Positions 1-64,000 of a stretch of DNA of 64,000 nucleotides are shown here, piece after piece (positions within the stretch are counted from its first letter, which is position 1; each line of letters begins with the position of its first letter). The DNA lies in NCBI RefSeq assembly GCF_040427915.1, contig NZ_JBETXJ010000002.1, forward strand, positions 62,001 through 126,000. The letters are read 5' to 3'. A model generated the notes under the pieces. It did no database searches and was not told where the DNA came from. It saw only the letters and a list, made by a program, of their open reading frames with translations. The stretch is from Gardnerella vaginalis (lineage in GTDB: Bacteria; Actinomycetota; Actinomycetes; Actinomycetales; Bifidobacteriaceae). The position numbers and the translations under genes are program-made.

Positions 1-369
1 ATCTGGGTGCGCAGAAAAAAGCGTTTCTGTAGAGACAAGCTCCAAAACAGCGTCTCCCAAAAACTCTAGACGCTCGTAGTTTTTAGTGCCTGGATGCTCG
101 TGCGAAAACGAGCGATGAGTGAGCGCCTCCACAAGTAAATCTGGCGAAATCGTAGTACCGAGCGCGCGTAAAAGCTCCTGAGTAGGGTCTCCATCATGCG
201 TATGTCCGTCTTTAGAACGCGTAACACCTATGCTGCTAGTTCTAGCATTTTCTGGATGATTTGGGTTCTGATAAGAGCGATTTTGAACGTCATTTTTATC
301 ATTACTTTTTACATCACTTTTTACATCATTATTGCCATAATGCTGATCTTTTGTATTGTTCCCACTCAT
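1..369 (-). CDS. rnc: Ribonuclease III, N-terminal part (cut by window edge)
   Basis: Double-strand-specific endoribonuclease that processes rRNA precursors. The 123 visible residues contain the family signature [13 protein letters not shown] at about residues 99-111, with the metal-binding Glu and Asp, preceded by [12 protein letters not shown]. Residues 1-60 are a polar Asn/Asp/Lys-rich extension not found in short RNase III proteins. I chose the ATG at 369; an in-frame ATG at 390 is also possible and neither has a strong ribosome binding site. It lies downstream of rpmF on the same strand but beyond a terminator, so it probably has its own promoter. The order rnc, rpmF, DUF177 gene is typical of actinobacteria. 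The C-terminal dsRNA-binding domain is outside the window. Confidence 0.93.
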
Positions 370-506
370 ATTTTCAACATTATAGCGCATGCGTTGAAGT
401 CGTTGATTTACAACTATTAGCCACGAAATACTACAAGTTTATGCAGATTACGCTAAGAGTGGTGGAGATTCGAGATTTTTCGCAGCGAATGAAGCGTATC
501 GCTCGC

Positions 507-690
507 GCGGATTAGCCGCGCTCACGCCTTCGCTTGCGTTGAAAGCACCCCACAAGGTTGGCTCTGTGACTAAGGCTCAGGCTCACGCCTTCGCTTGCGT
601 TGAAAGCACACTGTGCTTTCAACCTTAAGCAAGCTCAGCGCTCCGAATTACTTTTTCGCGCTACGCTCTAAGCGAAAAGGCAGGTCGTCG
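507..690. repeat. Mosaic hairpin element, copy Y1
   Basis: This is a noncoding module that recurs at 35665-35780 (Y2). It begins with CGCGGATTAGCCGCG, carries a hairpin at 593-634 and ends with a second hairpin whose arms are CTTTTCGC and GCGAAAAG near 652-680. The 593-634 hairpin has an outer stem GCTTGC/GCAAGC, inner arms GTTGAAAGCACA/TGTGCTTTCAAC around one C, and a CTTAA bulge on the 3' side. A 28-base direct duplication starts at 521 and again at 582. No reading frame is conserved between Y1 and Y2. Confidence 0.75.
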
Positions 691-692
691 CG

Positions 693-843
693 CCTGCATT
701 TGTTTACCAAAACAGCAAAAAAGGGAACAAACGTGGGAAAGTGTTCTTGCGTTTGTTTACCAAATCGACCAAAACGTAAACAAACGCGGGGAGATGTTCT
801 TGCGTTTGTTTACCAAATCGCACTAAAAGGGAACAAACACGGG
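693..843 (-). repeat. Array of three 45-bp palindromic units (53-bp period)
   Basis: The units are at 693-737, 746-790 and 799-843, each an imperfect inverted repeat. In this orientation they run from GTTTGTTTACC on the left to GGGAACAAAC or GTAAACAAAC on the right. They are separated by 8-base spacers that end in the same TGTT core. The array has the opposite orientation to those at 47967 and 49964. Confidence 0.85.
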
Positions 844-861
844 AAAAACACAACGCAAAAA

Positions 862-902
862 CAAAAAACCCTGCCACCCGTCGATGGCAGGGTTCTTTTT
901 TA
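862..902 (-). terminator. Rho-independent terminator after rpmF, bidirectional
   Basis: A 10-bp perfect stem (AACCCTGCCA at 867-876, TGGCAGGGTT at 885-894) with an 8-base loop is flanked by A and T runs on the two sides. It can therefore terminate in either direction. It lies just past the rpmF stop codon. Confidence 0.85.
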
Positions 903-911
903 AAATACAAC

Positions 912-1106
912 CTACTTGGTGTGCGCAGAGCGAATTGCTTCGCGATACACGCGACCGCGGAAGTTACCGCAGGTTGGGCAAGCCATGTGAGACAACGCTG
1001 GCGAACCGCAGTTCGGGCAGGTAATAGTCTGCACGGCAGAAGCCTTCCAATTGGCGCGACGCGAATGAGTATTAGCGCGCGAGGTCTTGTACTTTGGCAG
1101 TGCCAT
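912..1106 (-). CDS. rpmF: Ribosomal protein bL32
   Basis: A 64-residue large-subunit ribosomal protein. It starts [17 protein letters not shown] and carries two CxxC pairs (CPNCG and CPTCG, about residues 34-49) that bind zinc, so this is the zinc-ribbon form of bL32. The ATG at 1106 is preceded by GAGGAAAG at good spacing. In most bacteria rpmF follows the DUF177/YceD gene directly. Here about 610 bases of repeat DNA separate the two, so co-transcription is uncertain. Confidence 0.97.
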
Positions 1107-1221
1107 AATCTTTCCTCTATTTCGTTCAACCGATTGAGCTTAAGCGTTCTGTATATTACAGCAAGCGCCATACATTATTCAGAAACACACTACATGGCAG
1201 GTCGTCGTTCGCGCGTTACAG

Positions 1222-1710
1222 CGCTCTATTCCTCGCGGCTATTAGTAGCCGCTCGGCTGATTTGGCATGTAAAGTCCACTGGACTTTACATTTGAGCCAA
1301 ATCACGCTTTGAAGGAGCTTGAAATGCGTTATGCAATTTCAAGCTCAGTCAAAGCGCAAGTAAGGTAGAGATTCGAGATTTTTCGCAGCTAGCGAGGCGA
1401 GCCTCAGCGCCGAAGGTGGTGACTCGCCGAGAGAGCAAGAAAAATCGAGAGTCTCGGTGATTAAGCAATACGCAATTGTTCAGACTTGTAAGAGGGCTGG
1501 GTGATTCTTGGTCGAACAGTATAAGAGCGGCAGCCGATACCAAATAATCCAATGACACACGCCTACAAACAAATTTAAACCAAAAACAAAATCAAAGCCA
1601 AATCGGAACAACCGCAACAACAGAAAACACGTAAGAGGCGGAGCGTTGTGAGACAAGAAACACCCAGCCCTCAGCAACATTAAGCAGGAATCGCGCAACA
1701 CCAAGCAAGG
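1222..1710. repeat. Long mosaic element, copy A (between DUF177 gene and rpmF)
   Basis: A noncoding element of about 490 bp filling the 1107-1717 gap. In order it holds a CGGCTA/TAGCCG hairpin, the covarying hairpin at 1258-1304, a long hairpin at about 1305-1358 (outer CGCTTTGA/TCAAAGCG, inner GAGCTTGAAAT/ATTTCAAGCTC), a GAGATTC/GAATCTC hairpin at about 1368-1455, a unique body, and a terminal GAAACACCCAGCCCTC at about 1661. Copies B (10634), C (26978, inverted), D (13800, partial) and E (21150, decayed) share these parts. Confidence 0.8.
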
Positions 1711-1717
1711 ATTTTAT

Positions 1718-2359
1718 TCAGGCAGATTGTTGTGCTTCAAGCTTTGCCTTAAGACCTTCAAGCGCTGCAAAACGAATATCCGTAATATCGTGATGATGCT
1801 CTGGATGTTCGTTCAAGTTTTCTCCGCACTGCGAGCAAAGACCCTTGCAATCTGGCTCACACAAAGGCTTAAGCGGCAGCTCACTAACCATTGTGTCTCG
1901 AATCAATGCCTCGATATCGGCAAAGTCGCCTCCGCCAACCAGCGGATACACGTTTCCAGAATCGTCGCCCTCGTCCCAAATATCAGCGTCTTCTAAATCA
2001 TCATTATCGCCATTAGCTCTATTAGATTTAGAATTATTGAAACGCGCACCGCCCTTGCTTTCCACCTGCGCAAAGAACGCGCACACATCAACACTCCAAT
2101 CCCTATGCAACGACATCAGGCATCTAGAGCATTCTGCGTGTACGCGCGCTGTAATCGTGCCCTGAAACATAAGCCCGTCCACTACGGAATCAAAGTTGCC
2201 GTCTACTGTAACATCGCTCCCTGGCTTCACGCCAATAACGCTGTCTCCTATACCTTCTGGCGCTGGAAACACACGATGTAACTGCATGCTACTTCCTGCT
2301 CGTGCCGCCATTTGCGCAACTGGTACCGCCCATAAAGACTGGGAGGGATGCGATGCCAT
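1718..2359 (-). CDS. DUF177 (YceD) family protein
   Basis: A 213-residue protein of the DUF177/YceD family, whose bacterial members are usually encoded next to rpmF and are linked to 23S rRNA or large-subunit assembly; the exact role is not established here. The family's cysteine cluster is visible as CEPDCKGLCSQCGENL near residues 160-178, and an earlier ECSRCL lies near residue 76. An acidic stretch (DDLEDADIWDEGDD) sits in the middle. The start at 2359 follows AAAGGAA and lies two bases past the stop of the upstream SepIVA-like gene, so the two are probably translationally coupled. Confidence 0.88.
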   Translation of the reverse strand: MASHPSQSLWAVPVAQMAARAGSSMQLHRVFPAPEGIGDSVIGVKPGSDVTVDGNFDSVVDGLMFQGTITARVHAECSRCLMSLHRDWSVDVCAFFAQVESKGGARFNNSKSNRANGDNDDLEDADIWDEGDDSGNVYPLVGGGDFADIEALIRDTMVSELPLKPLCEPDCKGLCSQCGENLNEHPEHHHDITDIRFAALEGLKAKLEAQQSA

Positions 2360-2361
2360 TC

Positions 2362-3291
2362 TTAGTTCCTTTCTTCGCTTTCGTTTACAACTTCTCCATT
2401 AACTTGTCTGTTAATCTCGTCTTGCACATGCGCCGCCGCACGCCTGCGTTCTTCTAGAACTCGCTGACCCGCCTGAACATCCTGCTCTAGCTTGTCTAAC
2501 TGCTGTTTTAAGCCTTCCATAACCGTAGCACTGTACTGATCCGCACCACGCGTGAGTTTATCAGCCTTTGCCTGCGCCTCGTTTACGATTCCTCGCGCCT
2601 GATTTCTTGCAATGGCAACCACGTTTTCTTGACCAGCCAAGAATTTAGCCCTCTCTTGTGCTTCTTCAACCATCTGAGCAGCCTGGCTTTGTGCAGAACT
2701 TACGATTGAATTTGCTTGAGCCTGAGCTGTGCGCAAGCGTCTTTCTGCCTCTCGCATTAATGCACTCGCGCGCTCAAGTTGCACTGGTAGCATGTCTTTT
2801 AACCTAGATAAGTAGTCGCCGAATTCTTCGCGATCAATCTTCGCCATTCCAGCAGAAAACAGCACGCCCTTTGCTTCATTTAACGTGGTTTCCATTGTGT
2901 CGATTATGTCGTAAACCGTTGTGAATTCTTCACGCGACTTTGTTCGCACTTCTTCGCTTACTGTTTGCGGATTCGCGGTTTTAAACACGTTTTCTTCTTC
3001 ATCTTCAAACTCTATTGCACCACCGTCTTCGCGTTCACGCAAATCTGGCATTGGGAACAAGTTTTGCGCATTATCGCCAGCAACCGCAGAATCAGCAGAA
3101 GAATCGCCAGCAACCGTAGAATCGCCAGCATTATCATCGTTAGTCTTATTTGCCGCAGGTACTGCGTCGTAAGCTTCAAAAGCAGCACTGGGCGAATCAT
3201 CGTTGTTTGCAATCACTGGATTTAATGGCAACTTTTGGCTGCGATTTGCCGATACTTGGCTTTCCATTGTGTCGTCTTCGTTTTCGCTCAT
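2362..3291 (-). CDS. SepIVA/DivIVA-like coiled-coil cell-division protein
   Basis: A 309-residue protein. The first 130 residues are acidic and low in complexity. The rest is a long Ala/Gln/Glu/Arg-rich coiled coil (about residues 130-300) beginning TTVYDIIDTMETTLNEAKGV and continuing as ERASALMREAERRLRTAQAQA. This layout, and its place between the DUF177 gene and coaD, match the mycobacterial gene next to rnc and its DUF177 neighbour (sepIVA), which acts in septation and polar growth. Function here is inferred from that synteny. The start is the ATG at 3291 with GGAGA upstream. Two exact copies of a 12-base word repeated across the window (3074-3085, 3104-3115) lie in the disordered part and encode VAGD. 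Confidence 0.7.
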   Translation of the reverse strand: MSENEDDTMESQVSANRSQKLPLNPVIANNDDSPSAAFEAYDAVPAANKTNDDNAGDSTVAGDSSADSAVAGDNAQNLFPMPDLREREDGGAIEFEDEEENVFKTANPQTVSEEVRTKSREEFTTVYDIIDTMETTLNEAKGVLFSAGMAKIDREEFGDYLSRLKDMLPVQLERASALMREAERRLRTAQAQANSIVSSAQSQAAQMVEEAQERAKFLAGQENVVAIARNQARGIVNEAQAKADKLTRGADQYSATVMEGLKQQLDKLEQDVQAGQRVLEERRRAAAHVQDEINRQVNGEVVNESEERN

Positions 3292-3379
3292 TTTGTCTCC
3301 TTCGCTAAGTAGCTGCTCTCTGTTTCTCCTAATAATTTTATTTTATTATTTTAATTTTATGACTTTATTGTACGTATTT

Positions 3380-3934
3380 TTATGATATTGCACTTGTTTT
3401 AGAAAAAACGTTCTGTAAAAGTGGAACCACATTATCTGGTACCATTCCAGAAACGTCTCCGCCGTGACGAGCAACATCTTTTACAACGGAGCTAGAAACA
3501 TGTTCCAAAATAGGGTCTGCAGGAAGGAACATGGTTTCTATCCCAGCAAGCTTGCGATTAACCAGCGCCATTCCAAGCTCCGCCTCATAGTCGCCATTTT
3601 GACGCAATCCTTTAACTATTACGGTTGCGCCGACTTTTTTGCAATAATCTGTGATAAGACCATCTGTGGAGGCAACAACTATTTTGCACGCTGGCGACTG
3701 TGATGCTCCGCATAAAGGTGGAGCAAATTTCCCGACTGGAAAATCATCTTTTAGGTTTTTAACAGCATTGCGAATAATATCCACACGCTCCGATTCGGAA
3801 AACATTGGCGTTTTTGCCGCGTTAACAGCCACCAAAACATGCACTTCTTTAAAGAGATGCGTACAACGTTGTATCACGTCTAAGTGTCCGGCTGTAACGG
3901 GGTCATACGAGCCTGGGCAAACAGCTATAGTCAT
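3380..3934 (-). CDS. coaD: Phosphopantetheine adenylyltransferase
   Basis: Catalyses ATP plus 4'-phosphopantetheine to dephospho-CoA, the penultimate step of coenzyme A synthesis. The 184 residues show the nucleotidyltransferase core [16 protein letters not shown] (TxGH motif, residues 8-23) and the C-terminal [20 protein letters not shown]. The family is usually about 160 residues; the excess is an insertion near residues 75-85. The ATG at 3934 has no obvious ribosome binding site. A run of 11-bp tandem repeats begins only 15 bases upstream, which could influence initiation. Confidence 0.95.
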
Positions 3935-3948
3935 ATTTTCAGGTTACC

Positions 3949-4014
3949 ACGAGTCTGACACGAGTCAGGCATGAGATAGATATGAGCTAGGCATGAGCTA
4001 GACATGAGCCTATT
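3949..4014. repeat. Six 11-bp tandem repeats upstream of coaD
   Basis: Six consecutive 11-base units with a consensus close to ATGAGCTAGAC. The two units nearest coaD read ACGAGTCTGAC and ACGAGTCAGGC. The block fills the coaD 5' region. Variation in unit number between strains would be expected. Confidence 0.85.
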
Positions 4015-4037
4015 TTTCCTGCTTTTGTTTCTTTTTC

Positions 4038-4082
4038 CCCGCGTTTGTTCCCATATTTGACGTTTTGATAAACAAACACGGG
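4038..4082 (+). repeat. Single 45-bp palindromic unit, with a fragment of a mosaic element
   Basis: One unit of the 45-bp family (CCCGCGTTTGTT ... AAACAAACACGGG). It is followed at about 4088-4130 by a fragment of the module also found near 13770, reading GCAGCTCGAGGTCGTCGATT. With the 11-bp repeats it fills most of the 3935-4251 gap. Confidence 0.85.
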
Positions 4083-4251
4083 CAAAATACGCAGCTCGAG
4101 GTCGTCGATTCGCTGCGAAAAATCGAGAATCCCCACGCACTAATCGTAGATAGGCATAGGACTATGATTGGCTGCAGGTAAAAGTCGCGTATAAAAGTCG
4201 TAAAGAACGCGCTTTAAGTTTGATTATTAAAATCGCAAGAAAGGATTGAAA

Positions 4252-5661
4252 ATGCTTGATTCTTTTGATTTCTCAAAGTCTGAAGCAAAGTCCGAAGTAA
4301 AGTCTTACACAAACTCTTCCGTACTCATGACAGACATGTACGAGTACACAATGCTCGACGCAGCACTAAAAGACGGCACAGCAGACCGCAAATGCGTTTT
4401 TGAGATTTTTACGCGACACCTTCCTCAAGGCCGACGTTACGGAGTGGTAGCAGGCACAGGCAGAATCCTAGAGGAGCTAGCGCGATTCCACTTTAGCGAC
4501 GATGACTTGCGATTTTTGCAAGACCGCAAAATCGTTAGTAAAGACACCATTAAATGGCTAGAAAACTACCATTTTAGCGGCAAAATACGCGGTTACAGAG
4601 AAGGTGAAATGTTCTTCCCAGATTCGCCGATTTTGCAAGTTGAAGGCACTTTTGGCGAGTGCACGTTGCTAGAAACGTTGCTACTTTCCGTGCTTAACTA
4701 CGATTGCGCAGTGGCGAGCGCCGCCGCACGCATGGTTTCCGCGTCTGCTGGAAGGCCGTGCATGGATATGGGTGGCAGGCGTACAAACGAGTGGTCGGCT
4801 GTGGCTGCTTCTCGCGCGGCGGTAATCGGCGGTTTTAAAGGCACGGCAAACCTGCTTGCGGCAAAGCTTTACGGGCTTAAGGCGATTGGAACGGCCGCGC
4901 ATTGCTTTACGCTTGTGCACGATTCGGAGCGCAATGCCTTTGAGTCACAAATTGCAGCACTCGGAAAAGGCACAACATTGCTTGTAGACACGTACAACGT
5001 AGAAGAAGCTGTTAAAACCGCCGTGCAAGTTGCTGGTGCGGATCTTGGTGGTGTGCGCATTGATTCGGGCGATTTGTGCGTTATGGCTCGTCGCGTTCGC
5101 GCACAGCTCGACGCATTGGGTGCTAAAAATACTAAAATCACGGTTACGAACGATTTGGACGAGTATGCGCTTGCGTCTTTGCAAAATGCACCAGTTGATT
5201 CCTACGGCATTGGAACAATGCTTGTTACGGGTTCGGGCGCGCCTACTTGCGCAATGGTTTATAAACTCACAGAACGTGAAGGCGCGGATGGAGTTATGCA
5301 ACCTGTTGCTAAGAAGTCTAAGAATAAGGCAACTGTTCCAGGGCGTAAGCTTGCGTACCGTTCCTACGATTTTAGCGTCGATGTGAATGGTGGCGTGGCT
5401 AGCAATGGCGTAGCCGATTGTGAGCATGTAATTTCTGGCTCGGAGAGTGCGCTCGCTGATTTTAAGCCGCAAGATTCTTGGGAAGATTTGCTAGTTGACT
5501 ACGTGCAAAATGGAGAATTTAATACAGAGTTTATGGGTCATGACGCGATCATGCGCGCACAGGACTATTGTGCTAAAGCACTTAGCAGACTTCCGATTTC
5601 TGCTCAAAGTCTTATGCGTGGCGACCCTGCGATTCCTACAGAAATCAACGTTTTAGGCTAA
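4252..5661 (+). CDS. pncB: Nicotinate phosphoribosyltransferase
   Basis: Converts nicotinate, PRPP and ATP to nicotinate mononucleotide in NAD salvage. The family core is clear: LMTDMYEYTMLDAAL near the start, RRTNEWSAVAASRAAVIGGF near residue 180, and GTAAHCFTLVHDSERNAF with the phospho-accepting histidine near residue 220. GVRIDSGDL and YGIGTMLVTG close the barrel. I chose the ATG at 4252, which has AAGAAAGGA at proper spacing; a TTG two codons upstream sits on top of that site. No riboswitch or operator was recognised in front of it. Confidence 0.95.
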   Translation: MLDSFDFSKSEAKSEVKSYTNSSVLMTDMYEYTMLDAALKDGTADRKCVFEIFTRHLPQGRRYGVVAGTGRILEELARFHFSDDDLRFLQDRKIVSKDTIKWLENYHFSGKIRGYREGEMFFPDSPILQVEGTFGECTLLETLLLSVLNYDCAVASAAARMVSASAGRPCMDMGGRRTNEWSAVAASRAAVIGGFKGTANLLAAKLYGLKAIGTAAHCFTLVHDSERNAFESQIAALGKGTTLLVDTYNVEEAVKTAVQVAGADLGGVRIDSGDLCVMARRVRAQLDALGAKNTKITVTNDLDEYALASLQNAPVDSYGIGTMLVTGSGAPTCAMVYKLTEREGADGVMQPVAKKSKNKATVPGRKLAYRSYDFSVDVNGGVASNGVADCEHVISGSESALADFKPQDSWEDLLVDYVQNGEFNTEFMGHDAIMRAQDYCAKALSRLPISAQSLMRGDPAIPTEINVLG

Positions 5662-6005
5662 AAGCCCAGATTGTTCATCTCTTCGTAGATTTTTTTGCAC
5701 TCTGGGCAAACAGGGTAGTCATTAGCTTCGCGCTTTGGAATCCATACTTTCCCGCACAGTGCTACAACTGGGCGGCCAGTTAGTCGCGATTCGATTACGC
5801 GATCCTTGGAAACGTAGTGTGCAAAGCGGTCTGCATCACCACCATCGTCCATTCGCGCTGATTCATCTACCTCTGGCTTTTCAAGTACGCTCGTGCTTGT
5901 GCTAGACCCAGAATCTGGGAGGCTTTGTGAATCGTCTTCCATAACAGCGTTCAAATTAGCAGCGTTTGGATCTTCGCTATACTTTGAATCATTTGAAAAC
6001 GTCAT
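5658..6005 (-). CDS. DUF3039 domain protein
   Basis: A 115-residue actinobacterial protein of unknown function. The first 55 residues are acidic and disordered. The conserved part begins at DRFAHYVSKDRV and contains CGKVWIPKREANDYPVCPECKKIY, whose single Cys and CPEC pair suggest a small metal-binding fold. The start is the ATG at 6005 with GAAAGGGA upstream; a longer frame to 6260 would overlap cysS and is not needed. The stop overlaps the convergent pncB stop by four bases. It is transcribed divergently from cysS. Confidence 0.85.
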   Translation of the reverse strand: MTFSNDSKYSEDPNAANLNAVMEDDSQSLPDSGSSTSTSVLEKPEVDESARMDDGGDADRFAHYVSKDRVIESRLTGRPVVALCGKVWIPKREANDYPVCPECKKIYEEMNNLGF

Positions 6006-6144
6006 TGCATCCCTTTCGTACAAATCGCGCTTTGTTGATTGCGACTCATGTTTATACAAGCATAAGTCATAATCGCAACAAATACTCGAATCGACAACCT
6101 CGAGCTTAACGCGTGAGTTATTAGCTAAACATATAATTGAGATT

Positions 6145-7725
6145 ATGCTTGAAAATACGAACAGAACTCTTACAGCAGCAGCGGCACGATTGCGCCTATA
6201 TAACACGGCAACGCACAACACTAGCGAGTTTACAACCGTTACTCCTGGCCACGTTGGCATGTACGTGTGCGGCGCAACCGTGCAAAGCTCGCCTCATATA
6301 GGTCATATTCGCGCCGCAATCGCCTTCGACGTTGTTCGCCGATGGCTTTTGCGCCTTGGCTACAACGTTACTTTTGTTAGAAATGTTACAGATATTGACG
6401 ATAAAATCATCAAAAAAGCTAGCGAAAATGGCCAAACATGGTGGCAGCGCGCCTACATTTACGAGCGCGAGTTCACTAAAGCTTACGACACTCTTGGCGT
6501 TATGCCGCCAACAGTGGAACCGCGCGCAACTGGTCACATAAACGATATGGTGGAGCTTATACAACGCCTTATTGATCGCGGTCATGCATACGCAATAACA
6601 GACGCAAATGGAAATCCTACTGGAAACGTGTATTTTAGTGTGCCAAGTTGGCAAGATTACGGCGCGCTAACGCATCAAAATGGTAATTCAGACGGCAGTA
6701 ATAGCGACGACAAAGCCGACAAATACAATCCAGTTGACCCTGCTGACGCAAGCCCAGATAAGCACGATGCTCGCGATTTTGCACTTTGGAAAGCACCTTG
6801 CGATTTTGACCAAAAAGACGCGCGCTGGAACACGCCGTTTGGAGCAGGACGCCCAGGTTGGCACATTGAATGCTCGGCAATGAGCCACCGCTATCTTGGC
6901 GATGCTTTCGACATTCACGGCGGCGGACTTGACTTGCGCTTCCCACACCACGAAAACGAGATGGCGCAAACACTTGCTGCTGGATGGAAAAGCGCAAACG
7001 TGTGGATGCACTCCGCGTGGGTTACATCTAAAGGCGAAAAAATGAGCAAATCACTTGGAAACGGTCTTTCTGTTCCATCTGTTTTGGCTCAAAAATCCGC
7101 GTGGGTTGTGCGATACGCGCTAGGCGGCGTGCAATATCGCGCAATGCTTGAGTGGTCAGATCAGTCTCTGAACGAGGCACAATCTGCTTATGATCGCATA
7201 TCTAACTTCCTCGAGCGCGCAAATCGCGTAATCGAAAATCAGCCAGATTATGCGGAAGTTCAAAGCATTGATGCAGATAATCTTCCAGAAGATTTTACTA
7301 AAGCTATGAACGACGATATTAACGTTTCGGGCGCACTGGCTGCGATTTTTACTGCGATTCGCTCTGGTAACGCGCTTTTGGATGACTATGCGCAAAATCA
7401 AAACGAAAATCAAAGCAACGGCATTAAAAGCCTTATTAGGACTTGTGTTTTGCAAGTTCGCGCAATGCTAGACACTCTTGGACTAGACCCTTACTCTCCA
7501 CAATGGCGCAATCTTTCGCAAAAATCGCAAGATTTAGGTGCGAATAATGGCGCAAGCGCGGAGCATAAGGTTCTTGAATCTTTGATTGCAAATCAGCTTG
7601 AACAAAGGGCGATTGCACGCGCAGCTAAGGATTTTGCACGCGCAGACGCGATTCGTGACTCTTTAACCGCTGCTGGCGTTGTAATCGAAGATTGCGCACA
7701 AGGGTCATCGTGGCATTTGTCTTAA
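6145..7725 (+). CDS. cysS: Cysteinyl-tRNA synthetase
   Basis: Class I aminoacyl-tRNA synthetase that charges tRNA-Cys. The 526-residue chain has the HIGH-like motif SSPHIGHIRAAIAF, the zinc-site residues (CGATV near 38, WHIECSAMS, HHENE) and the KMSKS loop (GEKMSKSLGNGLSVP). The insert NGNSDGSNSDDKADKYNP, before RDFALWK, is a polar expansion of the usual connecting loop. The start at 6145 gives a slightly long N-terminus with no strong ribosome binding site, so the start is less certain than the gene. Confidence 0.97.
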   Translation: MLENTNRTLTAAAARLRLYNTATHNTSEFTTVTPGHVGMYVCGATVQSSPHIGHIRAAIAFDVVRRWLLRLGYNVTFVRNVTDIDDKIIKKASENGQTWWQRAYIYEREFTKAYDTLGVMPPTVEPRATGHINDMVELIQRLIDRGHAYAITDANGNPTGNVYFSVPSWQDYGALTHQNGNSDGSNSDDKADKYNPVDPADASPDKHDARDFALWKAPCDFDQKDARWNTPFGAGRPGWHIECSAMSHRYLGDAFDIHGGGLDLRFPHHENEMAQTLAAGWKSANVWMHSAWVTSKGEKMSKSLGNGLSVPSVLAQKSAWVVRYALGGVQYRAMLEWSDQSLNEAQSAYDRISNFLERANRVIENQPDYAEVQSIDADNLPEDFTKAMNDDINVSGALAAIFTAIRSGNALLDDYAQNQNENQSNGIKSLIRTCVLQVRAMLDTLGLDPYSPQWRNLSQKSQDLGANNGASAEHKVLESLIANQLEQRAIARAAKDFARADAIRDSLTAAGVVIEDCAQGSSWHLS

Positions 7726-7797
7726 GCAAAAGCAATGTAAACATAATAAAAAGCAATACAACAAAACATTCCAAACAACCTGTAGAATAGAGCAATT

Positions 7798-9498
7798 ATG
7801 GCAGCATTTAGTTCGTTAACAGAAAGACTTTCTGGCGCATTCAAACACTTGCGCAGAAAAGGGAAATTATCCGACGCAGACATCGACGGCACGATTCGTG
7901 AAATTCGCCGTGCGCTTTTAGACGCAGACGTAGCTCTAGATGTTGTGCGATCATTTACCGCTAAAATTCGCGAGCGCGCACTAGGCGAGGAAGTTTCTAG
8001 CGCGCTGAATCCTGCTCAGCAAGTTGTGCGAATTGTAAACGACGAGCTTACAAACGTTTTGGGTTCAGGCGTTGATAGACCGCTGAACTTTGCAAAATAT
8101 CCACCAACTGTAATCATGCTTGCTGGTTTGCAAGGCGCTGGTAAAACAACACTCGCTGGAAAGTTGGGCTACTGGCTTAAGGATTCGGGTCATACGCCTT
8201 TGCTTGTTGCGGCGGATTTGCAACGTCCTAACGCTGTTACGCAGCTTGAAGTTGTTGCAGAGCGTGCAGGTGTGGCGATTTTTGCGCCAGAGAGAGGCGT
8301 GCAAAGTGACGGCGGTAGCGAAGTTGTTTCGGCTGGTTTAGCCACTGGAGACCCTGTTAAAGTTGCGCGAGATTCCATTGACTACGCGCGCGCAAAAATG
8401 TACGACACGGTTATTATCGATACCGCTGGTCGCCTTGGCGTGGACGATGCTCTTATGCAGCAGGCGCGCGAAATTCGCGATGCTGTTAATCCGCAAGAAA
8501 TTCTGTTTGTTATAGACGCCATGATTGGTCAGGACGCTGTTCGCACCGCTCAAGCGTTTAACGAGGGCGTTGACTTTACGGGCGTTGTTCTTTCTAAGTT
8601 AGATGGCGATGCACGAGGCGGCGCTGCATTATCTGTTGCAAGCGTTACAGGAAAGCCGATTTTGTTCGCTTCTACTGGCGAAGGTTTGAAGGATTTTGAG
8701 ATTTTCCATCCAGATAGAATGGCTTCAAGAATCCTCGACATGGGCGATATTCTAACGCTTATTGAGAATGCGCAAAAGCAGTTCGACGAGGAAGAGTCTC
8801 GAAAAGCTGCCGCTAAAATATCTGAAGGAACTTTTGGACTAGACGACTTTTTGGATCAGCTTCAGCAGGTTAAAAAGCTTGGTTCTATGAAGAAGATTCT
8901 TGGTATGATGCCTGGAATGGCAGCGCACAGGCAGGAACTTGAACAGTTTGACGACCGCGAGATAGACCGCACAGAGGCGATTATTCGTTCGATGACGCCT
9001 AAAGAGCGCAAAGACACCAAGATTATTGATGGTTCTAGGCGCGCGCGCATCGCAGCTGGCGCAGGCGTTCCAGTTTCTGCAGTGAATGCGCTTTTGCAAC
9101 GCTTTGAGCAAGCAGCTAAAATGATGAAGCGCATGAGCAATGGCGGCGGCGCAGGAATGCCAGGAATGGGCGGAATGCCTGGGTTTGGCGGTCCTGGCGG
9201 AAAGTCGAAGCGTAAAGACAAGAAGAGCAAGAAAAAGGGTGGAAAGTCTGGTAATCCTATGCGTCGCGAGGCCGAGGAGCGCGCGCTTAGAGAACGCTTG
9301 TCTGGAAATTCTTCTGCGAATAGTGCAAATGATGACGCGAATGGCGAGTCTGCTTTTATGAAGAAGAAGCAGGATTTGCCTAATAATTTGCCAGAAAATC
9401 TTCAAAATCTTATGAGTGGCGAAGGCGACTTTGCTGACGAAATGCCTGATTTACCGCCTAATTTGGGCGGCGGACTCGCAGGTCTTTTCGGCAGATAA
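7798..9498 (+). CDS. ffh: Signal recognition particle protein Ffh
   Basis: The SRP54 GTPase binds 4.5S RNA and signal sequences and delivers ribosomes to FtsY at the membrane. The N domain occupies residues 1-95. The G domain has GLQGAGKTTLAGKL (P loop), DTAGRLGVDD and LSKLDGDARGG. The Met-rich M domain starts near residue 325 (LGMMPGMAAHRQ, MMKRMSNGGG). At 566 residues it exceeds the usual length of about 450, because of a Gly/Lys-rich and acidic C-terminal tail after residue 450. No 4.5S RNA gene was recognised in the window. Confidence 0.97.
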   Translation: MAAFSSLTERLSGAFKHLRRKGKLSDADIDGTIREIRRALLDADVALDVVRSFTAKIRERALGEEVSSALNPAQQVVRIVNDELTNVLGSGVDRPLNFAKYPPTVIMLAGLQGAGKTTLAGKLGYWLKDSGHTPLLVAADLQRPNAVTQLEVVAERAGVAIFAPERGVQSDGGSEVVSAGLATGDPVKVARDSIDYARAKMYDTVIIDTAGRLGVDDALMQQAREIRDAVNPQEILFVIDAMIGQDAVRTAQAFNEGVDFTGVVLSKLDGDARGGAALSVASVTGKPILFASTGEGLKDFEIFHPDRMASRILDMGDILTLIENAQKQFDEEESRKAAAKISEGTFGLDDFLDQLQQVKKLGSMKKILGMMPGMAAHRQELEQFDDREIDRTEAIIRSMTPKERKDTKIIDGSRRARIAAGAGVPVSAVNALLQRFEQAAKMMKRMSNGGGAGMPGMGGMPGFGGPGGKSKRKDKKSKKKGGKSGNPMRREAEERALRERLSGNSSANSANDDANGESAFMKKKQDLPNNLPENLQNLMSGEGDFADEMPDLPPNLGGGLAGLFGR

Positions 9499-9549
9499 TG
9501 CAGATAATGTGAAGAACGCAGATAACCATATAATACGAATAATCAGTAG

Positions 9550-10632
9550 ATGATTTACGCTATTTTACTTGCGATTTTACTTGTTGCACTTGTTTTGCTT
9601 CTAGCTTGGCAGCTACTTAGGTGGCTGCCAGCTGGAGCGGATAGACTAAAGCCACTGCCATATGTTATTGCATTGCTTCCAATTGCGCCGTTTTGCGCTG
9701 CGCTTGGGCTAGTCGCCAGCGCTGTGGCTGCAGTTGCAACACGATCGCAAAATGAATTTTATAAATCTTATTTATTTTTGTGCGTAGCATATACGCTGTT
9801 ATTCGTAATCTCTTTAAAATCGTATACGCCGTATTTAGCAGTAAGATTGCTGCGAATAAAACAGGAAAAATCGCCAGAATCATCACTAGAATTATCACTA
9901 GAAAAATCGAGAGAAATCCGCGTTATGACGCTTAATTGCAGATATGGTCGCGCAAACGCAAGTCAAATAATAAAGTTAGCAAAAACGCATAAAATCGATA
10001 CGATTCTTTTACAAGAAGTAAGCAAAAAACTTGTAAAAAACCTTGAAAAACTTGGGATTAAACACGATTTTGCGCATGTGCAATTGGGAAGCGCGAACGG
10101 ACATGAAAATGGCGGCTTTAACGCGATTTATACGCGACTAAGCAATGTTAAATCTTTTGGTAAGTCTATTAAGATTGATGCAGCAAACGTGCCAATTGTT
10201 ACGGCGGTTACTTGCGACTCATCCGCGGAAAATCTTTTAATAACATTCGCTTCGGCGCATCCAAAGTCACCTATGCGCGGATGTGCTGCTTGGAGCAGCG
10301 GAATAATGGCTCTTGCAAAAATCGGAGAAAATCATAATGAAAACAACGTCAAAGACGTCAAAAAAGTCACAATAATCGGCGGAGACTTAAACTCCACTCC
10401 AGACCACCCAAGCTTTAGAGCGCTACTAAAATCAGGCTTTTTAGACTCATCAATGCAAATCGGCAAGCGACTAAAGACTTGGCCAACGTGGCAAAAATGG
10501 CCGAATCTTGCACTTGACCATGTGCTAGTAAAATCAACAGGATGCACAGCTAAAGCCACAGAGCAACGCGCGATTCGCGTGGATGGAAGCGACCACTTTG
10601 CGTTAATCGTTTGCGTTTCAATCCACATCTAG
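9550..10632 (+). CDS. Membrane-anchored endonuclease/exonuclease/phosphatase-family protein
   Basis: A 360-residue protein with three predicted membrane segments in residues 1-100 and an EEP-fold catalytic domain after residue 120. The catalytic signatures are present: TLNCRYG, ILLQEVSKK (metal Glu), IGGDLNSTPDHP (Asp/Asn pair), LDHVLV and GSDHFAL (final Asp-His). This domain family includes DNases, phosphodiesterases and sphingomyelinases, and the substrate cannot be told from sequence. The initiator ATG at 9550 has only a weak ribosome binding site and follows ffh by 51 bases, so co-transcription with ffh is plausible. Confidence 0.8.
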   Translation: MIYAILLAILLVALVLLLAWQLLRWLPAGADRLKPLPYVIALLPIAPFCAALGLVASAVAAVATRSQNEFYKSYLFLCVAYTLLFVISLKSYTPYLAVRLLRIKQEKSPESSLELSLEKSREIRVMTLNCRYGRANASQIIKLAKTHKIDTILLQEVSKKLVKNLEKLGIKHDFAHVQLGSANGHENGGFNAIYTRLSNVKSFGKSIKIDAANVPIVTAVTCDSSAENLLITFASAHPKSPMRGCAAWSSGIMALAKIGENHNENNVKDVKKVTIIGGDLNSTPDHPSFRALLKSGFLDSSMQIGKRLKTWPTWQKWPNLALDHVLVKSTGCTAKATEQRAIRVDGSDHFALIVCVSIHI

Positions 10633-10633
10633 C

Positions 10634-11105
10634 TCTATTCCTCACGGCTATTAGTAGCCGCTCGGCTGATTTGGCACATAAAGTCCACTGGACTTTATGC
10701 TTGAGCCAAATCACGCTTTGAAGGAGCTTGAAATGCGTTATGCAATTTCAAGCTCAGTCAAAGCGCTTCTTCACGCGAATAACTATGCTCTTTGCATACA
10801 ATACCCCACTAAGTCAGGTAGAGATTCGAGATTTTTCGCAGCGAAAGAGGCGAGCCTCAGCGCCGAAGGTGGTGACTCGCCGAGAGAGCAAGAAAAATCG
10901 AGAATCTCAGGCGATTAAGCTATACGCAATTGTTCAAGCATGTAAGAGGGCTGGGTGATTCTTGGTCGAACAATATAAGAGCGGCAGCCGATACCAAATA
11001 ATCCAATGAGCCGCCACTACAAACAAACTTCAACCCAAAAACAAAATCAAAGCCAAATCGGAACAACCGCAACAACAGACTACACGTAAGAGGCAGAGCG
11101 TTGTG
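10634..11105. repeat. Long mosaic element, copy B
   Basis: Nearly full copy of the element at 1222. It holds the CGGCTA/TAGCCG hairpin, the covarying hairpin at 10667-10713, the GAGCTTGAAAT/ATTTCAAGCTC hairpin at about 10714-10765, the GAGATTC hairpin at about 10824-10912 and the same body. The only open frames inside it are not conserved between copies. With the next module it fills the gap between the EEP gene and rpsP. Confidence 0.8.
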
Positions 11106-11245
11106 CGAATCGACGACTTCGAGCTGCATAGCGCGCGAGAAGTCACCTCGATTCGCTGAGCCGCTTAAATGTAAAGTCCAGTGGACTTTACATGCGGCGA
11201 AGACGTGAGCGCGGCTAATCCGCGCGAGCGCAGAAACACCCAGCC
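11104..11245 (-). repeat. Mosaic module X, inverted copy
   Basis: Module X recurs in the other orientation at 13643-13792. It runs from CGAATCGACGACTTCGAGCT to a terminal GAAACACCCAGCCCTC at about 11227. It contains the covarying hairpin at 11160-11198: outer GCCGC/GCGGC, TTAA bulge, inner arms ATGTAAAGTCCA/TGGACTTTACAT around one G. Confidence 0.8.
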
Positions 11246-11481
11246 CTCAGCAACAGTAAACAAGGAAAATCCGCTCACATCTTCGCTTGACTTTGTACCA
11301 AAATCGACACAAATTACGTACATTATTAGCAAAATGCATAGTCCACACAATCAGCCATAATAGAAAAGTTATTCGCGTGAATCGAAGCCCTCTTATCGAC
11401 CACGCGAGGAACAGTGGAACTCGCAAGGAGTGCCCCACACCCGAGCGAAATTCTACGACTCTAGTTATAAGGAGAGCCATT

Positions 11482-11943
11482 TTGGCAACCAAGATTCGTC
11501 TTAAGAGATTGGGCAAGAAGTTCTACGCCTTCTATCGCGTTGTAATTTCTGATTCACGCAACAAGCGTAACGGCAAGTCCATCGAAGAGATCGGCATCTA
11601 CGATCCAAACAAGCAGCCATCTTTGATTCAGATTAAGTCTGACCGCGCACAGTACTGGCTTGGCGTTGGCGCACAGCCAACCGAACCAGTGTTGAAGCTG
11701 CTAAAGATTACTGGCGATTGGCAGAAGTTCAAGGGTCTTGAAGGTGCAGAAGGCACTTTGAAGACTGGCGAAGCTGGTCCAGACGCACAGGCTCGCGTTG
11801 AGGCTGTAGAAGCCGAAGCTCAGAAGCTTAAGGCTGCTAAGTCCGAAGCCGCTGCAAAGGCTCAGGCTGCTGCAGAAGCCGCTAAGAACGAAGCTGAAGA
11901 AGCTCCAGCAGCAGATGCTGAAGCCGAGGAAAAGGCTGAGTAA
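11482..11943 (+). CDS. rpsP: Ribosomal protein bS16, long-tailed
   Basis: Small-subunit ribosomal protein; the conserved part is residues 1-85 ([47 protein letters not shown]). The remaining 65 residues are an Ala/Glu/Lys helix-forming tail, a feature of many actinobacterial S16 proteins. No ATG fits: the start is TTG at 11482 with GGAGA six bases upstream, and earlier in-frame codons would add sequence unlike S16. It heads the rpsP-khpA-rimM-trmD operon. Confidence 0.95.
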
Positions 11944-11945
11944 TT

Positions 11946-12179
11946 ATGCTGGCTCAAGCTGTGGAACATCTCATTAAAAACATCGTTGATTTTCCAGATG
12001 ACGTGTCCGTGCGTTCTCACGAAAACGCTCGCGGCGAACTCTTGCGCGTGCGCGTAAATCCAGAAGACATCGGTAGAGTTATTGGAAGAAACGGTCGTAC
12101 CGCTAATGCCATTCGTGTTGTTGTACAGGCTTTAAGCCGCCACAACGTTCGCGTAGACATTATGGACGTACGTAAGTGA
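11946..12179 (+). CDS. khpA: KH-domain RNA-binding protein KhpA
   Basis: A 77-residue single KH domain, with the GxxG loop in IGRNGRTANAIRVVV (about residues 41-55). KhpA proteins bind RNA, often as partners of KhpB/EloR. It starts two bases after the rpsP stop, and its stop codon overlaps the first possible rimM start. The position between rpsP and rimM is standard for actinobacteria and firmicutes. Confidence 0.92.
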   Translation: MLAQAVEHLIKNIVDFPDDVSVRSHENARGELLRVRVNPEDIGRVIGRNGRTANAIRVVVQALSRHNVRVDIMDVRK

Positions 12180-12772
12180 GATTGAACGTGGCTAAAAACC
12201 AACTTTTTGACGACCCTCAGCAAGGTTCAAACAACCTACTGAGGGTTTGTCGTATTGGAAAAGCGCAAGGACTAAAAGGCGAAGTCACTGTCCAAATTTT
12301 TACCGACGAACCTTATGAGCGCTTTAAAGCAGGCAATGTGCTTTACACGCAAGACGGCGAGCGCGAGTTTACAATCGAGTCTGCGCGAACGTTTAAAAGC
12401 CGTTGGATTTTGCTTTTTGAACAAAGTCTAAATCGCAACGATGCAGAGGCCTTAAACGGCTTGGAGCTTTACACTAAGGCTCAAAGCGCGCAAGAGTTAG
12501 AGCAAGAAAATGCTTGGTATATTAAGGATTTGGTGGGTCTTAGCGCGCGCATTTGTGAGAATAATTCACTTGGAGTTGCGCCGCGTGAAATCGGCAAAGT
12601 CGTAGACGTTATTGATGGTGCTCAATCATTGCTTAAAATCCGACTTTCAACTCCTGTTGGCGATGATAAAACTGCGCTAGTGCCTTTCGTTCAAGCACTG
12701 GTTCCAGAAGTTAATCTTAAAGAAAAATATTTAACTTTAGATCCTCCAGGTGGATTAATCCCAGGAATCTAA
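12176..12772 (+). CDS. rimM: Ribosome maturation factor RimM
   Basis: Assembly factor that binds bS19/uS13 during 30S head maturation. The N-terminal barrel LLRVCRIGKAQGLKGEVTVQIFTDEP and the PRC-like C-terminal barrel (WYIKDLVGLSARI, IGKVVDVIDGAQSLLKIR, LVPFVQALVPEVNL) are both present. The frame opens with GTG at 12176, overlapping the khpA stop. A second GTG at 12188 has a better-spaced GTGAG and may be the true start. It is the third gene of the rpsP operon. Confidence 0.93.
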   Translation: MRLNVAKNQLFDDPQQGSNNLLRVCRIGKAQGLKGEVTVQIFTDEPYERFKAGNVLYTQDGEREFTIESARTFKSRWILLFEQSLNRNDAEALNGLELYTKAQSAQELEQENAWYIKDLVGLSARICENNSLGVAPREIGKVVDVIDGAQSLLKIRLSTPVGDDKTALVPFVQALVPEVNLKEKYLTLDPPGGLIPGI

Positions 12773-12804
12773 AACACATGATTTAAGCTTAAAGGCTTTA
12801 TAAA

Positions 12805-13608
12805 ATGCAAATCGACATAATCTCCGTGTTCCCTGAATATTTTCGCATGCTAGATCTGAGCTTGCTTGGTAAAGCGCAAGATAATGGCTTGCTTAAAATC
12901 AACGCGTATAATCTTAGAAAATGGACGCATGACGTTCATCAATCGGTTGATGATACGCCAGTTGGTGGCGGCGCTGGAATGGTTATGAAGCCAGAAGTGT
13001 GGGCGGAATGCCTTGATGAGCTGCTTTATAATGGAGATGACGCCGATAATGACGATAACGGCACAGTTCTAATCTTCCCAAACCCTTCTGCCCCACTGTT
13101 TTCGCAAAAAGACGCTACACAATTAGCAAGCGCAAAGCGACTCGTATTTGGGTGCGGACGCTATGAAGGCTATGACGCGCGAATCCCAGAATACTATAAA
13201 TCGCGCGGAGTAGATGTGCGCGAATATTCCATTGGCGACTACGTTCTTAACGGCGGCGAAGTGGCTGTTAGCGTTATGCTAGAGGCCATTACGCGCTTGA
13301 TTCCAGGCTTTATGGGTAACCCAGAGTCGATTGTTGAAGAGTCGTACACTGGCGCGGATGCGATTCTTGAGCATCACCAATACACTCGTCCCACAACTTG
13401 GCGCGACATTAGCGTGCCTGCGATTCTTACTTCGGGCGACCACGCTAAAGTGGATCGATTCCGCAGAGATGATGCACTAGCGCGCACGAGCCAGATTAGA
13501 CCAGATTTGATTGAGAAACTTGATTGCAAATCGCTTAGTAAGCAGGATAGAAAAACTCTGATTAGCCTTGGGTGGGAGGTTTCTGGCGATTCACCAAAAC
13601 GCGTGTAA
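12805..13608 (+). CDS. trmD: tRNA (guanine-37-N1)-methyltransferase
   Basis: SpoU/TrmD-class knotted methyltransferase that makes m1G37 in tRNAs and so prevents frameshifting. Visible family motifs are MQIDIISVFPEYF, DDTPVGGGAGMVMKPE, the knot segment FGCGRYEGYDARI with YSIGDYVLNGGE, and the C-terminal domain with WRDISVPAILTSGDH and IRPDLIEKL. The 267 residues match the family. It lies 32 bases after rimM and is the last gene of the rpsP operon. No clear terminator was seen before the following repeat block. Confidence 0.96.
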   Translation: MQIDIISVFPEYFRMLDLSLLGKAQDNGLLKINAYNLRKWTHDVHQSVDDTPVGGGAGMVMKPEVWAECLDELLYNGDDADNDDNGTVLIFPNPSAPLFSQKDATQLASAKRLVFGCGRYEGYDARIPEYYKSRGVDVREYSIGDYVLNGGEVAVSVMLEAITRLIPGFMGNPESIVEESYTGADAILEHHQYTRPTTWRDISVPAILTSGDHAKVDRFRRDDALARTSQIRPDLIEKLDCKSLSKQDRKTLISLGWEVSGDSPKRV

Positions 13609-13642
13609 AATTTAGCTGCGCTAGCGCGGTTTCTTGTTTGAT

Positions 13643-13792
13643 GTTGCGTGAGGGCTGGGTGTTTCTACGCTCGCGCGTTACATCGCGCTCACGCCTTCGC
13701 CGCACGTAAAGTCCACTGGACTTTACGTTTAAGCGGCTCAGCGAATCGAGGTGACTTCTCGCGCGTTATGCAGCTCGAAGTCGTCGATTCGC
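13643..13792 (+). repeat. Mosaic module X, direct copy
   Basis: It starts near GAGGGCTGGGTGTTTC and ends near GCAGCTCGAAGTCGTCGATT. It contains the covarying hairpin at 13699-13737: outer GCCGC/GCGGC, inner arms ACGTAAAGTCCA/TGGACTTTACGT, bulge TTAA. Compared with the copy at 11160 the inner arm carries a paired T-to-C and A-to-G change. Confidence 0.8.
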
Positions 13793-13799
13793 ACGCAGG

Positions 13800-13940
13800 T
13801 TAGCTGCGCTATTCCGAACGGCTATTAGTAGCCGTTCGGCTGATTTGGCATGTAAAGTCCACTGGACTTTACATTTGAGCCAAATCACGCTTTGAAGGAG
13901 CTTGAAATGCGTTATGCAATTTCAAGCTCAGTCAAAGCGC
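13800..13940. repeat. Mosaic element, copy D (left part only)
   Basis: Left third of the long element: CGGCTA/TAGCCG-type hairpin, covarying hairpin at 13841-13887, and the GAGCTTGAAAT/ATTTCAAGCTC hairpin at about 13888-13940. Its last bases overlap the rsmD stop codon. Together with module X it fills the 13609-13927 gap between the convergent trmD and rsmD. Confidence 0.8.
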
Positions 13941-14515
13941 GTAGCTTGAATGAACATTACGATAGTTTCGCCATAGTTGCGCGTGTCGAAAATCTCCCAC
14001 CCAGCACAAATCTTAGGCGCAACACTGCGCGCGCTACGCTCTAAAACAATAAGCGTGTCAGCTGCGGCACTTACAACGCCCCTACTAACCATATTCTCAA
14101 TCAAAAGCTCAACTTGCTCTGTCTCTAATGCGTACGGCGGATCTACAAACACCAAATCGAAAGCTTCGCCGCTGTAGTCTTGTACGAACTGCTCTGCGCG
14201 TCTTTTATTTACGCGAGCGCTTAAATCTTCACTCCACGCGCCTTGACTTTGTAGTACTTTAACAGTTTTTGTTATTAACGCCGCCGCAGCAGCGTTCGCC
14301 TCTACGCACACGAGTTCTTTTGCGCCCCTAGAAATCGCTTCTATGCCTAACGCCGCGGTTCCAGCGAATAAGTCGAGTACGCGAGCGCCATCGCATACTC
14401 CCCATGAGTCGAGCCTAGAAAAAATCGCCTCTTTTGTGCGATCTGTTGTTGGTCTTGTACATGACTTTGCGGCGCATAATTGTGTGCCTTTAAATCTTCC
14501 TGCAATTACGTGCAT
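13928..14515 (-). CDS. rsmD: 16S rRNA m2G966 methyltransferase RsmD
   Basis: SAM-dependent rRNA guanine-N2 methyltransferase. The N-terminus MHVIAGRFKGTQL, the SAM site VLDLFAGTAALGIEAISRGA (residues 44-64) and the catalytic VDPPYAL motif (about 122-128) are all present over 195 residues. It is convergent with trmD and divergent from the nucleoside hydrolase. No strong ribosome binding site is seen, and the 3' end runs into repeat DNA. Confidence 0.93.
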   Translation of the reverse strand: MHVIAGRFKGTQLCAAKSCTRPTTDRTKEAIFSRLDSWGVCDGARVLDLFAGTAALGIEAISRGAKELVCVEANAAAAALITKTVKVLQSQGAWSEDLSARVNKRRAEQFVQDYSGEAFDLVFVDPPYALETEQVELLIENMVSRGVVSAAADTLIVLERSARSVAPKICAGWEIFDTRNYGETIVMFIQATRFD

Positions 14516-14584
14516 GTTTCAAGCATATCATTTTAAATTATTTAGACTTGTGTCGAATTTTGTTATTGATATACTTGGAACGGT

Positions 14585-14610
14585 CATTTGTTTATTTATA
14601 TAAACAAATG
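14585..14610. promoter_or_regulatory. Perfect palindrome between rsmD and the nucleoside gene group
   Basis: Ten-base perfect arms CATTTGTTTA and TAAACAAATG surround a 6-base A/T centre. It lies about 105 bases upstream of the -10-like TATAAT at 14715-14720 and about 70 bases upstream of the rsmD start. With no T run it is more like an operator than a terminator. The HTH-PfkB protein encoded nearby is a candidate binder, but that is a guess. Confidence 0.4.
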
Positions 14611-14714
14611 TTGCTTAGCACAGGTTTCTGACGATTTATCCCAAACTACGCTAAACAATGAAGTTTGCTAAAAAGCCTAAGCATAAAATATATAAATCCC
14701 AACTACAACTGACA

Positions 14715-14720
14715 TATAAT
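14715..14720 (+). promoter_or_regulatory. -10 element of the nucleoside hydrolase gene
   Basis: A perfect TATAAT lies 21 bases before the ATG at 14741, followed by the ribosome binding site AAGGAG. No convincing -35 hexamer is present at 16-18 bases upstream, so the promoter may need an activator. Confidence 0.45.
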
Positions 14721-14740
14721 TAAACAACTAAGGAGCTAAA

Positions 14741-15679
14741 ATGACCACAATCATTCTAGATTGCGATCCAGGTCATGACGACGCTATGGCTATTCTGCTA
14801 GCGCTTGGCAATCCAAACATTGATTTGCTTGGTGTAACAACAGTCGGCGGAAATCAGAGCCTAGAAAAGGTGACTTACAATGCGCGAGCAACGCTAGAAA
14901 TGGCACATGCTACAAATATCCCTGTGCACGCAGGCTGCGACCGCCCAATGATCCGTCCTCTAGAAGTTGCTGCTGCTGTTCACGGAGAAACCGGCCTGGA
15001 TGGAGTGACTTTGCCAGAGCCGACTCGTCCTTTAGATGAGGGACACGCAGTAAACTGGATTATTGACACAATAATGAGTCATGAGCCAGGCACGATCACA
15101 CTTGTACCAACTGGACCTCTTACAAACATCGCTATGGCAGTTCGCTTAGAGCCACGAATCGTTAGCCGAGTTAAGGAAGTCGTTCTCATGGGCGGCGGCT
15201 ATCACGTTGGCAATTGGAGCGCAGTTGCAGAGTTTAACATTAAGGTAGATCCTGAAGCCGCTCACGTTGTGTTTAATGAAGATTGGCCTATTACAATGGT
15301 TGGTCTTGATTTAACTCATCAGGCACTTTGCACTCCAGAAGTACAAGCTAGGATTGACGCTATCGGTACGCCTCTTTCTGCTTTTGCAAGCGGATTGATG
15401 GACTTCTTCCGTAAGGCATACAAGAACAACCAGGATTTTATCGACCCACCAGTTCACGATCCTTGCACGGTTGCATATTTGATAGATCACAGCGTTGTAC
15501 AAACTCGTAGATGCCCTGTAGACGTTGAGATTAAGGGAGATTTGACGCTTGGCATGACGGTAGCAGATTTGCGTGGACCAGAGCCATCGGCTGACAAGTG
15601 CCATACTCAAGTGGCAACTAAACTCGACTTTAACAAGTTCTGGGATTTGATTATTGACGCTTTAAAAGAATTGAAATAA
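14741..15679 (+). CDS. Ribonucleoside hydrolase (inosine/uridine-preferring family)
   Basis: Hydrolyses the N-glycosidic bond of ribonucleosides to free base and ribose. The calcium-binding DCDPGHDDAMAILLAL (residues 7-22), MGGGYHVGNWSAVAEFN and the C-terminal HDPCTVAYL mark the family; 312 residues is the normal size. Substrate class (RihA, RihB or RihC type) cannot be fixed from sequence. It is followed 28 bases later by an MFS transporter and then, convergently, by an HTH-PfkB sugar or nucleoside kinase. Together these suggest uptake of a nucleoside, cleavage and phosphorylation of the ribose. Confidence 0.92.
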   Translation: MTTIILDCDPGHDDAMAILLALGNPNIDLLGVTTVGGNQSLEKVTYNARATLEMAHATNIPVHAGCDRPMIRPLEVAAAVHGETGLDGVTLPEPTRPLDEGHAVNWIIDTIMSHEPGTITLVPTGPLTNIAMAVRLEPRIVSRVKEVVLMGGGYHVGNWSAVAEFNIKVDPEAAHVVFNEDWPITMVGLDLTHQALCTPEVQARIDAIGTPLSAFASGLMDFFRKAYKNNQDFIDPPVHDPCTVAYLIDHSVVQTRRCPVDVEIKGDLTLGMTVADLRGPEPSADKCHTQVATKLDFNKFWDLIIDALKELK

Positions 15680-15707
15680 TTGAGGTAATTGAAAATAGAG
15701 GTTAATT

Positions 15708-17129
15708 ATGACTGAGGTTTCATCTAAAAAACCATCTATGCTGGATAAGGGTGGACGATCAATCGTAGCGCTTATGGTAGCGCTGCTTGTCGCGATTTTC
15801 GCATTCCAGCTTAACGCATCTATGCTTTCTCCAGCTCTAGCAACAATGACTCGCGAGCTTAAAACAACGGATTCTCAAATCGCCTTAACGCAAACAGTAT
15901 TCTTTACTGCAGCAGCATTATTCTCGCTGTTCTTGCCGCGTTTAGCTGATCTTGTTGGACGAAAAAAGGTTCTTACTGGGATTTTAATCTCCACTATTTT
16001 GGGTTGTGCAGTGAGTGCTATTGCGCCAAACGTAACAGTTCTTATGATTGGACGAATCCTTCAAGGAGCAAGCGGACCAGTTGTGCCAATGTGCTTGATT
16101 ATGCTTCGCGTGCGCGTTAGCGAAGAAAAACGCTACGCAAAGCTAATGGCAATTCTGACTTCTGTGAACGGCGGTATTGCAGGCGTTGATGCGCTTCTTG
16201 GCGGCTGGCTTGCAGGAAACTTTGGCTTTAGATCCGTATTCTGGACTATGGCAGCCATTGGTATAATCGCTGTTCTTTTGGTTGCTTTCTATGCTGAAGA
16301 ATCCCATGCTCAAGATACTCCAAAGATGGATTGGGTTGGAGTTGTAACCCTTGGCATAGCATTCCTAGCAGCATATCTTGCTATCAACGAGATTGGTAAA
16401 CTTGCTGGCGCTAATTTGAGTCTTGTAGCAGGTCTTGTGATTCTTGCAGCAGTATTCTTTGTAGTGTTCTGGAACGTAGAGGGCAAAAACTCTGCTCCTC
16501 TTGTTTCTACAAAATATATGAGTCAGCGTCGCACTTGGGGCTTGCTTTCTTGCACACTTCTTACTATGACTGGCGTATTTGCAATTATGAACGGCGTTGT
16601 TCCACAGCTAGCTCAAGACGCTAAGGCTGGCGCTGGAATGGGTGCGGACATCGTAAGCTTCGCAACTCTTACCCCTTACGCAATCATCGGCTTCGTGTTT
16701 GGACCTGTTGCGGGTATGCTTGCTGCAAAGTTCGGGTATCGTCTGGTGCTGCGTGCTGGAATTCTTGTGAGCGTTCTTGGCGTGGTATTTGGAATTTATG
16801 TTGCAGCCTCGCCTTCTGTTTGGGCGCTTGTAGTGCTTTCTTTGTGGCTTGGTATAAGTTATGCTGGCGTTGCAAACATTATGCTTAACGGTCTTGGAAT
16901 TGTGCTTTCGCCAAAGGATAATCCTGGATATTTGCCTGGAATGAATGCTGGCGCGTTTAATCTTGGTGCAGGCTTGAGCTTTGCGATTCTTTACGCTGTT
17001 ATGACTAATTTTGTACAATCTGCTGGAGCATCAGCTGGATATATTGCTTCGATGGTTGCTGGAATCGTGCTACTTGCTTTGGCGTTTGCATGCTCGTTCT
17101 TGATTCCTAAGCCAGAAGATTGCGAGTGA
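15708..17129 (+). CDS. MFS transporter, probable nucleoside-related permease
   Basis: A 473-residue integral membrane protein with 12-14 hydrophobic segments. The MFS motif A appears as RLADLVGRKKVLTG after the second segment. The length fits the 14-segment DHA2-like branch. The ATG at 15708 follows AGAGG and the gene shares a transcript with the nucleoside hydrolase, ending at a strong terminator at 17167. Transport of a nucleoside or ribose is inferred only from this neighbourhood; drug:proton antiport is the alternative typical of the branch. Confidence 0.85.
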   Translation: MTEVSSKKPSMLDKGGRSIVALMVALLVAIFAFQLNASMLSPALATMTRELKTTDSQIALTQTVFFTAAALFSLFLPRLADLVGRKKVLTGILISTILGCAVSAIAPNVTVLMIGRILQGASGPVVPMCLIMLRVRVSEEKRYAKLMAILTSVNGGIAGVDALLGGWLAGNFGFRSVFWTMAAIGIIAVLLVAFYAEESHAQDTPKMDWVGVVTLGIAFLAAYLAINEIGKLAGANLSLVAGLVILAAVFFVVFWNVEGKNSAPLVSTKYMSQRRTWGLLSCTLLTMTGVFAIMNGVVPQLAQDAKAGAGMGADIVSFATLTPYAIIGFVFGPVAGMLAAKFGYRLVLRAGILVSVLGVVFGIYVAASPSVWALVVLSLWLGISYAGVANIMLNGLGIVLSPKDNPGYLPGMNAGAFNLGAGLSFAILYAVMTNFVQSAGASAGYIASMVAGIVLLALAFACSFLIPKPEDCE

Positions 17130-17166
17130 TTCACTAATCAATCACCAGAAAATAACAGAATAAACT

Positions 17167-17199
17167 AAGACCGCAGTTTTTTAGCTGCGGTCTTTTTAT
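17167..17199 (+). terminator. Rho-independent terminator after the MFS gene
   Basis: A 10-bp perfect stem (AAGACCGCAG / CTGCGGTCTT) with an 8-base T-rich loop is followed by a T run. It closes the hydrolase-MFS transcript. Confidence 0.9.
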
Positions 17200-17226
17200 A
17201 TAAAAAACGGAAATTCTCACGACTTT

Positions 17227-17276
17227 GTAGTGCGTTTGTACCACGACACGCCGTAAAACCGGTACAATCGCACTAC
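17227..17276. repeat. 16-bp inverted repeat in the convergent gap
   Basis: Arms 17227-17242 and 17261-17276 match at 15 of 16 positions (GTAGTGCGTTTGTACC against the complement of GGTACAATCGCACTAC) around an 18-base loop. It lies between the MFS terminator and the 3' end of the HTH-PfkB gene. It could be a terminator-like structure for the minus-strand gene, though no T run follows. Confidence 0.5.
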
Positions 17277-17319
17277 ATAGGTTGAATACAATACGACAAG
17301 CAAGGTAGAGATTCGGTAT

Positions 17320-18468
17320 TTACACGCGCTCGTGAATGTTTTCCATTCTCTCCATTACAAGCTCTGGAGTCATCGACTCGTGCACAGCTTCTACCGATTC
17401 CGTGTTAAGAGCTGCGGCGGCTACAGCGAATCGCCCTGTCTTTGTGTTATCAAAATGATTATACCTAGCGTAGATCAACGCCGCTGTAGCAGCATCGCTT
17501 GATCCATTGTCGTTGCCAACCGCGCGCACGCCTTCTCCACCGTTTCCGCGCGCAACAATCATTCTTTGTACACGTTTTAGCGGTACGGGATAGAACGCTA
17601 CTCCCTCGTCCGCTACGCCATACGCTACTCCCTCGCGCCCCGAGTTAACAAACACATGTCCAACTCCGCGTTTTAGCAATACCTTAGCGCATCTTACTGC
17701 AGATTTTTCGTCTACCGCACAAATGCCTGTTAACGCCTGCGATTCGGCTGTGTCTAATATGAGTGTGTCTATGCAGTGTAGTCTGGAAAGTATTCGTGGA
17801 GCTTTTGCGTCGGTTATTGCGCGCACCATTATTGGTCTGTGATAGTTGTCGCACACCCATTCGAAGGATTTTTGTGAAATGTTGGTGTCTAGTGCAACTA
17901 TGTCTGCGTTTTCTATTATCGATATTCTTTCGCGCAAGAAGTCTGGTGTCATGTAATCGTAGATGCTCATATCGTCTAGTGCTAAAAGCCTTTGCCCCGA
18001 TGCGTCTCCTACATACATGTATGATGCTGTCATTGCGTCTGGTAGCTGCTTTGAGTATCCTATTTCTAATCCGTTTACAGACGCGTCGACTTTGAATAAT
18101 TCTCCGTTGTGGTCGCCGCCGTACACGGATACTAGGCTTACTCGTGTGTTCATTCTTTCTAGTGCCACGGCTATGTTTCGTCCGACTCCGCCTAGCGCGT
18201 ATCGTACTTTTGCAGCGTTTGAAGTGTAGTCCATTAGGTCTCCGCACGCGATTCCCAGAACGTCCATACTTATTCCGCCTATTACTGTTACGTAGCTAGG
18301 TGGTGTGACTATATATCCTTTTCCTCTAAGGTATCCTTTGCGAATAAGATTGGAAATGTGTGCAGCTACGCCTGATCTTGTTATTCCTGCTAGGTCTGCA
18401 AGTTCTTGCTGACTAATCATAGGGTTCTGTTGAATCCACGATAGAATTTGTTGTTCGCGCTCAGTCAT
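17320..18468 (-). CDS. Winged-helix / PfkB-family kinase fusion
   Basis: A 382-residue protein. Residues 1-55 form a winged helix-turn-helix (ILSWIQQNPMISQQELADLA ... GVAAHISNLIRKGYL). Residues 60-370 form a PfkB/ribokinase domain (VIGGISMDVLGI, YALGGVGRNIAVALERM). HTH-PfkB proteins are commonly sugar or pseudouridine kinases that may also bind DNA. The anion-hole/catalytic motif, usually GAGD, reads GSSD at about residues 322-325: the catalytic Asp is kept but Gly-Ala-Gly is changed, and the preceding segment carries a polar insertion. The kinase could have altered activity or be mainly regulatory. It sits convergent to the nucleoside hydrolase group. The ATG at 18468 has GAGG upstream. Confidence 0.82.
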   Translation of the reverse strand: MTEREQQILSWIQQNPMISQQELADLAGITRSGVAAHISNLIRKGYLRGKGYIVTPPSYVTVIGGISMDVLGIACGDLMDYTSNAAKVRYALGGVGRNIAVALERMNTRVSLVSVYGGDHNGELFKVDASVNGLEIGYSKQLPDAMTASYMYVGDASGQRLLALDDMSIYDYMTPDFLRERISIIENADIVALDTNISQKSFEWVCDNYHRPIMVRAITDAKAPRILSRLHCIDTLILDTAESQALTGICAVDEKSAVRCAKVLLKRGVGHVFVNSGREGVAYGVADEGVAFYPVPLKRVQRMIVARGNGGEGVRAVGNDNGSSDAATAALIYARYNHFDNTKTGRFAVAAAALNTESVEAVHESMTPELVMERMENIHERV

Positions 18469-18632
18469 CTTTGCCTCATCTCTCGCGATTTTACCTTTCT
18501 ATATATCTAGGATATTCAAAAATTGTTTTTTTCGCACGTTTATTGTGAAAATATATTATTTTTTATTATATTATTTTTTTATTTGGCGTTTATTTTTTTT
18601 ATTTGGCGCCTGGGTGCTTAATCGTTATCAGC

Positions 18633-18665
18633 CGCTTTTAATAGTGCTTTAGCCTATTAAAAGCG
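18633..18665. terminator. Hairpin in the recG / HTH-PfkB gap, possible terminator
   Basis: Twelve-base perfect arms CGCTTTTAATAG and CTATTAAAAGCG surround a 9-base loop. The T run (ATTTTTG) is on the plus-strand side although both flanking genes are minus strand, so a terminator role for recG is uncertain. The rest of 18469-18721 is very A/T-rich and otherwise empty. Confidence 0.45.
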
Positions 18666-18721
18666 ATTTTTGTACAAAACTACTTGGGCAATTTGTGTTT
18701 CATGAATCTTATTTCATTAAT

Positions 18722-21109
18722 CTAATTGCTTAGTATTGCTGTGCTGCTACCTTGTGTAAAGTCTAAAACTTCTCCAGCGGTTTGTGGATGTTCTAGTAGG
18801 GTCGGGTCGTGTTCTAGTAGCGTGTTTGCGTCCTCTCTTGCTTCTGCAATGATTTTTGCGTCTTTTACTACTCGTAATAGTTTTAGACTGGATTTTCCAC
18901 CTGACTGACTGTCTCCTAGAACGTCTCCAACGTTTCTTAATTCTAGGTCTTTTTGGGCTATTATGGCGCCGTCTAACGAGTTTTCTACTACTTGTAAACG
19001 TTCAGCTGCTAACTGGTTGTTTGGTGCGTTTGACACTAGGAAAGCCCAGGATTGTGTGCCTGAACGTCCCACTCGTCCTCTGAGCTGGTGTAGTTGTGCT
19101 AGTCCGAAGCGGTCTGCGTCGAAAATCACTATACAACTGGCTTTTGCTACGTCTACTCCTACTTCTATAACCGTTGTGGAAACTAGGATTTGTACTTGTC
19201 CACTGTCGAATTTGTGCATTATTTCGCGTTTTTCTTCGTCGCTTGTACGACCTGTTAGTTGTGCGAATTCTACGCCTTTGAATTGTGGTAGGTTTTGTAA
19301 GCGTTTCGATATTTGTAAAACTGTGTGTACTTCTCGCTGAGCAATTTGTGTATTTTGTGAATTTTGTGAATTTAGAGTGTATGAGTCTTGGGTCTCTTGG
19401 TAGATCGCATCAGCATTATTGTAAGTATTGTAAGTATTATCGTTGTTTTCTTCACTGTCTTCACTGTCTATTCGAGCACATACAACGTATGCTCGCTCTC
19501 CTGCATCGATTCTAGAGCGAATGTGGTAGAACATGGATGCCATCTTGTGCGAGTCTTCTTCGTTTATTACAAAAGTGCGGATTGGTTTGCGTCCGCCTGG
19601 AAGCTCTGTTAAATAGGATGCGTCTAGGTCTCCAAACCATGTCATTGCTGCGGATCGCGGTATTGGTGTGGCTGTCATGACTAACAAGTGTGGAACCGCG
19701 TTTCCGCTTATCTTGTGTAATAGTGTGTCTCGTTGTTCTACGCCAAATCTGTGCTGTTCGTCGATTATCACCAGCGCTAGGTTTGTTGGTTTAAAGCTTG
19801 CGGAGAAAGCTGCGTGCGTTGCCACAATAATCTCTGGCTCTCCACTTGCTACTTTTGCTAGTGCACTTCGTCTGCTGGCTAGCTTCATTCCGCCTGTTAT
19901 GAGCGTTATTTCAACGTTTATCCCTGCACGCTCAATCATCTGTTGTAGGTTTGTGGCGTGCTGTGATGCTAATACTTGTGTTGGGGCTATTAGTACCGCT
20001 TGGTGTCCTGATCCTACGGCTTGTAGCATTGCGCTCATCGCTACTATTGTTTTTCCAGAGCCGACTTCTCCTTGCAAAAGACGACGCATTGGTTTTAATA
20101 ACGATTCGCTGGTTGCTTGCGATTCGCCTTGCATATCTGCTGTTATTTCGCTAATAACGTTTTTTTGTCCTTCTGTTAGCTCGAATGGTAGGCTTTCTTC
20201 AAAGTGTTTTCTTAGCTCGCTGTTTTCGCACGTGTATGCCTTATTTTCCCCTGATTTTTTGCGTGATTGCAAAACTGCTATTTGTGATATGAATGCTTCT
20301 TCGTAGCGCATTGTGTGTATTGCGTTTTCAAAGTCGTTTTTGTTTTGTGGATTGTGGATTGATTCGAATGCTGCCGCGCGGTGCATTAGGTTTTTACTGT
20401 TTATGACGAATTGTGGCAGAACGTCTGGCAAAACATCTGAAAGAATATCTGTATCGGGAACATTAGGATCGCCAGAATCGCAAGTCTTAAAAAGTCGCAA
20501 TAATCCTAAAATCGTCTCGTGAATATGTTCACTAGATATTCTCGAATTTGCGTGGTAAATCGGTTGTGGCGCGCAAAGTTTTTCAATCCCATCTTCTACA
20601 CTTTGCACAGCAAAATCATCGCTGCTTTGCATGCGCGCATCAGTATTATAAGCAGAATCATCGCTTTCAGCACTCTTTGCTCGAACAGTTAGAATCTGCG
20701 GATGTGTAAACTGTAGTCTCCCATTGAACTCGCCGCTTGTGCCTCCTACAACAACGGTTTGTCCTACTGCAATTCTGCCACTAACCCATTGCACGTATTG
20801 TCTGTTCTTTGAAAAATACACAATCTGTGCTTGTGCCGCATCTTGCGCCACGTTTACTTCTAGCCGATATCCTCGTCGCGCTGCCATTTGCACTATGTTT
20901 ATAGATTGTATTGTCGCTGAGAACGCTACTTCTTGACCTGGCAAAATTTGGCTTAAATGCGCGCGTTTTAGCGGATTTGTGACTCTAAACGGGTAGTATG
21001 TTAGCGCGTCTTTTACTGTGATTACGCCTAGTGATTTTAAAGCAGACACGCGTCTCTTATTGCTTACGATTGATGATATTGCTGTGTTTAGTGTTATGCG
21101 TGCTGCCAT
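18722..21109 (-). CDS. recG: ATP-dependent DNA helicase RecG
   Basis: Superfamily 2 helicase that regresses stalled forks and branches Holliday junctions. The wedge/OB domain is at residues 30-130. Helicase motifs follow: LLQGEVGSGKTIVAMSAM (Walker A), IIDEQHRFGVEQRD (DExH), MTATPIPRSAAMTWFG, and VGVDVAKASCIVIFDADRFG with QLRGRVGRSG. At 795 residues it is long for the family. Polar inserts lie near 170-235 and near 535-580 (a Thr/Asn/Gln-rich stretch). It is followed by DNA of uncertain role and preceded by a decayed repeat and rpmB. Confidence 0.96.
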   Translation of the reverse strand: MAARITLNTAISSIVSNKRRVSALKSLGVITVKDALTYYPFRVTNPLKRAHLSQILPGQEVAFSATIQSINIVQMAARRGYRLEVNVAQDAAQAQIVYFSKNRQYVQWVSGRIAVGQTVVVGGTSGEFNGRLQFTHPQILTVRAKSAESDDSAYNTDARMQSSDDFAVQSVEDGIEKLCAPQPIYHANSRISSEHIHETILGLLRLFKTCDSGDPNVPDTDILSDVLPDVLPQFVINSKNLMHRAAAFESIHNPQNKNDFENAIHTMRYEEAFISQIAVLQSRKKSGENKAYTCENSELRKHFEESLPFELTEGQKNVISEITADMQGESQATSESLLKPMRRLLQGEVGSGKTIVAMSAMLQAVGSGHQAVLIAPTQVLASQHATNLQQMIERAGINVEITLITGGMKLASRRSALAKVASGEPEIIVATHAAFSASFKPTNLALVIIDEQHRFGVEQRDTLLHKISGNAVPHLLVMTATPIPRSAAMTWFGDLDASYLTELPGGRKPIRTFVINEEDSHKMASMFYHIRSRIDAGERAYVVCARIDSEDSEENNDNTYNTYNNADAIYQETQDSYTLNSQNSQNTQIAQREVHTVLQISKRLQNLPQFKGVEFAQLTGRTSDEEKREIMHKFDSGQVQILVSTTVIEVGVDVAKASCIVIFDADRFGLAQLHQLRGRVGRSGTQSWAFLVSNAPNNQLAAERLQVVENSLDGAIIAQKDLELRNVGDVLGDSQSGGKSSLKLLRVVKDAKIIAEAREDANTLLEHDPTLLEHPQTAGEVLDFTQGSSTAILSN

Positions 21110-21149
21110 ACTTCGATTATAATCGTTGCGCTACGATTTAAGCGAAAAG

Positions 21150-21405
21150 GTAGGTCGGAGCGCAAGTGAGGTGGAGATTCGAGATTTTTCGCACTGAATG
21201 AGATGAACCTCAGCATCTTTGATGGTGATTCATCGAATGAAGAAGAAAAATCGAGAATCTCGGTGATTAAGATATACGCAAAAGTTTTAGATATTCAGAA
21301 GGTTTGATGTATTTCTATACGAGCAATAAAAGAGGAGCGTAGCGACGGGACTTGCGAGGAGAGAAATACTCAAACCTCGCGCAACAACAAGTAAGGGAAA
21401 TCGTT
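21150..21405. repeat. Decayed mosaic element, copy E
   Basis: Recognisable by the GAGATTCGAGATTTTTCGC / GAAAAATCGAGAATCTC hairpin at about 21175-21268 and the following GATTAAG.TATACGCAA segment. A further inverted pair, GGTTTGATGTATTTCT at about 21299 and AGAAATACTCAAACC at about 21363, stands where other copies carry the GAGGGCTGGGTGTTTC ends. It fills most of 21110-21424. Confidence 0.6.
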
Positions 21406-21424
21406 CGCGCGGTCTAAGCGCGAA

Positions 21425-21453
21425 CAAAAAAGCCCCGAGCACTGCTCAGGGCC
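21425..21453 (-). terminator. Rho-independent terminator after rpmB
   Basis: On the minus strand a GCCCTGAGC / GCTCGGGGC stem with a 3-base loop and one G-U pair precedes a run of six T. It sits about 20 bases past the rpmB stop. Confidence 0.85.
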
Positions 21454-21471
21454 TTACATCTAACACGCGAT

Positions 21472-21666
21472 TCACGCCTCAACGCGCTGAACCTTGCCTG
21501 CCTTAATGCATTTTACGCACACACGAAGGCGAACATTTTCGCCATCAATGGTGGTGCGAACCGGCTGAAGGTTCGGGCGGAAGGTGCGCTTATTGCGGAT
21601 GTGCGAATGTGAAACGCTGAAACCGGTTTGCGGTCCCTTGCCACATACTGCGCAACGAGCTGCCAT
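21472..21666 (-). CDS. rpmB: Ribosomal protein bL28 (zinc-binding form)
   Basis: A 64-residue large-subunit protein: [20 protein letters not shown], then [14 protein letters not shown] and the C-terminal [10 protein letters not shown]. Two CxxC pairs indicate the zinc-binding paralogue type. The start is the ATG at 21666; a longer frame to 21696 is upstream noise. It is monocistronic, with its own terminator. Confidence 0.96.
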
Positions 21667-21810
21667 AATTGGACTCCTATTTTCTTTGACTTGCAAGTCT
21701 TGCGTCGCTCACCCACGCAAACCGCCCACGCGACTAACCGACGCTAAATCGCATAAACAAATAAGCATGCTTGAACGCACAACTACACAAGTATATCACT
21801 ACGCCCGACA

Positions 21811-24300
21811 TTAAAGCGCACAGGGCTTATCATCAATCAAAATCCGCGAATTTTCGCGCAAATCCTCAATATTCTTGCATCCAAGCAACGCCATAATCAC
21901 ACGAATCTGCGCCTTCCAAGACTCAATTTGCTCAACAAGCGCATCTTCTCCTTCGTTAATAAGCGTGTGCAAAAATTCGCCAGCAACTCCAGCAGCGCTT
22001 GCACCAAGCCGCAATGAGCGCACAACATCAAGAGGTGTACGCACTCCTCCGCTTGCAAACACTTGCATTCGCGCACTATCGCAAGAATCCGAGCAATCGC
22101 GCGGCTCGCACAAAATCTCATCGCATTGCGCTATGTCTAGCAACGATTCGACAGTTGTAAGCCCCCAAGAATCGAGGAACTCGTAGTCGCTTTTACGCCC
22201 ACGCCTTGCGTTTTCAATCGCAACAAAATTCGTGCCTCCGCGTCCGCCAACGTCCACCGCACGCACGCCCACATTTTTCAACCGCAGCACATCCCGAGCG
22301 CTCATTCCGCACCCAGTTTCTTTAACAACAACTGGCACTTTCATTGAATCAAGCTCGCGCACAATGGCCTCAATATTGTTAAGCCACGCACTAAAATCGC
22401 GGTCTCCTTCGCTCATCACAAGCTCTTGTGCCGCGTTTAGGTGGATTTGCAACGCGTTTGCTTGCAAAATTTCTACAGCTTTAATCGCCTGCTCAGCGCT
22501 CACTCCTGCGCTTACATTCGCCATTACAAATCCATTCGGATTAAAGCGCCGAATCACGCTAAAAGTCCCTGCAAGCCGCGGATTTTTAAGCGCTGCGCTT
22601 AGCGAGCCAGAAGCCATTGCCAAGCCAGTTTTTGCAGCTACCCTCGCTAGCGACTCGTTTATATTTTCGCCTTTTTTGCTTCCGCCCGTCATTGCGTTAA
22701 TATACAGCGGAGTATCCCATTTTATGCTTTCGTCAAACACGCTCACACTTGTATCTACATCGCTTAATGCCAATTGCGGCAGCGCGTTTGGAATAAACCG
22801 CACGTGTTCAAAACCAGATTCCGCGTGCGCATCGTATTGTTCGCACGCAAGTTTTATGTGATCGTCTTTGCGTTGTTCAATAAGCGAGAGGTCGCTACTT
22901 TCATCAAATTCTGCGACTTTCAGATTAAGTGCCTCAATACCGCTGTTTTGCCATTCTTCTTCAATGCGAGCAAACACAGCATCAAAATCTTCCGCGCGCG
23001 CAATCGCGATTCCGCAATCTCCTCCGCCTGCTCCACTTGTTTTGGACGGCAATCCTGCACCATTGGCAACTTCTATTAGCCGCGTAAGTTTTGGCGTTTC
23101 GATTAGTGTTCCCGTGATTTCGCCAAGATCTTTTAGCAGCGCACGATTTCGCGCAAATCCGCTTAACAACGCATCTATGCGCCCATTTTCTAGCGCATTT
23201 GCGATTTTTTGCACGCATTTTTCGCTTTGTACGCAAAAATCTTCGTATGTTTTAGCGTAAGTCTTAGCGCTTGTTTTAGCAGGATTGTGCGCGGTTAAAT
23301 CGCCAGATTCCACTCCAGCTTTTACGCTTCCAACGAGCTCCGCGCTGCTGGCGGGACTCCCCGTCCACCCAACTAAGAGTCGCAAGCCTGCGCCTACTTT
23401 TAATCGTTTTACTTCAAATCGCGGCCATTTTTTTCTAAGCAGCTTGTGTAGGCTTGAGTCTCCACTTTCAATCATTTCTATTTCTGCTTCAAGCCATTCG
23501 CGATTGTACGCGCGGTACATTACCCATCCGCCGTATGTGCTTGCTGCCACGTCTCCGCCGCTTCCTGACTTTTTTACTAGCGAAGACGCAATTATGGCTA
23601 GCTTGCACAATTCTGGCGTTGTAAGCGTTAATCCGTACCATTGGCACAGCGCTCGCACAGCCGCCACCGTTACGGCTGCAGATGATCCAAGCCCGTATTT
23701 TTTGCCTGTTTTTTTATCGTCTAAATCACTTTCTATTTGTAGATTGTATAGGTTTATGGCTGGATTTCCTTCATCTAGTAGAACGTTTTTTACTTCTTTT
23801 GTTTCGCGCGCAAAATCGTCTACTATTTGCATTGCGGAAAATACGTATGAATAGATTTTTTTTAATTTTTTTATTTGAGAATCTTGGTTTTGTTCATCGC
23901 TGGTTGCTGGCGACTTTTCCGCTGGCAAGTAGCAAGCATCCGTTGAGTCTTTTGCGCTCACATTTATATCTTCTGCATCTTTTTCGTCTAAAATAAATTC
24001 CCTGCCGAAGATTCCACGCTTCCAATAAAGAGGCTTATAGTTTTTAGACTCACTCGTGATTTTTCCGTAAAATGTTGGTAAATCTAATTTTTTAAGATTA
24101 GTTTTTTCGGATTCGTTTTTATTAAAGTCGCAGCTGTTATACGTTTTTCCATGACTATCGCGTATTAGTAGGTTGTCATCGTCAACTGTAACTTTTACAT
24201 AACGATTCACAGCTGCTACGATTGCAGCGCATCCATCTACAACAGCGTATTCGCCTGCTATGTAAAGTTTTCCAGGCGCTAAAGCTTGCTCATTAGTCAT
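21811..24300 (-). CDS. Fused phosphomevalonate kinase - type II isopentenyl-diphosphate isomerase
   Basis: One uninterrupted 829-residue frame carries two enzymes of the mevalonate route. Residues 1-460 are a GHMP kinase: APGKLYIAGEYAVVDG, KYGLGSSAAVTVAAVRAL and KTSGAGGGDCGIAI, as in phosphomevalonate kinase. Residues 470-829 are an FMN-dependent IDI-2: RKDDHIKLAC, INAMTGGS, MASGSLSAAL, HLNAAQELVMSEGDRDF, VVKETGCGMS, VDVGGRGGTNF and FASGGVRTPLDVVRSLRLGA. All key motifs of both halves are intact. The start codon overlaps the mvaD stop (ATGA), making it the third gene of the operon. A polar insert near residues 55-160 enlarges the kinase half and contains one copy of the repeated 12-base word (SPATSD). 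The N-terminal half would be mvaK2 and the C-terminal half fni. Confidence 0.93.
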   Translation of the reverse strand: MTNEQALAPGKLYIAGEYAVVDGCAAIVAAVNRYVKVTVDDDNLLIRDSHGKTYNSCDFNKNESEKTNLKKLDLPTFYGKITSESKNYKPLYWKRGIFGREFILDEKDAEDINVSAKDSTDACYLPAEKSPATSDEQNQDSQIKKLKKIYSYVFSAMQIVDDFARETKEVKNVLLDEGNPAINLYNLQIESDLDDKKTGKKYGLGSSAAVTVAAVRALCQWYGLTLTTPELCKLAIIASSLVKKSGSGGDVAASTYGGWVMYRAYNREWLEAEIEMIESGDSSLHKLLRKKWPRFEVKRLKVGAGLRLLVGWTGSPASSAELVGSVKAGVESGDLTAHNPAKTSAKTYAKTYEDFCVQSEKCVQKIANALENGRIDALLSGFARNRALLKDLGEITGTLIETPKLTRLIEVANGAGLPSKTSGAGGGDCGIAIARAEDFDAVFARIEEEWQNSGIEALNLKVAEFDESSDLSLIEQRKDDHIKLACEQYDAHAESGFEHVRFIPNALPQLALSDVDTSVSVFDESIKWDTPLYINAMTGGSKKGENINESLARVAAKTGLAMASGSLSAALKNPRLAGTFSVIRRFNPNGFVMANVSAGVSAEQAIKAVEILQANALQIHLNAAQELVMSEGDRDFSAWLNNIEAIVRELDSMKVPVVVKETGCGMSARDVLRLKNVGVRAVDVGGRGGTNFVAIENARRGRKSDYEFLDSWGLTTVESLLDIAQCDEILCEPRDCSDSCDSARMQVFASGGVRTPLDVVRSLRLGASAAGVAGEFLHTLINEGEDALVEQIESWKAQIRVIMALLGCKNIEDLRENSRILIDDKPCAL

Positions 24301-25436
24301 GATTCTCTCCGTATGCTAACGCCACTTCCTGGGCGTGCAATAACAAACTGTGGATTGGATTGCGCAAAGCTGCTAAATGACGGCGATTCCTGCGACTCGC
24401 GCAAACGCTTAATCTCACTCAACACGCGCAATCTCAACTCGTTTTTAACTCGCAAAACTTGCTCCGCGCTAGTTAAAACTTTAACATTCGGACCAGCATC
24501 CATTGTAGCCCAAACTGGAAATCCGCTTTCATCGCGCATTTTTCGCACAACGTTAAGCACAACATGCGTTTCATCTGTTAAATAGTTTACGCTTTCAGCA
24601 GCCGCGCGCATTGCGTCGTGCATTCCTAAAGCGTTTCTCTCCGACACTTCTCCCAATGCTTGAATATCACAATTTTTGATAGCTGATAACGCCGTATCTA
24701 GGTCTTTTTTGCAGTTCTTGATCCAGTCTGCGTAGATTGGTGATGTTTCTACTGTGCGTCGCATTGCTTCACGGCTTGAAATCTTCTTTTTACTAGAGTT
24801 TAAAATAACAGCTACCATTGCAAGTTGAAGCTCTTCTGGTGTTTCGATTGGCTCTGCGTAAGACGTTTCGTCGCTTGTGCCAGCGTTCCATAATACTAAT
24901 CCGCCGTAAATCGACCTGCATGCTGATCCAGATCCTTTGCGAGCTAGAATCGACAAGTTGCGTGGGCTTAGTTTTAATCCTGCGGCGTATGATGCTGCAG
25001 ACGCAAGTGCCGCAAAACCAGATGCGCTAGAAGCTAATCCTGCGGCTGTTGGAACTGTGTTTACGCTTACGACTTGTGCTTTGCTCTTAATTCCAGCCAT
25101 TTTTCGCACAATATCTAGCATTTTTACTATTCGCGTACGCTCTGAACTTTGAAGTAAATCGCCTGTAAAGTTTACTCCGTTTAAACAAATCGAGTCTTCC
25201 TCTAGGCAATCATAAAATCGCACTTTGGTTGTTGTGGAAAATCCGTCTAAAGTCAGAGATAATGAGGAAGCATATGGCAAAATCAGAGCTTCATCTTGTT
25301 TTCCCCAATATTTGATTAGCGCAATATTTGCGTTTGCTGTAGCTGTAAAAGCGGCTCCGCGATTACTGTTATTAAACGCATCAATATCATCAAGCACATT
25401 AAACGCTATTTTTGGCTCAATTTCAACGTTTTCCAC
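24297..25436 (-). CDS. mvaD: Diphosphomevalonate decarboxylase
   Basis: Converts mevalonate 5-diphosphate to isopentenyl diphosphate with ATP. The 379-residue GHMP-fold protein shows ANANIALIKYWGKQDEALILPYASSLSLTLD in pieces near residues 33-65, the phosphate loop AGLASSASGFAALASAA, and ATMDAGPNVKVL near the C-terminus with the catalytic Asp. The start is GTG at 25436 after GAAAGGA. It is the middle gene of the mvaK1-mvaD-mvaK2/fni operon and overlaps the next gene by four bases. Confidence 0.96.
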   Translation of the reverse strand: MENVEIEPKIAFNVLDDIDAFNNSNRGAAFTATANANIALIKYWGKQDEALILPYASSLSLTLDGFSTTTKVRFYDCLEEDSICLNGVNFTGDLLQSSERTRIVKMLDIVRKMAGIKSKAQVVSVNTVPTAAGLASSASGFAALASAASYAAGLKLSPRNLSILARKGSGSACRSIYGGLVLWNAGTSDETSYAEPIETPEELQLAMVAVILNSSKKKISSREAMRRTVETSPIYADWIKNCKKDLDTALSAIKNCDIQALGEVSERNALGMHDAMRAAAESVNYLTDETHVVLNVVRKMRDESGFPVWATMDAGPNVKVLTSAEQVLRVKNELRLRVLSEIKRLRESQESPSFSSFAQSNPQFVIARPGSGVSIRRES

Positions 25437-25502
25437 GCGTATCCTTTCTTAAGTCTTTAGTTTTTAAAGCGCTTTTAAAGCATACTAACGCATTTGTTTT
25501 GA

Positions 25503-26660
25503 TTATTGCCCGATTTCTACAATCCACGTTCTAGCTGCTCCAGCGTTTTTAAGCGCTATGCTTACTTTAGACGCATCCTCCTGACTTTGCGCAATGGCTA
25601 TAATGCATCCGCCTCCGCCTCCGCCTGTAAGTTTTGCTCCTAGAGCACCATTTTCGCACGCATTTTTAACTAGAGCATCTAAAAATGGCGTACTTATGCC
25701 TAATTCCGCAAGAATTTTGTGGGCGCGAGTCATGCTCGATCCAATATTTTGTATATTGCCAAACTCTAAATCATGCTCTGCGTTAAGAGCGATTTGACCA
25801 AGCTCTTGCAAAAGTGCGTTTACGATTTTCGGCTGACTATCGCGTTTTTTGCGTAATGCTTCTACTGTTACTTTTGTTGTTCCTTTGAATCCAGAATCGG
25901 CTAGTACAATCCAAGCGCGTATTGTTGGGCTTATGGTCATTCGGCTAAATTTGCCATCCAAGAAGCGAACTGGCTGTTGCAGCATAGCACTAGTTGCTGT
26001 AGCGTCTAATCCAGATGCTTTCCCATGCGCAACGCGTTCTGCGTCTTGTGTAATCTCGAATAGTTTTTCATCGCTGGCATCAATACTGTAGTAGTCGAGT
26101 ATTGCGCGAATCACTGCTCCTGCTGCTGCCGCCGAAGACCCCAATCCGCGCTCTGGTGGAAAATCGCAAGCGGTTTCTATTCGCAATGCTTCGCCTTGCC
26201 AATTGGCGAAACGTAATGCCTCTTGTATTGCGGTTTTAATCGATGCGAATCGCGCAGGTGCGCTGCGTAAAAGACCATCAAATCCTAATGCTTTAAGTGT
26301 TATGAGGTTTTGCATCTGGCAGCTAAGGTCTCCTGACGAATCGCATAATTCTGCTCTTTTGCCTTCGTCTGCGCTTGTATTTGTGTCGTTGAATGCTCGT
26401 GCACTTGTTACTGTTGCGTGCATCTTAAGATTTTGCAATGGAAGCGCTACTGCGCTGTACCCATAAACAACCGAGTGTTCGCCAAAAAGAATCACTTTTG
26501 CGCAAGTTGTGCCTCTGCCGACGCGATTTTTTGCGCGCTCACTCACGAGCATATTATTGAACTCGTTATTGCGCTCACTCTTATGCTCACTATTGTGCGC
26601 ATTCTTGCTCTCGCACGGATTGGATGCGTGTCGATTCGCTACAGTGTTGCACTCAGTCAC
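25503..26660 (-). CDS. mvaK1: Mevalonate kinase
   Basis: Phosphorylates mevalonate at C5. The GHMP motifs are AKVILFGEHSVVYGYSAVALPL, ERGLGSSAAAAGAVIRAI and LTGGGGGGCIIAI. I chose the GTG at 26660, just after AGGAGG; the spacing is short (4 bases). An ATG at 26552, close to the conserved core, has no ribosome binding site. The 35 residues in between are polar and repetitive (HNSEHKSERNNEF), so the real N-terminus is open. It heads the mevalonate operon. HMG-CoA synthase and reductase are not in the window. Confidence 0.94.
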   Translation of the reverse strand: MTECNTVANRHASNPCESKNAHNSEHKSERNNEFNNMLVSERAKNRVGRGTTCAKVILFGEHSVVYGYSAVALPLQNLKMHATVTSARAFNDTNTSADEGKRAELCDSSGDLSCQMQNLITLKALGFDGLLRSAPARFASIKTAIQEALRFANWQGEALRIETACDFPPERGLGSSAAAAGAVIRAILDYYSIDASDEKLFEITQDAERVAHGKASGLDATATSAMLQQPVRFLDGKFSRMTISPTIRAWIVLADSGFKGTTKVTVEALRKKRDSQPKIVNALLQELGQIALNAEHDLEFGNIQNIGSSMTRAHKILAELGISTPFLDALVKNACENGALGAKLTGGGGGGCIIAIAQSQEDASKVSIALKNAGAARTWIVEIGQ

Positions 26661-26693
26661 TAATCCTCCTTTGCGACACATCTGGCTTACTTG

Positions 26694-26794
26694 TTGGCAC
26701 TGCTCAATTATTGGCACTGCTCAATTGATGACACTACTCAATTACTTGCATTGCTTAATTATTGCATTGCTTAATTGTTGCATTGCTTAATTGA
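26694..26794. repeat. About six 16-17-bp tandem repeats upstream of mvaK1
   Basis: Units close to TTGCATTGCTTAATT repeat six times: three variants read TTGGCACTGCTCAATT or close to it and three read TGCATTGCTTAATT. The block begins 34 bases upstream of the chosen mvaK1 start, within its probable promoter or leader. Confidence 0.85.
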
Positions 26795-26891
26795 TGCGCG
26801 TTTAAGCTTATTTGCCCAACTTTTATAATCTAGTCGCTAAAGCGATTAAACACCACGATTTGCGCTATACGCACACAACACATTCACATTT

Positions 26892-26936
26892 CCTGCGTTT
26901 GTTCCCATATTTGGCGTTTCGATAAACAAACTCAGG
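26892..26936 (+). repeat. Single 45-bp palindromic unit
   Basis: CCTGCGTTTGTTCCC on the left pairs with AAACAAACTCAGG on the right; the centre is TTGGCGTTTC. It belongs to the same family as the arrays at 693, 47967 and 49964. Confidence 0.85.
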
Positions 26937-26977
26937 AATATCACTTGCTCGTTATAGCTCATTATTCCTTATTTGTT

Positions 26978-27343
26978 GTTGCGCGAGGGCTGGGTGTTTC
27001 TTGTCTCACAACGCTCTGCCTCTTGCGTGTTGGTTATTGTTGCGGTTGTTCCGATTTGGTTTTGATTTTGTTTTTTGAGTTGAAGTTTGTTTGTAGTGGT
27101 GGCTTATTGGATTATTTGGTATCGGCTGCCGCTCTTATACTGTTCGACCAAGAATCACCCAGCCCTCTTACATGCTTGAACAATTGCGTATCGCTTAATC
27201 ACCGAGATTCTCGATTTTTCTTGCTACTTCAGCGAATCACCATTTCATGCTGAGGTTCGCTTCATCCGCTGCGAAAAATCTCGAATCTCCACCTTACTTG
27301 ATGCAGCACGCACCAGCGTAGAAACACCCAGCCCTCGCGCAAC
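26978..27343 (-). mobile_element. MITE-like mosaic element, copy C, with perfect 23-bp terminal inverted repeats
   Basis: The left end (26978-27000) and the right end (27321-27343) are perfect 23-base inverted complements, each built around GAGGGCTGGGTGTTTC plus GTTGCGC, and similarity continues outward for about ten more bases. Between them lies the shared long-element body in inverted orientation, including the GAGATTC hairpin at about 27205-27290. There is no transposase gene and no clear target-site duplication. A nonautonomous element mobilised in trans is the working interpretation. Confidence 0.55.
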
Positions 27344-27373
27344 AGTAAATAGGAAAACCGCGCAACACCAAAT

Positions 27374-27412
27374 AATTAATGGCTTGAAGAAACTATCCCC
27401 AAGCCATTAATT
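27374..27412 (-). terminator. Hairpin terminating the giant surface-protein gene
   Basis: Thirteen-base perfect arms AATTAATGGCTTG and CAAGCCATTAATT with a 13-base loop lie 47 bases past the stop codon. The downstream side is A/T-rich but lacks a clean T run. Confidence 0.6.
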
Positions 27413-27458
27413 CACATTACTCCAATCGTAGCAGCATCACACACCGCTACAGATTAAA

Positions 27459-30400
27459 CTAACGAGCCGAATGCCTCCTACGCTTAGACGCAGCACCAGC
27501 CACTCCGAGTCCAGCAAACACCGCAGCGAAAGCAGCAAACACCGAGGAGCTAGCGCCAGTATTAACGCCACTCACGTCACCACGCTTGAGATTCATTCCA
27601 GCAGAGTTACGCGCTGCGAGCATTCCATCACGCAAAGCTGCACGCGCAGCACGCAAACGAGCCAATGCCGAATCAACCTGCCCCTGAGTAGCATTAGCGT
27701 CCGCTAACACTAAACGAGCATAATTCAAAGCCGCATTAAACTCACTCACCAAGCTAGAATCAGCCACTACACCATTAGCATTAGCCGAAACATCACCAAG
27801 AGCTTGATCAACCTCAGCCTGCAAAACACTCTTATCAACAACATTATTAACACTAGTAGTATTCGAATCGTTAACACCAACACCAGTATTAACATCGGTA
27901 TCGGTTCCAAAATCATGGTCAGAACCACTACCGACACCACTGCCACTATTAATAAGCCTGTTATAAGAATCAATCAACTTTTGCTTAGCAGCACGAAGCC
28001 TACGAAGAGCCTGATCAACCTGAGCTTGTGTAGCATTAGGATCCTTAAGCACACTATTCGCATCATTCAACGCCTGCTGATACTCTGCCAGATCAGCAGC
28101 CTTACCAATAATGAACGGAATCGACTTACGGAAATCAGAATCCTTACCAGCCTCAGTGTTCAAATCAGACTTATCAGTCTTATGAGAATCAGCAAGCTTC
28201 TTCTTAGCATCCTGAAGCTTCCTCAAAGCCTCATCAACCTGAGCCTGAGTTGCGTTAGGATCATCGAGCACAGAATTAGCTTCGTCGAGAGCCTTCTTAT
28301 AAGCCTCAGCCTCTGGGCTTCCTGCAGCATTCTGATACTCAGGAGACTTAGTGAAGTCAGAATCCTTACCAGCTTCAGCAGTCAGATCAGTCTTATCAGT
28401 CTTATAACCATCCGAAAGCTTAGACTTAGCATCCTGAAGCTTCTTCAAAGCAGCGTCAACCTGCGCCTGCGTTGCATTCTTGTCACCGAGAACCTTGTTA
28501 GCGTCTTCCAAAGCCTTCTTGTAGGCGTCAAGAGCATTCTTAGACGCATCATCACCCTTAGCCTGAGCATTCTGATACTCAGGAGTCTTGGTAAAGGTGT
28601 CATTAGCATCCGCCTCAGACTTCAACTTAGAAGAATCAGTCTTATAGCCGTCAGTAATCTTCTTCTTAACGGCTTTCAAGGCATCTAGGGCGTCGTCAAG
28701 CTCTTTCTGAGTTGGAGCCTTATCCATTCCTTGAGGCAGCTGATCCTTTGGCTTGCCAGTAGTGCGGTCAAAGGCATCAAGGAGACCCTTAGCAGCCTTA
28801 AGCTTCTCATTATATTCATCAAGAGCCTTCTTGGCAGCGTCATCACCCTTAGCAGTCGCGTTCTTGAACTCAGGAGTGTTCTCAAACACGTCGGTGCTGG
28901 TGTCGTCTTTGCCGTCCTTAGACTTATCAACTTCTTGTTGCAAGTCATGCGGACTGGTGACGTAGTTCTTAGTAATCTTATCCTTAATTTCCTTCAGATT
29001 CTTAAGGGCATCGTCAACTTCCTTCTGAGATGGGATGTCCTTTTCACCAGGCTTTGGCTTACCATTCTCATCGAACTTGCCAAGAAGATCATTAGCTTTC
29101 TTTAGAGCATCTTGGTATGTTTGAACATCTTTTTTGCCGTCAGCATCCGTCTTAGCAAGCGCATTCTTGTACTCAGTAGAGTTTTCGAACTTATATTTGT
29201 CTTCCTTTTCTCCGCCGTCGTCCTTAAGCTCTTTTGTTTCTTTCTTAAGAGCGTCAACTTTGGTCGTAAAGGTGTCATCGATAGCTTTCTTAGCCTGCTT
29301 CAAAGCTGCAAGAGCATCGTCAACCTGCTTCTGCGTTGGCTTTGTATCTGGGGCAGCGTTTGGATCAGGGTGATTCACCTTGTTTATAAGATCCTGTGCA
29401 GCCTTGAGCTTCTCGTTGTAAGTTTCCAGCTTCTTGGTGGCAGAGTCCTTACCAGTTGCAGCATCGCCAGTTTCGGATTGCTTCTTATACAGAGCATTCT
29501 TGTACGGAATCGACTCCTCAAACTTAGGAGTTACAGGCTTGCCGTCTTGATCTTTATCGCCAACTTCGTTCTTAAGCTTGTCAGCGTTGGTCTTGTAGTT
29601 TTCAGCAATCTTCTTCTGAGCACCCTTAAGCTGCTTAAGCAATGTGTCGACCTCACGCTGAGTAAGGTTGCCAGCATTCTGCAGCTTTTGGGTTATCTTT
29701 TCCACAAGCTTGGTAAGACCAGGATTCTCATCAGTACCATCCAAGTCCTTACCAGCTTGTTCATGATTTGCATTGTTAGCGTCAGCCTTGATTGCTTCAG
29801 CATTCTTATACTCAGGCGTCTTCTTGAAGTCACCATTTGCATATTCTTTTGCTTCGGTGAGCTTAGAAGTATCTGTCTTGTAACCATCAGTAATAGCTTG
29901 CTTTGCCTTCTTCAACGTTTCGAGAGCATCATCAATCTGCTTCTGAGTTGGACGCTCACTAAGCGTATCCGAATCCTTCTTAGCAAGTAGATCACGCGCA
30001 TCCTTCAACGCCTTCTTATAAGCTTCAATATCAGACTTCGCCTGCTGAACATCAGGATCAGTATCTGGCTTAACATTTTGCTTGTAAGATGCATTTTTGA
30101 ACTCTGGAGAGTCCTCAAACTGGCCAGCGGTTGGAGCGGTTGCATCAGCAGCTTGAGACTTCTGTGCTTCCGCGTCAAGCTTCGTGGTGTCAGTCTTGTA
30201 GTCATCAAGATTCTTGCGTGCTTTATCAAGAGCATCAAGTGCATCGTTGATGTCTTTTTGAGTTGGCTTTGCGTCTTGCGGCGTATTTGCATCACCATGC
30301 TTCTTCAAAAGCTCCTGAGCTTTTGTCAAAGCTTCATCATACGCCTTCTTGGCTGCAGCAGCCTTAGTGTTCTTATCCGTATCAGGAACAAGCTTGCCGT

Positions 30401-33400
30401 CCTGCTCCTTCATGAAGTGAGGATTAGACGCATTGCGATACGCATCAGAAGTTTGCGTGCCTTCTGTAGGTGCAGTACCCTCTGTATCGCCATGCTTCTT
30501 TACGCTTTCCTTAAGCTTGGTGGTGTCGGTCTTATACGTGTCAAGAGCCTTACGCTTCTCGTTAAGCTTCTGAAGCGCGTCGTTCACTTCCTTCTGCGTT
30601 GCAGCAGGATTCTTGAGCAAGTCTTTAGCTGCGTTAAGAGCGTCACCATAGTCATCTACAGCCTTCTTGGCGGCATCATTCTTGGTAGTATCGGCAGTAG
30701 TGCCGTCTCCTTGTTTGTAATCAGGCTGCGAAGCATTCTTATACGCAGGGTTTTGATGCGTGGCCGCGTCCTCGTTGACCGACTTAAGCAGCTCGTCGGT
30801 ATTAGTCTTAAACTTATCCAGACCTTTAACGGCATCATTAAGCTTTGCGAGGAGCTTTGTTACATCCCTATTTAAAGGCTGACCCTTAGCGTGCGCTTGC
30901 AACTTCTTAAGCGCATCTTTGTTGGTCATGTCAATGTTTTTATCTGGAATAACGGACTCTGGGATTTCGCTACCGTCGTCACCCTTGTCCTTATCCATAT
31001 TATCATTGAAGGCCTTTTGCAACTCCTTAAGCGCATCGTCGTATGCTTTCGCTGCATTCTTAGCATCCTCAGTTGCGTCAGTAGCAGAAGCATTCTTATA
31101 AGCAGGGCTTGCTTTAATAGCCAAGCTGTGAAGCAGCGCCGCAGAAATCTTGCTGGTGTCGGTGGCGTACTTATCGATTGCCTTACGGGCTTCAACAAGC
31201 TTATCCTTAGCCGCGTCAACCTTTTTCTGATCTACGGTGCTCCCTGGCTTCTTTAATTCATCCATCAAGTCTTTTGCAGCATGATAAGCGTCGTTATAGT
31301 CTTTGAAGTCTTTTGCGGCTTGAGAATCTTTGCCCTTAGCTTGCGCTTCATCAAAGGCATTGAAGTACGCTGGCATCAAATAACCGCTGAAGTTGTCCAC
31401 AAGTGCCTGCGCAAGATCAGTTGCTTTTGTTTGATAAGTTTCAGCATAAAGTACCTTTTCAGCATCTTCAAGATCTTTCTTAGCCTTATCTACATCGGCC
31501 TTTGTAGCGTTCTTGTCACCAAGCACTCTCTTAGCTTCTGCAAGCGCCTTATCGTAATCCTCAACAGCCTTTTTAGCAGCCGCGTCAGTGTCTTTCTTCG
31601 CGGCGGCGTTCGTGTAGAACACGCTATGCTTGTTAGGATCTTTTGGATCAGGGTTATCTAAAGTCTTTTGAACGGCAGCGTCAAGAGGAGCCTTGTTGGT
31701 TGCGTTCTTGTCGAGCGCATCCTTAGCTTCCTTAAGCTTCTTGATAGCCTCGTTCACTTCCTTCTGAGAAGCGTTTGGATCGGCGACTACCTCACCAGCC
31801 TTCTTAACAGCGTCGTCGTACGCCTTGCGCTGTTCAGGAGTTGAGTTCTGGTAGGTTGGGTCGGCGGTCTTAAGTTTCTCTGTAGGATCAGTCTTCTTTG
31901 CATCTCCCGTGTTTACCTTGCCATGCTGAGCGATTGCATTATTCAACTCATCCTTGTTGGTGCTAAATTCATTAAGCTTTTCGCGTGCAGCATCAAGCTT
32001 AGCCTTGGCTTCGTCAACAGCCTTTTGAGTGGCGTTGGCATCATCCTTTAACTTATTGGCTTCAGCAAGCGCGTCATCGTAAGCCTTCTTAGCCGCTTTG
32101 GCGGCATTGTTCCTGGCTTCGTCAGTCTTGCCTTCAGGCGTCTTAAAGTCGGGATTAGTAACATTCTTGTACTTGTCACTAGCCTTTGTACCAGTTGTAG
32201 CTTGTTGACCTTCAGCAGGCGTGCCATCGGCTTCAATCGAGGCGTTCAGCTTATCCTTGTTGGTGTCAGCACCATCAAGCTCGGCACGAGCCTTATTAAG
32301 GTTAATCGTCGCGTTATCAACTTCAGCCTTAAGCTGTTCAGATAACTTATCGTCTGTGGTATTACCAACTTTTGTAAGCGTATCCTGAGCAACCTTCAAC
32401 GCATCATCATACGCCTTCTTCTTAGCGTCCGACGCGTTGTAGTACTTGGACTCGGTTGGAATATCCTTGCCTTCAACAGTTTCAGTCTTATGCTCGCCAA
32501 TCGAATCCTTAAGATCCTTAGTCTTATGCTTCGTTTGAGGCATAAACACTATATTGATGCCCTTAGGGTTGTTGCGCAGATTATACTTGCCTTCGCCGTA
32601 AATGTTGTTGTAGTGATACTGCGAATATGGCTCAATGAACAAGCGGCCGAGCATATACTTGTCTTTTTTACCAGCAATCTTTACTGTCTTGCTGTCGGCG
32701 TCAAACGTAAAGTCTCCTGCGCTTGCCTGCTCATCGCCCATTTTCTTATCGGAATTACTAACAGGTTGCGAAAAACGGCCATAACTACTGCCATTAAGCT
32801 TACTTAAGTTAAGCACGCCAATAGGATTGCCTTTATCATCAACCGCATAACCGGTATGCGAGCGCGGATCCTTGCCACCTTGACCTTCGTGCGCAACAGT
32901 TTTGTACTCAGACCCAAGAAGCTCTGTGCGCATCTGCGGATTGTCTTTCTTCAAGTCTTCTTTGATGGTAGCTTTCAGTAGACCTAAGACGTCTTCAGTA
33001 TTAAACGTCTTGCCGCTATCTGAATCGTAACGGTAAACAAGCGTCTTGCCATCTTCCATCCAAGCAAGACCTTCATCGCTTGCGCGACCATCAATCTTGT
33101 TCTTGTTTGCTTCCCAGCTAAGCGTGTAATCGGTGCGCAAATTCACCAAACGAGTGAGCTTGTTATGCTTTACGTCTGAATCGAACTTTGCAATCGCTTT
33201 GTCGGTTTTAATGGTTACATGAATAGTGTTTTCACTATCACCATTAGAAATACCCTGGTTGCCAGTACCAGATGCTTGCAGGTTGCCTCTATTCCAGTCG
33301 AGCGTAATCTGATTTGCATAATCGGTATCGCTTAAACCAAGTGCATTATTGCCTTTGTTTGCTTCGTAAATGGCCTTCTTAATTGCATCTTCTTCTGCTG

Positions 33401-35180
33401 TGGTGAAGCCCAAAGGATTGGAGATAATAACCGCCTTAGTTGTAGAGCCTTCATCATCGCTTGGAACGGCATACTCGCCAGCTTTGAGATTCTTGAGGAC
33501 GAGGTCTTTCAGATCAATTTTGGGAGCGTCGTTTTCGTCCACGCCGTCGAAGCTGATGACCGCTTGGCCCTGGTCATTGAACTTGACTTTGTCTTGCGTC
33601 ACGTGATTGAGCTGGGCGAGCTTCTTGCAAATATCCGCCTTTTGGTCATCTGTGAGCTTTTTGATATCCACTTCGTCTACGACGGGCTTGTCGATGCGCG
33701 TGTCGTAGCGTGCAACGGTAAGTGGCAAATCATCAGAAGTATAACCAGTGTCGGTTATGAGATGAGTTTTGAGTGTTCGTACCATAGGTGTGTACGTTGT
33801 TTCGGTATCGCCCGGTTTCGATGTTGTTCTATTAAAGTTAATAACATCAGTTGGAATGTATACACGCTGAGCGTTAATAATCACCTTGTTTTCAGCGGTA
33901 TCTGGCGTCTGAACAAATGCACCGTTCGCTCCCGTGTTTCCACCAACGCCCTTAGACGTACTTGCGGCTTGAATTTGCTCGCGAATTGATTTATTACCAG
34001 TTGCTTCGGTAGGAGCATCAATGGCTTTTTGAAGCTTCTCACGAATTTGTTGTGCAGTAAGTTCTTCGTTATACTTCAGCACAATTGACCCAGCTGTTTT
34101 AGGCGGAATAAGTGTTGCTGCACGTGCAATATTAGTCTTGTACAGCAAGACTTCGTCTCCACCATCTTTTTTACCGTACACATAAATGCAACGGTTTGCA
34201 GCGTATGCTACACCGCTGTTAAGATTGCCATCTCTAAAAAGAGGTGTCATTTCAAGCTTTGCAGAGCCGTCAGTATTCGGGGTAAACGTATATTCACCAG
34301 AATAAGATTGATGCAGCCCCGTATTTCCAGAATAGTATTCAGCAGCATTTCTACCTTTATCGGTGGTCATACTATTGTTTTGAGCAGGGAAAATGGCAAT
34401 ACTGCTAATATTGTATCCATCTTTTGGCTTTGCAAAGTTGAAAGTAACAGTGTTACTTTGTCCGCTTTTAATATACGTATTATTAGACGATCCCCATGCG
34501 TACATATTCGGTACGCTATTTTTTGTATCTTCGGAAATATTTATTTGATTCGAAACGGAAGGTTCTGGATTAGCTTCGCGATCTGTGCCAACAACAGGTT
34601 CACCCTGCTTCTGATTTTCAGCACTCAAATCACGCTTTTTACGACTCTTTGCGACATTTTCTGCAGGAGTGCTATTTTCTGCAGTATCCTGTTTTGCATC
34701 TTGATTATCTACAGACGCAATGCTCTCAACCTTCGACCTAGCCTCAGTCTTAGTAACATCAGTATTACCGTCGGTCTTTGCTACAGCCTGCTCAGCTGGT
34801 TTAGTCTGCTCCTTCTTAGGTTCTTCCTTAGCTTCCTTAGATTCTTCCTTCTTAGCTTCTTTCTTCACTTCACTGTTAGGAGTCTCATCCTTAGAAGCCT
34901 CATTCTTCTTAGTAGCCTTAGAATCATCAGAAGTCTTAGAATTACCCTTATTAGCATCAACTAAATTCTGCTCCTTTGCAGAATCATTCGTATTAACAGG
35001 CGCAACATTAGCCTCAGCAGCCATCGCAGGAGTTGCGCCAAAAGCAATCGCAGCGCCAGCGATTACGCCAGCAGCACCAGCCGAAAGAGCAGCCACCTTA
35101 CGAATATCAACAGTCTTTGCAGACTTATCTTTTGCAGAACCAAATGTCTTGTCAGCATGTTTAGCAGATTTTGTAGTCAT
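27459..35180 (-). CDS. Giant secreted cell-surface protein with about 17 FIVAR-like repeats
   Basis: A 2,573-residue protein. Residues 1-54 form a long signal peptide (RKVAALSAGAAGVIAGAAIA, predicted cleavage after AMA). Residues 55-210 are a Lys/Glu/Ser-rich disordered region ending near SRKKRD. Residues 220-890 are unique. From about 890 to 2510 come some 17 three-helix repeats with the pattern KTD..KL / PEYKNA / YKKAL..A / NATQ.QVD.AL..L..AK, characteristic of FIVAR-type adhesin repeats. The tail has SGVNTGASSS, a hydrophobic stretch (AAFAAVFAGLGVAGAA) and SKRRRHSAR, a sortase-type layout with VNTG in place of LPxTG. A role in adhesion or biofilm is inferred. The start has AGAGGAG upstream. 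A C11 tract lies 215 bases upstream. Confidence 0.88.
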   Translation of the reverse strand: MTTKSAKHADKTFGSAKDKSAKTVDIRKVAALSAGAAGVIAGAAIAFGATPAMAAEANVAPVNTNDSAKEQNLVDANKGNSKTSDDSKATKKNEASKDETPNSEVKKEAKKEESKEAKEEPKKEQTKPAEQAVAKTDGNTDVTKTEARSKVESIASVDNQDAKQDTAENSTPAENVAKSRKKRDLSAENQKQGEPVVGTDREANPEPSVSNQINISEDTKNSVPNMYAWGSSNNTYIKSGQSNTVTFNFAKPKDGYNISSIAIFPAQNNSMTTDKGRNAAEYYSGNTGLHQSYSGEYTFTPNTDGSAKLEMTPLFRDGNLNSGVAYAANRCIYVYGKKDGGDEVLLYKTNIARAATLIPPKTAGSIVLKYNEELTAQQIREKLQKAIDAPTEATGNKSIREQIQAASTSKGVGGNTGANGAFVQTPDTAENKVIINAQRVYIPTDVINFNRTTSKPGDTETTYTPMVRTLKTHLITDTGYTSDDLPLTVARYDTRIDKPVVDEVDIKKLTDDQKADICKKLAQLNHVTQDKVKFNDQGQAVISFDGVDENDAPKIDLKDLVLKNLKAGEYAVPSDDEGSTTKAVIISNPLGFTTAEEDAIKKAIYEANKGNNALGLSDTDYANQITLDWNRGNLQASGTGNQGISNGDSENTIHVTIKTDKAIAKFDSDVKHNKLTRLVNLRTDYTLSWEANKNKIDGRASDEGLAWMEDGKTLVYRYDSDSGKTFNTEDVLGLLKATIKEDLKKDNPQMRTELLGSEYKTVAHEGQGGKDPRSHTGYAVDDKGNPIGVLNLSKLNGSSYGRFSQPVSNSDKKMGDEQASAGDFTFDADSKTVKIAGKKDKYMLGRLFIEPYSQYHYNNIYGEGKYNLRNNPKGINIVFMPQTKHKTKDLKDSIGEHKTETVEGKDIPTESKYYNASDAKKKAYDDALKVAQDTLTKVGNTTDDKLSEQLKAEVDNATINLNKARAELDGADTNKDKLNASIEADGTPAEGQQATTGTKASDKYKNVTNPDFKTPEGKTDEARNNAAKAAKKAYDDALAEANKLKDDANATQKAVDEAKAKLDAAREKLNEFSTNKDELNNAIAQHGKVNTGDAKKTDPTEKLKTADPTYQNSTPEQRKAYDDAVKKAGEVVADPNASQKEVNEAIKKLKEAKDALDKNATNKAPLDAAVQKTLDNPDPKDPNKHSVFYTNAAAKKDTDAAAKKAVEDYDKALAEAKRVLGDKNATKADVDKAKKDLEDAEKVLYAETYQTKATDLAQALVDNFSGYLMPAYFNAFDEAQAKGKDSQAAKDFKDYNDAYHAAKDLMDELKKPGSTVDQKKVDAAKDKLVEARKAIDKYATDTSKISAALLHSLAIKASPAYKNASATDATEDAKNAAKAYDDALKELQKAFNDNMDKDKGDDGSEIPESVIPDKNIDMTNKDALKKLQAHAKGQPLNRDVTKLLAKLNDAVKGLDKFKTNTDELLKSVNEDAATHQNPAYKNASQPDYKQGDGTTADTTKNDAAKKAVDDYGDALNAAKDLLKNPAATQKEVNDALQKLNEKRKALDTYKTDTTKLKESVKKHGDTEGTAPTEGTQTSDAYRNASNPHFMKEQDGKLVPDTDKNTKAAAAKKAYDEALTKAQELLKKHGDANTPQDAKPTQKDINDALDALDKARKNLDDYKTDTTKLDAEAQKSQAADATAPTAGQFEDSPEFKNASYKQNVKPDTDPDVQQAKSDIEAYKKALKDARDLLAKKDSDTLSERPTQKQIDDALETLKKAKQAITDGYKTDTSKLTEAKEYANGDFKKTPEYKNAEAIKADANNANHEQAGKDLDGTDENPGLTKLVEKITQKLQNAGNLTQREVDTLLKQLKGAQKKIAENYKTNADKLKNEVGDKDQDGKPVTPKFEESIPYKNALYKKQSETGDAATGKDSATKKLETYNEKLKAAQDLINKVNHPDPNAAPDTKPTQKQVDDALAALKQAKKAIDDTFTTKVDALKKETKELKDDGGEKEDKYKFENSTEYKNALAKTDADGKKDVQTYQDALKKANDLLGKFDENGKPKPGEKDIPSQKEVDDALKNLKEIKDKITKNYVTSPHDLQQEVDKSKDGKDDTSTDVFENTPEFKNATAKGDDAAKKALDEYNEKLKAAKGLLDAFDRTTGKPKDQLPQGMDKAPTQKELDDALDALKAVKKKITDGYKTDSSKLKSEADANDTFTKTPEYQNAQAKGDDASKNALDAYKKALEDANKVLGDKNATQAQVDAALKKLQDAKSKLSDGYKTDKTDLTAEAGKDSDFTKSPEYQNAAGSPEAEAYKKALDEANSVLDDPNATQAQVDEALRKLQDAKKKLADSHKTDKSDLNTEAGKDSDFRKSIPFIIGKAADLAEYQQALNDANSVLKDPNATQAQVDQALRRLRAAKQKLIDSYNRLINSGSGVGSGSDHDFGTDTDVNTGVGVNDSNTTSVNNVVDKSVLQAEVDQALGDVSANANGVVADSSLVSEFNAALNYARLVLADANATQGQVDSALARLRAARAALRDGMLAARNSAGMNLKRGDVSGVNTGASSSVFAAFAAVFAGLGVAGAASKRRRHSAR

Positions 35181-35394
35181 GTTCTCCTCTTTCCGTGAGA
35201 TTAATTCGATTTACTTGATATTGCTTTGCGCGCCAACCTTGGCTCCCAAAGCCCTATAGTTTTTAACAATAGCTTTACAAAGTCTTATAGCGTACATCTA
35301 TAATGATGTAATCACCCTTTGATAAATCATTATAACATTTTAGAAAAAATTTTGAAGACAACTAACAAATGTTTATAGCTTCGGGGGATACATA
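35181..35394 (-). promoter_or_regulatory. Leader and promoter region of the giant surface-protein gene
   Basis: The ribosome binding site AGAGGAG precedes the ATG at 35180. A TATAAT-like -10 on the minus strand is at 35329-35334. The -35 candidate TTGTCT (35356-35361) is spaced 21 bases away, which is too far for a good sigma-70 promoter, so the assignment is tentative. Confidence 0.35.
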
Positions 35395-35405
35395 CCCCCC
35401 CCCCC
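35395..35405. repeat. Homopolymer tract of 11 C (11 G on the coding strand)
   Basis: A run of eleven C begins eight bases after a GGGGG run (35383-35387). It lies about 60 bases upstream of the probable -10 of the giant surface-protein gene. Tracts of this length are prone to slipped-strand length changes. Confidence 0.9.
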
Positions 35406-35560
35406 AAGCCTTTTATTTTAAGGGTTTTTGCGAAATAATTTTTTCAAAAATTCTTGCGATTCTGGCGAGTCAACCGCCATTTTTAGCTCACTCATCTAAA
35501 CATTTGTATATGATACAAATCACATTTTTAGACCCTCTGCAGCGCGCTTTTTTCTTTTAC

Positions 35561-35605
35561 CCTGCGTTTGTTCCCATATTTGGCGTTTCGATAAACAAAC
35601 GCGGG
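35561..35605 (+). repeat. Single 45-bp palindromic unit
   Basis: CCTGCGTTTGTTCCC ... AAACAAACGCGGG, almost identical to the unit at 26892. It is followed at about 35623 by a GAAACACCCAGCCCTC end fragment of the mosaic family. Confidence 0.85.
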
Positions 35606-35664
35606 AATACCCCTCGCGAGTGTAGAAACACCCAGCCCTCACACAACATTAAGCAGGAATATCG

Positions 35665-35782
35665 CTGCGCGGATTAGCCGCGTTCACGTCTTCGCCGCGC
35701 AGAAGCAGTGCTTCTGCTTTGAGCGGCTCAGCGCTCCGAATTACCTTTTCGCGCTACGCTCTAAGCGAAAAGGCAAGTCGAT
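35665..35782. repeat. Mosaic hairpin element, copy Y2
   Basis: Second copy of the module at 507. The hairpin at 35694-35727 has an outer stem GCCGC/GCGGC, inner arms GCAGAAGCA/TGCTTCTGC around one G, and a TTTGA bulge. In Y1 the outer and inner stems differ in sequence but pair equally well. The second hairpin (CTTTTCGC/GCGAAAAG) is conserved. Confidence 0.75.
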
Positions 35783-35787
35783 TCGTA

Positions 35788-35845
35788 ATAAAAAAGCTCC
35801 GTGTGAGTCACAGCAAGTAAAACTCGCCACAACTCACACAGAGCC
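35788..35845 (-). terminator. Rho-independent terminator of the rpsF-ssb-rpsR-rplI operon
   Basis: On the minus strand, GCTCTGTGTGAGT pairs with ACTCACACGGAGC across a 23-base loop and is followed by six T. It lies about 100 bases after the rplI stop. Confidence 0.8.
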
Positions 35846-35945
35846 AATGCTTAAGATCAATCCAAATGGATTGCTTCCCAACGCAAATACAGCGCAAATC
35901 CTACAAAACTCGCAACACTCGCGTGGGAAGCTGGAACACGTTTAA

Positions 35946-36392
35946 CTACTCAGCTACAACCTTAACAGTAAAGGAAGCAGTGATTTCTGGGTGAAGAGCC
36001 ACAGTTGCTGGGAATTCGCCAGTGGTCTTGATTGCAGCAACGCTAATAGCGCGTGCTTCAACAGCGGCCTTTGGAGCCAAAGCAGCAGCAATCTTATCGG
36101 CGGAAACACCACCGAAGAGCTTGCCAGATTCGCTAACCTTAGCAGCGATTTCCACAACAGTGCCTTCGATTGCTGCCTTAGCTGCAACAGCCTCTTCACG
36201 AGTGGCAACAGCCTTAGCCAAGCGAGCGCGGCGCATTGCTTCAATCTGGGAAGCAGCACCCTTATTCCATGCAAAAGCTAAGCCTTGTGGAATCAAGTAG
36301 TTACGTGCGTAACCAGCCTTAACAGTAATAACGTCACCAGAGTGACCCAAGTTTGCAACGGTCTTGGTGAGAATAACCTTGGTTTCTGCCAT
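35946..36392 (-). CDS. rplI: Ribosomal protein bL9
   Basis: Large-subunit protein of 148 residues. The N-terminal RNA-binding domain reads [34 protein letters not shown] (in two halves, residues 5-38). A linking helix and the C-terminal domain ([15 protein letters not shown]) follow. It starts MAETKV at 36392 after a GAGAGGAT-type site and is the last gene of the rpsF-ssb-rpsR-rplI operon. Confidence 0.96.
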
Positions 36393-36408
36393 GTTCTTAT
36401 CCTCTCAA

Positions 36409-36657
36409 TCAGCGACCAGTGGTGGCGTATGGGAGCAAAGCCATTTCGCGAGCGTTCTTAACTGCCTTCGCGATCTTGCGCTGTTCCTGTACGGTTACAC
36501 CAGTAATACGACGGGAACGAATCTTGCCGCGGTCCGAAACGAACTTGCGCAGCAAAGCAACGTCCTTGTAATCAATTTCAGTAATCTTGGCAGCCTTCAA
36601 AGGATTTGGCTTCTTTTTGAAAGGCTTGACCGGTGGTTGCGGCCTCTTACGTGACAT
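36409..36657 (-). CDS. rpsR: Ribosomal protein bS18
   Basis: Small-subunit protein of 82 residues: [41 protein letters not shown], then REMALLPY at the end. The Pro/Lys-rich N-terminus ([17 protein letters not shown]) is typical of actinobacterial S18. It lies 16 bases before rplI and about 200 A/T-rich bases after ssb. Confidence 0.96.
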
Positions 36658-36864
36658 AGGATGTCCTCTCTCAAATGCGTTATAAACGTTTATTTTTGTT
36701 TATACGCTAAACTGATGTTTTTAAGTTTATAAAAGTCAATTTTTAGTTAGATTTTAAATCAAATTCTAAATTATATTTTAGATTAGACTTGCAAACGCCT
36801 AACCAGATAGTCGCAAGCAACCGCGGATTAACCGCCATTATCTTGCCTAGTAAACTAGTAAAAA

Positions 36865-37539
36865 CTAGAATTCTGGTTCTTCGTCTGATCCTCCAAAATC
36901 GGAAGTAGCTCCAAACGTAGCAAACCCGTCGTTTGAAGGAGCCGAAGCGCTCCACGGATCTTCAACGTTCACACCCTGATTAGAAGCATTCTGCATAGGA
37001 GAACCAGAATTAATGCCAGCAGCAGATGCCGCATTATTCGCATAATTCGCGCCTCCAGCATATCCTCCAGTGTATCCGCCAGCAGCAGCGTTAGCATTAG
37101 CGCCACCAGCGTATCCACCAAAGTCTGATCCTTGATTGAATCCACCATTGTTTCCCGCAAAACCGCCTCTAGAGCTCAAACGATTAACTTGAGCGGTAGC
37201 AAATCGCAGGGATGGTCCAATTTCGTCAACCATCAAATCGATGCTGTATCGCTTTTCGTTGCTGTTTTTATCAACGTAGTTGTTTGCACGCAACCTACCT
37301 TGAACAATAACGCGCATTCCTTTTGCAAGGGTTTGTGCGCAATGTTCAGCTAAGTCTCCCCATGCAACACATCTAAGCGATAATGGTGTGCCATTTATGT
37401 AGCTATTTGTTCTTCTGTCAAAAGTCGAAGAATTAGACACAATTGTGAAAGAAGTTCTAACACTGCCGTTAGAACTGGTGGCAGTTTCTGGCTCTTTAGC
37501 CAAATTTCCGATCACCGTTATAACAGTTTCTCCAGCCAT
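36865..37539 (-). CDS. ssb: Single-stranded DNA-binding protein
   Basis: OB-fold SSB of 224 residues. The DNA-binding domain occupies residues 1-115 (ETVITVIGNLAKEPE, LRCVAWGDLAEHCAQTL, GMRVIVQGRLRANNY). A Gly/Asn/Ala-rich flexible linker (about 125-205) follows. The acidic tip ends SDEEPEF, a variant of the usual DDxPF partner-binding tail. It lies between rpsF and rpsR, as is typical. Confidence 0.96.
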   Translation of the reverse strand: MAGETVITVIGNLAKEPETATSSNGSVRTSFTIVSNSSTFDRRTNSYINGTPLSLRCVAWGDLAEHCAQTLAKGMRVIVQGRLRANNYVDKNSNEKRYSIDLMVDEIGPSLRFATAQVNRLSSRGGFAGNNGGFNQGSDFGGYAGGANANAAAGGYTGGYAGGANYANNAASAAGINSGSPMQNASNQGVNVEDPWSASAPSNDGFATFGATSDFGGSDEEPEF

Positions 37540-37633
37540 TGCAGCCTCATTCCCTACTTTAAGACTTTTCTTACTTTGAGATTTTAGAACAAAAATCCAA
37601 CTTTATTTTGACTTTACTTTGCGTCTTTTGACT

Positions 37634-37930
37634 TTACTTTGCGTCCTTGCGAAGAATCTTCGTGCGGACTACAGACTCATTAAGATTCAAAACACGGTCA
37701 AGCTCGTCGCTAAGAGCTGGCTCAGCAGTGTAATTCACTACAACGTAGTTGCCTTCAGTCTTGCCATCAATCTCATAGGCAAGCTTACGACGACCCCAGT
37801 AGTCGGTACCGTCAACGGAACCGCCCTCTTTGGTGACAAGCTCAAGATACTGCTCGGTCAACTTCTTAAGACCGCGCTCATCAAGCTCTGGATCGGCAAT
37901 GAACATCAGTTCATACTTATGTGCAGACAT
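37634..37930 (-). CDS. rpsF: Ribosomal protein bS6
   Basis: Small-subunit protein of 98 residues: [41 protein letters not shown] and SVVRTKILR. The start is the ATG at 37930 with a strong AAGGAGG; an upstream extension to 38017 in the same frame is not S6-like. It is the first gene of the rpsF-ssb-rpsR-rplI operon. Confidence 0.96.
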
Positions 37931-38134
37931 CACCCACCTCCTTCGGACTATTCGGCTGTGGCATTTCCACAGCAGGAGTGTGTTTGCAAATCGTTCGCAA
38001 ATTAAGTTACTATGCAATATTACGCATTACTACGCAATATTTTTTGCATAATTTTTTGCATATTTAATTTTACGAACAACCTGCTAAGTCTACATCATGC
38101 TGGCGACTCATCACCGCGCAGCTAATCAACCACA

Positions 38135-39151
38135 CTAATGAGCGTAAATATTTCTATGCTTCATGTCTTCCGGAAGTGCATTTCTAAGCGAAACAAGCGA
38201 TCCAGACCTAAACACAGACCTAATTCCAGCAGCAAGAAGAGGCGCAATCGAAAGAACCGTCATATTCTCTAAGCGCTTTTCTTCTGGAACAGGAACAGTG
38301 TCTGTCAAAATGATTTCGCGAGCGCCGCAACCTTTAAGTCGCTCTACTGCAGGTCCCGAAAGAAGCGCATGAGTTGCCACCAAAGTAACAGACTTCGCGC
38401 CTGCTCCTCTAAGCGTGCGCACAGCTTCACAAATCGTACCAGCCGTGTCAATCATATCGTCTACAACAATGCAATCTCTGCCTTGAATATCGCCAATAAT
38501 TCCGTGCGCTTCCGCGTGATTTGGCCTTGTTGTATCTCGCGTTTTGTGGATAAACGCTAACGGCAATCCGCCCAGCTTTGCAGCCCACTGCTCCGAAACT
38601 TTGATTCGTCCAGCGTCTGGGGAAACAATCGTAGTGTTTTCTAGGCTCATAGTGTTGCGAACGTAATCAATCAACACTGGCATTGCTGTTAAGTGGTCTA
38701 CAGGTCCGTCGAAGAATCCCTGCTCTTGAGCCGCGTGCATGTCTACAGTCAAAATACGAGTAGCTCCAGCGGAACGGAATAAGTCAAACATAAGTCGCGC
38801 CGTAATTGGCTCGCGACCTTGATGCTTTTTGTCTTGACGCGAATACCCAAAGAAAGGTGCAACAACATTGATGCTACGCGCGGATGCTCGCCTTAAAGAG
38901 TCCACCATAAGAAGCTGTTCCATAATCCAATTGTTGATTGGATCGGTGTGCGCTTGTAAAACAAAAACGTCTGCACCTCGAACTGGCTGCGTAAAGCGCA
39001 CATACATTTCTCCGTTTGCAAAATCGTAGGCAGTTGTTTCTAGAACGTCTATTCCAAGGTATTTTGCGGTTTCTTCAGCAAGTTGCGGATATGCTCTACC
39101 CGTTACTAGCATCATTTGCTTTTTTGGAGTGCCTTCAAGAATTGTTGACAT
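38135..39151 (-). CDS. prs: Ribose-phosphate pyrophosphokinase
   Basis: Makes PRPP from ribose 5-phosphate and ATP, feeding nucleotide, His, Trp and NAD synthesis. The 338 residues include FFGYSRQDKKHQGREPITARL, ILTVDMHAAQEQGFFDGPVDH (divalent-cation site) and the PRPP loop IVVDDMIDTAGTICEAV. It is the hub for the salvage enzymes in the window (hpt, pncB and the ribokinases). It lies downstream of the ribokinase gene on the same strand with a 90-base gap. Confidence 0.97.
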   Translation of the reverse strand: MSTILEGTPKKQMMLVTGRAYPQLAEETAKYLGIDVLETTAYDFANGEMYVRFTQPVRGADVFVLQAHTDPINNWIMEQLLMVDSLRRASARSINVVAPFFGYSRQDKKHQGREPITARLMFDLFRSAGATRILTVDMHAAQEQGFFDGPVDHLTAMPVLIDYVRNTMSLENTTIVSPDAGRIKVSEQWAAKLGGLPLAFIHKTRDTTRPNHAEAHGIIGDIQGRDCIVVDDMIDTAGTICEAVRTLRGAGAKSVTLVATHALLSGPAVERLKGCGAREIILTDTVPVPEEKRLENMTVLSIAPLLAAGIRSVFRSGSLVSLRNALPEDMKHRNIYAH

Positions 39152-39218
39152 ATCTGCCTTCCCATTTGCAAAATCGGTAAAAACGCATACAAACCTAGTC
39201 TATCAGCATACGGCGCCA

Positions 39219-40241
39219 CTACTCAAACGCACGAACCACCTGCTGCGCGCTGCCGTAAGACGATTGCGCTCCAAATCCTGTTGCTGCGTATGCAGAAACA
39301 TATGTTGCCACTTGCGCGCTTTGAGCTAAACTAAATCCAGCGGCGAGTCCTGCCAAAACGGTTCCCATAAACGCATCACCGCATCCCGTGGTGTCTACTG
39401 CAGAAACTTTTTGTGGACATATGCGAACAGCCTTTTTACCATCTTCCGCATTGTAATCTAAAACAACAGAGCCTTCTGCACCAAGAGTTACAACTGCCTC
39501 GTCAAAGCCATACTCGTGCATAATGCGCGCCGCATCAAACCAGTCAAAATCATCCCAATTGCCATCTTCTGGCTCGCGAATTTTAAGCAATTGCGCCATT
39601 TCGTGCTCGTTTACAAGAAGTATGCTTGCGTTTTCAATCAACTCACTTGGAAGCTCGCTTACAAACGGCGAATTATTAAGTAAAACTTTTACACCAGCTG
39701 CGCGCGCGATTTTTGCAGCCTCCGTTACAGTTTCCATTGGGCTTTCAAGGCACAATCCTAGTACGCTTGCACTGCTAATAGCCTTCTTAACATCGTTTTG
39801 ACTAATATAATCTACGCTTACTTTTGCATTAGATCCTGGAGCATAGACGATTGTGTTTTCGCCAGCTTTTGCATCTACTGTTATTACTGTTGCGCCACTT
39901 TTTATGCCTTCTACGCGCAAAATTTTAGATGTGTCTACACCTGCAGATTCCAGCGTGTTAAGAAGGAATTCTGCGTTTTCGTCGCTGCCTACAGCACCAA
40001 ACATTTGCACATTCGCGCCGATTTTTGCTGCAGAAACGGCTTGATTCCCAGATTTTCCTCCTGGTAGTACTCGCAAATCACTTCCGTTTACAGTTTCTCC
40101 AGGATTTGGAAGACGGTCGGCAACTATTGTGTAATCTGCGTTCATGGAACCTACTACAGCAACACGATTCTGACTTTCGCCTATTTTTTTAAGAGCGGTA
40201 GCAAGATTCTCGTTGCTTAGTGGCGTAGTTTTTTCTATCAT
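39219..40241 (-). CDS. rbsK: Ribokinase
   Basis: PfkB-family kinase phosphorylating ribose (or a related pentose). Motifs: VVGSMNADYTIVADRLPNPGETV near the start, GGKSGNQAVSAAKIGANV, and the catalytic DTTGCGDAFMGTVLAGLAAG near the C-terminus with the anion hole intact. The start is the ATG at 40241 with AAAGGG at good spacing; an upstream ATG at 40265 lies in a short A/T repeat. Being directly upstream of prs, it could supply ribose 5-phosphate for PRPP synthesis. Confidence 0.92.
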   Translation of the reverse strand: MIEKTTPLSNENLATALKKIGESQNRVAVVGSMNADYTIVADRLPNPGETVNGSDLRVLPGGKSGNQAVSAAKIGANVQMFGAVGSDENAEFLLNTLESAGVDTSKILRVEGIKSGATVITVDAKAGENTIVYAPGSNAKVSVDYISQNDVKKAISSASVLGLCLESPMETVTEAAKIARAAGVKVLLNNSPFVSELPSELIENASILLVNEHEMAQLLKIREPEDGNWDDFDWFDAARIMHEYGFDEAVVTLGAEGSVVLDYNAEDGKKAVRICPQKVSAVDTTGCGDAFMGTVLAGLAAGFSLAQSAQVATYVSAYAATGFGAQSSYGSAQQVVRAFE

Positions 40242-40305
40242 AGAAACCCTTTCATAAATATTCATAAATATTCACAGATATTCACACAATTTTAGACAAC
40301 ATCGC

Positions 40306-41670
40306 CTAATTCTTAAAGCTATGCACAGGCGCTGGAATTCGCCCACCGCGCGAAACAAATTCCTCACAGCTTGCGGTATTTACAGGCATGATTGGTGCAT
40401 ACCCCATTAAACCGCCAAAATTAGCCATTTGCCCAACGCTTTTGCCTTCCACTGGAATTATGCGTACTGCTGTGGTTTTTTGGTTTATCATGCCTATTGC
40501 CGCTTCGTCGGCTATCATTCCAGATATTGTTGCAGCTGTTGTGCTTCCAGGAATCGCAATCATATCTAGGCCTACAGAACAAACGCACGTCATTGCTTCT
40601 AGCTTTTCTATTTTAAGGCAGCCTGACTTTGCAGCAGCAATCATGTTTGCGTCTTCTGAAACAGGTATAAATGCGCCAGAAAGACCACCAACGTAGCTGC
40701 TAGCCATTATTCCGCCTTTTTTAACTTGGTCGTTAAGCATTGCAAGAGCGGCTGTTGTGCCAGGAGCACCAACAGTAGAAAGTCCAATTTTTTCTAAGAC
40801 TTCGCCCACAGAGTCTCCAACGGCTGGTGTTGGCGCAAGCGACAAATCGATTATGCCAAACGGCACTCCTAGCCTTCTAGACGCCTCTTGCGCAACCAGC
40901 TGTCCGACTCGCGTAATCTTAAAAGCCGTGCGCTTAATTGTTTCGCACAAGAACGCAAAATCCTTCCCACGCGCTTCATCTAGTGCGCGCGAAACAACGC
41001 CCGGCCCCGATACGCCAACGTTTATCACAGCGTCTCCTTCGGTTACGCCGTGGAATCCGCCAGCCATGAACGGGTTATCGTCTGGAGCGTTGCAGAATGC
41101 CACGAATTTCACGCACCCGTAGGAGTCACATTCTGCAGTCGCCTGTGCGATTTGTTTGATTACTCGCCCAAGTAGCTCCACGCAATCCATGTCAATTCCA
41201 GTGCGTGTGGAGCCTACGTTTGCACTTGAGCACACAATATCTGTCTCGCTCAAGGCTTTTGGCAGCGACTCTATAAGCATGCGGTCGGCTGTTGTCATGG
41301 ATTTTGCAGGCAGCGCTGAGTATCCGCCAATCAAATCTACTCCAACCTTTTTTGCTGCTTTGTCTAGTGCGTGCGCAATTTGCACAAAATCGTCTGGGCT
41401 TTTGCAGGCAGAAGCTCCAACTAGGCTTATTGGTGTTACGGTTATGCGCTTGTTTACAATCGGAATTCCGTAGTCGCGCTCAATCGCGCAACCTGTGCTA
41501 ACTAAATCTTTTGCAAGACGCGTAATCTTGTTGTACACGTTTTCGCACACTTTTTGCACGATTGCGTCTGCACAGTCTAGCAGGTTTATTCCCATTGTTA
41601 TGGTTCTAACATCGAGTTTTTCTTGCTCGATCATTGAGTTTGTTTCGCTCACTTCCATAATGTTTAGCAT
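40306..41670 (-). CDS. PFL family protein (UPF0210/DUF711)
   Basis: A 454-residue protein of the UPF0210 family, related in fold to pyruvate-formate-lyase-like barrels but without a known reaction. Characteristic stretches are [24 protein letters not shown] text ([19 protein letters not shown]), [35 protein letters not shown] and GLDMIAIPG. It begins at the ATG at 41670 after AGGAG. It is paired, 13 bases away, with the ACT-domain protein, the standard arrangement for this family, which suggests that the ACT partner is an effector-binding subunit. Confidence 0.9.
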
Positions 41671-41683
41671 GGGTTTCTCCTAC

Positions 41684-41977
41684 TCACACTCGGTGCATGT
41701 TTGTAAAAATTTCCGCGCGCTGGCAGTGTATGCGAACGCCGATTCCTTCGCCTAGTTTTGCTAGTTCTTCTGCTAATTCGCCAAATTCTACGTTTATTTC
41801 ATTTACGTCTACAATCATCATCATGTTAAAGAAGCCGTTGACGATTGTTTGAGATATGTCTAGTATATTCGCTTTGCGGCTTGCTAAATGTGATGTTACT
41901 TTGGCTATGATTCCTACGGCATCTTTGCCTACTACGGTGATTACGGCTTTGTTTTCATCATGATTAGTGGTGTTCAT
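41684..41977 (-). CDS. ACT domain protein (UPF0237)
   Basis: A 97-residue ACT domain: AVITVVGKDAVGIIAKVTSHLASRKANILDISQ, read in two parts over residues 11-43. ACT domains bind small ligands such as amino acids. The start is the ATG at 41977 after AGGAG; a GTG two codons earlier overlaps that site. It is probably co-transcribed with the PFL protein and regulates it; the ligand is unknown. Confidence 0.9.
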   Translation of the reverse strand: MNTTNHDENKAVITVVGKDAVGIIAKVTSHLASRKANILDISQTIVNGFFNMMMIVDVNEINVEFGELAEELAKLGEGIGVRIHCQRAEIFTNMHRV

Positions 41978-42202
41978 AATCACTCCTATTGGCGATTTTT
42001 CTCTTTATCGAGCTTTTTATTTTTTATTTTTATTATTTTTTATTAGGCGCAAACCCTTGCCAATCGACGGTTGCTGGCGACTTTTCAGCACGACACCTGA
42101 TCTGTTTCGCTCTAGCAAAGCGCTGGTTTTTGCTCAATGCTTATACTATTGCCCGTTATGTATAAAACGCAACATACCTAATACGTATGCAAAATGCTTA
42201 TA
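41978..42202. other. Intergenic stretch with one copy of the repeated 12-base word
   Basis: Upstream of the ACT gene lies A/T-rich DNA with no gene. GGTTGCTGGCGA at 42069-42080 is the only intergenic copy of the word found in six coding places. It is followed by CTTTTC, as in the copy at 23902. Confidence 0.7.
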
Positions 42203-42232
42203 CAAAAAACCCGCCACAATGGGCGGGTTTAA
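42203..42232 (-). terminator. Rho-independent terminator of the infC-rpmI-rplT operon
   Basis: On the minus strand, AAACCCGCC pairs with GGCGGGTTT around a short loop and is followed by a T run. It is about 130 bases past the rplT stop. Confidence 0.85.
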
Positions 42233-42240
42233 GATAAAAA

Positions 42241-42360
42241 CCTAGCTAAACTATCTATTTAGTTTAATCTATTTAATTTAATCTATCTAGTCTATTCTAT
42301 TTAGTCTGACTAGTCAGTTTAGTTAGAATAGTCAGACCGAACAGGCTAAATCAAACTAAA
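42241..42360. repeat. Low-complexity CTATTTAG-type repeat tract with nested palindrome
   Basis: Degenerate repeats of TCTATTTAGTTTAA run across the 3' untranslated region of rplT. A nested palindrome at 42292-42331 has arms CTATTCTA/TAGAATAG, two direct TTTAGT blocks and a 12-base perfect centre CTGACTAGTCAG. Confidence 0.65.
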
Positions 42361-42744
42361 TCAGGCTTCTACTGGAGCATTCACATCAGCTGGCAAAGCA
42401 GCCTTAGCAGCTTCAACGATTGCCTTGAAGGTTTCAACGTCGCTAACAGCGAGCTCAGCCAAAGCGCGGCGATCCAATTCGATGCCAGCCAAACGCAAGC
42501 CCTGAATGAAGCGGTTGTAGGTGATTCCTTCTGCGCGAACTGCAGCGTTAATACGCTGAATCCACAACTTGCGGAAGTCGCCCTTGCGAGCCTTGCGGTC
42601 GCGGAAGTTGTAAGTAAATGAGTGAAGCAGCTGTTCCTTTGCCTTACGATAAAGACGGGAACGCTGACCGCGATAACCCGAAGCCCTATCAAGAACAACG
42701 CGACGCTTCTTGTGAGCATTAACTGCGCGCTTTACTCGTGCCAT
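42361..42744 (-). CDS. rplT: Ribosomal protein bL20
   Basis: Large-subunit protein of 127 residues and, in many bacteria, a translational autoregulator of its operon. It begins [15 protein letters not shown] and contains [20 protein letters not shown] and the C-terminal [15 protein letters not shown]. It follows rpmI in the infC-rpmI-rplT operon. Confidence 0.97.
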
Positions 42745-42800
42745 AAGTATTCCTCAGCTTTCTTAAAAAATCTTTAATTGCGTCTTCGCTTTACTGCAAC

Positions 42801-42995
42801 TTACTTAGCCAGCAAGCCCTTGAGATTCTTGCTCTGTGCTGTAGCCAAAACTTTATCTGCAGACAAAGCACGACGCTTGCGAGCAGACTTATGCTCCAAG
42901 TTGTGGCGCATTGCGCTACCATCGTGCATTACCTTACCAGTGCCGGTAAGGCGAACGCGCTTGGACGCTGCGGAATTAGTTTTCATCTTCGGCAT
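42801..42995 (-). CDS. rpmI: Ribosomal protein bL35
   Basis: A 64-residue basic protein: [20 protein letters not shown], then [16 protein letters not shown]. Its first codons overlap the end of infC by 20 bases, so translation is likely coupled. It is the middle gene of infC-rpmI-rplT. Confidence 0.96.
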
Positions 42996-43671
42996 TGCTG
43001 CCCTCCTTATGATTCTGATCAGATTCTACAGAAGCTTGTGCTGCGACTGCTGCCGCATCCTGAGTTCCTTGCTTTGCTGCAAGACGCGCTGCCTGGCGAG
43101 CCTGACGTTCTGCGCGCGATTCAGCGCCTCTACGACGCTGCTCAGACTGAGTATGAATCTTCTTGCCCTTAGGAGCGAGAGTCATTATTATGTTACGACC
43201 CTCCTGCTTAGGGGCAAACTCAATAGTTCCACTTTCGGAAACCTCATCTGCGAGCCTACGCAATAGCTCAACTCCGCCGATAGGACGCGATTGCTCGCGA
43301 CCACGCAGCATAATGGTGACTTTAACTTTATCGCCGCCATTTAGGAATCGAAGAACATGACCCTTCTTAACGTCGAAATCATGATCATCAATCTTGAGTC
43401 GGAAACGAATTTCCTTAATCTCAGCTGTGCTTTGATTACGACGCGCTTCACGAGCCTTAATCTTCTCGTTGTACTTGTACTTACCGTAGTCAATAAGCTT
43501 GGCTACAGGAGGCTTAGCAGTAGGTGCCACCTCGACGAGATCGAGGTTCGCTTCCTTTGCCAGGTTCAACGCTACCGAGGTCGCGATGACCCCCACTTGC
43601 TCGCCTTTCGGACCGATAAGGCGTACCTGGGAGACGCGAATCTCTTCGTTAATGCGTGGTTCGTCGCTAAT
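42976..43671 (-). CDS. infC: Translation initiation factor IF-3 with an AUU start
   Basis: Prevents premature subunit joining and checks the initiation codon. The protein reads [20 protein letters not shown] from its start, with the N-terminal domain to residue 75, the linker helix ([11 protein letters not shown]) and the C-terminal domain ([25 protein letters not shown]). A 55-residue Ala/Gln/Glu-rich tail follows. No in-frame ATG exists near this point. The best start is ATT at 43671, with GGAG five bases upstream. An AUU start is the known basis of IF-3 self-repression in Escherichia coli, so the same control is likely here. It is the first gene of the operon. Confidence 0.93.
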
Positions 43672-43890
43672 GATGACTCCAATCCTTGTTAAAACAGTGG
43701 AACAGCACACCAAAAGGCAAAGATAAATTCAAGTTCACACATCAATCAAAATAAGCACGCAACCTAAATTCATAGTCGTGCGGCTTTGTGGCAATAAATA
43801 AATGCCACGTGACCGAAGTCATGAACCCGAAACCACTTTGGGCTTCCAGGTGGGATATACCACTTTCTTGATTACTCAAGCCAAATATCT
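43672..43890 (-). promoter_or_regulatory. Long structured leader of the infC operon
   Basis: About 215 bases lie between the predicted start of transcription and the AUU codon. The minus strand contains a GTGGCA/TGCCAC hairpin with a 9-base A/T loop (43797-43817 on the plus strand) and a preceding segment with several short complementary blocks (CCCACCTGG, CCAAAGTGG, GACTTCGGTCACG). It may be a binding site for bL20 or IF-3, but no known leader family was recognised. Confidence 0.4.
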
Positions 43891-43919
43891 ATTCTACTTG
43901 GAGCCTTGACAATAATCAA
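43891..43919 (-). promoter_or_regulatory. Sigma-70-type promoter of the infC operon
   Basis: On the minus strand, -35 TTGATT (43914-43919) and -10 TAGAAT (43891-43896) are separated by 17 bases. Confidence 0.5.
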
Positions 43920-44005
43920 TGACAATAATCAACCGTGCTCAAAAATACTAAACAAATCGCAGCAAAACACGCAAAATAAACGCAATTCCACGCGCGCGAT
44001 ATTAT

Positions 44006-44749
44006 GTGACTATGGAGCCTTTAAAGCGCTGCGTTGTTTTAGCAGCTGGAGATTATTACGACCATACGCGCGAACATGTTCCTGATCGCGCTTTAACTAT
44101 TGCGGCAGATGGTGGCTGGGATCATGCGTGCAGACTCGGCTTGCATGTTGATGCTCTAATCGGTGACTTTGATTCTGTGCGCTTAAAGCTTCCAACAGAC
44201 GCTGCAATTACGCGACTTCCCGCCGAAAAAGATGATCCAGATTTGCTTTCTGCTCTTAAAGTTGGCTGGGCTAAAGGTTCTAGAGAATTCCATATTTTTG
44301 GCGGCTTAGGTGGTCGCGTTGATCACACTATTTCAAACATTCAGCTTATGGTTCGCCTTGCAGTTAGGGGTGGAATAGGATTTTTGTATGGAGACGGCAC
44401 GATTGTTACCGCAATTCACAACGGTTCTCTCGACTTTCCTGCATCCAATGGTCCCGAAGGTCGCATGGTGTCTGTGTTTTCTCACACACCTGTTTCTAGC
44501 GATGTGAACGAGGCTGGTCTTAAATATCAGCTTCAGCACGCAACTATGTATGGTGATGCTGTTCAAGGCTTAAGCAACGAGTTACTAAACGATACTCCTG
44601 CACATATCGACGTTCACGAAGGAACGCTTGTAATCACCTTCCCTATAGACGCTCCACTGCCTCAAGTCAGCTGGTTTAAACGACCAGTTGGAGATTTAGG
44701 TGATATAAACACTAACATTTCGAATGCTCTCGCTGTGCCATCAAAATAG
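44006..44749 (+). CDS. Thiamine pyrophosphokinase
   Basis: Transfers pyrophosphate from ATP to thiamine, giving thiamine pyrophosphate. Motifs are AADGGWDHACRLGLHVDALIGDFDSVR (in two parts near residues 33-60), EKDDPDLLSALKVGW (the family's KDxTD region, here KDDPD) and GGLGGRVDHTISNIQLM. About 35 residues after FPIDAP extend past the usual end. The frame opens at GTG 44006 with ATG two codons later at 44012. There is no ribosome binding site, and TATTAT directly precedes it, so the transcript may be leaderless. It is divergent from infC. Confidence 0.9.
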   Translation: MTMEPLKRCVVLAAGDYYDHTREHVPDRALTIAADGGWDHACRLGLHVDALIGDFDSVRLKLPTDAAITRLPAEKDDPDLLSALKVGWAKGSREFHIFGGLGGRVDHTISNIQLMVRLAVRGGIGFLYGDGTIVTAIHNGSLDFPASNGPEGRMVSVFSHTPVSSDVNEAGLKYQLQHATMYGDAVQGLSNELLNDTPAHIDVHEGTLVITFPIDAPLPQVSWFKRPVGDLGDINTNISNALAVPSK

Positions 44750-44860
44750 CCTAAATAATCGCAAATTTGCGGTGTAGAGAGCAAAAATGCCTCGCAATGC
44801 GTCGTACATACCGCACATTAAAATGAACGTGTTAGTTTAAATAACGAAGACCAAAACGTA

Positions 44861-44890
44861 TTGTTAAAAATCGCGAAAAATCGCTAGAAC
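44861..44890 (+). promoter_or_regulatory. Candidate promoter of gap
   Basis: TTGTTA (44861-44866) and TAGAAC (44885-44890) with an 18-base spacer lie upstream of a leader ending in AAGGGAG before the gap ATG. Confidence 0.4.
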
Positions 44891-44924
44891 TATGCGTTAA
44901 GGTTTCACTCAAGGGAGATCCCAT

Positions 44925-45980
44925 ATGACAGTCAAGATTGGTATTAACGGCTTTGGACGTATCGGCCGTTTGGCATTCCGTCGTATTTTTGAGCTTCAGG
45001 CTCGTGGCGGTCAAGCTGGCGATATCGAAGTCGCAGCCATCAACGATCTGACCACTCCTTCGATGCTTGCTTACTTGCTTAAGTACGACAGCACTCATGG
45101 CACTTTCCGCCACGACGACGGCACCCCAGTTGAGGTTACCTCCACCGAAGACGCAATCGTCGTAGATGGCAAGACTTACAAGGTTTACGCTGAAAAAGAC
45201 GCAAACAATATTCCATGGGTTAAGAACGATGGCGTTGAGTTCGTGCTCGAATGCACTGGTTTCTACACTTCTGCAGAAAAGTCCCAGGCTCACTTGAACG
45301 CTGGAGCTAAGAAGGTTCTTATCTCTGCTCCTGCTAAAGACGAAACCACCCCAACCGTTGTGTTTGGTGTGAACCAAGAGATCTTAAAGCCAACCGACAA
45401 CATTGTGTCCGCTGGCTCTTGCACCACCAACTCCATGGCTGCAATGGTTAAGCTTTTGCAGGATAACTGGGGCATTAAGTCTGGCTTCATGACCACAATC
45501 CACGCTTACACTGGCACCCAGATGATTCTCGACGGCCCACGCGGCTCCAAGCCACGCAACAACCGTTCTGCTGCTTGCAACACCATCGAGCACTCCACTG
45601 GTGCTGCTAAGGCAATTGGCAAGGTTGTTCCAGAAGTTAACGGCAAGCTTCAGGGTCATGCTCAGCGTATTCAGGTTCCAGATGGATCTGTTACCGAGTT
45701 GACCACTGTTCTCGAGAAGCCAGCTACTACTGAAGAAATCAATGAAGCCTTTAAGAAGGCTTTCGAAAACTGCGAGTACTTCGGTTACAATGCTGACAGC
45801 ATCGTGTCTTCTGACATCATCGGCGACACCCACGGTGGCGTTTTCGATCCAACTCAGACCGATGTTAACACTGTTGACGGCGTTACCTTGGCTCGTACCG
45901 TTACCTTCTACGACAACGAGTACGGCTTTACTGCTAACATGATTCGCACCTTGCTTTACTTCGCTGAGATTGCTGAGTAA
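44925..45980 (+). CDS. gap: Glyceraldehyde-3-phosphate dehydrogenase
   Basis: Glycolytic enzyme oxidising glyceraldehyde 3-phosphate with NAD and phosphate. The 351 residues show [15 protein letters not shown] (NAD site), [14 protein letters not shown] with the catalytic Cys near residue 165, and the phosphate-site segment [14 protein letters not shown] good AAGGGAG ribosome binding site is present. Synonymous codons look more C-rich than in neighbouring genes, as expected for a highly expressed gene. It is monocistronic with a terminator at 46017. Confidence 0.98.
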
Positions 45981-46016
45981 AGTTAGCGAAACACAATAAG
46001 GCTAAAATAAAGCTAT

Positions 46017-46050
46017 AAACCCCTTGCGGTGACTCATCGCAGGGGGTTTT
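46017..46050 (+). terminator. Rho-independent terminator after gap
   Basis: The stem CCCCTTGCG/CGCAGGGGG (one G-U pair) with a 9-base loop is followed by TTTT. Confidence 0.85.
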
Positions 46051-46080
46051 CGCAAAGCATTTTGCACACTGGGGGTAAAA

Positions 46081-46581
46081 ATGAGCAAAAAACATGCTAC
46101 AACAGGCAAAGCAACGCCAGCAATCGCACAGTTAGAAAACGCTGGAATTACGTTCCGCGTTGTTGACTATGAGCACGATGCAGACCACATGGATGACGGG
46201 TATGGCATGGAAGCAGCGCAAAAATTAGGCGTAAATGCTGAACAAGTGTGCAAAACACTTATGGTAGACACTGGGGAAAAACGCGTAGTTGGGATTGTGC
46301 CAGTAAACGGTAGATTAAGCATGAAGGCGATTGCTAGCGCGGTACACGCCAAAAAAGCCAATATGACAAGCCCAGATGTAGCCCAACGCGAAAGCGGCTA
46401 CGTGGTTGGTGGAATCAGCCCATTTGGTCAGCGTACTCATCACGAAACCGTTCTGGATGCTAGTGTTATGCACTTTGATGAGATTCTTGTTTCTGGAGGC
46501 AAACGCGGTCTTGATGTTGTTCTAAACCCAAACGATTTAGTCAGCTTGCTTAACGCAACCATAGCAGATATATTAGCTTAA
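46081..46581 (+). CDS. ybaK: Cys-tRNA(Pro)/Cys-tRNA(Cys) deacylase YbaK/EbsC family
   Basis: A 166-residue editing protein that clears cysteine mischarged onto tRNA-Pro. The family core is visible: VDYEHDADHMDDGYGMEAAQKLGV, then QVCKTLMVDTGEKRVVGIVP, and VGGISPFGQRTHHETVLD near the C-terminus with the conserved GGxSPxG. It starts at the ATG at 46081 after GGGGG. It stands alone between gap and the epimerase gene. Confidence 0.92.
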   Translation: MSKKHATTGKATPAIAQLENAGITFRVVDYEHDADHMDDGYGMEAAQKLGVNAEQVCKTLMVDTGEKRVVGIVPVNGRLSMKAIASAVHAKKANMTSPDVAQRESGYVVGGISPFGQRTHHETVLDASVMHFDEILVSGGKRGLDVVLNPNDLVSLLNATIADILA

Positions 46582-46652
46582 GTAATACAATTTATATTAG
46601 AAGTATTAAATTATATTAGAAGTATTAAAACGTTTTCACATAGGGGTGATTT

Positions 46653-47612
46653 ATGAAATCGTATTCGCTACCACCGAGAACAGGTAACCAATACACGATT
46701 TGCCACAAAGATTACAAGGCTACAATAACACAACTTGGGGCTGCACTACGCAATTTTACTTGGAGAAATAGTGATATTGTTGTGCCATTTGAGGCTGACG
46801 AGTTACCGCCTTGCTTCAATGGACAAATACTGATTCCTTTCCCAAATCGTGTAAATAAAGCGTCTTACAAGTTCCAAAACGCGTCTTATACTCTGCCTAT
46901 CGATGAGCGAGATAGAGACACAGCTTTGCACGGCTACGGATACCGCTCATACTGGCAAACTTTAAGCGTTACACAATCAAGTGTGAGTCTTTTATGGCGA
47001 TCACCAAATATAGAAGGATATCCTTTTGACATTGTTACCATAGCCACTTGGGAGCTTGACGATTATGGGATTCATTTAACGTTAAATACAACCAATCATG
47101 GCAATGATGATGCTCCATGGGCTGCCGCAATGCACCCTTGGCTGTGCAACGGATTACAAGGGCATGGAGACGAGATTGATCAACTAAACTCTAAGTGCAA
47201 GCTTAAGCTTCCTGCAAAAACGCATGTGCGCGCAAATGAACGTTTAATACCAGTTGGTACAGAAAGCGTGGACGGAACGCGATTTGATTTACGCGATAAC
47301 CCATTTTTGGTTAATCAGCCATTTGATGATGCTTGGACTGATTTAATTAGGGATGACGATGAGTGGGCTACTGCGATTTTTACGCGCGCTGACGACTTAC
47401 AAATAGCGGTAAAAGGCGATAAAAGCGTAACATCATTCCAAGTGTGCACTGCGACTGGTTTTCCTGCAGACAAGCATCCTTGCGGAGTTGCTGTGGAACC
47501 ACAGACGGCGTATGCGAATGCGTTTAACACAGGAACAGACTTGACTGTTATAGCACCACAGGAAACTGTTGTTAACCAATTTAGGATTTCACCTCTGATT
47601 GAGAATATGTGA
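46653..47612 (+). CDS. Aldose 1-epimerase family protein
   Basis: GalM-like mutarotase of 319 residues. Residues consistent with the family are LHGYGYRSYWQTL (first catalytic-region His), AAMHPWLCNG (second His) and the C-terminal AVEPQTAYANAFNTG with the catalytic Glu. It probably interconverts alpha and beta anomers of a hexose; the exact sugar is not decidable. The ribosome binding site AGGGGTG precedes the ATG. No sugar operon surrounds it. Confidence 0.88.
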   Translation: MKSYSLPPRTGNQYTICHKDYKATITQLGAALRNFTWRNSDIVVPFEADELPPCFNGQILIPFPNRVNKASYKFQNASYTLPIDERDRDTALHGYGYRSYWQTLSVTQSSVSLLWRSPNIEGYPFDIVTIATWELDDYGIHLTLNTTNHGNDDAPWAAAMHPWLCNGLQGHGDEIDQLNSKCKLKLPAKTHVRANERLIPVGTESVDGTRFDLRDNPFLVNQPFDDAWTDLIRDDDEWATAIFTRADDLQIAVKGDKSVTSFQVCTATGFPADKHPCGVAVEPQTAYANAFNTGTDLTVIAPQETVVNQFRISPLIENM

Positions 47613-47650
47613 TAGCTGCAGATATGTGACATCTGACGAAAGACAAAAGC

Positions 47651-47677
47651 TTGAACGTCTTGGCAATGTGCGATAAT
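47651..47677 (+). promoter_or_regulatory. Candidate promoter of the bL37 gene
   Basis: TTGAAC (47651-47656) is followed 15 bases later by an extended -10, TGCGATAAT (hexamer 47672-47677). The spacing is short, but the TG extension would compensate. Confidence 0.45.
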
Positions 47678-47714
47678 CCCTAAGGTTGTTCATTTTAATC
47701 GTTAGGAGTTTATT

Positions 47715-47789
47715 ATGGGTATGCGTGGACGTAAGCGCAAGGCACGCCGCAAAAAGGCAGCAAATCACGGCAAAAGACCAAATGCTTAA
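47715..47789 (+). CDS. Ribosomal protein bL37 (24 residues)
   Basis: A very short, highly basic frame reading MGMRGRKRKARRKKAANHGK followed by RPNA and a stop. It resembles the 24-residue large-subunit protein bL37 of mycobacteria, which ends in the same ANHGKRPNA type of sequence. It has a good ribosome binding site (TAGGAG, 6 bases away), its own candidate promoter and a strong terminator, so it is a real monocistronic gene that size filters would miss. Confidence 0.85.
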   Translation: MGMRGRKRKARRKKAANHGKRPNA

Positions 47790-47846
47790 GTCAGTGGTTT
47801 ATTAACCTTTATTTTTGGTGATTTTAAGCTATTTTTTAAAAAAAAA

Positions 47847-47887
47847 GACGAGCATATTCACTTTTATTGTGAATGTGCTCGTTTTTT
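47847..47887 (+). terminator. Strong terminator after bL37
   Basis: A 12-13-bp stem (CGAGCA.ATTCAC / GTGAAT.TGCTCG, with one T-G apposition) has a 7-base loop. It is flanked by an A run on one side and six T on the other, so it is probably bidirectional. Confidence 0.9.
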
Positions 47888-47966
47888 ATTAACTACGCCG
47901 AGTTTTTCTTGGTATTTCAATGAAAACTCGAATTTTTAGATACACTTTTTGCCGACTACCTACTAC

Positions 47967-48170
47967 CCCGTGTTTGTTCCCTTTTTGACCCATTTGGTAA
48001 ACAAAAGCTGGAACACTTTCCCGTGTTTGTTTACGTATTTGGCGATTTTGGAAACAAACTCGGGAACACTTGCCCACGTTTGTTTACGTATCTGGTGTTT
48101 TGGTAAACGAAAGCAGGAACACTTGCCCACGTTTGTTTACGTATTTGGCGATTTTGGAAACAAACACGGG
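47967..48170 (+). repeat. Array of four 45-bp palindromic units (53-bp period), left of PezAT
   Basis: The units at 47967-48011, 48020-48064, 48073-48117 and 48126-48170 each run from GTTTGTT on the left to AAACAAA or AAACGAA on the right. They are joined by 8-base spacers reading AACACTTG or close to it. The last unit is followed by GATAAAAGAAAC. With the terminator it accounts for the 47790-48244 gap. Confidence 0.9.
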
Positions 48171-48244
48171 ATAAAAGAAACGAAAATACTACAAAATAAC
48201 CCACTCGCGCAAATCAGACGCGCTAATGCAAGTCTCTGCAAATT

Positions 48245-49033
48245 CTACAAACTTTTATCTATCAACTTGTCTAATTCCTTCAACCTATTCTTAGCGTGGC
48301 AAATCAACTTTTTCTCATCAATAGTTTTCTTGCCAAAGAGCACTTCCTTAAGAACACTAGCTGCTGTAATATTTGGACTATTTTTATACGAATCAGAATC
48401 ATATATGCATTTTTCGTCTCGCTTGTAAATCTGAATTCTGTCAAATATTTTCGATTTTTCTAATTTCAACAAGTTATCTACTATATTGTTCACAATATTG
48501 TCGTGATGATCCTTAGGAGTTGCCCTAGCACTTTTAGGATCTTCCAAATACATTTCCCTGTAGCGAATCAGTGTACTGAGCCACGACAATTCAGGTTTTG
48601 TTGCAATAACAGCAAGAGAAACACGGTAACCGCGATCTATCAACATTTTTGCAGTGCTGCTAGGCACTTCAACACTGCGCAAAGTACCTTCAATTATGAG
48701 ATTATACTTTTTAGAACTTAACTCATCAATTAGGCTTCTCACCATTTTTGCGGAAAAAGCACTCGTATATTTAACACTTTCTTTACCGTATTTATCAAGT
48801 AACTCGCAATAATGAGGGTGTTGAGTCCTATAGCTATCAGCATCAAGGATTATTATGTTACCGCTAAATTCTTTTTGTTTTACTATGTGAATGGTAGTTT
48901 TACCAGCACCACTTTGACCACCTAGTAAAACCGCCCTAGGATGCAAATCTGCATGCTTATACATTTGTAAAGAACGTAAATTTCTTAACAAACAGTGAGT
49001 AAAATACTCTTCGCTAAAATCTTCTATAACCAT
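48245..49033 (-). CDS. pezT: Zeta-family toxin PezT
   Basis: UDP-N-acetylglucosamine kinase toxin of the zeta/PezT family; phosphorylating UNAG blocks peptidoglycan synthesis. The Walker A motif LLGGQSGAGKTTIH, IILDADSYRTQHPHY with the catalytic Asp, and IIEGTLRSVEVP are intact, followed by ATKPELSWLSTLIRYREMY and RATPKDHHD. The protein is close to pneumococcal PezT throughout. I placed the start at the ATG at 49033, where family members align; an ATG at 49054 is the alternative. The gene follows pezA by about 40 bases. Its A/T content and firmicute-like sequence suggest acquisition. Confidence 0.93.
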   Translation of the reverse strand: MVIEDFSEEYFTHCLLRNLRSLQMYKHADLHPRAVLLGGQSGAGKTTIHIVKQKEFSGNIIILDADSYRTQHPHYCELLDKYGKESVKYTSAFSAKMVRSLIDELSSKKYNLIIEGTLRSVEVPSSTAKMLIDRGYRVSLAVIATKPELSWLSTLIRYREMYLEDPKSARATPKDHHDNIVNNIVDNLLKLEKSKIFDRIQIYKRDEKCIYDSDSYKNSPNITAASVLKEVLFGKKTIDEKKLICHAKNRLKELDKLIDKSL

Positions 49034-49072
49034 AGCAAAATCACACTTACCCATATTGTTTCTATACGATTG

Positions 49073-49546
49073 TTAACTATTTTTATTGCAACTTACGTAT
49101 TCAAGCAAACGTTCTATGCCATCTAAATATCCAACATAACGATTTATATCTTCAAAATTTGTAGATGTATAAATCTTTGTATTAATTACATCTGATAAAT
49201 CATCACTAATCGCAATCCACGCATTAGAAGAATCATCAAATTGTATATTCATACTATCCTCGTATTTATATAAACGAGCTAGTAAAAGTGCGCCACGCTC
49301 CTTTAAAACTTCAATCTTCATGTTCAAATCGTATTTATCAGATGCAGATAATTCTTTTTCATTTACGATATCAAAAAAAGAAACCTTGAATTTATCACAA
49401 ATTTTATCTATTAGCCTAGTTGAAATAGCACTTGTACCATTTTCGTATCGCACAATGCTGTTACGAGATACTCCTAATGCTTCAGCTAACTCTTGTTGAG
49501 TTAATTTTTTTGAGCGACGTAGTGCTCGAATATTCACAGAAACCAT
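49073..49546 (-). CDS. pezA: PezA antitoxin (XRE-type HTH)
   Basis: A 157-residue antitoxin and autorepressor. Residues 3-60 form an XRE helix-turn-helix (NIRALRRSKKLTQQELAEAL, SRNSIVRYENGTSAIS). The C-terminal part (MKIEVLKERGALLLARLYKY ... NAWIAISDDLSDVIN ... YVGYLDGIERLLEYV) is the toxin-neutralising region typical of PezA. The order, antitoxin then toxin on one transcript, is that of pezAT. The start at 49546 has a weak GGGCG-type site. Confidence 0.93.
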   Translation of the reverse strand: MVSVNIRALRRSKKLTQQELAEALGVSRNSIVRYENGTSAISTRLIDKICDKFKVSFFDIVNEKELSASDKYDLNMKIEVLKERGALLLARLYKYEDSMNIQFDDSSNAWIAISDDLSDVINTKIYTSTNFEDINRYVGYLDGIERLLEYVSCNKNS

Positions 49547-49643
49547 ATATACGCCCTTTTATAAAAAATCTGCAATAACAATTAATTCAAAATTAAGATT
49601 TAAGATTTATTTGTGATATAAGCATATAACAAAAAACGTTGAA

Positions 49644-49659
49644 GCACCAATTTTGGTGC
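49644..49659. promoter_or_regulatory. Palindrome upstream of pezA: operator or terminator
   Basis: GCACCAA, TT, TTGGTGC. It lies about 100 bases before pezA and about 20 bases after the small frame at 49678. It could be the PezA operator or, because a T run follows 8 bases later on the minus strand, a weak terminator of the small frame. Confidence 0.4.
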
Positions 49660-49677
49660 AAAATCTTTACAAAATTT

Positions 49678-49947
49678 TTAAACTCTCACAGCACTATTAC
49701 CGCCCTTAGCAAGCTCACCCTTAGCAGCCTTCAACTTCTTAGAAGCATTAACAAAAGCCTCACTGGCATGAGCAACATCCTGCTCAGCCTGATTAACCTT
49801 CTGCTTAGCAGTATAAACCTTAGCAATAGCCTTCTTCTGCTTCTCTGCCAAAGTTGGCTCTACTGAATCTGCAACAGCGCATTTCTCAAATGTATCCTTT
49901 GCAGCAAGATACTTAGCAAGAAGCTCATTTACCCCACCACTCTTCAC
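49678..49947 (-). pseudogene. Small coiled-coil frame, probable remnant of a surface-protein gene
   Basis: An 89-residue frame opening at GTG. It reads LLAKYLAAKDTFEKCAVAD, then a heptad-like helix KVYTAKQKVNQAEQDVAHAS, and ends GELAKGGNSAVRV. It has no signal peptide, no anchor and no good ribosome binding site, and its 5' end meets the repeat array at 49964. It looks like the end of a longer Ala/Lys-rich cell-surface protein truncated by repeat-mediated rearrangement. A genuine small protein cannot be excluded. Confidence 0.45.
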
Positions 49948-49963
49948 TCTGCCTATTTCTTAC

Positions 49964-50061
49964 CCCGCGTTTGTTCCCTTTTTGACCCATTTGGTAAACA
50001 AATGCGGGAACACTTGCCCACGTTTGTTTACTTATTTGGCGATTTTGGGAACAAACACGGG
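49964..50061 (+). repeat. Array of two 45-bp palindromic units, right of PezAT
   Basis: The units at 49964-50008 and 50017-50061 are in the same orientation and 53-bp register as the array at 47967, and are followed by the same GATAAAAGAAAC. The two arrays are therefore direct repeats bracketing PezAT and the small frame. The rest of the gap to 50211 shows nothing further. Confidence 0.9.
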
Positions 50062-50211
50062 ATAAAAGAAACAAAAGCAAGATAAAAGAAACAAAAACAG
50101 GCGAAGACGCAAGCTCGCGCTGTAGCACACGAACGACATGTGACACACTTTGCGCCAGATTCAATATAGCTCGCGCACTACAGCACTATAGAAATAGCAA
50201 ATCTCAGGCAA

Positions 50212-51210
50212 TCACCTATTAACGAACTTGCTGTATGCATCCTCATCTGCAACAATATCAAGCTCACCAATCCAAATGAACGGATCAGTGGCCTTGCAGA
50301 AACCATACTTAAAGAAATAAAGACCATCGCTAACATCAAGCGAGAACACCCCACCCATGTTAAAGTACTTCATTCCAAGCTCATGCGCCCACTGAATCAA
50401 ATCCCATATAGACAAATACCCTGGGCTTACCTTGCCCTGCATGGTCGCAGTAGCACCATACATGTACCATAATTCACCGTTATAAGGCAAACCAATCATG
50501 CACGCAATAGTCTTACCCTCATAGTCCGTGCTATAAATCCTCATTTCTGGATAAGCCGCAAGCAACCTCTCAAAATACTCTTTAGGTCTGTATGTAATAC
50601 CATGTCTTTTTGCCATAATCTCAGTAAGCTCATAGAACTTGTCAATATCTTCCTGAGAACGACTCCACCTAGATGTAACGCCAGCTTTTAAAGAAGCCCT
50701 TATATGCCTTCTTGTCATTGCACTAAACCCAGCAAGAAGATCATCCGTAGACTTACCCTCAAGGTCTAGCATCATCTCATAGCGAGGATTGGAGAAAGAG
50801 TGAAGTTTTTCCCCATCGCTCCTAAAAGTAAAGCCTTGCTCTCTATACATATTAACAAGATCTTGATCGTTTTGAACGCAAGGATCCATTCGCAGCAAAA
50901 ACGCATTGTACTTTTCAATAAGGGGCTTAGCTTCTTCAATTAGCTTCTTAGTGGTTTCTATATCATAAAAATCACTTACTGGCCCATGAGGAGCATAGAG
51001 GAACATTTTATCATCAACAGCTTTTATGCCGAGAACAGACATCGCTGCCGTGATCTTACCGTTTTCTTCTAGATAAACATATTCACTAATCCAGTTGCTT
51101 TTCACATCTGCCCAACGCATGTCTTGCATAGCGTTTCCGTAAGGCGAATGCTTTATGAATTCCTCATACTCTTGGACTTTAGAAGAATCATTTTTATCAA
51201 GTATCGGCAT
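50212..51210 (-). CDS. FemAB-family peptidoglycan bridge aminoacyltransferase
   Basis: A 332-residue protein of the FemABX group, which adds amino acids from aminoacyl-tRNA to the lipid II side chain. Two GNAT-like halves are visible: QDMRWADVKSNW, LLRMDPCVQND and GFSAMTRRHIRASLKAGV in the first; MAKRHGITYRPKEYFERLL, WYMYGATATMQGKVSPGYLS and KYFNMGGVF in the second. KYGFC near the end is the usual FKxGF-type motif. It has a GGAG-type ribosome binding site. The amino acid transferred is not predictable. It lies downstream of ettA with a 70-base gap. Confidence 0.9.
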   Translation of the reverse strand: MPILDKNDSSKVQEYEEFIKHSPYGNAMQDMRWADVKSNWISEYVYLEENGKITAAMSVLGIKAVDDKMFLYAPHGPVSDFYDIETTKKLIEEAKPLIEKYNAFLLRMDPCVQNDQDLVNMYREQGFTFRSDGEKLHSFSNPRYEMMLDLEGKSTDDLLAGFSAMTRRHIRASLKAGVTSRWSRSQEDIDKFYELTEIMAKRHGITYRPKEYFERLLAAYPEMRIYSTDYEGKTIACMIGLPYNGELWYMYGATATMQGKVSPGYLSIWDLIQWAHELGMKYFNMGGVFSLDVSDGLYFFKYGFCKATDPFIWIGELDIVADEDAYSKFVNR

Positions 51211-51280
51211 TTGTTCTCCTTTTTAGCTCAATACGTGATTTTAATTCAGTTTTACTCTGATAACACGAGTTATACGCGAC

Positions 51281-52957
51281 TTAGCGAGTAAGCTTACGAT
51301 GCAAGCGATGAGGACGAGCAGCTTCTTCACCAAGGCGTGCAATCTTGTTTTCCTCATACGCCTGGAAGTTACCTTCGAACCAGTACCACTTTGCAGGATT
51401 CTCGTCATCACCTTCCCATGCAAGAATATGCGTGGCAACGCGGTCAAGGAACCAGCGATCGTGTGAAACCACTACAGCGCAGCCTGGGAAGTCAAGCAAA
51501 GCGTTCTCTAAGCTTTCAAGCGTCTCAACATCCAAATCGTTAGTAGGCTCATCTAGGAGAAGCAAGTTTCCACCCTGCTTAAGCGTCAAAGCCAGATTCA
51601 AGCGGTTGCGCTCACCGCCAGAAAGCACGCCAGTAAGCTTTTGCTGATCCGAACCCTTAAAACCAAAGCTTGCAACGTATGCGCGAGTAGGAATCTCAAC
51701 GCCTGCAACTTCAATAAAATCAAGTCCGCCTGAAACAGCTTCCCACAAGTTCTTATTAGGATCCAATCCTGCACGATTCTGATCCACGTAAGAAATCTTT
51801 ACAGTGTCTCCAACTGTAAGCTCTCCACCAGAAAGTGGCTCCAAGCCCACAATCGTCTTGAAAAGCGTAGACTTACCAACACCATTCGGACCAATAACGC
51901 CAACGATACCGTTACGCGGCAAAGTAAACGACAAGTCGTCGATAAGCACACGATCGCCAAAAGCCTTGTGAATATGCTTCGCTTCCAAAACTTGCGAGCC
52001 CAAGCGTGGACCTGCTGGAATTTGAATCTCCGAAAAATCAAGCTTCTTAGAATTGCGTGCCTCTTGCTCCATCTGGTCGTAACGCTCCAAACGAGCCTTA
52101 TTCTTAGCTTGACGAGCCTTCGGCGAGCTACGCACCCAGTCCAACTCATTCTTTAAGCGCTTAGCAAGCTTTGCATCCTTAGCGCCCTGAATCTCCATAC
52201 GCTTGGCTTTAGTCTCCAAGTAAGTCGTGTAATTACCCTTATAAGGGTAAAGCTGGCCGCGATCAACCTCACAAATCCACTCTGCTACATTATCCATAAA
52301 GTAGCGATCGTGGGTTACAGCAATAACAGCACCCTCATACTTGTGCAAGAACTGTTCAAGCCAAAGAATAGACTCAGCATCCAAATGGTTTGTAGGCTCG
52401 TCTAAAAGCAGCAAATCTGGGGCTTCAAGAAGAAGCTTGCACAGAGCCACTCGACGCCTTTCGCCTCCAGAGCACACAGAAACAGGCGAATCTGGATCTG
52501 GGCATTGCAAAGCATCCATAGCCTGCTCAAGCTGAGAATCCAAATCCCAACCATTTGCAGCATCAATCTCTGTTTGCAACTTACCCATTTCTTCCATCAA
52601 CGCATCAAAGTCAGCATCTGGATTTGCCATCTCTTCGCCGATTTGGTTAAAACGCGCTACTTTTTGCGCAATCTCACCAAAAGCCATCTTAATGTTTTCG
52701 CCAACCGTCTTCGTTTCATCGAGAGGTGGCTCCTGCTGCAAAATTCCAACGGTATAACCTGGCGTAATCGAAGCCTCGCCGTTCGAGACATTCTCCAAAC
52801 CAGCCATAATCTTCAGCAACGTTGATTTACCCATGCCGTTAGGCCCTACAACGCCAATCTTTGCGCCTGGAAGGAAGCTTAAGGTAACGTCGTCTAGAAT
52901 CACGCGATCCCCGTAAGACTTGCGTGCCTTAATCATCTGATAGATAAATTCAGCCAA
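51281..52957 (-). CDS. ettA: Energy-dependent translational throttle protein EttA (ABC-F)
   Basis: Soluble ABC-F ATPase that binds the ribosomal E site and gates the first elongation step according to the ATP/ADP ratio. Two ABC domains are present, with Walker A sites GPNGMGKST and GPNGVGKST, signatures SGGERRRVALC and SGGERNRLNLA, and Walker B LLLLDEPTNHLD and LLLLDEPTNDLD. The interdomain linker holds KRMEIQGAKDAKLAKRLKNE and WVRSSPKARQAK, as in EttA. The 558 residues match the family. Confidence 0.95.
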   Translation of the reverse strand: MAEFIYQMIKARKSYGDRVILDDVTLSFLPGAKIGVVGPNGMGKSTLLKIMAGLENVSNGEASITPGYTVGILQQEPPLDETKTVGENIKMAFGEIAQKVARFNQIGEEMANPDADFDALMEEMGKLQTEIDAANGWDLDSQLEQAMDALQCPDPDSPVSVCSGGERRRVALCKLLLEAPDLLLLDEPTNHLDAESILWLEQFLHKYEGAVIAVTHDRYFMDNVAEWICEVDRGQLYPYKGNYTTYLETKAKRMEIQGAKDAKLAKRLKNELDWVRSSPKARQAKNKARLERYDQMEQEARNSKKLDFSEIQIPAGPRLGSQVLEAKHIHKAFGDRVLIDDLSFTLPRNGIVGVIGPNGVGKSTLFKTIVGLEPLSGGELTVGDTVKISYVDQNRAGLDPNKNLWEAVSGGLDFIEVAGVEIPTRAYVASFGFKGSDQQKLTGVLSGGERNRLNLALTLKQGGNLLLLDEPTNDLDVETLESLENALLDFPGCAVVVSHDRWFLDRVATHILAWEGDDENPAKWYWFEGNFQAYEENKIARLGEEAARPHRLHRKLTR

Positions 52958-53090
52958 AGTAATATACCATCCTTAAAAATTGAATCAAAATTAAATTATT
53001 ACAGCAGATTTTTAAATTTTAGATTTTGTGTTTATGTTTTGTATTTCGGTTTTATACTTATATTTTTAAATTTTATATTTTAAATAATTT

Positions 53091-53600
53091 TTAAATTGCA
53101 GCAGCTGACTGTGCTCTGTCGGAAGTACCACTTGATGCATCCGCACCATCTTCTGGAGGAAGTTGGCACATCCACTCACCCACAATACCAATAATCATGT
53201 CTACAAGACATACTATTCCAGCTATAATGCATTCACGAATAATGTTGGAATAGAGCGGAATATTTGCATGCGGCCAACACATGAATAGTTGCCCAGCATA
53301 CCAGCCAGTTAGAATCGCTCCAGCCATTCCAAGCGCTTTTGCAAGCATAAGAGCTGCAACAGCAAGCTGCATATTTAAATGCTTATGCTCTTCTGGCTTT
53401 GCGGTAGCATACTGATGCGTTTGCCAAGTAAGAATAAAGGTAACTATTCCACCAATTGTCATAAACGCAAGAACAACCCACGGCGCACCAGAAAGCGATA
53501 TTGCACTTGATTCCGTAATAGACACCAGGAATGCGCCGAATACAAATCCGAATAGCACCCCGAGTACAAAGTACCACCAAGGCGTGCGATAAGCTTTCAT
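53091..53600 (-). CDS. DUF3180 family membrane protein
   Basis: A 169-residue protein with four hydrophobic segments (WWYFVLGVLFGFVFGAFLV, VVLAFMTIGGIVTFILTW, LMLAKALGMAGAILTGWYAG, CIIAGIVCLVDMIIGIVG). Its size and position downstream of FolB-FolK-like sequence match the actinobacterial DUF3180 family, of unknown function. The ATG at 53600 overlaps the upstream stop as TGATG and has GGGAGAG in front, so it is translationally coupled to that gene. Confidence 0.82.
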   Translation of the reverse strand: MKAYRTPWWYFVLGVLFGFVFGAFLVSITESSAISLSGAPWVVLAFMTIGGIVTFILTWQTHQYATAKPEEHKHLNMQLAVAALMLAKALGMAGAILTGWYAGQLFMCWPHANIPLYSNIIRECIIAGIVCLVDMIIGIVGEWMCQLPPEDGADASSGTSDRAQSAAAI

Positions 53601-54661
53601 CAACACTCTCCCATAATCCAACGTTCTGAATAAATACCGACTCGCGCTGCATCTGGTGCAAACGCAAGTTTGTACGCAAGTGGTTCTCCATCAATTGAAG
53701 CATCTGGCTCAATTTGCATCCATGGCTCCAATTGTGCAGCATTTAGCGGTGAATCAAGCCTATCTGAATCCATGGTCTTTGTGTTTGAGCTATCAGATCC
53801 ATATTGCCTCGTGCCTAAAATTCTCAATCGCAAATTTTGTTCTTGAGAAATCTGCATTTCCTTGATCTTACGCGCTAAATCATCTTCTACCATTGTACTA
53901 GATACCACTATTATTGCGGAATATTCTTCGCCTCTATCCGAGCTTACCTGATATAACGCAGAAACGCCGTCTAATTGAGTTGAAATAGGTTCTTTCGATT
54001 GCTCCAAACTAGTGATTACATCTAGCATTGCGAATTTTGTTGACTCTGATTTTTCTCCCTGCATTGACACTACTGCAGTTGTAACAATTGGATTATAGGC
54101 AGATTGGCTATAGACAGAATTTAAAGAAGAATTAGAATCGCTGGTTGCTGGCGACTTATCTGGCGACTCATCTTTCAACTTCTCATCTTGTAATTTTTCC
54201 TTCTGCCCAGCCGCAAAAAGCGACGCGTCCGTAGGATTCGCCAATCCAAAAATCTGCGATGTTTCCACGTCATCTGCAACCCTACGAATCGTAATAGACA
54301 CGCCATCTGCGTTAGGTAAATCATAAGAAGCATCATTAAAATCAGCTTTAAACTGCGCATTAACAGTAATCTCTGCCTGTTTAACAAGCCAAGATTTCAT
54401 AGCTGAATCCAGTAGCCTTCCAGCCGTAAGCTCCAAACAAATCGAAGAATTCTTAGCAATATCATCATCTTGAACACACGAGTCCAAAACGCGGCTAAGT
54501 CTTTTAGAAATCTGAGCAATATCAACCGTTTGGGTAGAGTCGCCAGCAACCGCTGCCCTCAAATCTAAACTCAAAACAGCGTCAACACTAAGGCGAGTAT
54601 ATAAGCCAATAAAAGCATCAGTATCACTTGGTTTAATACCACTTAACTTAATTGTGTCCAT
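53600..54661 (-). CDS. Degenerate FolB-FolK-like fusion protein
   Basis: A 353-residue frame in the place where bifidobacteria and other actinobacteria keep folate genes, between ftsH and the DUF3180 gene. The N-terminal 125 residues follow dihydroneopterin aldolase (start MDTIKLSGI, then TVDIAQISKRLSRVL, then AEITVN). The catalytic Tyr of the TVDY-type motif is Ile and the Lys-Pro of the V.KP motif is missing. The C-terminal 170 residues follow HPPK (FolK) in outline and end LEPWMQIEPDASIDG, but the GSN loop and the R..DLDLL motif are absent. It is open throughout with a good GGGAGG site, so it is probably expressed but not an active folate enzyme. It contains two copies of the repeated 12-base word. 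Confidence 0.65.
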   Translation of the reverse strand: MDTIKLSGIKPSDTDAFIGLYTRLSVDAVLSLDLRAAVAGDSTQTVDIAQISKRLSRVLDSCVQDDDIAKNSSICLELTAGRLLDSAMKSWLVKQAEITVNAQFKADFNDASYDLPNADGVSITIRRVADDVETSQIFGLANPTDASLFAAGQKEKLQDEKLKDESPDKSPATSDSNSSLNSVYSQSAYNPIVTTAVVSMQGEKSESTKFAMLDVITSLEQSKEPISTQLDGVSALYQVSSDRGEEYSAIIVVSSTMVEDDLARKIKEMQISQEQNLRLRILGTRQYGSDSSNTKTMDSDRLDSPLNAAQLEPWMQIEPDASIDGEPLAYKLAFAPDAARVGIYSERWIMGEC

Positions 54662-54757
54662 AATCGCCTCCCAAAATATTATACGCGCGATGCTTTGCAT
54701 AATCGCTAAACACCGCGCGTAAAATTGTCAAATTAAATTATTATTTAAATTAAATTA

Positions 54758-57028
54758 TTATTTTAGACTTTTATTTTCATCTGTAGAATCAGCTTGCGAC
54801 TTATCCTCAGTATTATCCTTAGAAGAATTACCATCAGAGGCATCACCATCAGAGGCATCATCCTTAATAACACCAATATTTCGCTTCAAGCTTTCTGGAA
54901 TCTCAACAGGAGGAAGAGGCGAATCTGGACGATCCGAATTAGAAAGCCACAAATCGCGCTCTGGAGCCTTACGAATCTTAGAGAAGATTTGCTCAAGCTC
55001 TTTCTCGTTAAGCGTTTCCTTAACAAGCAACTGACGAACCAACTCATCCAAAACATCACGATTATTATTAATAATCTCCCACGCCTCAGTGTGAGCCGTT
55101 TCAATAAGCTTATGAACTTCTTCATCAATCACTTCTGCAGTTTTATTAGAGAACTTACGCGATTGCAAAGAATCCAAAGAGCCAGATGAATCCTGATCAG
55201 CGTCCATCCACTTTACGGCACCAAGCTTAGAGGAGAAGCCATATTCAACAACCATCTTACGAGCGATTGCAGTGGCCTTCTCAATATCGTTAGAAGCTCC
55301 AGTAGTTGGATCATGGAACACAACCTCTTCCGCAGTACGGCCGCCCATAGCATACGCCATTTGATCGAGCAGCTGATTTCGAGACTGGGAATAGCGGTCG
55401 CTAGTTGGCATAACAGCCGTGTATCCAAGAGCGCGTCCGCGAGGCAAAATCGTAACCTTGGTAACAGGATCCGTATGGTGCAAAGCAGCAGCAACAAGCG
55501 CGTGACCACCCTCGTGATAAGCCGTGTTACGCAACTCATCCAAAGCCATGCCCTTAGACTTCTTTCTAGGGCCAGCCTGAACGCGATCAATCGCCTCATC
55601 GATAGCACGATTGTCAATAAGCTGAGCACCAGAGCGAGCGCAAAGCAAAGCCGCCTCATTAAGCACATTAGCCAAATCCGCGCCTGTAAATCCAGGAGTT
55701 CGAACAGCAACCATATGAAGATCAACGTCTGGAACAAAAGGCTTGCCCTTAGCGTGGACCTTAAGAATCGCCTCGCGGCCTTCCAAATCTGGAGCTTCCA
55801 CAGCAACCTGACGATCAAATCGACCTGGGCGCAAAAGCGCAGAATCAAGCACATCTGGTCGGTTCGTAGCAGCAATAATAATCAAATTAGTGTCATTATC
55901 GAAGCCGTCCATCTCCACAAGCAGCTGATTAAGAGTTTGCTCACGCTCATCGTGTCCGCCAGTCATACCACTACCGCGGCGGCGACCAACGGCATCAATC
56001 TCATCAATAAAGATGATTGCTGGAGCGTTCTTCTTAGCCTCATCAAACAGCTCGCGCACACGAGAAGCACCAAGACCAACAAACATCTCAACAAAGTCCG
56101 AACCAGCCATAGCATAGAACGGCACACCAGCTTCGCCTGCAATAGCACGCGCAAGAAGAGTCTTACCAGTTCCTGGAGGGCCATAAAGCAGCACACCTCG
56201 CGGAATACGCGCACCCAAAGCCTTGTAGCGAGAAGGATCCTTAAGGAATTCCTTAATCTCCTCAACTTCTTCTACAGCAGACTGCTCGCCTGCAACATCC
56301 GCAAACTTAGTCTTAGGTGTTTGACCTTCCAAAAGCTTTCCGCGACCACGGCCGCCACCCATTCCAAGCATTCCGCCGCCAGCGCTTGCCATTCTGCCAA
56401 ACATAAACCAAACAAGTCCAAGCAGAATCAAAATCGGCAGCATAGATGTGATCAGATAAGAAATTATGCTAGAAGACTGCATGCTAACAGTCCAGCCATT
56501 AACTGGCTTAGCTTTTTCAATATCCTGAACAACAGTCTTACTCTGAGCAATCGTATAGTAGAATTGCACGTCTTTTCCATAATCGTGCTTCTGCTTATCG
56601 CGCTTATCGAACTTAACATACTTCTTGTCAAGCGTAAGCTTTACAAGCTGTTTGTTGTCAATAACCTCTACATAATTTGCACTACGCTTATGAAGCAACT
56701 CCAAGCCATCTTGCGTATCAATTGTTTGTGTACTGTTATGCACAAACATCTGGAATCCTGCTACAGACAATATCACAAGAAGAACAATCCAAGTCCAAGG
56801 AGATTTAAAGAACTTACGACGAGAATCAGGATTATTATCATTCTGCGAATCATTACCATTCTGATTCTTATTGTCGTTCTTATTTTTATTGTTCTTATTA
56901 TTCCCACTATTCCTATTTGGATTTTTCCCAAAATTAGGCGGAAGGAACGGGTTATTCCCATTACCTCCCAAAGGACTTTTCATAGGTCCACCCATAGGTC
57001 CGCGAGGCGACATTGGAGAAGCGCCCAT
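54758..57028 (-). CDS. ftsH: ATP-dependent zinc metalloprotease FtsH
   Basis: Membrane AAA+ protease that extracts and degrades membrane and soluble proteins. Residues 1-75 are a Gly/Asn/Lys-rich cytosolic extension. Membrane segments lie near 78-96 ([19 protein letters not shown]) and 190-212 ([20 protein letters not shown]). The AAA domain has [34 protein letters not shown] and [17 protein letters not shown]. The protease site reads [13 protein letters not shown] (HExxH with Gly in place of the usual Ala). The tail is acidic and low in complexity. It is the first gene of the ftsH / FolBK-like / DUF3180 group. Confidence 0.97.
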
Positions 57029-57219
57029 ATAATCAGGCTCCTTTCAGGATCCTTCTGAAGGCTCCTTACATAGAAATATGCTTAAAACTAGGATTAAATC
57101 CTACTATTTAGTTTCTATTATCCAGTACTTAATTATTCAAGATTACATAAAATTAATCAAGATTTTTTAAGACTAACCAAAGTTTCTTAAGATTACTACT
57201 CAAAATCAATAAAGAATAC

Positions 57220-57774
57220 TTAAGATTCATACACAGATGGCTTAAGAACCGCGATAGAATCAAGATTCCTATACTTTTCGTCGTAATCCATTCCAAAACC
57301 AACTACAAAAGCATCTGGAATCTCGAATCCAACGTAAGTAATATCAACTTCAACTTCGCGACGAGCAGGTTTAGTTAGAAGTGCAAACACCTTTACACTC
57401 GCAGCACCCCTGCTCTTAAGCTCTTTAACAAGCCAATCCAAAGTCTTGCCAGAATCAACAATATCTTCAACAATAAGCACGTTCCGTCCGCGAACATCAG
57501 TAGTCAAGTCCTCACGAACCGTAATCTGACCACTGCTTTTAGTGCCACTGCCATAGCTAGAAAGACTCATGAAATCCATAGGAGCATTAAGACTAAGCTC
57601 CTGCGAGAAAACAGCAAGCGTGTTCACAGCACCTTTAAGCGCTGCAACAAGCAAAATATCGCGGTTCTCGTAGTCTTTACTAACCTGAGCCGCAACCTCA
57701 CGAATACGCTTCATAAGTTCTTCGTGACTGATCAATTCGTAATCAATATCATCTCTTATATCAGCAATCTGCAT
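57220..57774 (-). CDS. hpt: Hypoxanthine phosphoribosyltransferase
   Basis: Salvages hypoxanthine (and guanine) to IMP/GMP using PRPP. The 184 residues contain LLVAALKGAVNTLAVFSQEL, MDFMSLSSYGSGTKSSG (flexible loop) and the PRPP motif VLIVEDIVDSGKTLDWLV, then VGFGMDYDEKYRNL at the C-terminus. The ATG is at 57774. It is divergent from tilS, and the order tilS-hpt-ftsH is kept apart from the inverted tilS strand. Confidence 0.96.
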   Translation of the reverse strand: MQIADIRDDIDYELISHEELMKRIREVAAQVSKDYENRDILLVAALKGAVNTLAVFSQELSLNAPMDFMSLSSYGSGTKSSGQITVREDLTTDVRGRNVLIVEDIVDSGKTLDWLVKELKSRGAASVKVFALLTKPARREVEVDITYVGFEIPDAFVVGFGMDYDEKYRNLDSIAVLKPSVYES

Positions 57775-57843
57775 GCTAACTATGATTGCATAAACGAATG
57801 ACGGACGTGTTACAACTTACGCATTATGATTTAGACTATAAGC

Positions 57844-58956
57844 ATGGTTTACTCACCTAGTTGGCGTAAAGGAATTGGCGAAGTAAAACGCTGCTTCGAT
57901 AATCTTGGGCTAGAAGTGCAAGGTCCACAATTCTTGCAGCACGGGCAACATTTGGCTTTACCAAACGCACCAATTGTGCTAATAGCATGCTCTGGAGGAC
58001 GCGATTCGCTAGCATTAACAGCGCTGGCAGTCAAAGTATGCGCGAGCAGAGGTATTCGATGTGCGGCGGTTATAGTGAACCACAACATGCAAGAAGGATC
58101 CGCAAAAGTTGCACAAAACGCTGCTAACACTGTTGCAAGTTTAGGAGTAGATAAATCACTTATATTCGTTAAGTCTGTGCAAGTTAAAGATGGCGAAAAA
58201 GGAGAAGAATCTGCAGCAAGAGACGCTAGATACACTGCTATTATTGGCGTGGCTAAGGATTTGGGTGCATCCGCAGTTCTTTTAGCGCACACAGCTGACG
58301 ACCAAGCAGAAACAGTGATTATAGGTTTACGAGACTCTGCAGGTCTGGAAGCTGTAGCTGGAATGAAAAATATTACGGTTCGATGTGGAATACGTTTTGC
58401 TAGACCGCTAATTAATATTAGAAGGCTTGAAACAACTAATATTTGCAAAGATTTGGGAATTGAGTGGTGGGATGACCCAACAAACGGCGATTTAACACAA
58501 AGCGATGTTGAACTGCCAAAGTCATACCCTCTTCGCTCAAGAATAAGACATACTCTAATGCCTTATATTTCACGGTTTTTTGCTACAGACATGACTTTAC
58601 TACTTGCCAAAGGTGCCAAATTTGCACAAGACGATTTAGATTACATCAATTCTCAGGTTGACGTAATAGAAAAAGAGACGATTTTAAAGCAAAATTATGA
58701 TTCTTGCGCACACGAAGTAAAAATAGCAATATCACCTTTAGCAAAACAACACACTTCTATAAGACGCAGAATAATCGCCCGCGCGCTAACCGCCGCTGGA
58801 ATACGCTTTTCGTCAAATCATATAGAATCAATCGACGAATTAATTACAAAATGGCATGGTCAAAAACCTGTAGCGCTGCCTGGCGGATATGCGGCAAGCA
58901 GGAAATCACAGACTATAACTATTTGCGCGCACACTCCAACCTGCCTGAGCGCTTAG
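57844..58956 (+). CDS. tilS: tRNA(Ile)-lysidine synthetase
   Basis: Modifies C34 of the minor tRNA-Ile to lysidine so that it reads AUA. The PP-loop reads IACSGGRDSLALTAL near residues 47-61. Further family stretches are VIVNHNMQEGS, SAARDARYTAI, AHTADDQAETVIIGLRDSAG and WWDDPTNGD. The 370-residue length fits the shorter actinobacterial type lacking the full C-terminal domain. It is transcribed divergently from hpt. The region just upstream of the ATG ends ACTATAAGC, so the leader is very short or absent. Confidence 0.95.
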   Translation: MVYSPSWRKGIGEVKRCFDNLGLEVQGPQFLQHGQHLALPNAPIVLIACSGGRDSLALTALAVKVCASRGIRCAAVIVNHNMQEGSAKVAQNAANTVASLGVDKSLIFVKSVQVKDGEKGEESAARDARYTAIIGVAKDLGASAVLLAHTADDQAETVIIGLRDSAGLEAVAGMKNITVRCGIRFARPLINIRRLETTNICKDLGIEWWDDPTNGDLTQSDVELPKSYPLRSRIRHTLMPYISRFFATDMTLLLAKGAKFAQDDLDYINSQVDVIEKETILKQNYDSCAHEVKIAISPLAKQHTSIRRRIIARALTAAGIRFSSNHIESIDELITKWHGQKPVALPGGYAASRKSQTITICAHTPTCLSA

Positions 58957-59057
58957 AGCGCAGCGCGCGAACGGTTTTTCCGCATTTTGTACCAAAATCC
59001 ACCCAAAACACGTACAAAACACGGGAAAATCGAAGTAGATTCGCGCGGCGAACGAGG

Positions 59058-60848
59058 CTAAAGATTAGTCAGCTCAGCCATCATCTTATTCACGCCTGTA
59101 AAGGTGTATCCAATGTCTCCAGGCGGATTCACAACAACAGCAAAAGTTAATGCTCCACCAGATCTTCTAGAAACATTGCCAACCATAGATGACACATCAC
59201 CCAGAAAACCAGTTTTAACACGCAGTAAACCAGCTGCCGAAGGATCTGACAAACGATGGCGTGCCGAAGTGCACCATACACCAGGTAAAGCTAGGCCTTC
59301 TGCTGCAGCAGCACCTTTACCGATTTTAAGATTCTGAGCCTGAACTTGCACAAGAGTCACAGCGCGAACTGCGGACTTAGGTGAAAGCCCAGAACAATCA
59401 GACATGTGCAATCCGTTTACATCAACGCCTAAATCGCGCAAAACATCGCGTACAGCATCTGTGGCACCTTCTGGAGAATTACTTTTACGCATAGCGAGCG
59501 CAGTAAGACGACCAAATTCTTCCGCAATAGAATTGTCCGAATGCCTTAGCATATATGCCATAATTTCGTTAAGTGGAGCAGAAGAAACGCGGGCTATTTG
59601 CTTAAAATCAGAGGAAATCATCGGTTTTTTAGAGCTAACATATATGGATGATAATCCATCAATCTTGGAAGTTTTGCCAATTTTTACAGAATCAGTGCTC
59701 CAAGTTCTCACGTCAATACCAAATTTTTTGAGCAGATTCGCAAAAATTAATCCCGTACTTACAGCTGGATGCCGATCTAAAAGTGGATAATCATCTGGGT
59801 CATCAGCATCATTGCCAGCAGCCACCCATGCTGCAAAATTACGATCTCTGCCTTCATCAACAGCTAAAGACGATGTTGGCGCATAAAAACGTCCTTCTTC
59901 ATCGTTTTCATGAATCAAATCAGGATAGCGTTTACCTCCAAACAAGGAATCATCAACAGCAAGCTCAACAACTTTTACACCTTGTTTTTTAAGCGAATTC
60001 ACTGTATTAATAGCAAGGGTTTCAAGACCAGCTCTACCATTTACATGATTTGGATCATTGGTTGCAGCACCCATCAGCATATCGCCGCCGCCATGAAGAA
60101 CGAGCCTAGCAAAACCATTTTTCACACCAGATACAGCAGAATCAGCATTTCTAGAGCTTCCAACATAGTTTGCATAAACTGTTGTAGAAAGAGTCGATCC
60201 CATGTCTAGAACATGCGAGGCAGCTAGAGCCGTAAGCGTTTTCATAGTAGACGCAGGCTGCAAAGCAAGATTTTCATTTTTACCAGCTATAATCTTTCCG
60301 TTTGCATCAGCAATAACAGCTGAAGCATTAGGACCAAGACCTGGATATTCAAAAAATTCCTGCAAAATCTTTTCCGCAGATGACTTGTCAACAGGCTTAT
60401 TCTTATCCACCTGCTTGAGCAAGCTGGCATATTTAGCTAATCTCTTAGGTTTTGGGCTAGTTAACTTTTGAAAAGTCTTATGATCACGCGCAGCAATTTC
60501 AAGCTGATTAATAAAACGATTTTGCAAAAGATCTTTACAATCAAACAGAATATAGCCACCCATTAAAGAAATTACGCCAATTACCGATATTAAGCAAACT
60601 AGAAAACGGTTTTTTGACATAGAGCCATTGGTGTGGTTTTCTACACTAAGTTCGGTTGCTGGCGATTCGCCTAGCGCCTCAGTTTGCTTTTCTTGCGATA
60701 CTGTTGGCGAGAATACTTTTTGCGATACTTCTTGCAAACTGGACTTAAAACCAGCTTTTTCCCTAGCCTCTTTCGACGTGAAAGCATCTTCTGGAATCTC
60801 GACTATGCTATCTAGATTCTTAAGGTCTTCATCGTCTTGCATGCGCAC
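59058..60848 (-). CDS. D-alanyl-D-alanine carboxypeptidase/endopeptidase (PBP4 class, S13)
   Basis: Penicillin-binding peptidase that trims peptidoglycan cross-links outside the membrane. One membrane segment lies near residues 84-104 (FLVCLISVIGVISLMGGYIL). The S13 active site is complete: ASTMKTL (SxxK), SDNSIAEEFGR (SxN) and VKTGFLGDVSS (KTG). Residues 1-80 are cytosolic and polar and hold one copy of the repeated 12-base word (SPAT). The frame opens at GTG 60848; an ATG at 60842 is an equally good start. It is convergent with tilS. Confidence 0.93.
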   Translation of the reverse strand: MRMQDDEDLKNLDSIVEIPEDAFTSKEAREKAGFKSSLQEVSQKVFSPTVSQEKQTEALGESPATELSVENHTNGSMSKNRFLVCLISVIGVISLMGGYILFDCKDLLQNRFINQLEIAARDHKTFQKLTSPKPKRLAKYASLLKQVDKNKPVDKSSAEKILQEFFEYPGLGPNASAVIADANGKIIAGKNENLALQPASTMKTLTALAASHVLDMGSTLSTTVYANYVGSSRNADSAVSGVKNGFARLVLHGGGDMLMGAATNDPNHVNGRAGLETLAINTVNSLKKQGVKVVELAVDDSLFGGKRYPDLIHENDEEGRFYAPTSSLAVDEGRDRNFAAWVAAGNDADDPDDYPLLDRHPAVSTGLIFANLLKKFGIDVRTWSTDSVKIGKTSKIDGLSSIYVSSKKPMISSDFKQIARVSSAPLNEIMAYMLRHSDNSIAEEFGRLTALAMRKSNSPEGATDAVRDVLRDLGVDVNGLHMSDCSGLSPKSAVRAVTLVQVQAQNLKIGKGAAAAEGLALPGVWCTSARHRLSDPSAAGLLRVKTGFLGDVSSMVGNVSRRSGGALTFAVVVNPPGDIGYTFTGVNKMMAELTNL

Positions 60849-60975
60849 GCCGCCTATGTGTATGTACTTAAGTTAATTGCAATTCTTTACAACTATACAA
60901 ACTATACACTTGCATATGCCGAGAGTAAGTTTGTGTGCATAATATAGTTTTTTATAGAGGCGTGCGCATTAATGC

Positions 60976-62628
60976 TCAAGCAGTAATCGACGCAAATCTG
61001 CGCAAGTTTTCTACAATGCGAATCATGCGCTTATCCATCACTTTGCCACCAATAATTACGCCAACAACCAACACAACAAATCCGTTTACTACAAACAGAA
61101 TGAATGCAATCCACAGCAGTTGCGGCGCAAGAAGCAAAAACACAATCACAGCCGCAGCCGAAGGAATCATGCATACTGCAGAAAGAAGCGAAAAACCTAT
61201 TGGAGCAAAGGATCTAGCGCCTGCAGAACCTTGCGGCCTAGAAAATGGCTTTTCGATTGATGCCACAGGGTACATTGCAATGCACGAAGAAATTAAGCCT
61301 ATGCCTATGGTAGCAAAAGCTACTCCGATTGGAGAAAGAGTTTGGAACATAACTGCATTCACATTTTGGTGAACATTTGCTACGAAGAAAAGGAAAGCGT
61401 AAACCCCTATTCCAAGAATTGCAAAATACACAGCGCAAATCACGGACCAAACTATTGCGTTAGCTAAGCGATCGTGCAAACCTTTTACGCCAATAATCGC
61501 ATGCATAGTAAAAGCTGTGCCATCGTATGCAATATTGTTTCCAACAACCATGCCCATAAGCAAAGCAGCATACATAAGCCAGCTAGAAACGCCTATGTCC
61601 TGTGCTATAGAACCAAATCCTTTAGCATTAAAACTAGTTCCTCCTGCAACTACCAGAATAAAAAGCGGCGTAAGAAGCAAAAATAGCTGGCGCATATCTC
61701 TTCTCATAACGCTAATAATTCGCGCAATAATCGCACCAACTATGTTGTCTGGAACAAGTGCAAACAAGCCGATTCCTTTAGTTTTAACAACTGTTTTTTG
61801 CTCACCGCGCAGTAACTTCGGCTCTAATTTTGCGCAAAATACAGAGATTGCAAAGCAAGCAGCAATCGTTACAACGCAAATAAGGAAGCGAATAGCAAGA
61901 GCAAGCCAATTGCCATTAATAGCGTCAAGTGGCAAAGCGATAGCCGCACTTAACGGCGTAAAAGCGGACGCAGCGCAGAAACTCGAGCCGAACACAATTT
62001 CATTTGATGAACTACCATGCCTGTTCATTGACGAAACAAAAATCATGTACGCTACGAAAATAACAATGTAAAAAATGTTTCTTGAACGTTTGTTTATTAA
62101 AATAGTATCCAAAAGTTCAATAAGCATTTTGCTTAAAGACACTATTGTGGCAACATAAAGCGGAGCTGCGATTACGCTTACTAAAACCGGCACGATTCCA
62201 AATTTTCTGTACGCTAAAGACCACAAAGCAAGCGCGATTGTGCAGCTTATTGAAAATGCTCCAAAAAGTGAGCCAAGAAGCATGCCAGCTTGCTGCTTTA
62301 CGTGAGGAATGCCATAAAGCGCAAAACTGCGCGATTTTAGTGTTGTGTCGCTGCCGAGCATAAACAGGTTTATAAACAGCGTAAAAATTGACACAATCGA
62401 CGCAATCATTATTGGAACAACTTGGAATTCCTGCCAATTTTTAGTATCTGCAATCATTCCTGGATCAAGATACTTTCCCGCTTGAAAACCAGCAAAACCA
62501 AGAGCGCATATAATCGCAAGCCCAAAAACAATGACTATACCAAAGCCAATTTTTTGCCACATTGACTTTCGCATAACGGAAAAAGTAAGCGCCCAGCGAA
62601 GGCGAACCATTGTAAAAATCATAGACAT
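60976..62628 (-). CDS. ABC-2-like exporter permease
   Basis: A 550-residue membrane protein with about 12 hydrophobic segments (for example GFGIVIVFGLAIICALGFAG near the N-terminus and WIAFILFVVNGFVVLVVGVI near the C-terminus). It lies 19 bases downstream of the ATP-binding gene, so the two form one transporter. No family more specific than an ABC-2-type export permease is recognised and the substrate is unknown. Confidence 0.8.
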   Translation of the reverse strand: MSMIFTMVRLRWALTFSVMRKSMWQKIGFGIVIVFGLAIICALGFAGFQAGKYLDPGMIADTKNWQEFQVVPIMIASIVSIFTLFINLFMLGSDTTLKSRSFALYGIPHVKQQAGMLLGSLFGAFSISCTIALALWSLAYRKFGIVPVLVSVIAAPLYVATIVSLSKMLIELLDTILINKRSRNIFYIVIFVAYMIFVSSMNRHGSSSNEIVFGSSFCAASAFTPLSAAIALPLDAINGNWLALAIRFLICVVTIAACFAISVFCAKLEPKLLRGEQKTVVKTKGIGLFALVPDNIVGAIIARIISVMRRDMRQLFLLLTPLFILVVAGGTSFNAKGFGSIAQDIGVSSWLMYAALLMGMVVGNNIAYDGTAFTMHAIIGVKGLHDRLANAIVWSVICAVYFAILGIGVYAFLFFVANVHQNVNAVMFQTLSPIGVAFATIGIGLISSCIAMYPVASIEKPFSRPQGSAGARSFAPIGFSLLSAVCMIPSAAAVIVFLLLAPQLLWIAFILFVVNGFVVLVVGVIIGGKVMDKRMIRIVENLRRFASITA

Positions 62629-62647
62629 GATTACTTACCGCCTTTCG

Positions 62648-63520
62648 TTACGCGTTTTGGTCACTTGCGATTGGTGTTGCGCTATCGCCGCCGTTAAGCC
62701 AATCAATGCGCGCAGCCGCGTGACGCCCGCCAACAAGCTCCATAAAGCGATCTTCAAGATCTTTGCCCTGAGCCACCTCTTCAAGAGTGCCAGAAGCTGC
62801 AACATGACCTTCGTTAATAATCGCCACGTGCGAGCACATTTTTTCAACCAATTCCATAACGTGCGAAGAAATAATCACCGTCCCGCCAGTAGAAACATAC
62901 TCGGCTAGAATATCCTTCAAATTTGCGCTAGAAACAGGATCCACTGCCTCAAAAGGCTCATCGAGCACAAGTACGCGAGGGCTGTGAATCATAGCTGTTG
63001 CAAGGCAAATCTTCTTCGTCATACCAGTTGAATAGTCCGAAACCATGGTGTTTGCAGCTTCTGTTAAGTCGAAAGCAGAAAGCAGGTCGTTTGCACGCTT
63101 TACGGATTCCGCGCGACTCATATCGCGAAGCATGCCAGCATAAGTTAAAAGCTGAAGGCCAGTAATCGTCTTAAAAATCTCGTCTGCTTGAGGCATTAAA
63201 CCGATTGCACGCTTAGCGCGATTTACATCGCTCCAAACGTCATTGCCAAAAATCGAAGCCGAGCCAGCATCTGGCATAAGCAAGCCCGTAAGCATTTTAA
63301 TCGTGGTAGTTTTGCCAGCACCGTTCGGGCCAACCAAGCCGTAGAAAGAACCTGCTGGAATGTCTAGTGAAAGATTATCTACAGCAACTTTTTTGCCAAA
63401 AGTCTTAACGAATCCGCGAATAGAAACAGCTGGAACTTCTTCACTATCAGCAGCGTAAGTGTTTGCGCCAAAAACTGGAACACTGCCAGACGCATTTGCA
63501 GAAGGAACAGAATCTACCAT
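62648..63520 (-). CDS. ABC exporter ATP-binding protein
   Basis: A 290-residue ABC ATPase: VSIRGFVKTFGKKVAVDNLS, Walker A GPNGAGKTTTIKMLTGLLMP, a signature reading YSTGMTKKICLA in place of LSGGQ, and Walker B VLVLDEPFEAVDPVSS. A 35-residue Ser/Ala-rich N-terminus precedes the domain. The start is the ATG at 63520 after GAGG; a longer frame to 63571 has no such site. It pairs with the permease at 60976. A large inverted repeat lies about 120-215 bases upstream. Confidence 0.9.
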   Translation of the reverse strand: MVDSVPSANASGSVPVFGANTYAADSEEVPAVSIRGFVKTFGKKVAVDNLSLDIPAGSFYGLVGPNGAGKTTTIKMLTGLLMPDAGSASIFGNDVWSDVNRAKRAIGLMPQADEIFKTITGLQLLTYAGMLRDMSRAESVKRANDLLSAFDLTEAANTMVSDYSTGMTKKICLATAMIHSPRVLVLDEPFEAVDPVSSANLKDILAEYVSTGGTVIISSHVMELVEKMCSHVAIINEGHVAASGTLEEVAQGKDLEDRFMELVGGRHAAARIDWLNGGDSATPIASDQNA

Positions 63521-63636
63521 AGAAACCTCGCAATATACATAATACATATAAACGCACGTATTGCGCCACATTATTGCGCAATCGCACGTTTACACCACGG
63601 CTTCTATTATCTCATATCTTGCGTATAAACACACTA

Positions 63637-63736
63637 CAGATTCGTTAGATTTGTATCACTCATGAGACATTTGTAACGCTTTTTAGCTGATTTTTGTTAT
63701 ATTTGCATCATTGATGAGACAAATCTAACGAATCTG
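63637..63736. promoter_or_regulatory. Perfect 18-bp inverted repeat upstream of the ABC exporter
   Basis: Arms 63637-63654 (CAGATTCGTTAGATTTGT) and 63719-63736 (its exact complement) are 64 bases apart. Between them, ATCACTCATGAGACATTTG and ATCATTGATGAGACAAATC form a direct repeat of the same motif. This is a candidate operator cluster for the exporter operon, or a terminator of the gene at 63765. Confidence 0.5.
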
Positions 63737-63764
63737 AGACAAAGCAAAAAGGCAGGTTGGCGCG

Positions 63765-64000
63765 CTACCGCCCCGTGTGATGAATCGGCTTCCACTCGCT
63801 CTTAGAGAACACAGCTTGGAACGCAATCGGCACATACGAAAGCATAAAAATCGGGAAGCTAAGAGCGTACGCAAAAAGCTCTTTGTTAGTTGCTCCAAGC
63901 TTATCGTGTTCTACAAGAATGGTAAGCGAAACAAACACCATCATACCCAAAACGCTTGTAACAGTGGTGGTTATAAAGTTAAGCGTCGAGTCAATCTGGC
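63765..64000 (-). CDS. C-terminal end of a membrane protein, possibly a family 2 glycosyltransferase
   Basis: The last 78 codons of a gene that continues past the right edge. The frame is open through the window end. Two hydrophobic segments (LNFITTTVTSVLGMMVFVSL and ELFAYALSFPIFMLSYVPIA) are followed by the tail SKSEWKPIHHTGR. The closing WKPIHH-like motif is common at the end of multi-spanning processive glycosyltransferases, but too little is visible for certainty. Confidence 0.5.
   Translation of the reverse strand, partial: QIDSTLNFITTTVTSVLGMMVFVSLTILVEHDKLGATNKELFAYALSFPIFMLSYVPIAFQAVFSKSEWKPIHHTGR

Follow-up and report, generated by a model that had tools for sequence, protein, structure and literature searches.

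Bulged hairpins of Gardnerella and Bifidobacterium as the probable core of a REP/BOX-like palindromic DNA repeat family

The seven bulged hairpins present in a stretch of 64,000 nucleotides from Gardnerella vaginalis (hereafter the window) are best explained as copies of HP2, the central module of a non-autonomous palindromic DNA repeat family of the REP/BOX type carried by Gardnerella and Bifidobacterium, a reading to which we assign a probability of about 0.6. This is the most economical reading of the data, with spread and correction of the repeats by a mechanism that may be host-supplied. Complementarity of the arms would follow from the palindrome being processed and copied as DNA, with pairing kept via exchange between copies and, probably, hairpin-templated correction. 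Comparison of genomes shows that the units vary in presence between close relatives, sit inside other intergenic repeats and have single hairpins reshuffled among them, while the YTRA bulge, the CA-N-TG apex and the closing GC may serve as putative recognition features for a DNA-binding or DNA-cleaving protein, which in Gardnerella-like genomes would be something other than a Y1 (IS200/RAYT) transposase.

Hairpins of the window and the three-hairpin unit

A mechanical screen for odd palindromes, with a minimum arm length of 8 bases, returned nine sites in the window, seven of which are the hairpins listed by the first-pass annotation; all of these were recovered with the positions, arms, outer stems and bulges that it had described. 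The other two sites (34450 and 55068) lack an outer stem, so the screen gives no eighth hairpin of this plan. A common plan, consisting of an outer stem, an inner palindrome, a 3-base loop and a 3' bulge ending in YTRA, was found in 7/7 copies, although several details of the earlier description had to be amended. The bulge had been placed only on the 3' side, which holds for six copies as read, but in the copy at 11160-11198 it lies on the 5' side of the plus strand; this copy belongs to the minus strand and, read in that direction, again carries the bulge 3'. A 3-base loop (ACT or AGT) is a better description of the supposed one-base centre, and the bulge list of TTAA, CTTAA, TTTGA and TTGA was corrected to the consensus (N)YTRA. 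Besides, HP2 does not stand alone, being usually accompanied by one hairpin before it (HP1) and another after it (HP3) within a single unit.

Examination of the flanks of 15 copies, together with folding, indicated that the HP1-HP2-HP3 unit measures about 150 bp and that HP2 usually occupies its middle. HP1 is a GC-rich hairpin, often of the form CGTTCGCGCG...CGCGCGAACG, and its variants carry paired changes, as in CGTTAGCGCG...CGCGCTAACG; HP2 is followed by a short linker and by an HP3 of one of three types (a, b and c).

Six of the window copies lie on the plus strand. Copy 1 (593-634) combines a GCTTGC/GCAAGC outer stem with GTTGAAAGCACA and its partner around a central C and a CTTAA bulge, and precedes a type b HP3 (638-693) that appears in the fold and whose limits were read from the sequence. 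Copies 2 and 3 share the TGATTTGGC outer stem: copy 2 (1258-1304; ATGTAAAGTCCA arms, TTGA bulge) stands between an HP1 seen in the fold at 1235-1252 and a type c HP3 at 1305-1356, and copy 3 (10667-10713; CATAAAGTCCA arms, CTTGA bulge) between a folded HP1 at 10645-10660 and a type c HP3 at 10714-10765. Copy 5 (13699-13737; GCCGC outer stem, ACGTAAAGTCCA arms, TTAA bulge) is flanked by HP1 at 13668-13693 and a type a HP3 at 13741-13792, both supported by folding, and copy 6 (13841-13887), of the same type as copy 2, by a folded HP1 at 13815-13838 and a type c HP3 at 13888-13939. Copy 7 (35694-35727) has a GCCGC outer stem, GCAGAAGCA arms of 9 pairs and a TTTGA bulge; it is followed by a type b HP3 (35731-35785) and preceded by an HP1-like hairpin (35667-35682) that was identified in the sequence, although the minimum-energy fold pairs this stretch otherwise. 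The minus-strand unit of copy 4 (11160-11198; GCCGC outer stem, ATGTAAAGTCCA arms, TTAA bulge) comprises HP1 at 11204-11230 and a type a HP3 at 11105-11156, both present in the fold.

Two further kinds of repeats were noticed in the window. Another palindromic family, built of tandem units of about 53 bp with CCCGCGTTTGTTCCC and GGTAAACAAA arms, occurs at 726-846, 47954-48171 and 49951-50065, and long internal repeats (D4, D7, D10 and D12) occupy 28123-31769, by its look a repetitive coding region.

Copy number and host range

A model built from 11 HP2 copies (R1) located at least 27 HP2 loci in the source genome (G000) at E < 0.001, reverse-strand palindrome echoes excluded, and one more was seen at L043 1624-1657. 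When the source genome and 38 relatives were searched, 14/39 matched at E<=0.001, all from one GTDB genus, while 0 of 14 genomes from other families matched at this threshold. Among 112 genomes of the genus, 16 were positive at E<=1e-6, and twelve of these, with sizes of 1.5-1.8 Mb and 8-37 copies each, are termed Gardnerella-like here. A second model (R2), derived from 27 Bifidobacterium copies, matched 90/112 genus genomes at E<=0.001, with at least 1 to 57 matches each, counts that are lower bounds (up to 54 candidates were scored per genome) and that include several genomes with a single weak match; the remaining 22/112 gave no R2 match, and both of these observations weigh against the REP/BOX-like reading. 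In a 119-genome sample of the order, R2 matched two of the five genus members, the source genome being one of them, and 1/114 others, the 5:114 split being read from a table ordered with nearer kin first.

Pattern scanning of GTDB contigs, in which TTRA was required, returned 30 stretches, 29 of them from Gardnerella or Bifidobacterium. As far as searched, the family is nearly confined to these two groups, and no description of a bulged hairpin family of this kind was found in the literature searched, which lay mostly outside subscription journals.

Some single occurrences deserve mention. One genome from another family of the order (G193) has two R2 matches, at G193:C38:44092-44141 and G193:C51:81662-81709 (best E 2.2e-6). 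The remaining GTDB stretch (L185, 1850-2250) comes from a contig labelled as a Gammaproteobacteria MAG and shows two similar GGAAAGCCC hairpins in a different tandem-repeat context, which may reflect chance likeness or mis-binning. In Bifidobacterium scaligerum (L170, 5320-5620) three tandem units are spaced about 124 bp apart. Viral contigs yielded one stretch with one pattern and none with another; a 48.7-kb viral contig (L230) carries a GTTGAAAGCACA-type copy at 2714-2742, in phage or flanking host DNA.

Modular composition, covariation and conserved sequence

A pattern scan for the HP2 plan in 1,979,733 bases from 11 Gardnerella-like genomes gave 103 matches, whereas two first-order Markov shuffles yielded 0 and 1, although the density of matches is not a genome average, the scanned stretches having mostly been chosen for holding them. 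Six matches were set aside (four with the bulge GCAAG, one with TTGAA and one isolated and AT-rich), and 97 were kept. A rough pattern test, which left HP3 unclassed in 16/97, sorted these Gardnerella copies into 27 combinations of HP3 type with the outer stem and inner arm of HP2. The modules mix, but not freely, because the type c HP3 occurs almost only with the TGATTTGGC stem (12/13 cases), a restriction that counts against the REP/BOX-like reading. TTCG before and CTCA after HP2 were both present in 44/97 copies and both absent from 47/97. About ten types of HP2 inner arm exist among the Gardnerella copies, so that a single recent duplication, proposed at the outset as an outcome that would overturn the family, did not occur; chimeric HP2 copies, with the left half of one type and the right half of another, were found at G000:C2:838004 and in L219.

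The paired changes reported from the seven window copies proved to be real. An alignment of 23 distinct Gardnerella HP2 variants (A5) was limited to arms of 11-12 pairs and omits the 9-pair GCAGAAGCA type; of its 368 cells, 98.9% are paired, and both-side changes occur in 10/16 pairs. None of 500 shuffles reached the percentage of paired cells (98.9 vs 78.8 shuffled), the number of cells changed on both sides (80 vs 26.4) or the covariation score (0.590 vs 0.207), which fell to 0.099 or less when the partner was slid; the count of both-side-changed pairs and the number of further pair types were not above the shuffles, with 103/500 and 445/500 reaching them, respectively. For 58 distinct Bifidobacterium variants (A7), an alignment that was fitted to its own model and therefore leans towards structure, 98.8% of 745 cells pair, both-side changes occur in 10/13 pairs, and all five covariation measures were reached by 0/500 shuffles. 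The shuffle statistics of both alignments ignore relatedness. Covariation in a further alignment (A6) is weaker evidence than that of A7 and A5, because A6 was partly picked by a pattern that fixed several of its columns. A shared plan and covariation across many copies support the grouping of the hairpins into one family, and the absence of covariation, the other outcome that had been named as decisive against it, was not what the multi-copy alignments gave.

The accompanying claim that structure and not sequence is kept is at best half correct, since it does not extend to the bulge (YTRA), the apex (CA-N-TG) and the closing GC, which are kept as sequence. The 3' bulge ends in (C/T)T(A/G)A in 97/97 kept Gardnerella copies, and the apex CA-N-TG is present in most HP2 copies. 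Most Bifidobacterium copies examined have TTRA at the bulge position, and some have TTCA, TTAT or TTGT; since the GTDB scan required TTRA, that scan alone is no proof of bulge conservation.

Gene context and the question of DNA or RNA

Gene neighbourhoods were obtained with a simple longest-ORF script and not with a gene finder, and short spurious ORFs overlap some units. Gardnerella copies in co-directional gaps point 28 times in the direction of the genes and 27 times against it, and by quarter of the gap they number 14, 16, 13 and 11, with no build-up at the end of the upstream gene. Divergent gaps hold 5 copies against 16.2 expected by length (p=0.0008) and convergent gaps 23 against 15.7 (p=0.049), while 9 further copies fall inside predicted ORFs and 5 at the edges of the stretches. 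For Bifidobacterium, 58 of 71 matches were classed, the 13 weakest having been dropped: the 25 co-directional copies lie 16 with the genes and 9 against them, and the other 33 comprise 18 convergent, 2 divergent (a count without background) and 13 in predicted ORFs.

Cells with G-T and A-C stand at 11:8 in A7, 5:3 in A5 and 1:4 in A6, all small numbers, and a strand test based on wobble pairs revealed no strand preference. G-T makes up about 1.4-1.5% of HP2 cells (11/745 and 5/368); as a yardstick, among the 1226 pairs of 57 tRNAs detected by ARAGORN in the sequences retrieved, 89 are G-T, and as this program lists accepted pairs only, it provides a G-T share and no A-C count. Because the copies ignore gene direction, avoid divergent gaps and have G-T about as rarely as A-C, the family looks DNA-borne and not RNA-borne.

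A structured RNA, which the first-pass annotation had considered, would be a transcribed unit with a three-hairpin fold, acting as a small RNA or a 3' cis element, in which the bulge makes a protein or RNA contact. The strong covariation in A5 and A7 and the conserved bulge are in line with it, as is a 491-nt stretch containing copy 4 that folds far better than its shuffles (z -6.97). However, the even split of copies between the two gene directions, the scarcity of G-T relative to tRNA pairs and its parity with A-C disfavour this explanation, promoter-like and terminator-like sites around copies 3-6 are no commoner than in shuffles, and Rfam has 0 matches in the window at the gathering score, which also led us to reject a known RNA family. 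We regard a structured RNA as improbable.

In several Bifidobacterium species the units come after the typA stop codon, in copies that duplicate the 3' end of this gene; the gene was identified with TIGR01394 (E 4e-53) from its last 160 residues, which score below the full-length cut-off. Persistence at one place in several species has the look of an old, retained element and not of one that hopped recently, which counts against the REP/BOX-like reading. In L057, L059 and L074 the typA 3' end is repeated after the hairpin units with the codons for QNNQ...K-stop kept. The position of units close behind this stop codon, together with the convergent excess and the divergent shortage in Gardnerella, would suit palindromes that act as barriers at 3' ends, stopping or stabilising the transcripts of both neighbours and being kept for that purpose in any orientation. 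Nevertheless, a terminator has no need of a conserved one-sided bulge, co-directional copies are not concentrated at the end of the upstream gene, and the presence of units varies at many orthologous gaps between genomes about 95% identical, so that we consider such a role unlikely, albeit worth bearing in mind.

Turnover and nesting in close genomes

A region shared by the source genome and a close relative (G122), with blocks mostly 93-97% identical, contains 11 copies in the former and 15 in the latter, the G122 list deriving from a strict scan that may miss some. By script, 6/11 G000 copies lie in a collinear block, but at 225444 it is a neighbouring unit that the block matches, so that five were counted as shared; 6/11 G000 copies and 11/15 G122 copies have no clear collinear counterpart. 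For the G000 copies at 146865, 343643 and 365745, G122 has a copy in the same gap in another arrangement, and for those at 215853 and 285717 there is no G122 copy nearby. These last correspond to near-empty sites, in which 233 bp of G000 (215769-216002) stand against 5 bases in G122 and 536 bp (285634-286170), an insert that also holds other repeats, against 7 bases. Neither of these sites displays a clear target-site duplication, which along with terminal inverted repeats would mark a MITE, and this counts against the REP/BOX-like reading; the unit ends are not sharply defined.

Exchange at the level of single hairpins was also observed. At G000 374309, HP2 is common to the G122 orthologue and HP1 and HP3 are of other types. 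At G000 225305, most of the flank is identical and the arm has undergone a paired change, from ACGT to ATGT with its partner, alongside single changes in the bulge and on one side of the outer stem. Turnover and hairpin swaps between genomes about 95% identical lend support to the mobile palindrome, another of the options initially listed, and they fit exchange between copies with no need of selection for an RNA fold; both exchange and hairpin-templated correction can yield paired changes even if no fold is selected for. Nonetheless, recombination between repeats, or transport within a larger one, could account for much of what looks like movement.

Such larger repeats are indeed present. Gardnerella units occupy two slots of a longer palindromic repeat, the size of which, judged by eye, is roughly 450 bp. 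Its 185-bp core, at 10926-11110 of the window, was matched 14 times in G000, 18 times in G122 and 4 times in G085, and G125 and G117 gave no match; this longer repeat looks like a recent expansion that carried the hairpin units along. In one Bifidobacterium genome (G015), many copies of HP1-HP2 are enclosed by a AAGGATCCTTCG-like and a GCTCAGGATGAC-like sequence.

Ordinary duplication and recombination might even suffice, with neither a function nor a mover, if hairpin-templated mutation alone made the pairing perfect. The near-perfect pairing, the approximate equality of G-T and A-C, the tandem copies and the paired change between close orthologues would all follow, but correction alone would not demand a YTRA bulge in 97/97 Gardnerella copies or TTRA in most Bifidobacterium copies, which makes this account quite unlikely in our view.

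Search for a mobilising enzyme

The first-pass annotation had also suggested hairpins of the REP/transposase type. A search for Y1 transposases (PF01797), whose control was positive in 5/14 genomes, found none in the source genome or in the other eleven Gardnerella-like genomes, nor in an initial 24-genome set that included two Gardnerella-like members. Over the genus, PF01797 was detected in 7/112 genomes, five with R2 matches (G016, G052, G087, G088 and G095) and two without (G063 and G073), so that 85/90 R2-positive genomes had no Y1 gene found. Mobilisation of REP elements by a Y1 transposase of the RAYT/IS200 type would agree with REP-sized intergenic hairpins in many copies, with the REP-like preference in gene context according to PMC3733652 and with the Y1 gene in those seven genomes. 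On the other hand, the lack of Y1 in nearly all carriers speaks against it, no constant GTAG was seen by eye beside HP2 on the flanks examined, and in G122 orientation relative to the replication strand is balanced at 12:13 (25 listed of 31 copies; dnaA at 1.3 kb, terminus assumed opposite). The proposal is therefore extremely improbable for the family, and RAYT/Y1 as mover is refuted for the Gardnerella-like genomes. In the HP1 of TGATTTGGC units, ATTAGTAG is confined to the loop.

The segment of G122:C1 from 408,664 to 1,052,847, 39% of the chromosome and opposite dnaA, holds 0 of the 25 listed copies (of 31), which may mean that the repeats avoid the terminus region, no background having been computed.

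Tyrosine recombinases were surveyed as well. Phage_integrase matches number 2 in the source genome, probably XerC and XerD, and 2-3 in each of eight Gardnerella-like genomes, and with so few such genes a tyrosine-recombinase or integron mover was set aside as unlikely. One G021 stretch searched for a gene flanked by inverted copies ("REPtron") contains three ORFs of at least 100 aa whose translations, judged by eye, seem unlike transposases. Hence no mobilising enzyme was found among the Y1 transposases and tyrosine recombinases surveyed, which counts against the REP/BOX-like reading.

Relation to known repeat systems

The hairpin family has in common with the GTAG REP/REPIN elements of Proteobacteria and their RAYTs that it consists of short intergenic palindromes in many copies, with co-varying arms and a preference for co-directional and convergent gaps, but it differs from them by having neither a constant GTAG nor Y1 in twelve Gardnerella-like genomes, and by its three-hairpin unit and conserved 3' bulge. 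BOX, RUP and Correia-type repeats are modular multi-hairpin intergenic units that occur in both orientations and are probably moved in trans. The hairpin family resembles them in these respects, although sequence and layout are different and no terminal inverted repeat with target duplication has been shown in the hairpin family. Integron attC sites likewise vary in their arms and keep the fold and the unpaired bases; unlike them, the hairpin family has no gene cassettes or attC core motif seen, and the source genome has only 2 tyrosine recombinase genes.

According to PMC3733652, REP repeats prefer convergent and co-directional gaps, and the CGTC-tagged REPs (Di Nocera 2013) are palindromic repeats without a dedicated transposase, a feature that, like the gene-context preference, they have in common with the hairpin family; the main text of that paper makes no mention of Bifidobacterium, Gardnerella or Actinobacteria. 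Many Gardnerella units carry a CGTC, set a few bases ahead of HP2, that is missing from most of the Bifidobacterium or TGATTTGGC units examined, and the combined traits of CGTC REPs (end tag, CCA-like tail and loop of 4-5 bases) were not found. Before HP2, CGTCTTCGC is present in many units but solely in Gardnerella; in its place, Bifidobacterium has CACTTC or similar.

Implications for Gardnerella and Bifidobacterium

Palindromes of the REP kind are mostly attributed to Y1 transposases, or else no explanation is offered for them. A bolder extension of the REP/BOX-like reading, which we put forward as tentative and rather doubtful, is a genus-wide DNA hairpin system in which a non-Y1 enzyme recognises the fold and YTRA and cuts, copies or swaps whole hairpins. 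If true, the two arms of a hairpin could have drifted together throughout the existence of Bifidobacterium. The hairpins also represent a target for annotation, with each of the 90 R2-positive genomes giving at least 1 to 57 matches and Rfam silent in the window. Altogether, the combination of strong, testable covariation and recent turnover in carriers of which 85/90 have no Y1 found makes the spread and pairing of such repeats open to experiment in hosts that are common, culturable human bacteria.
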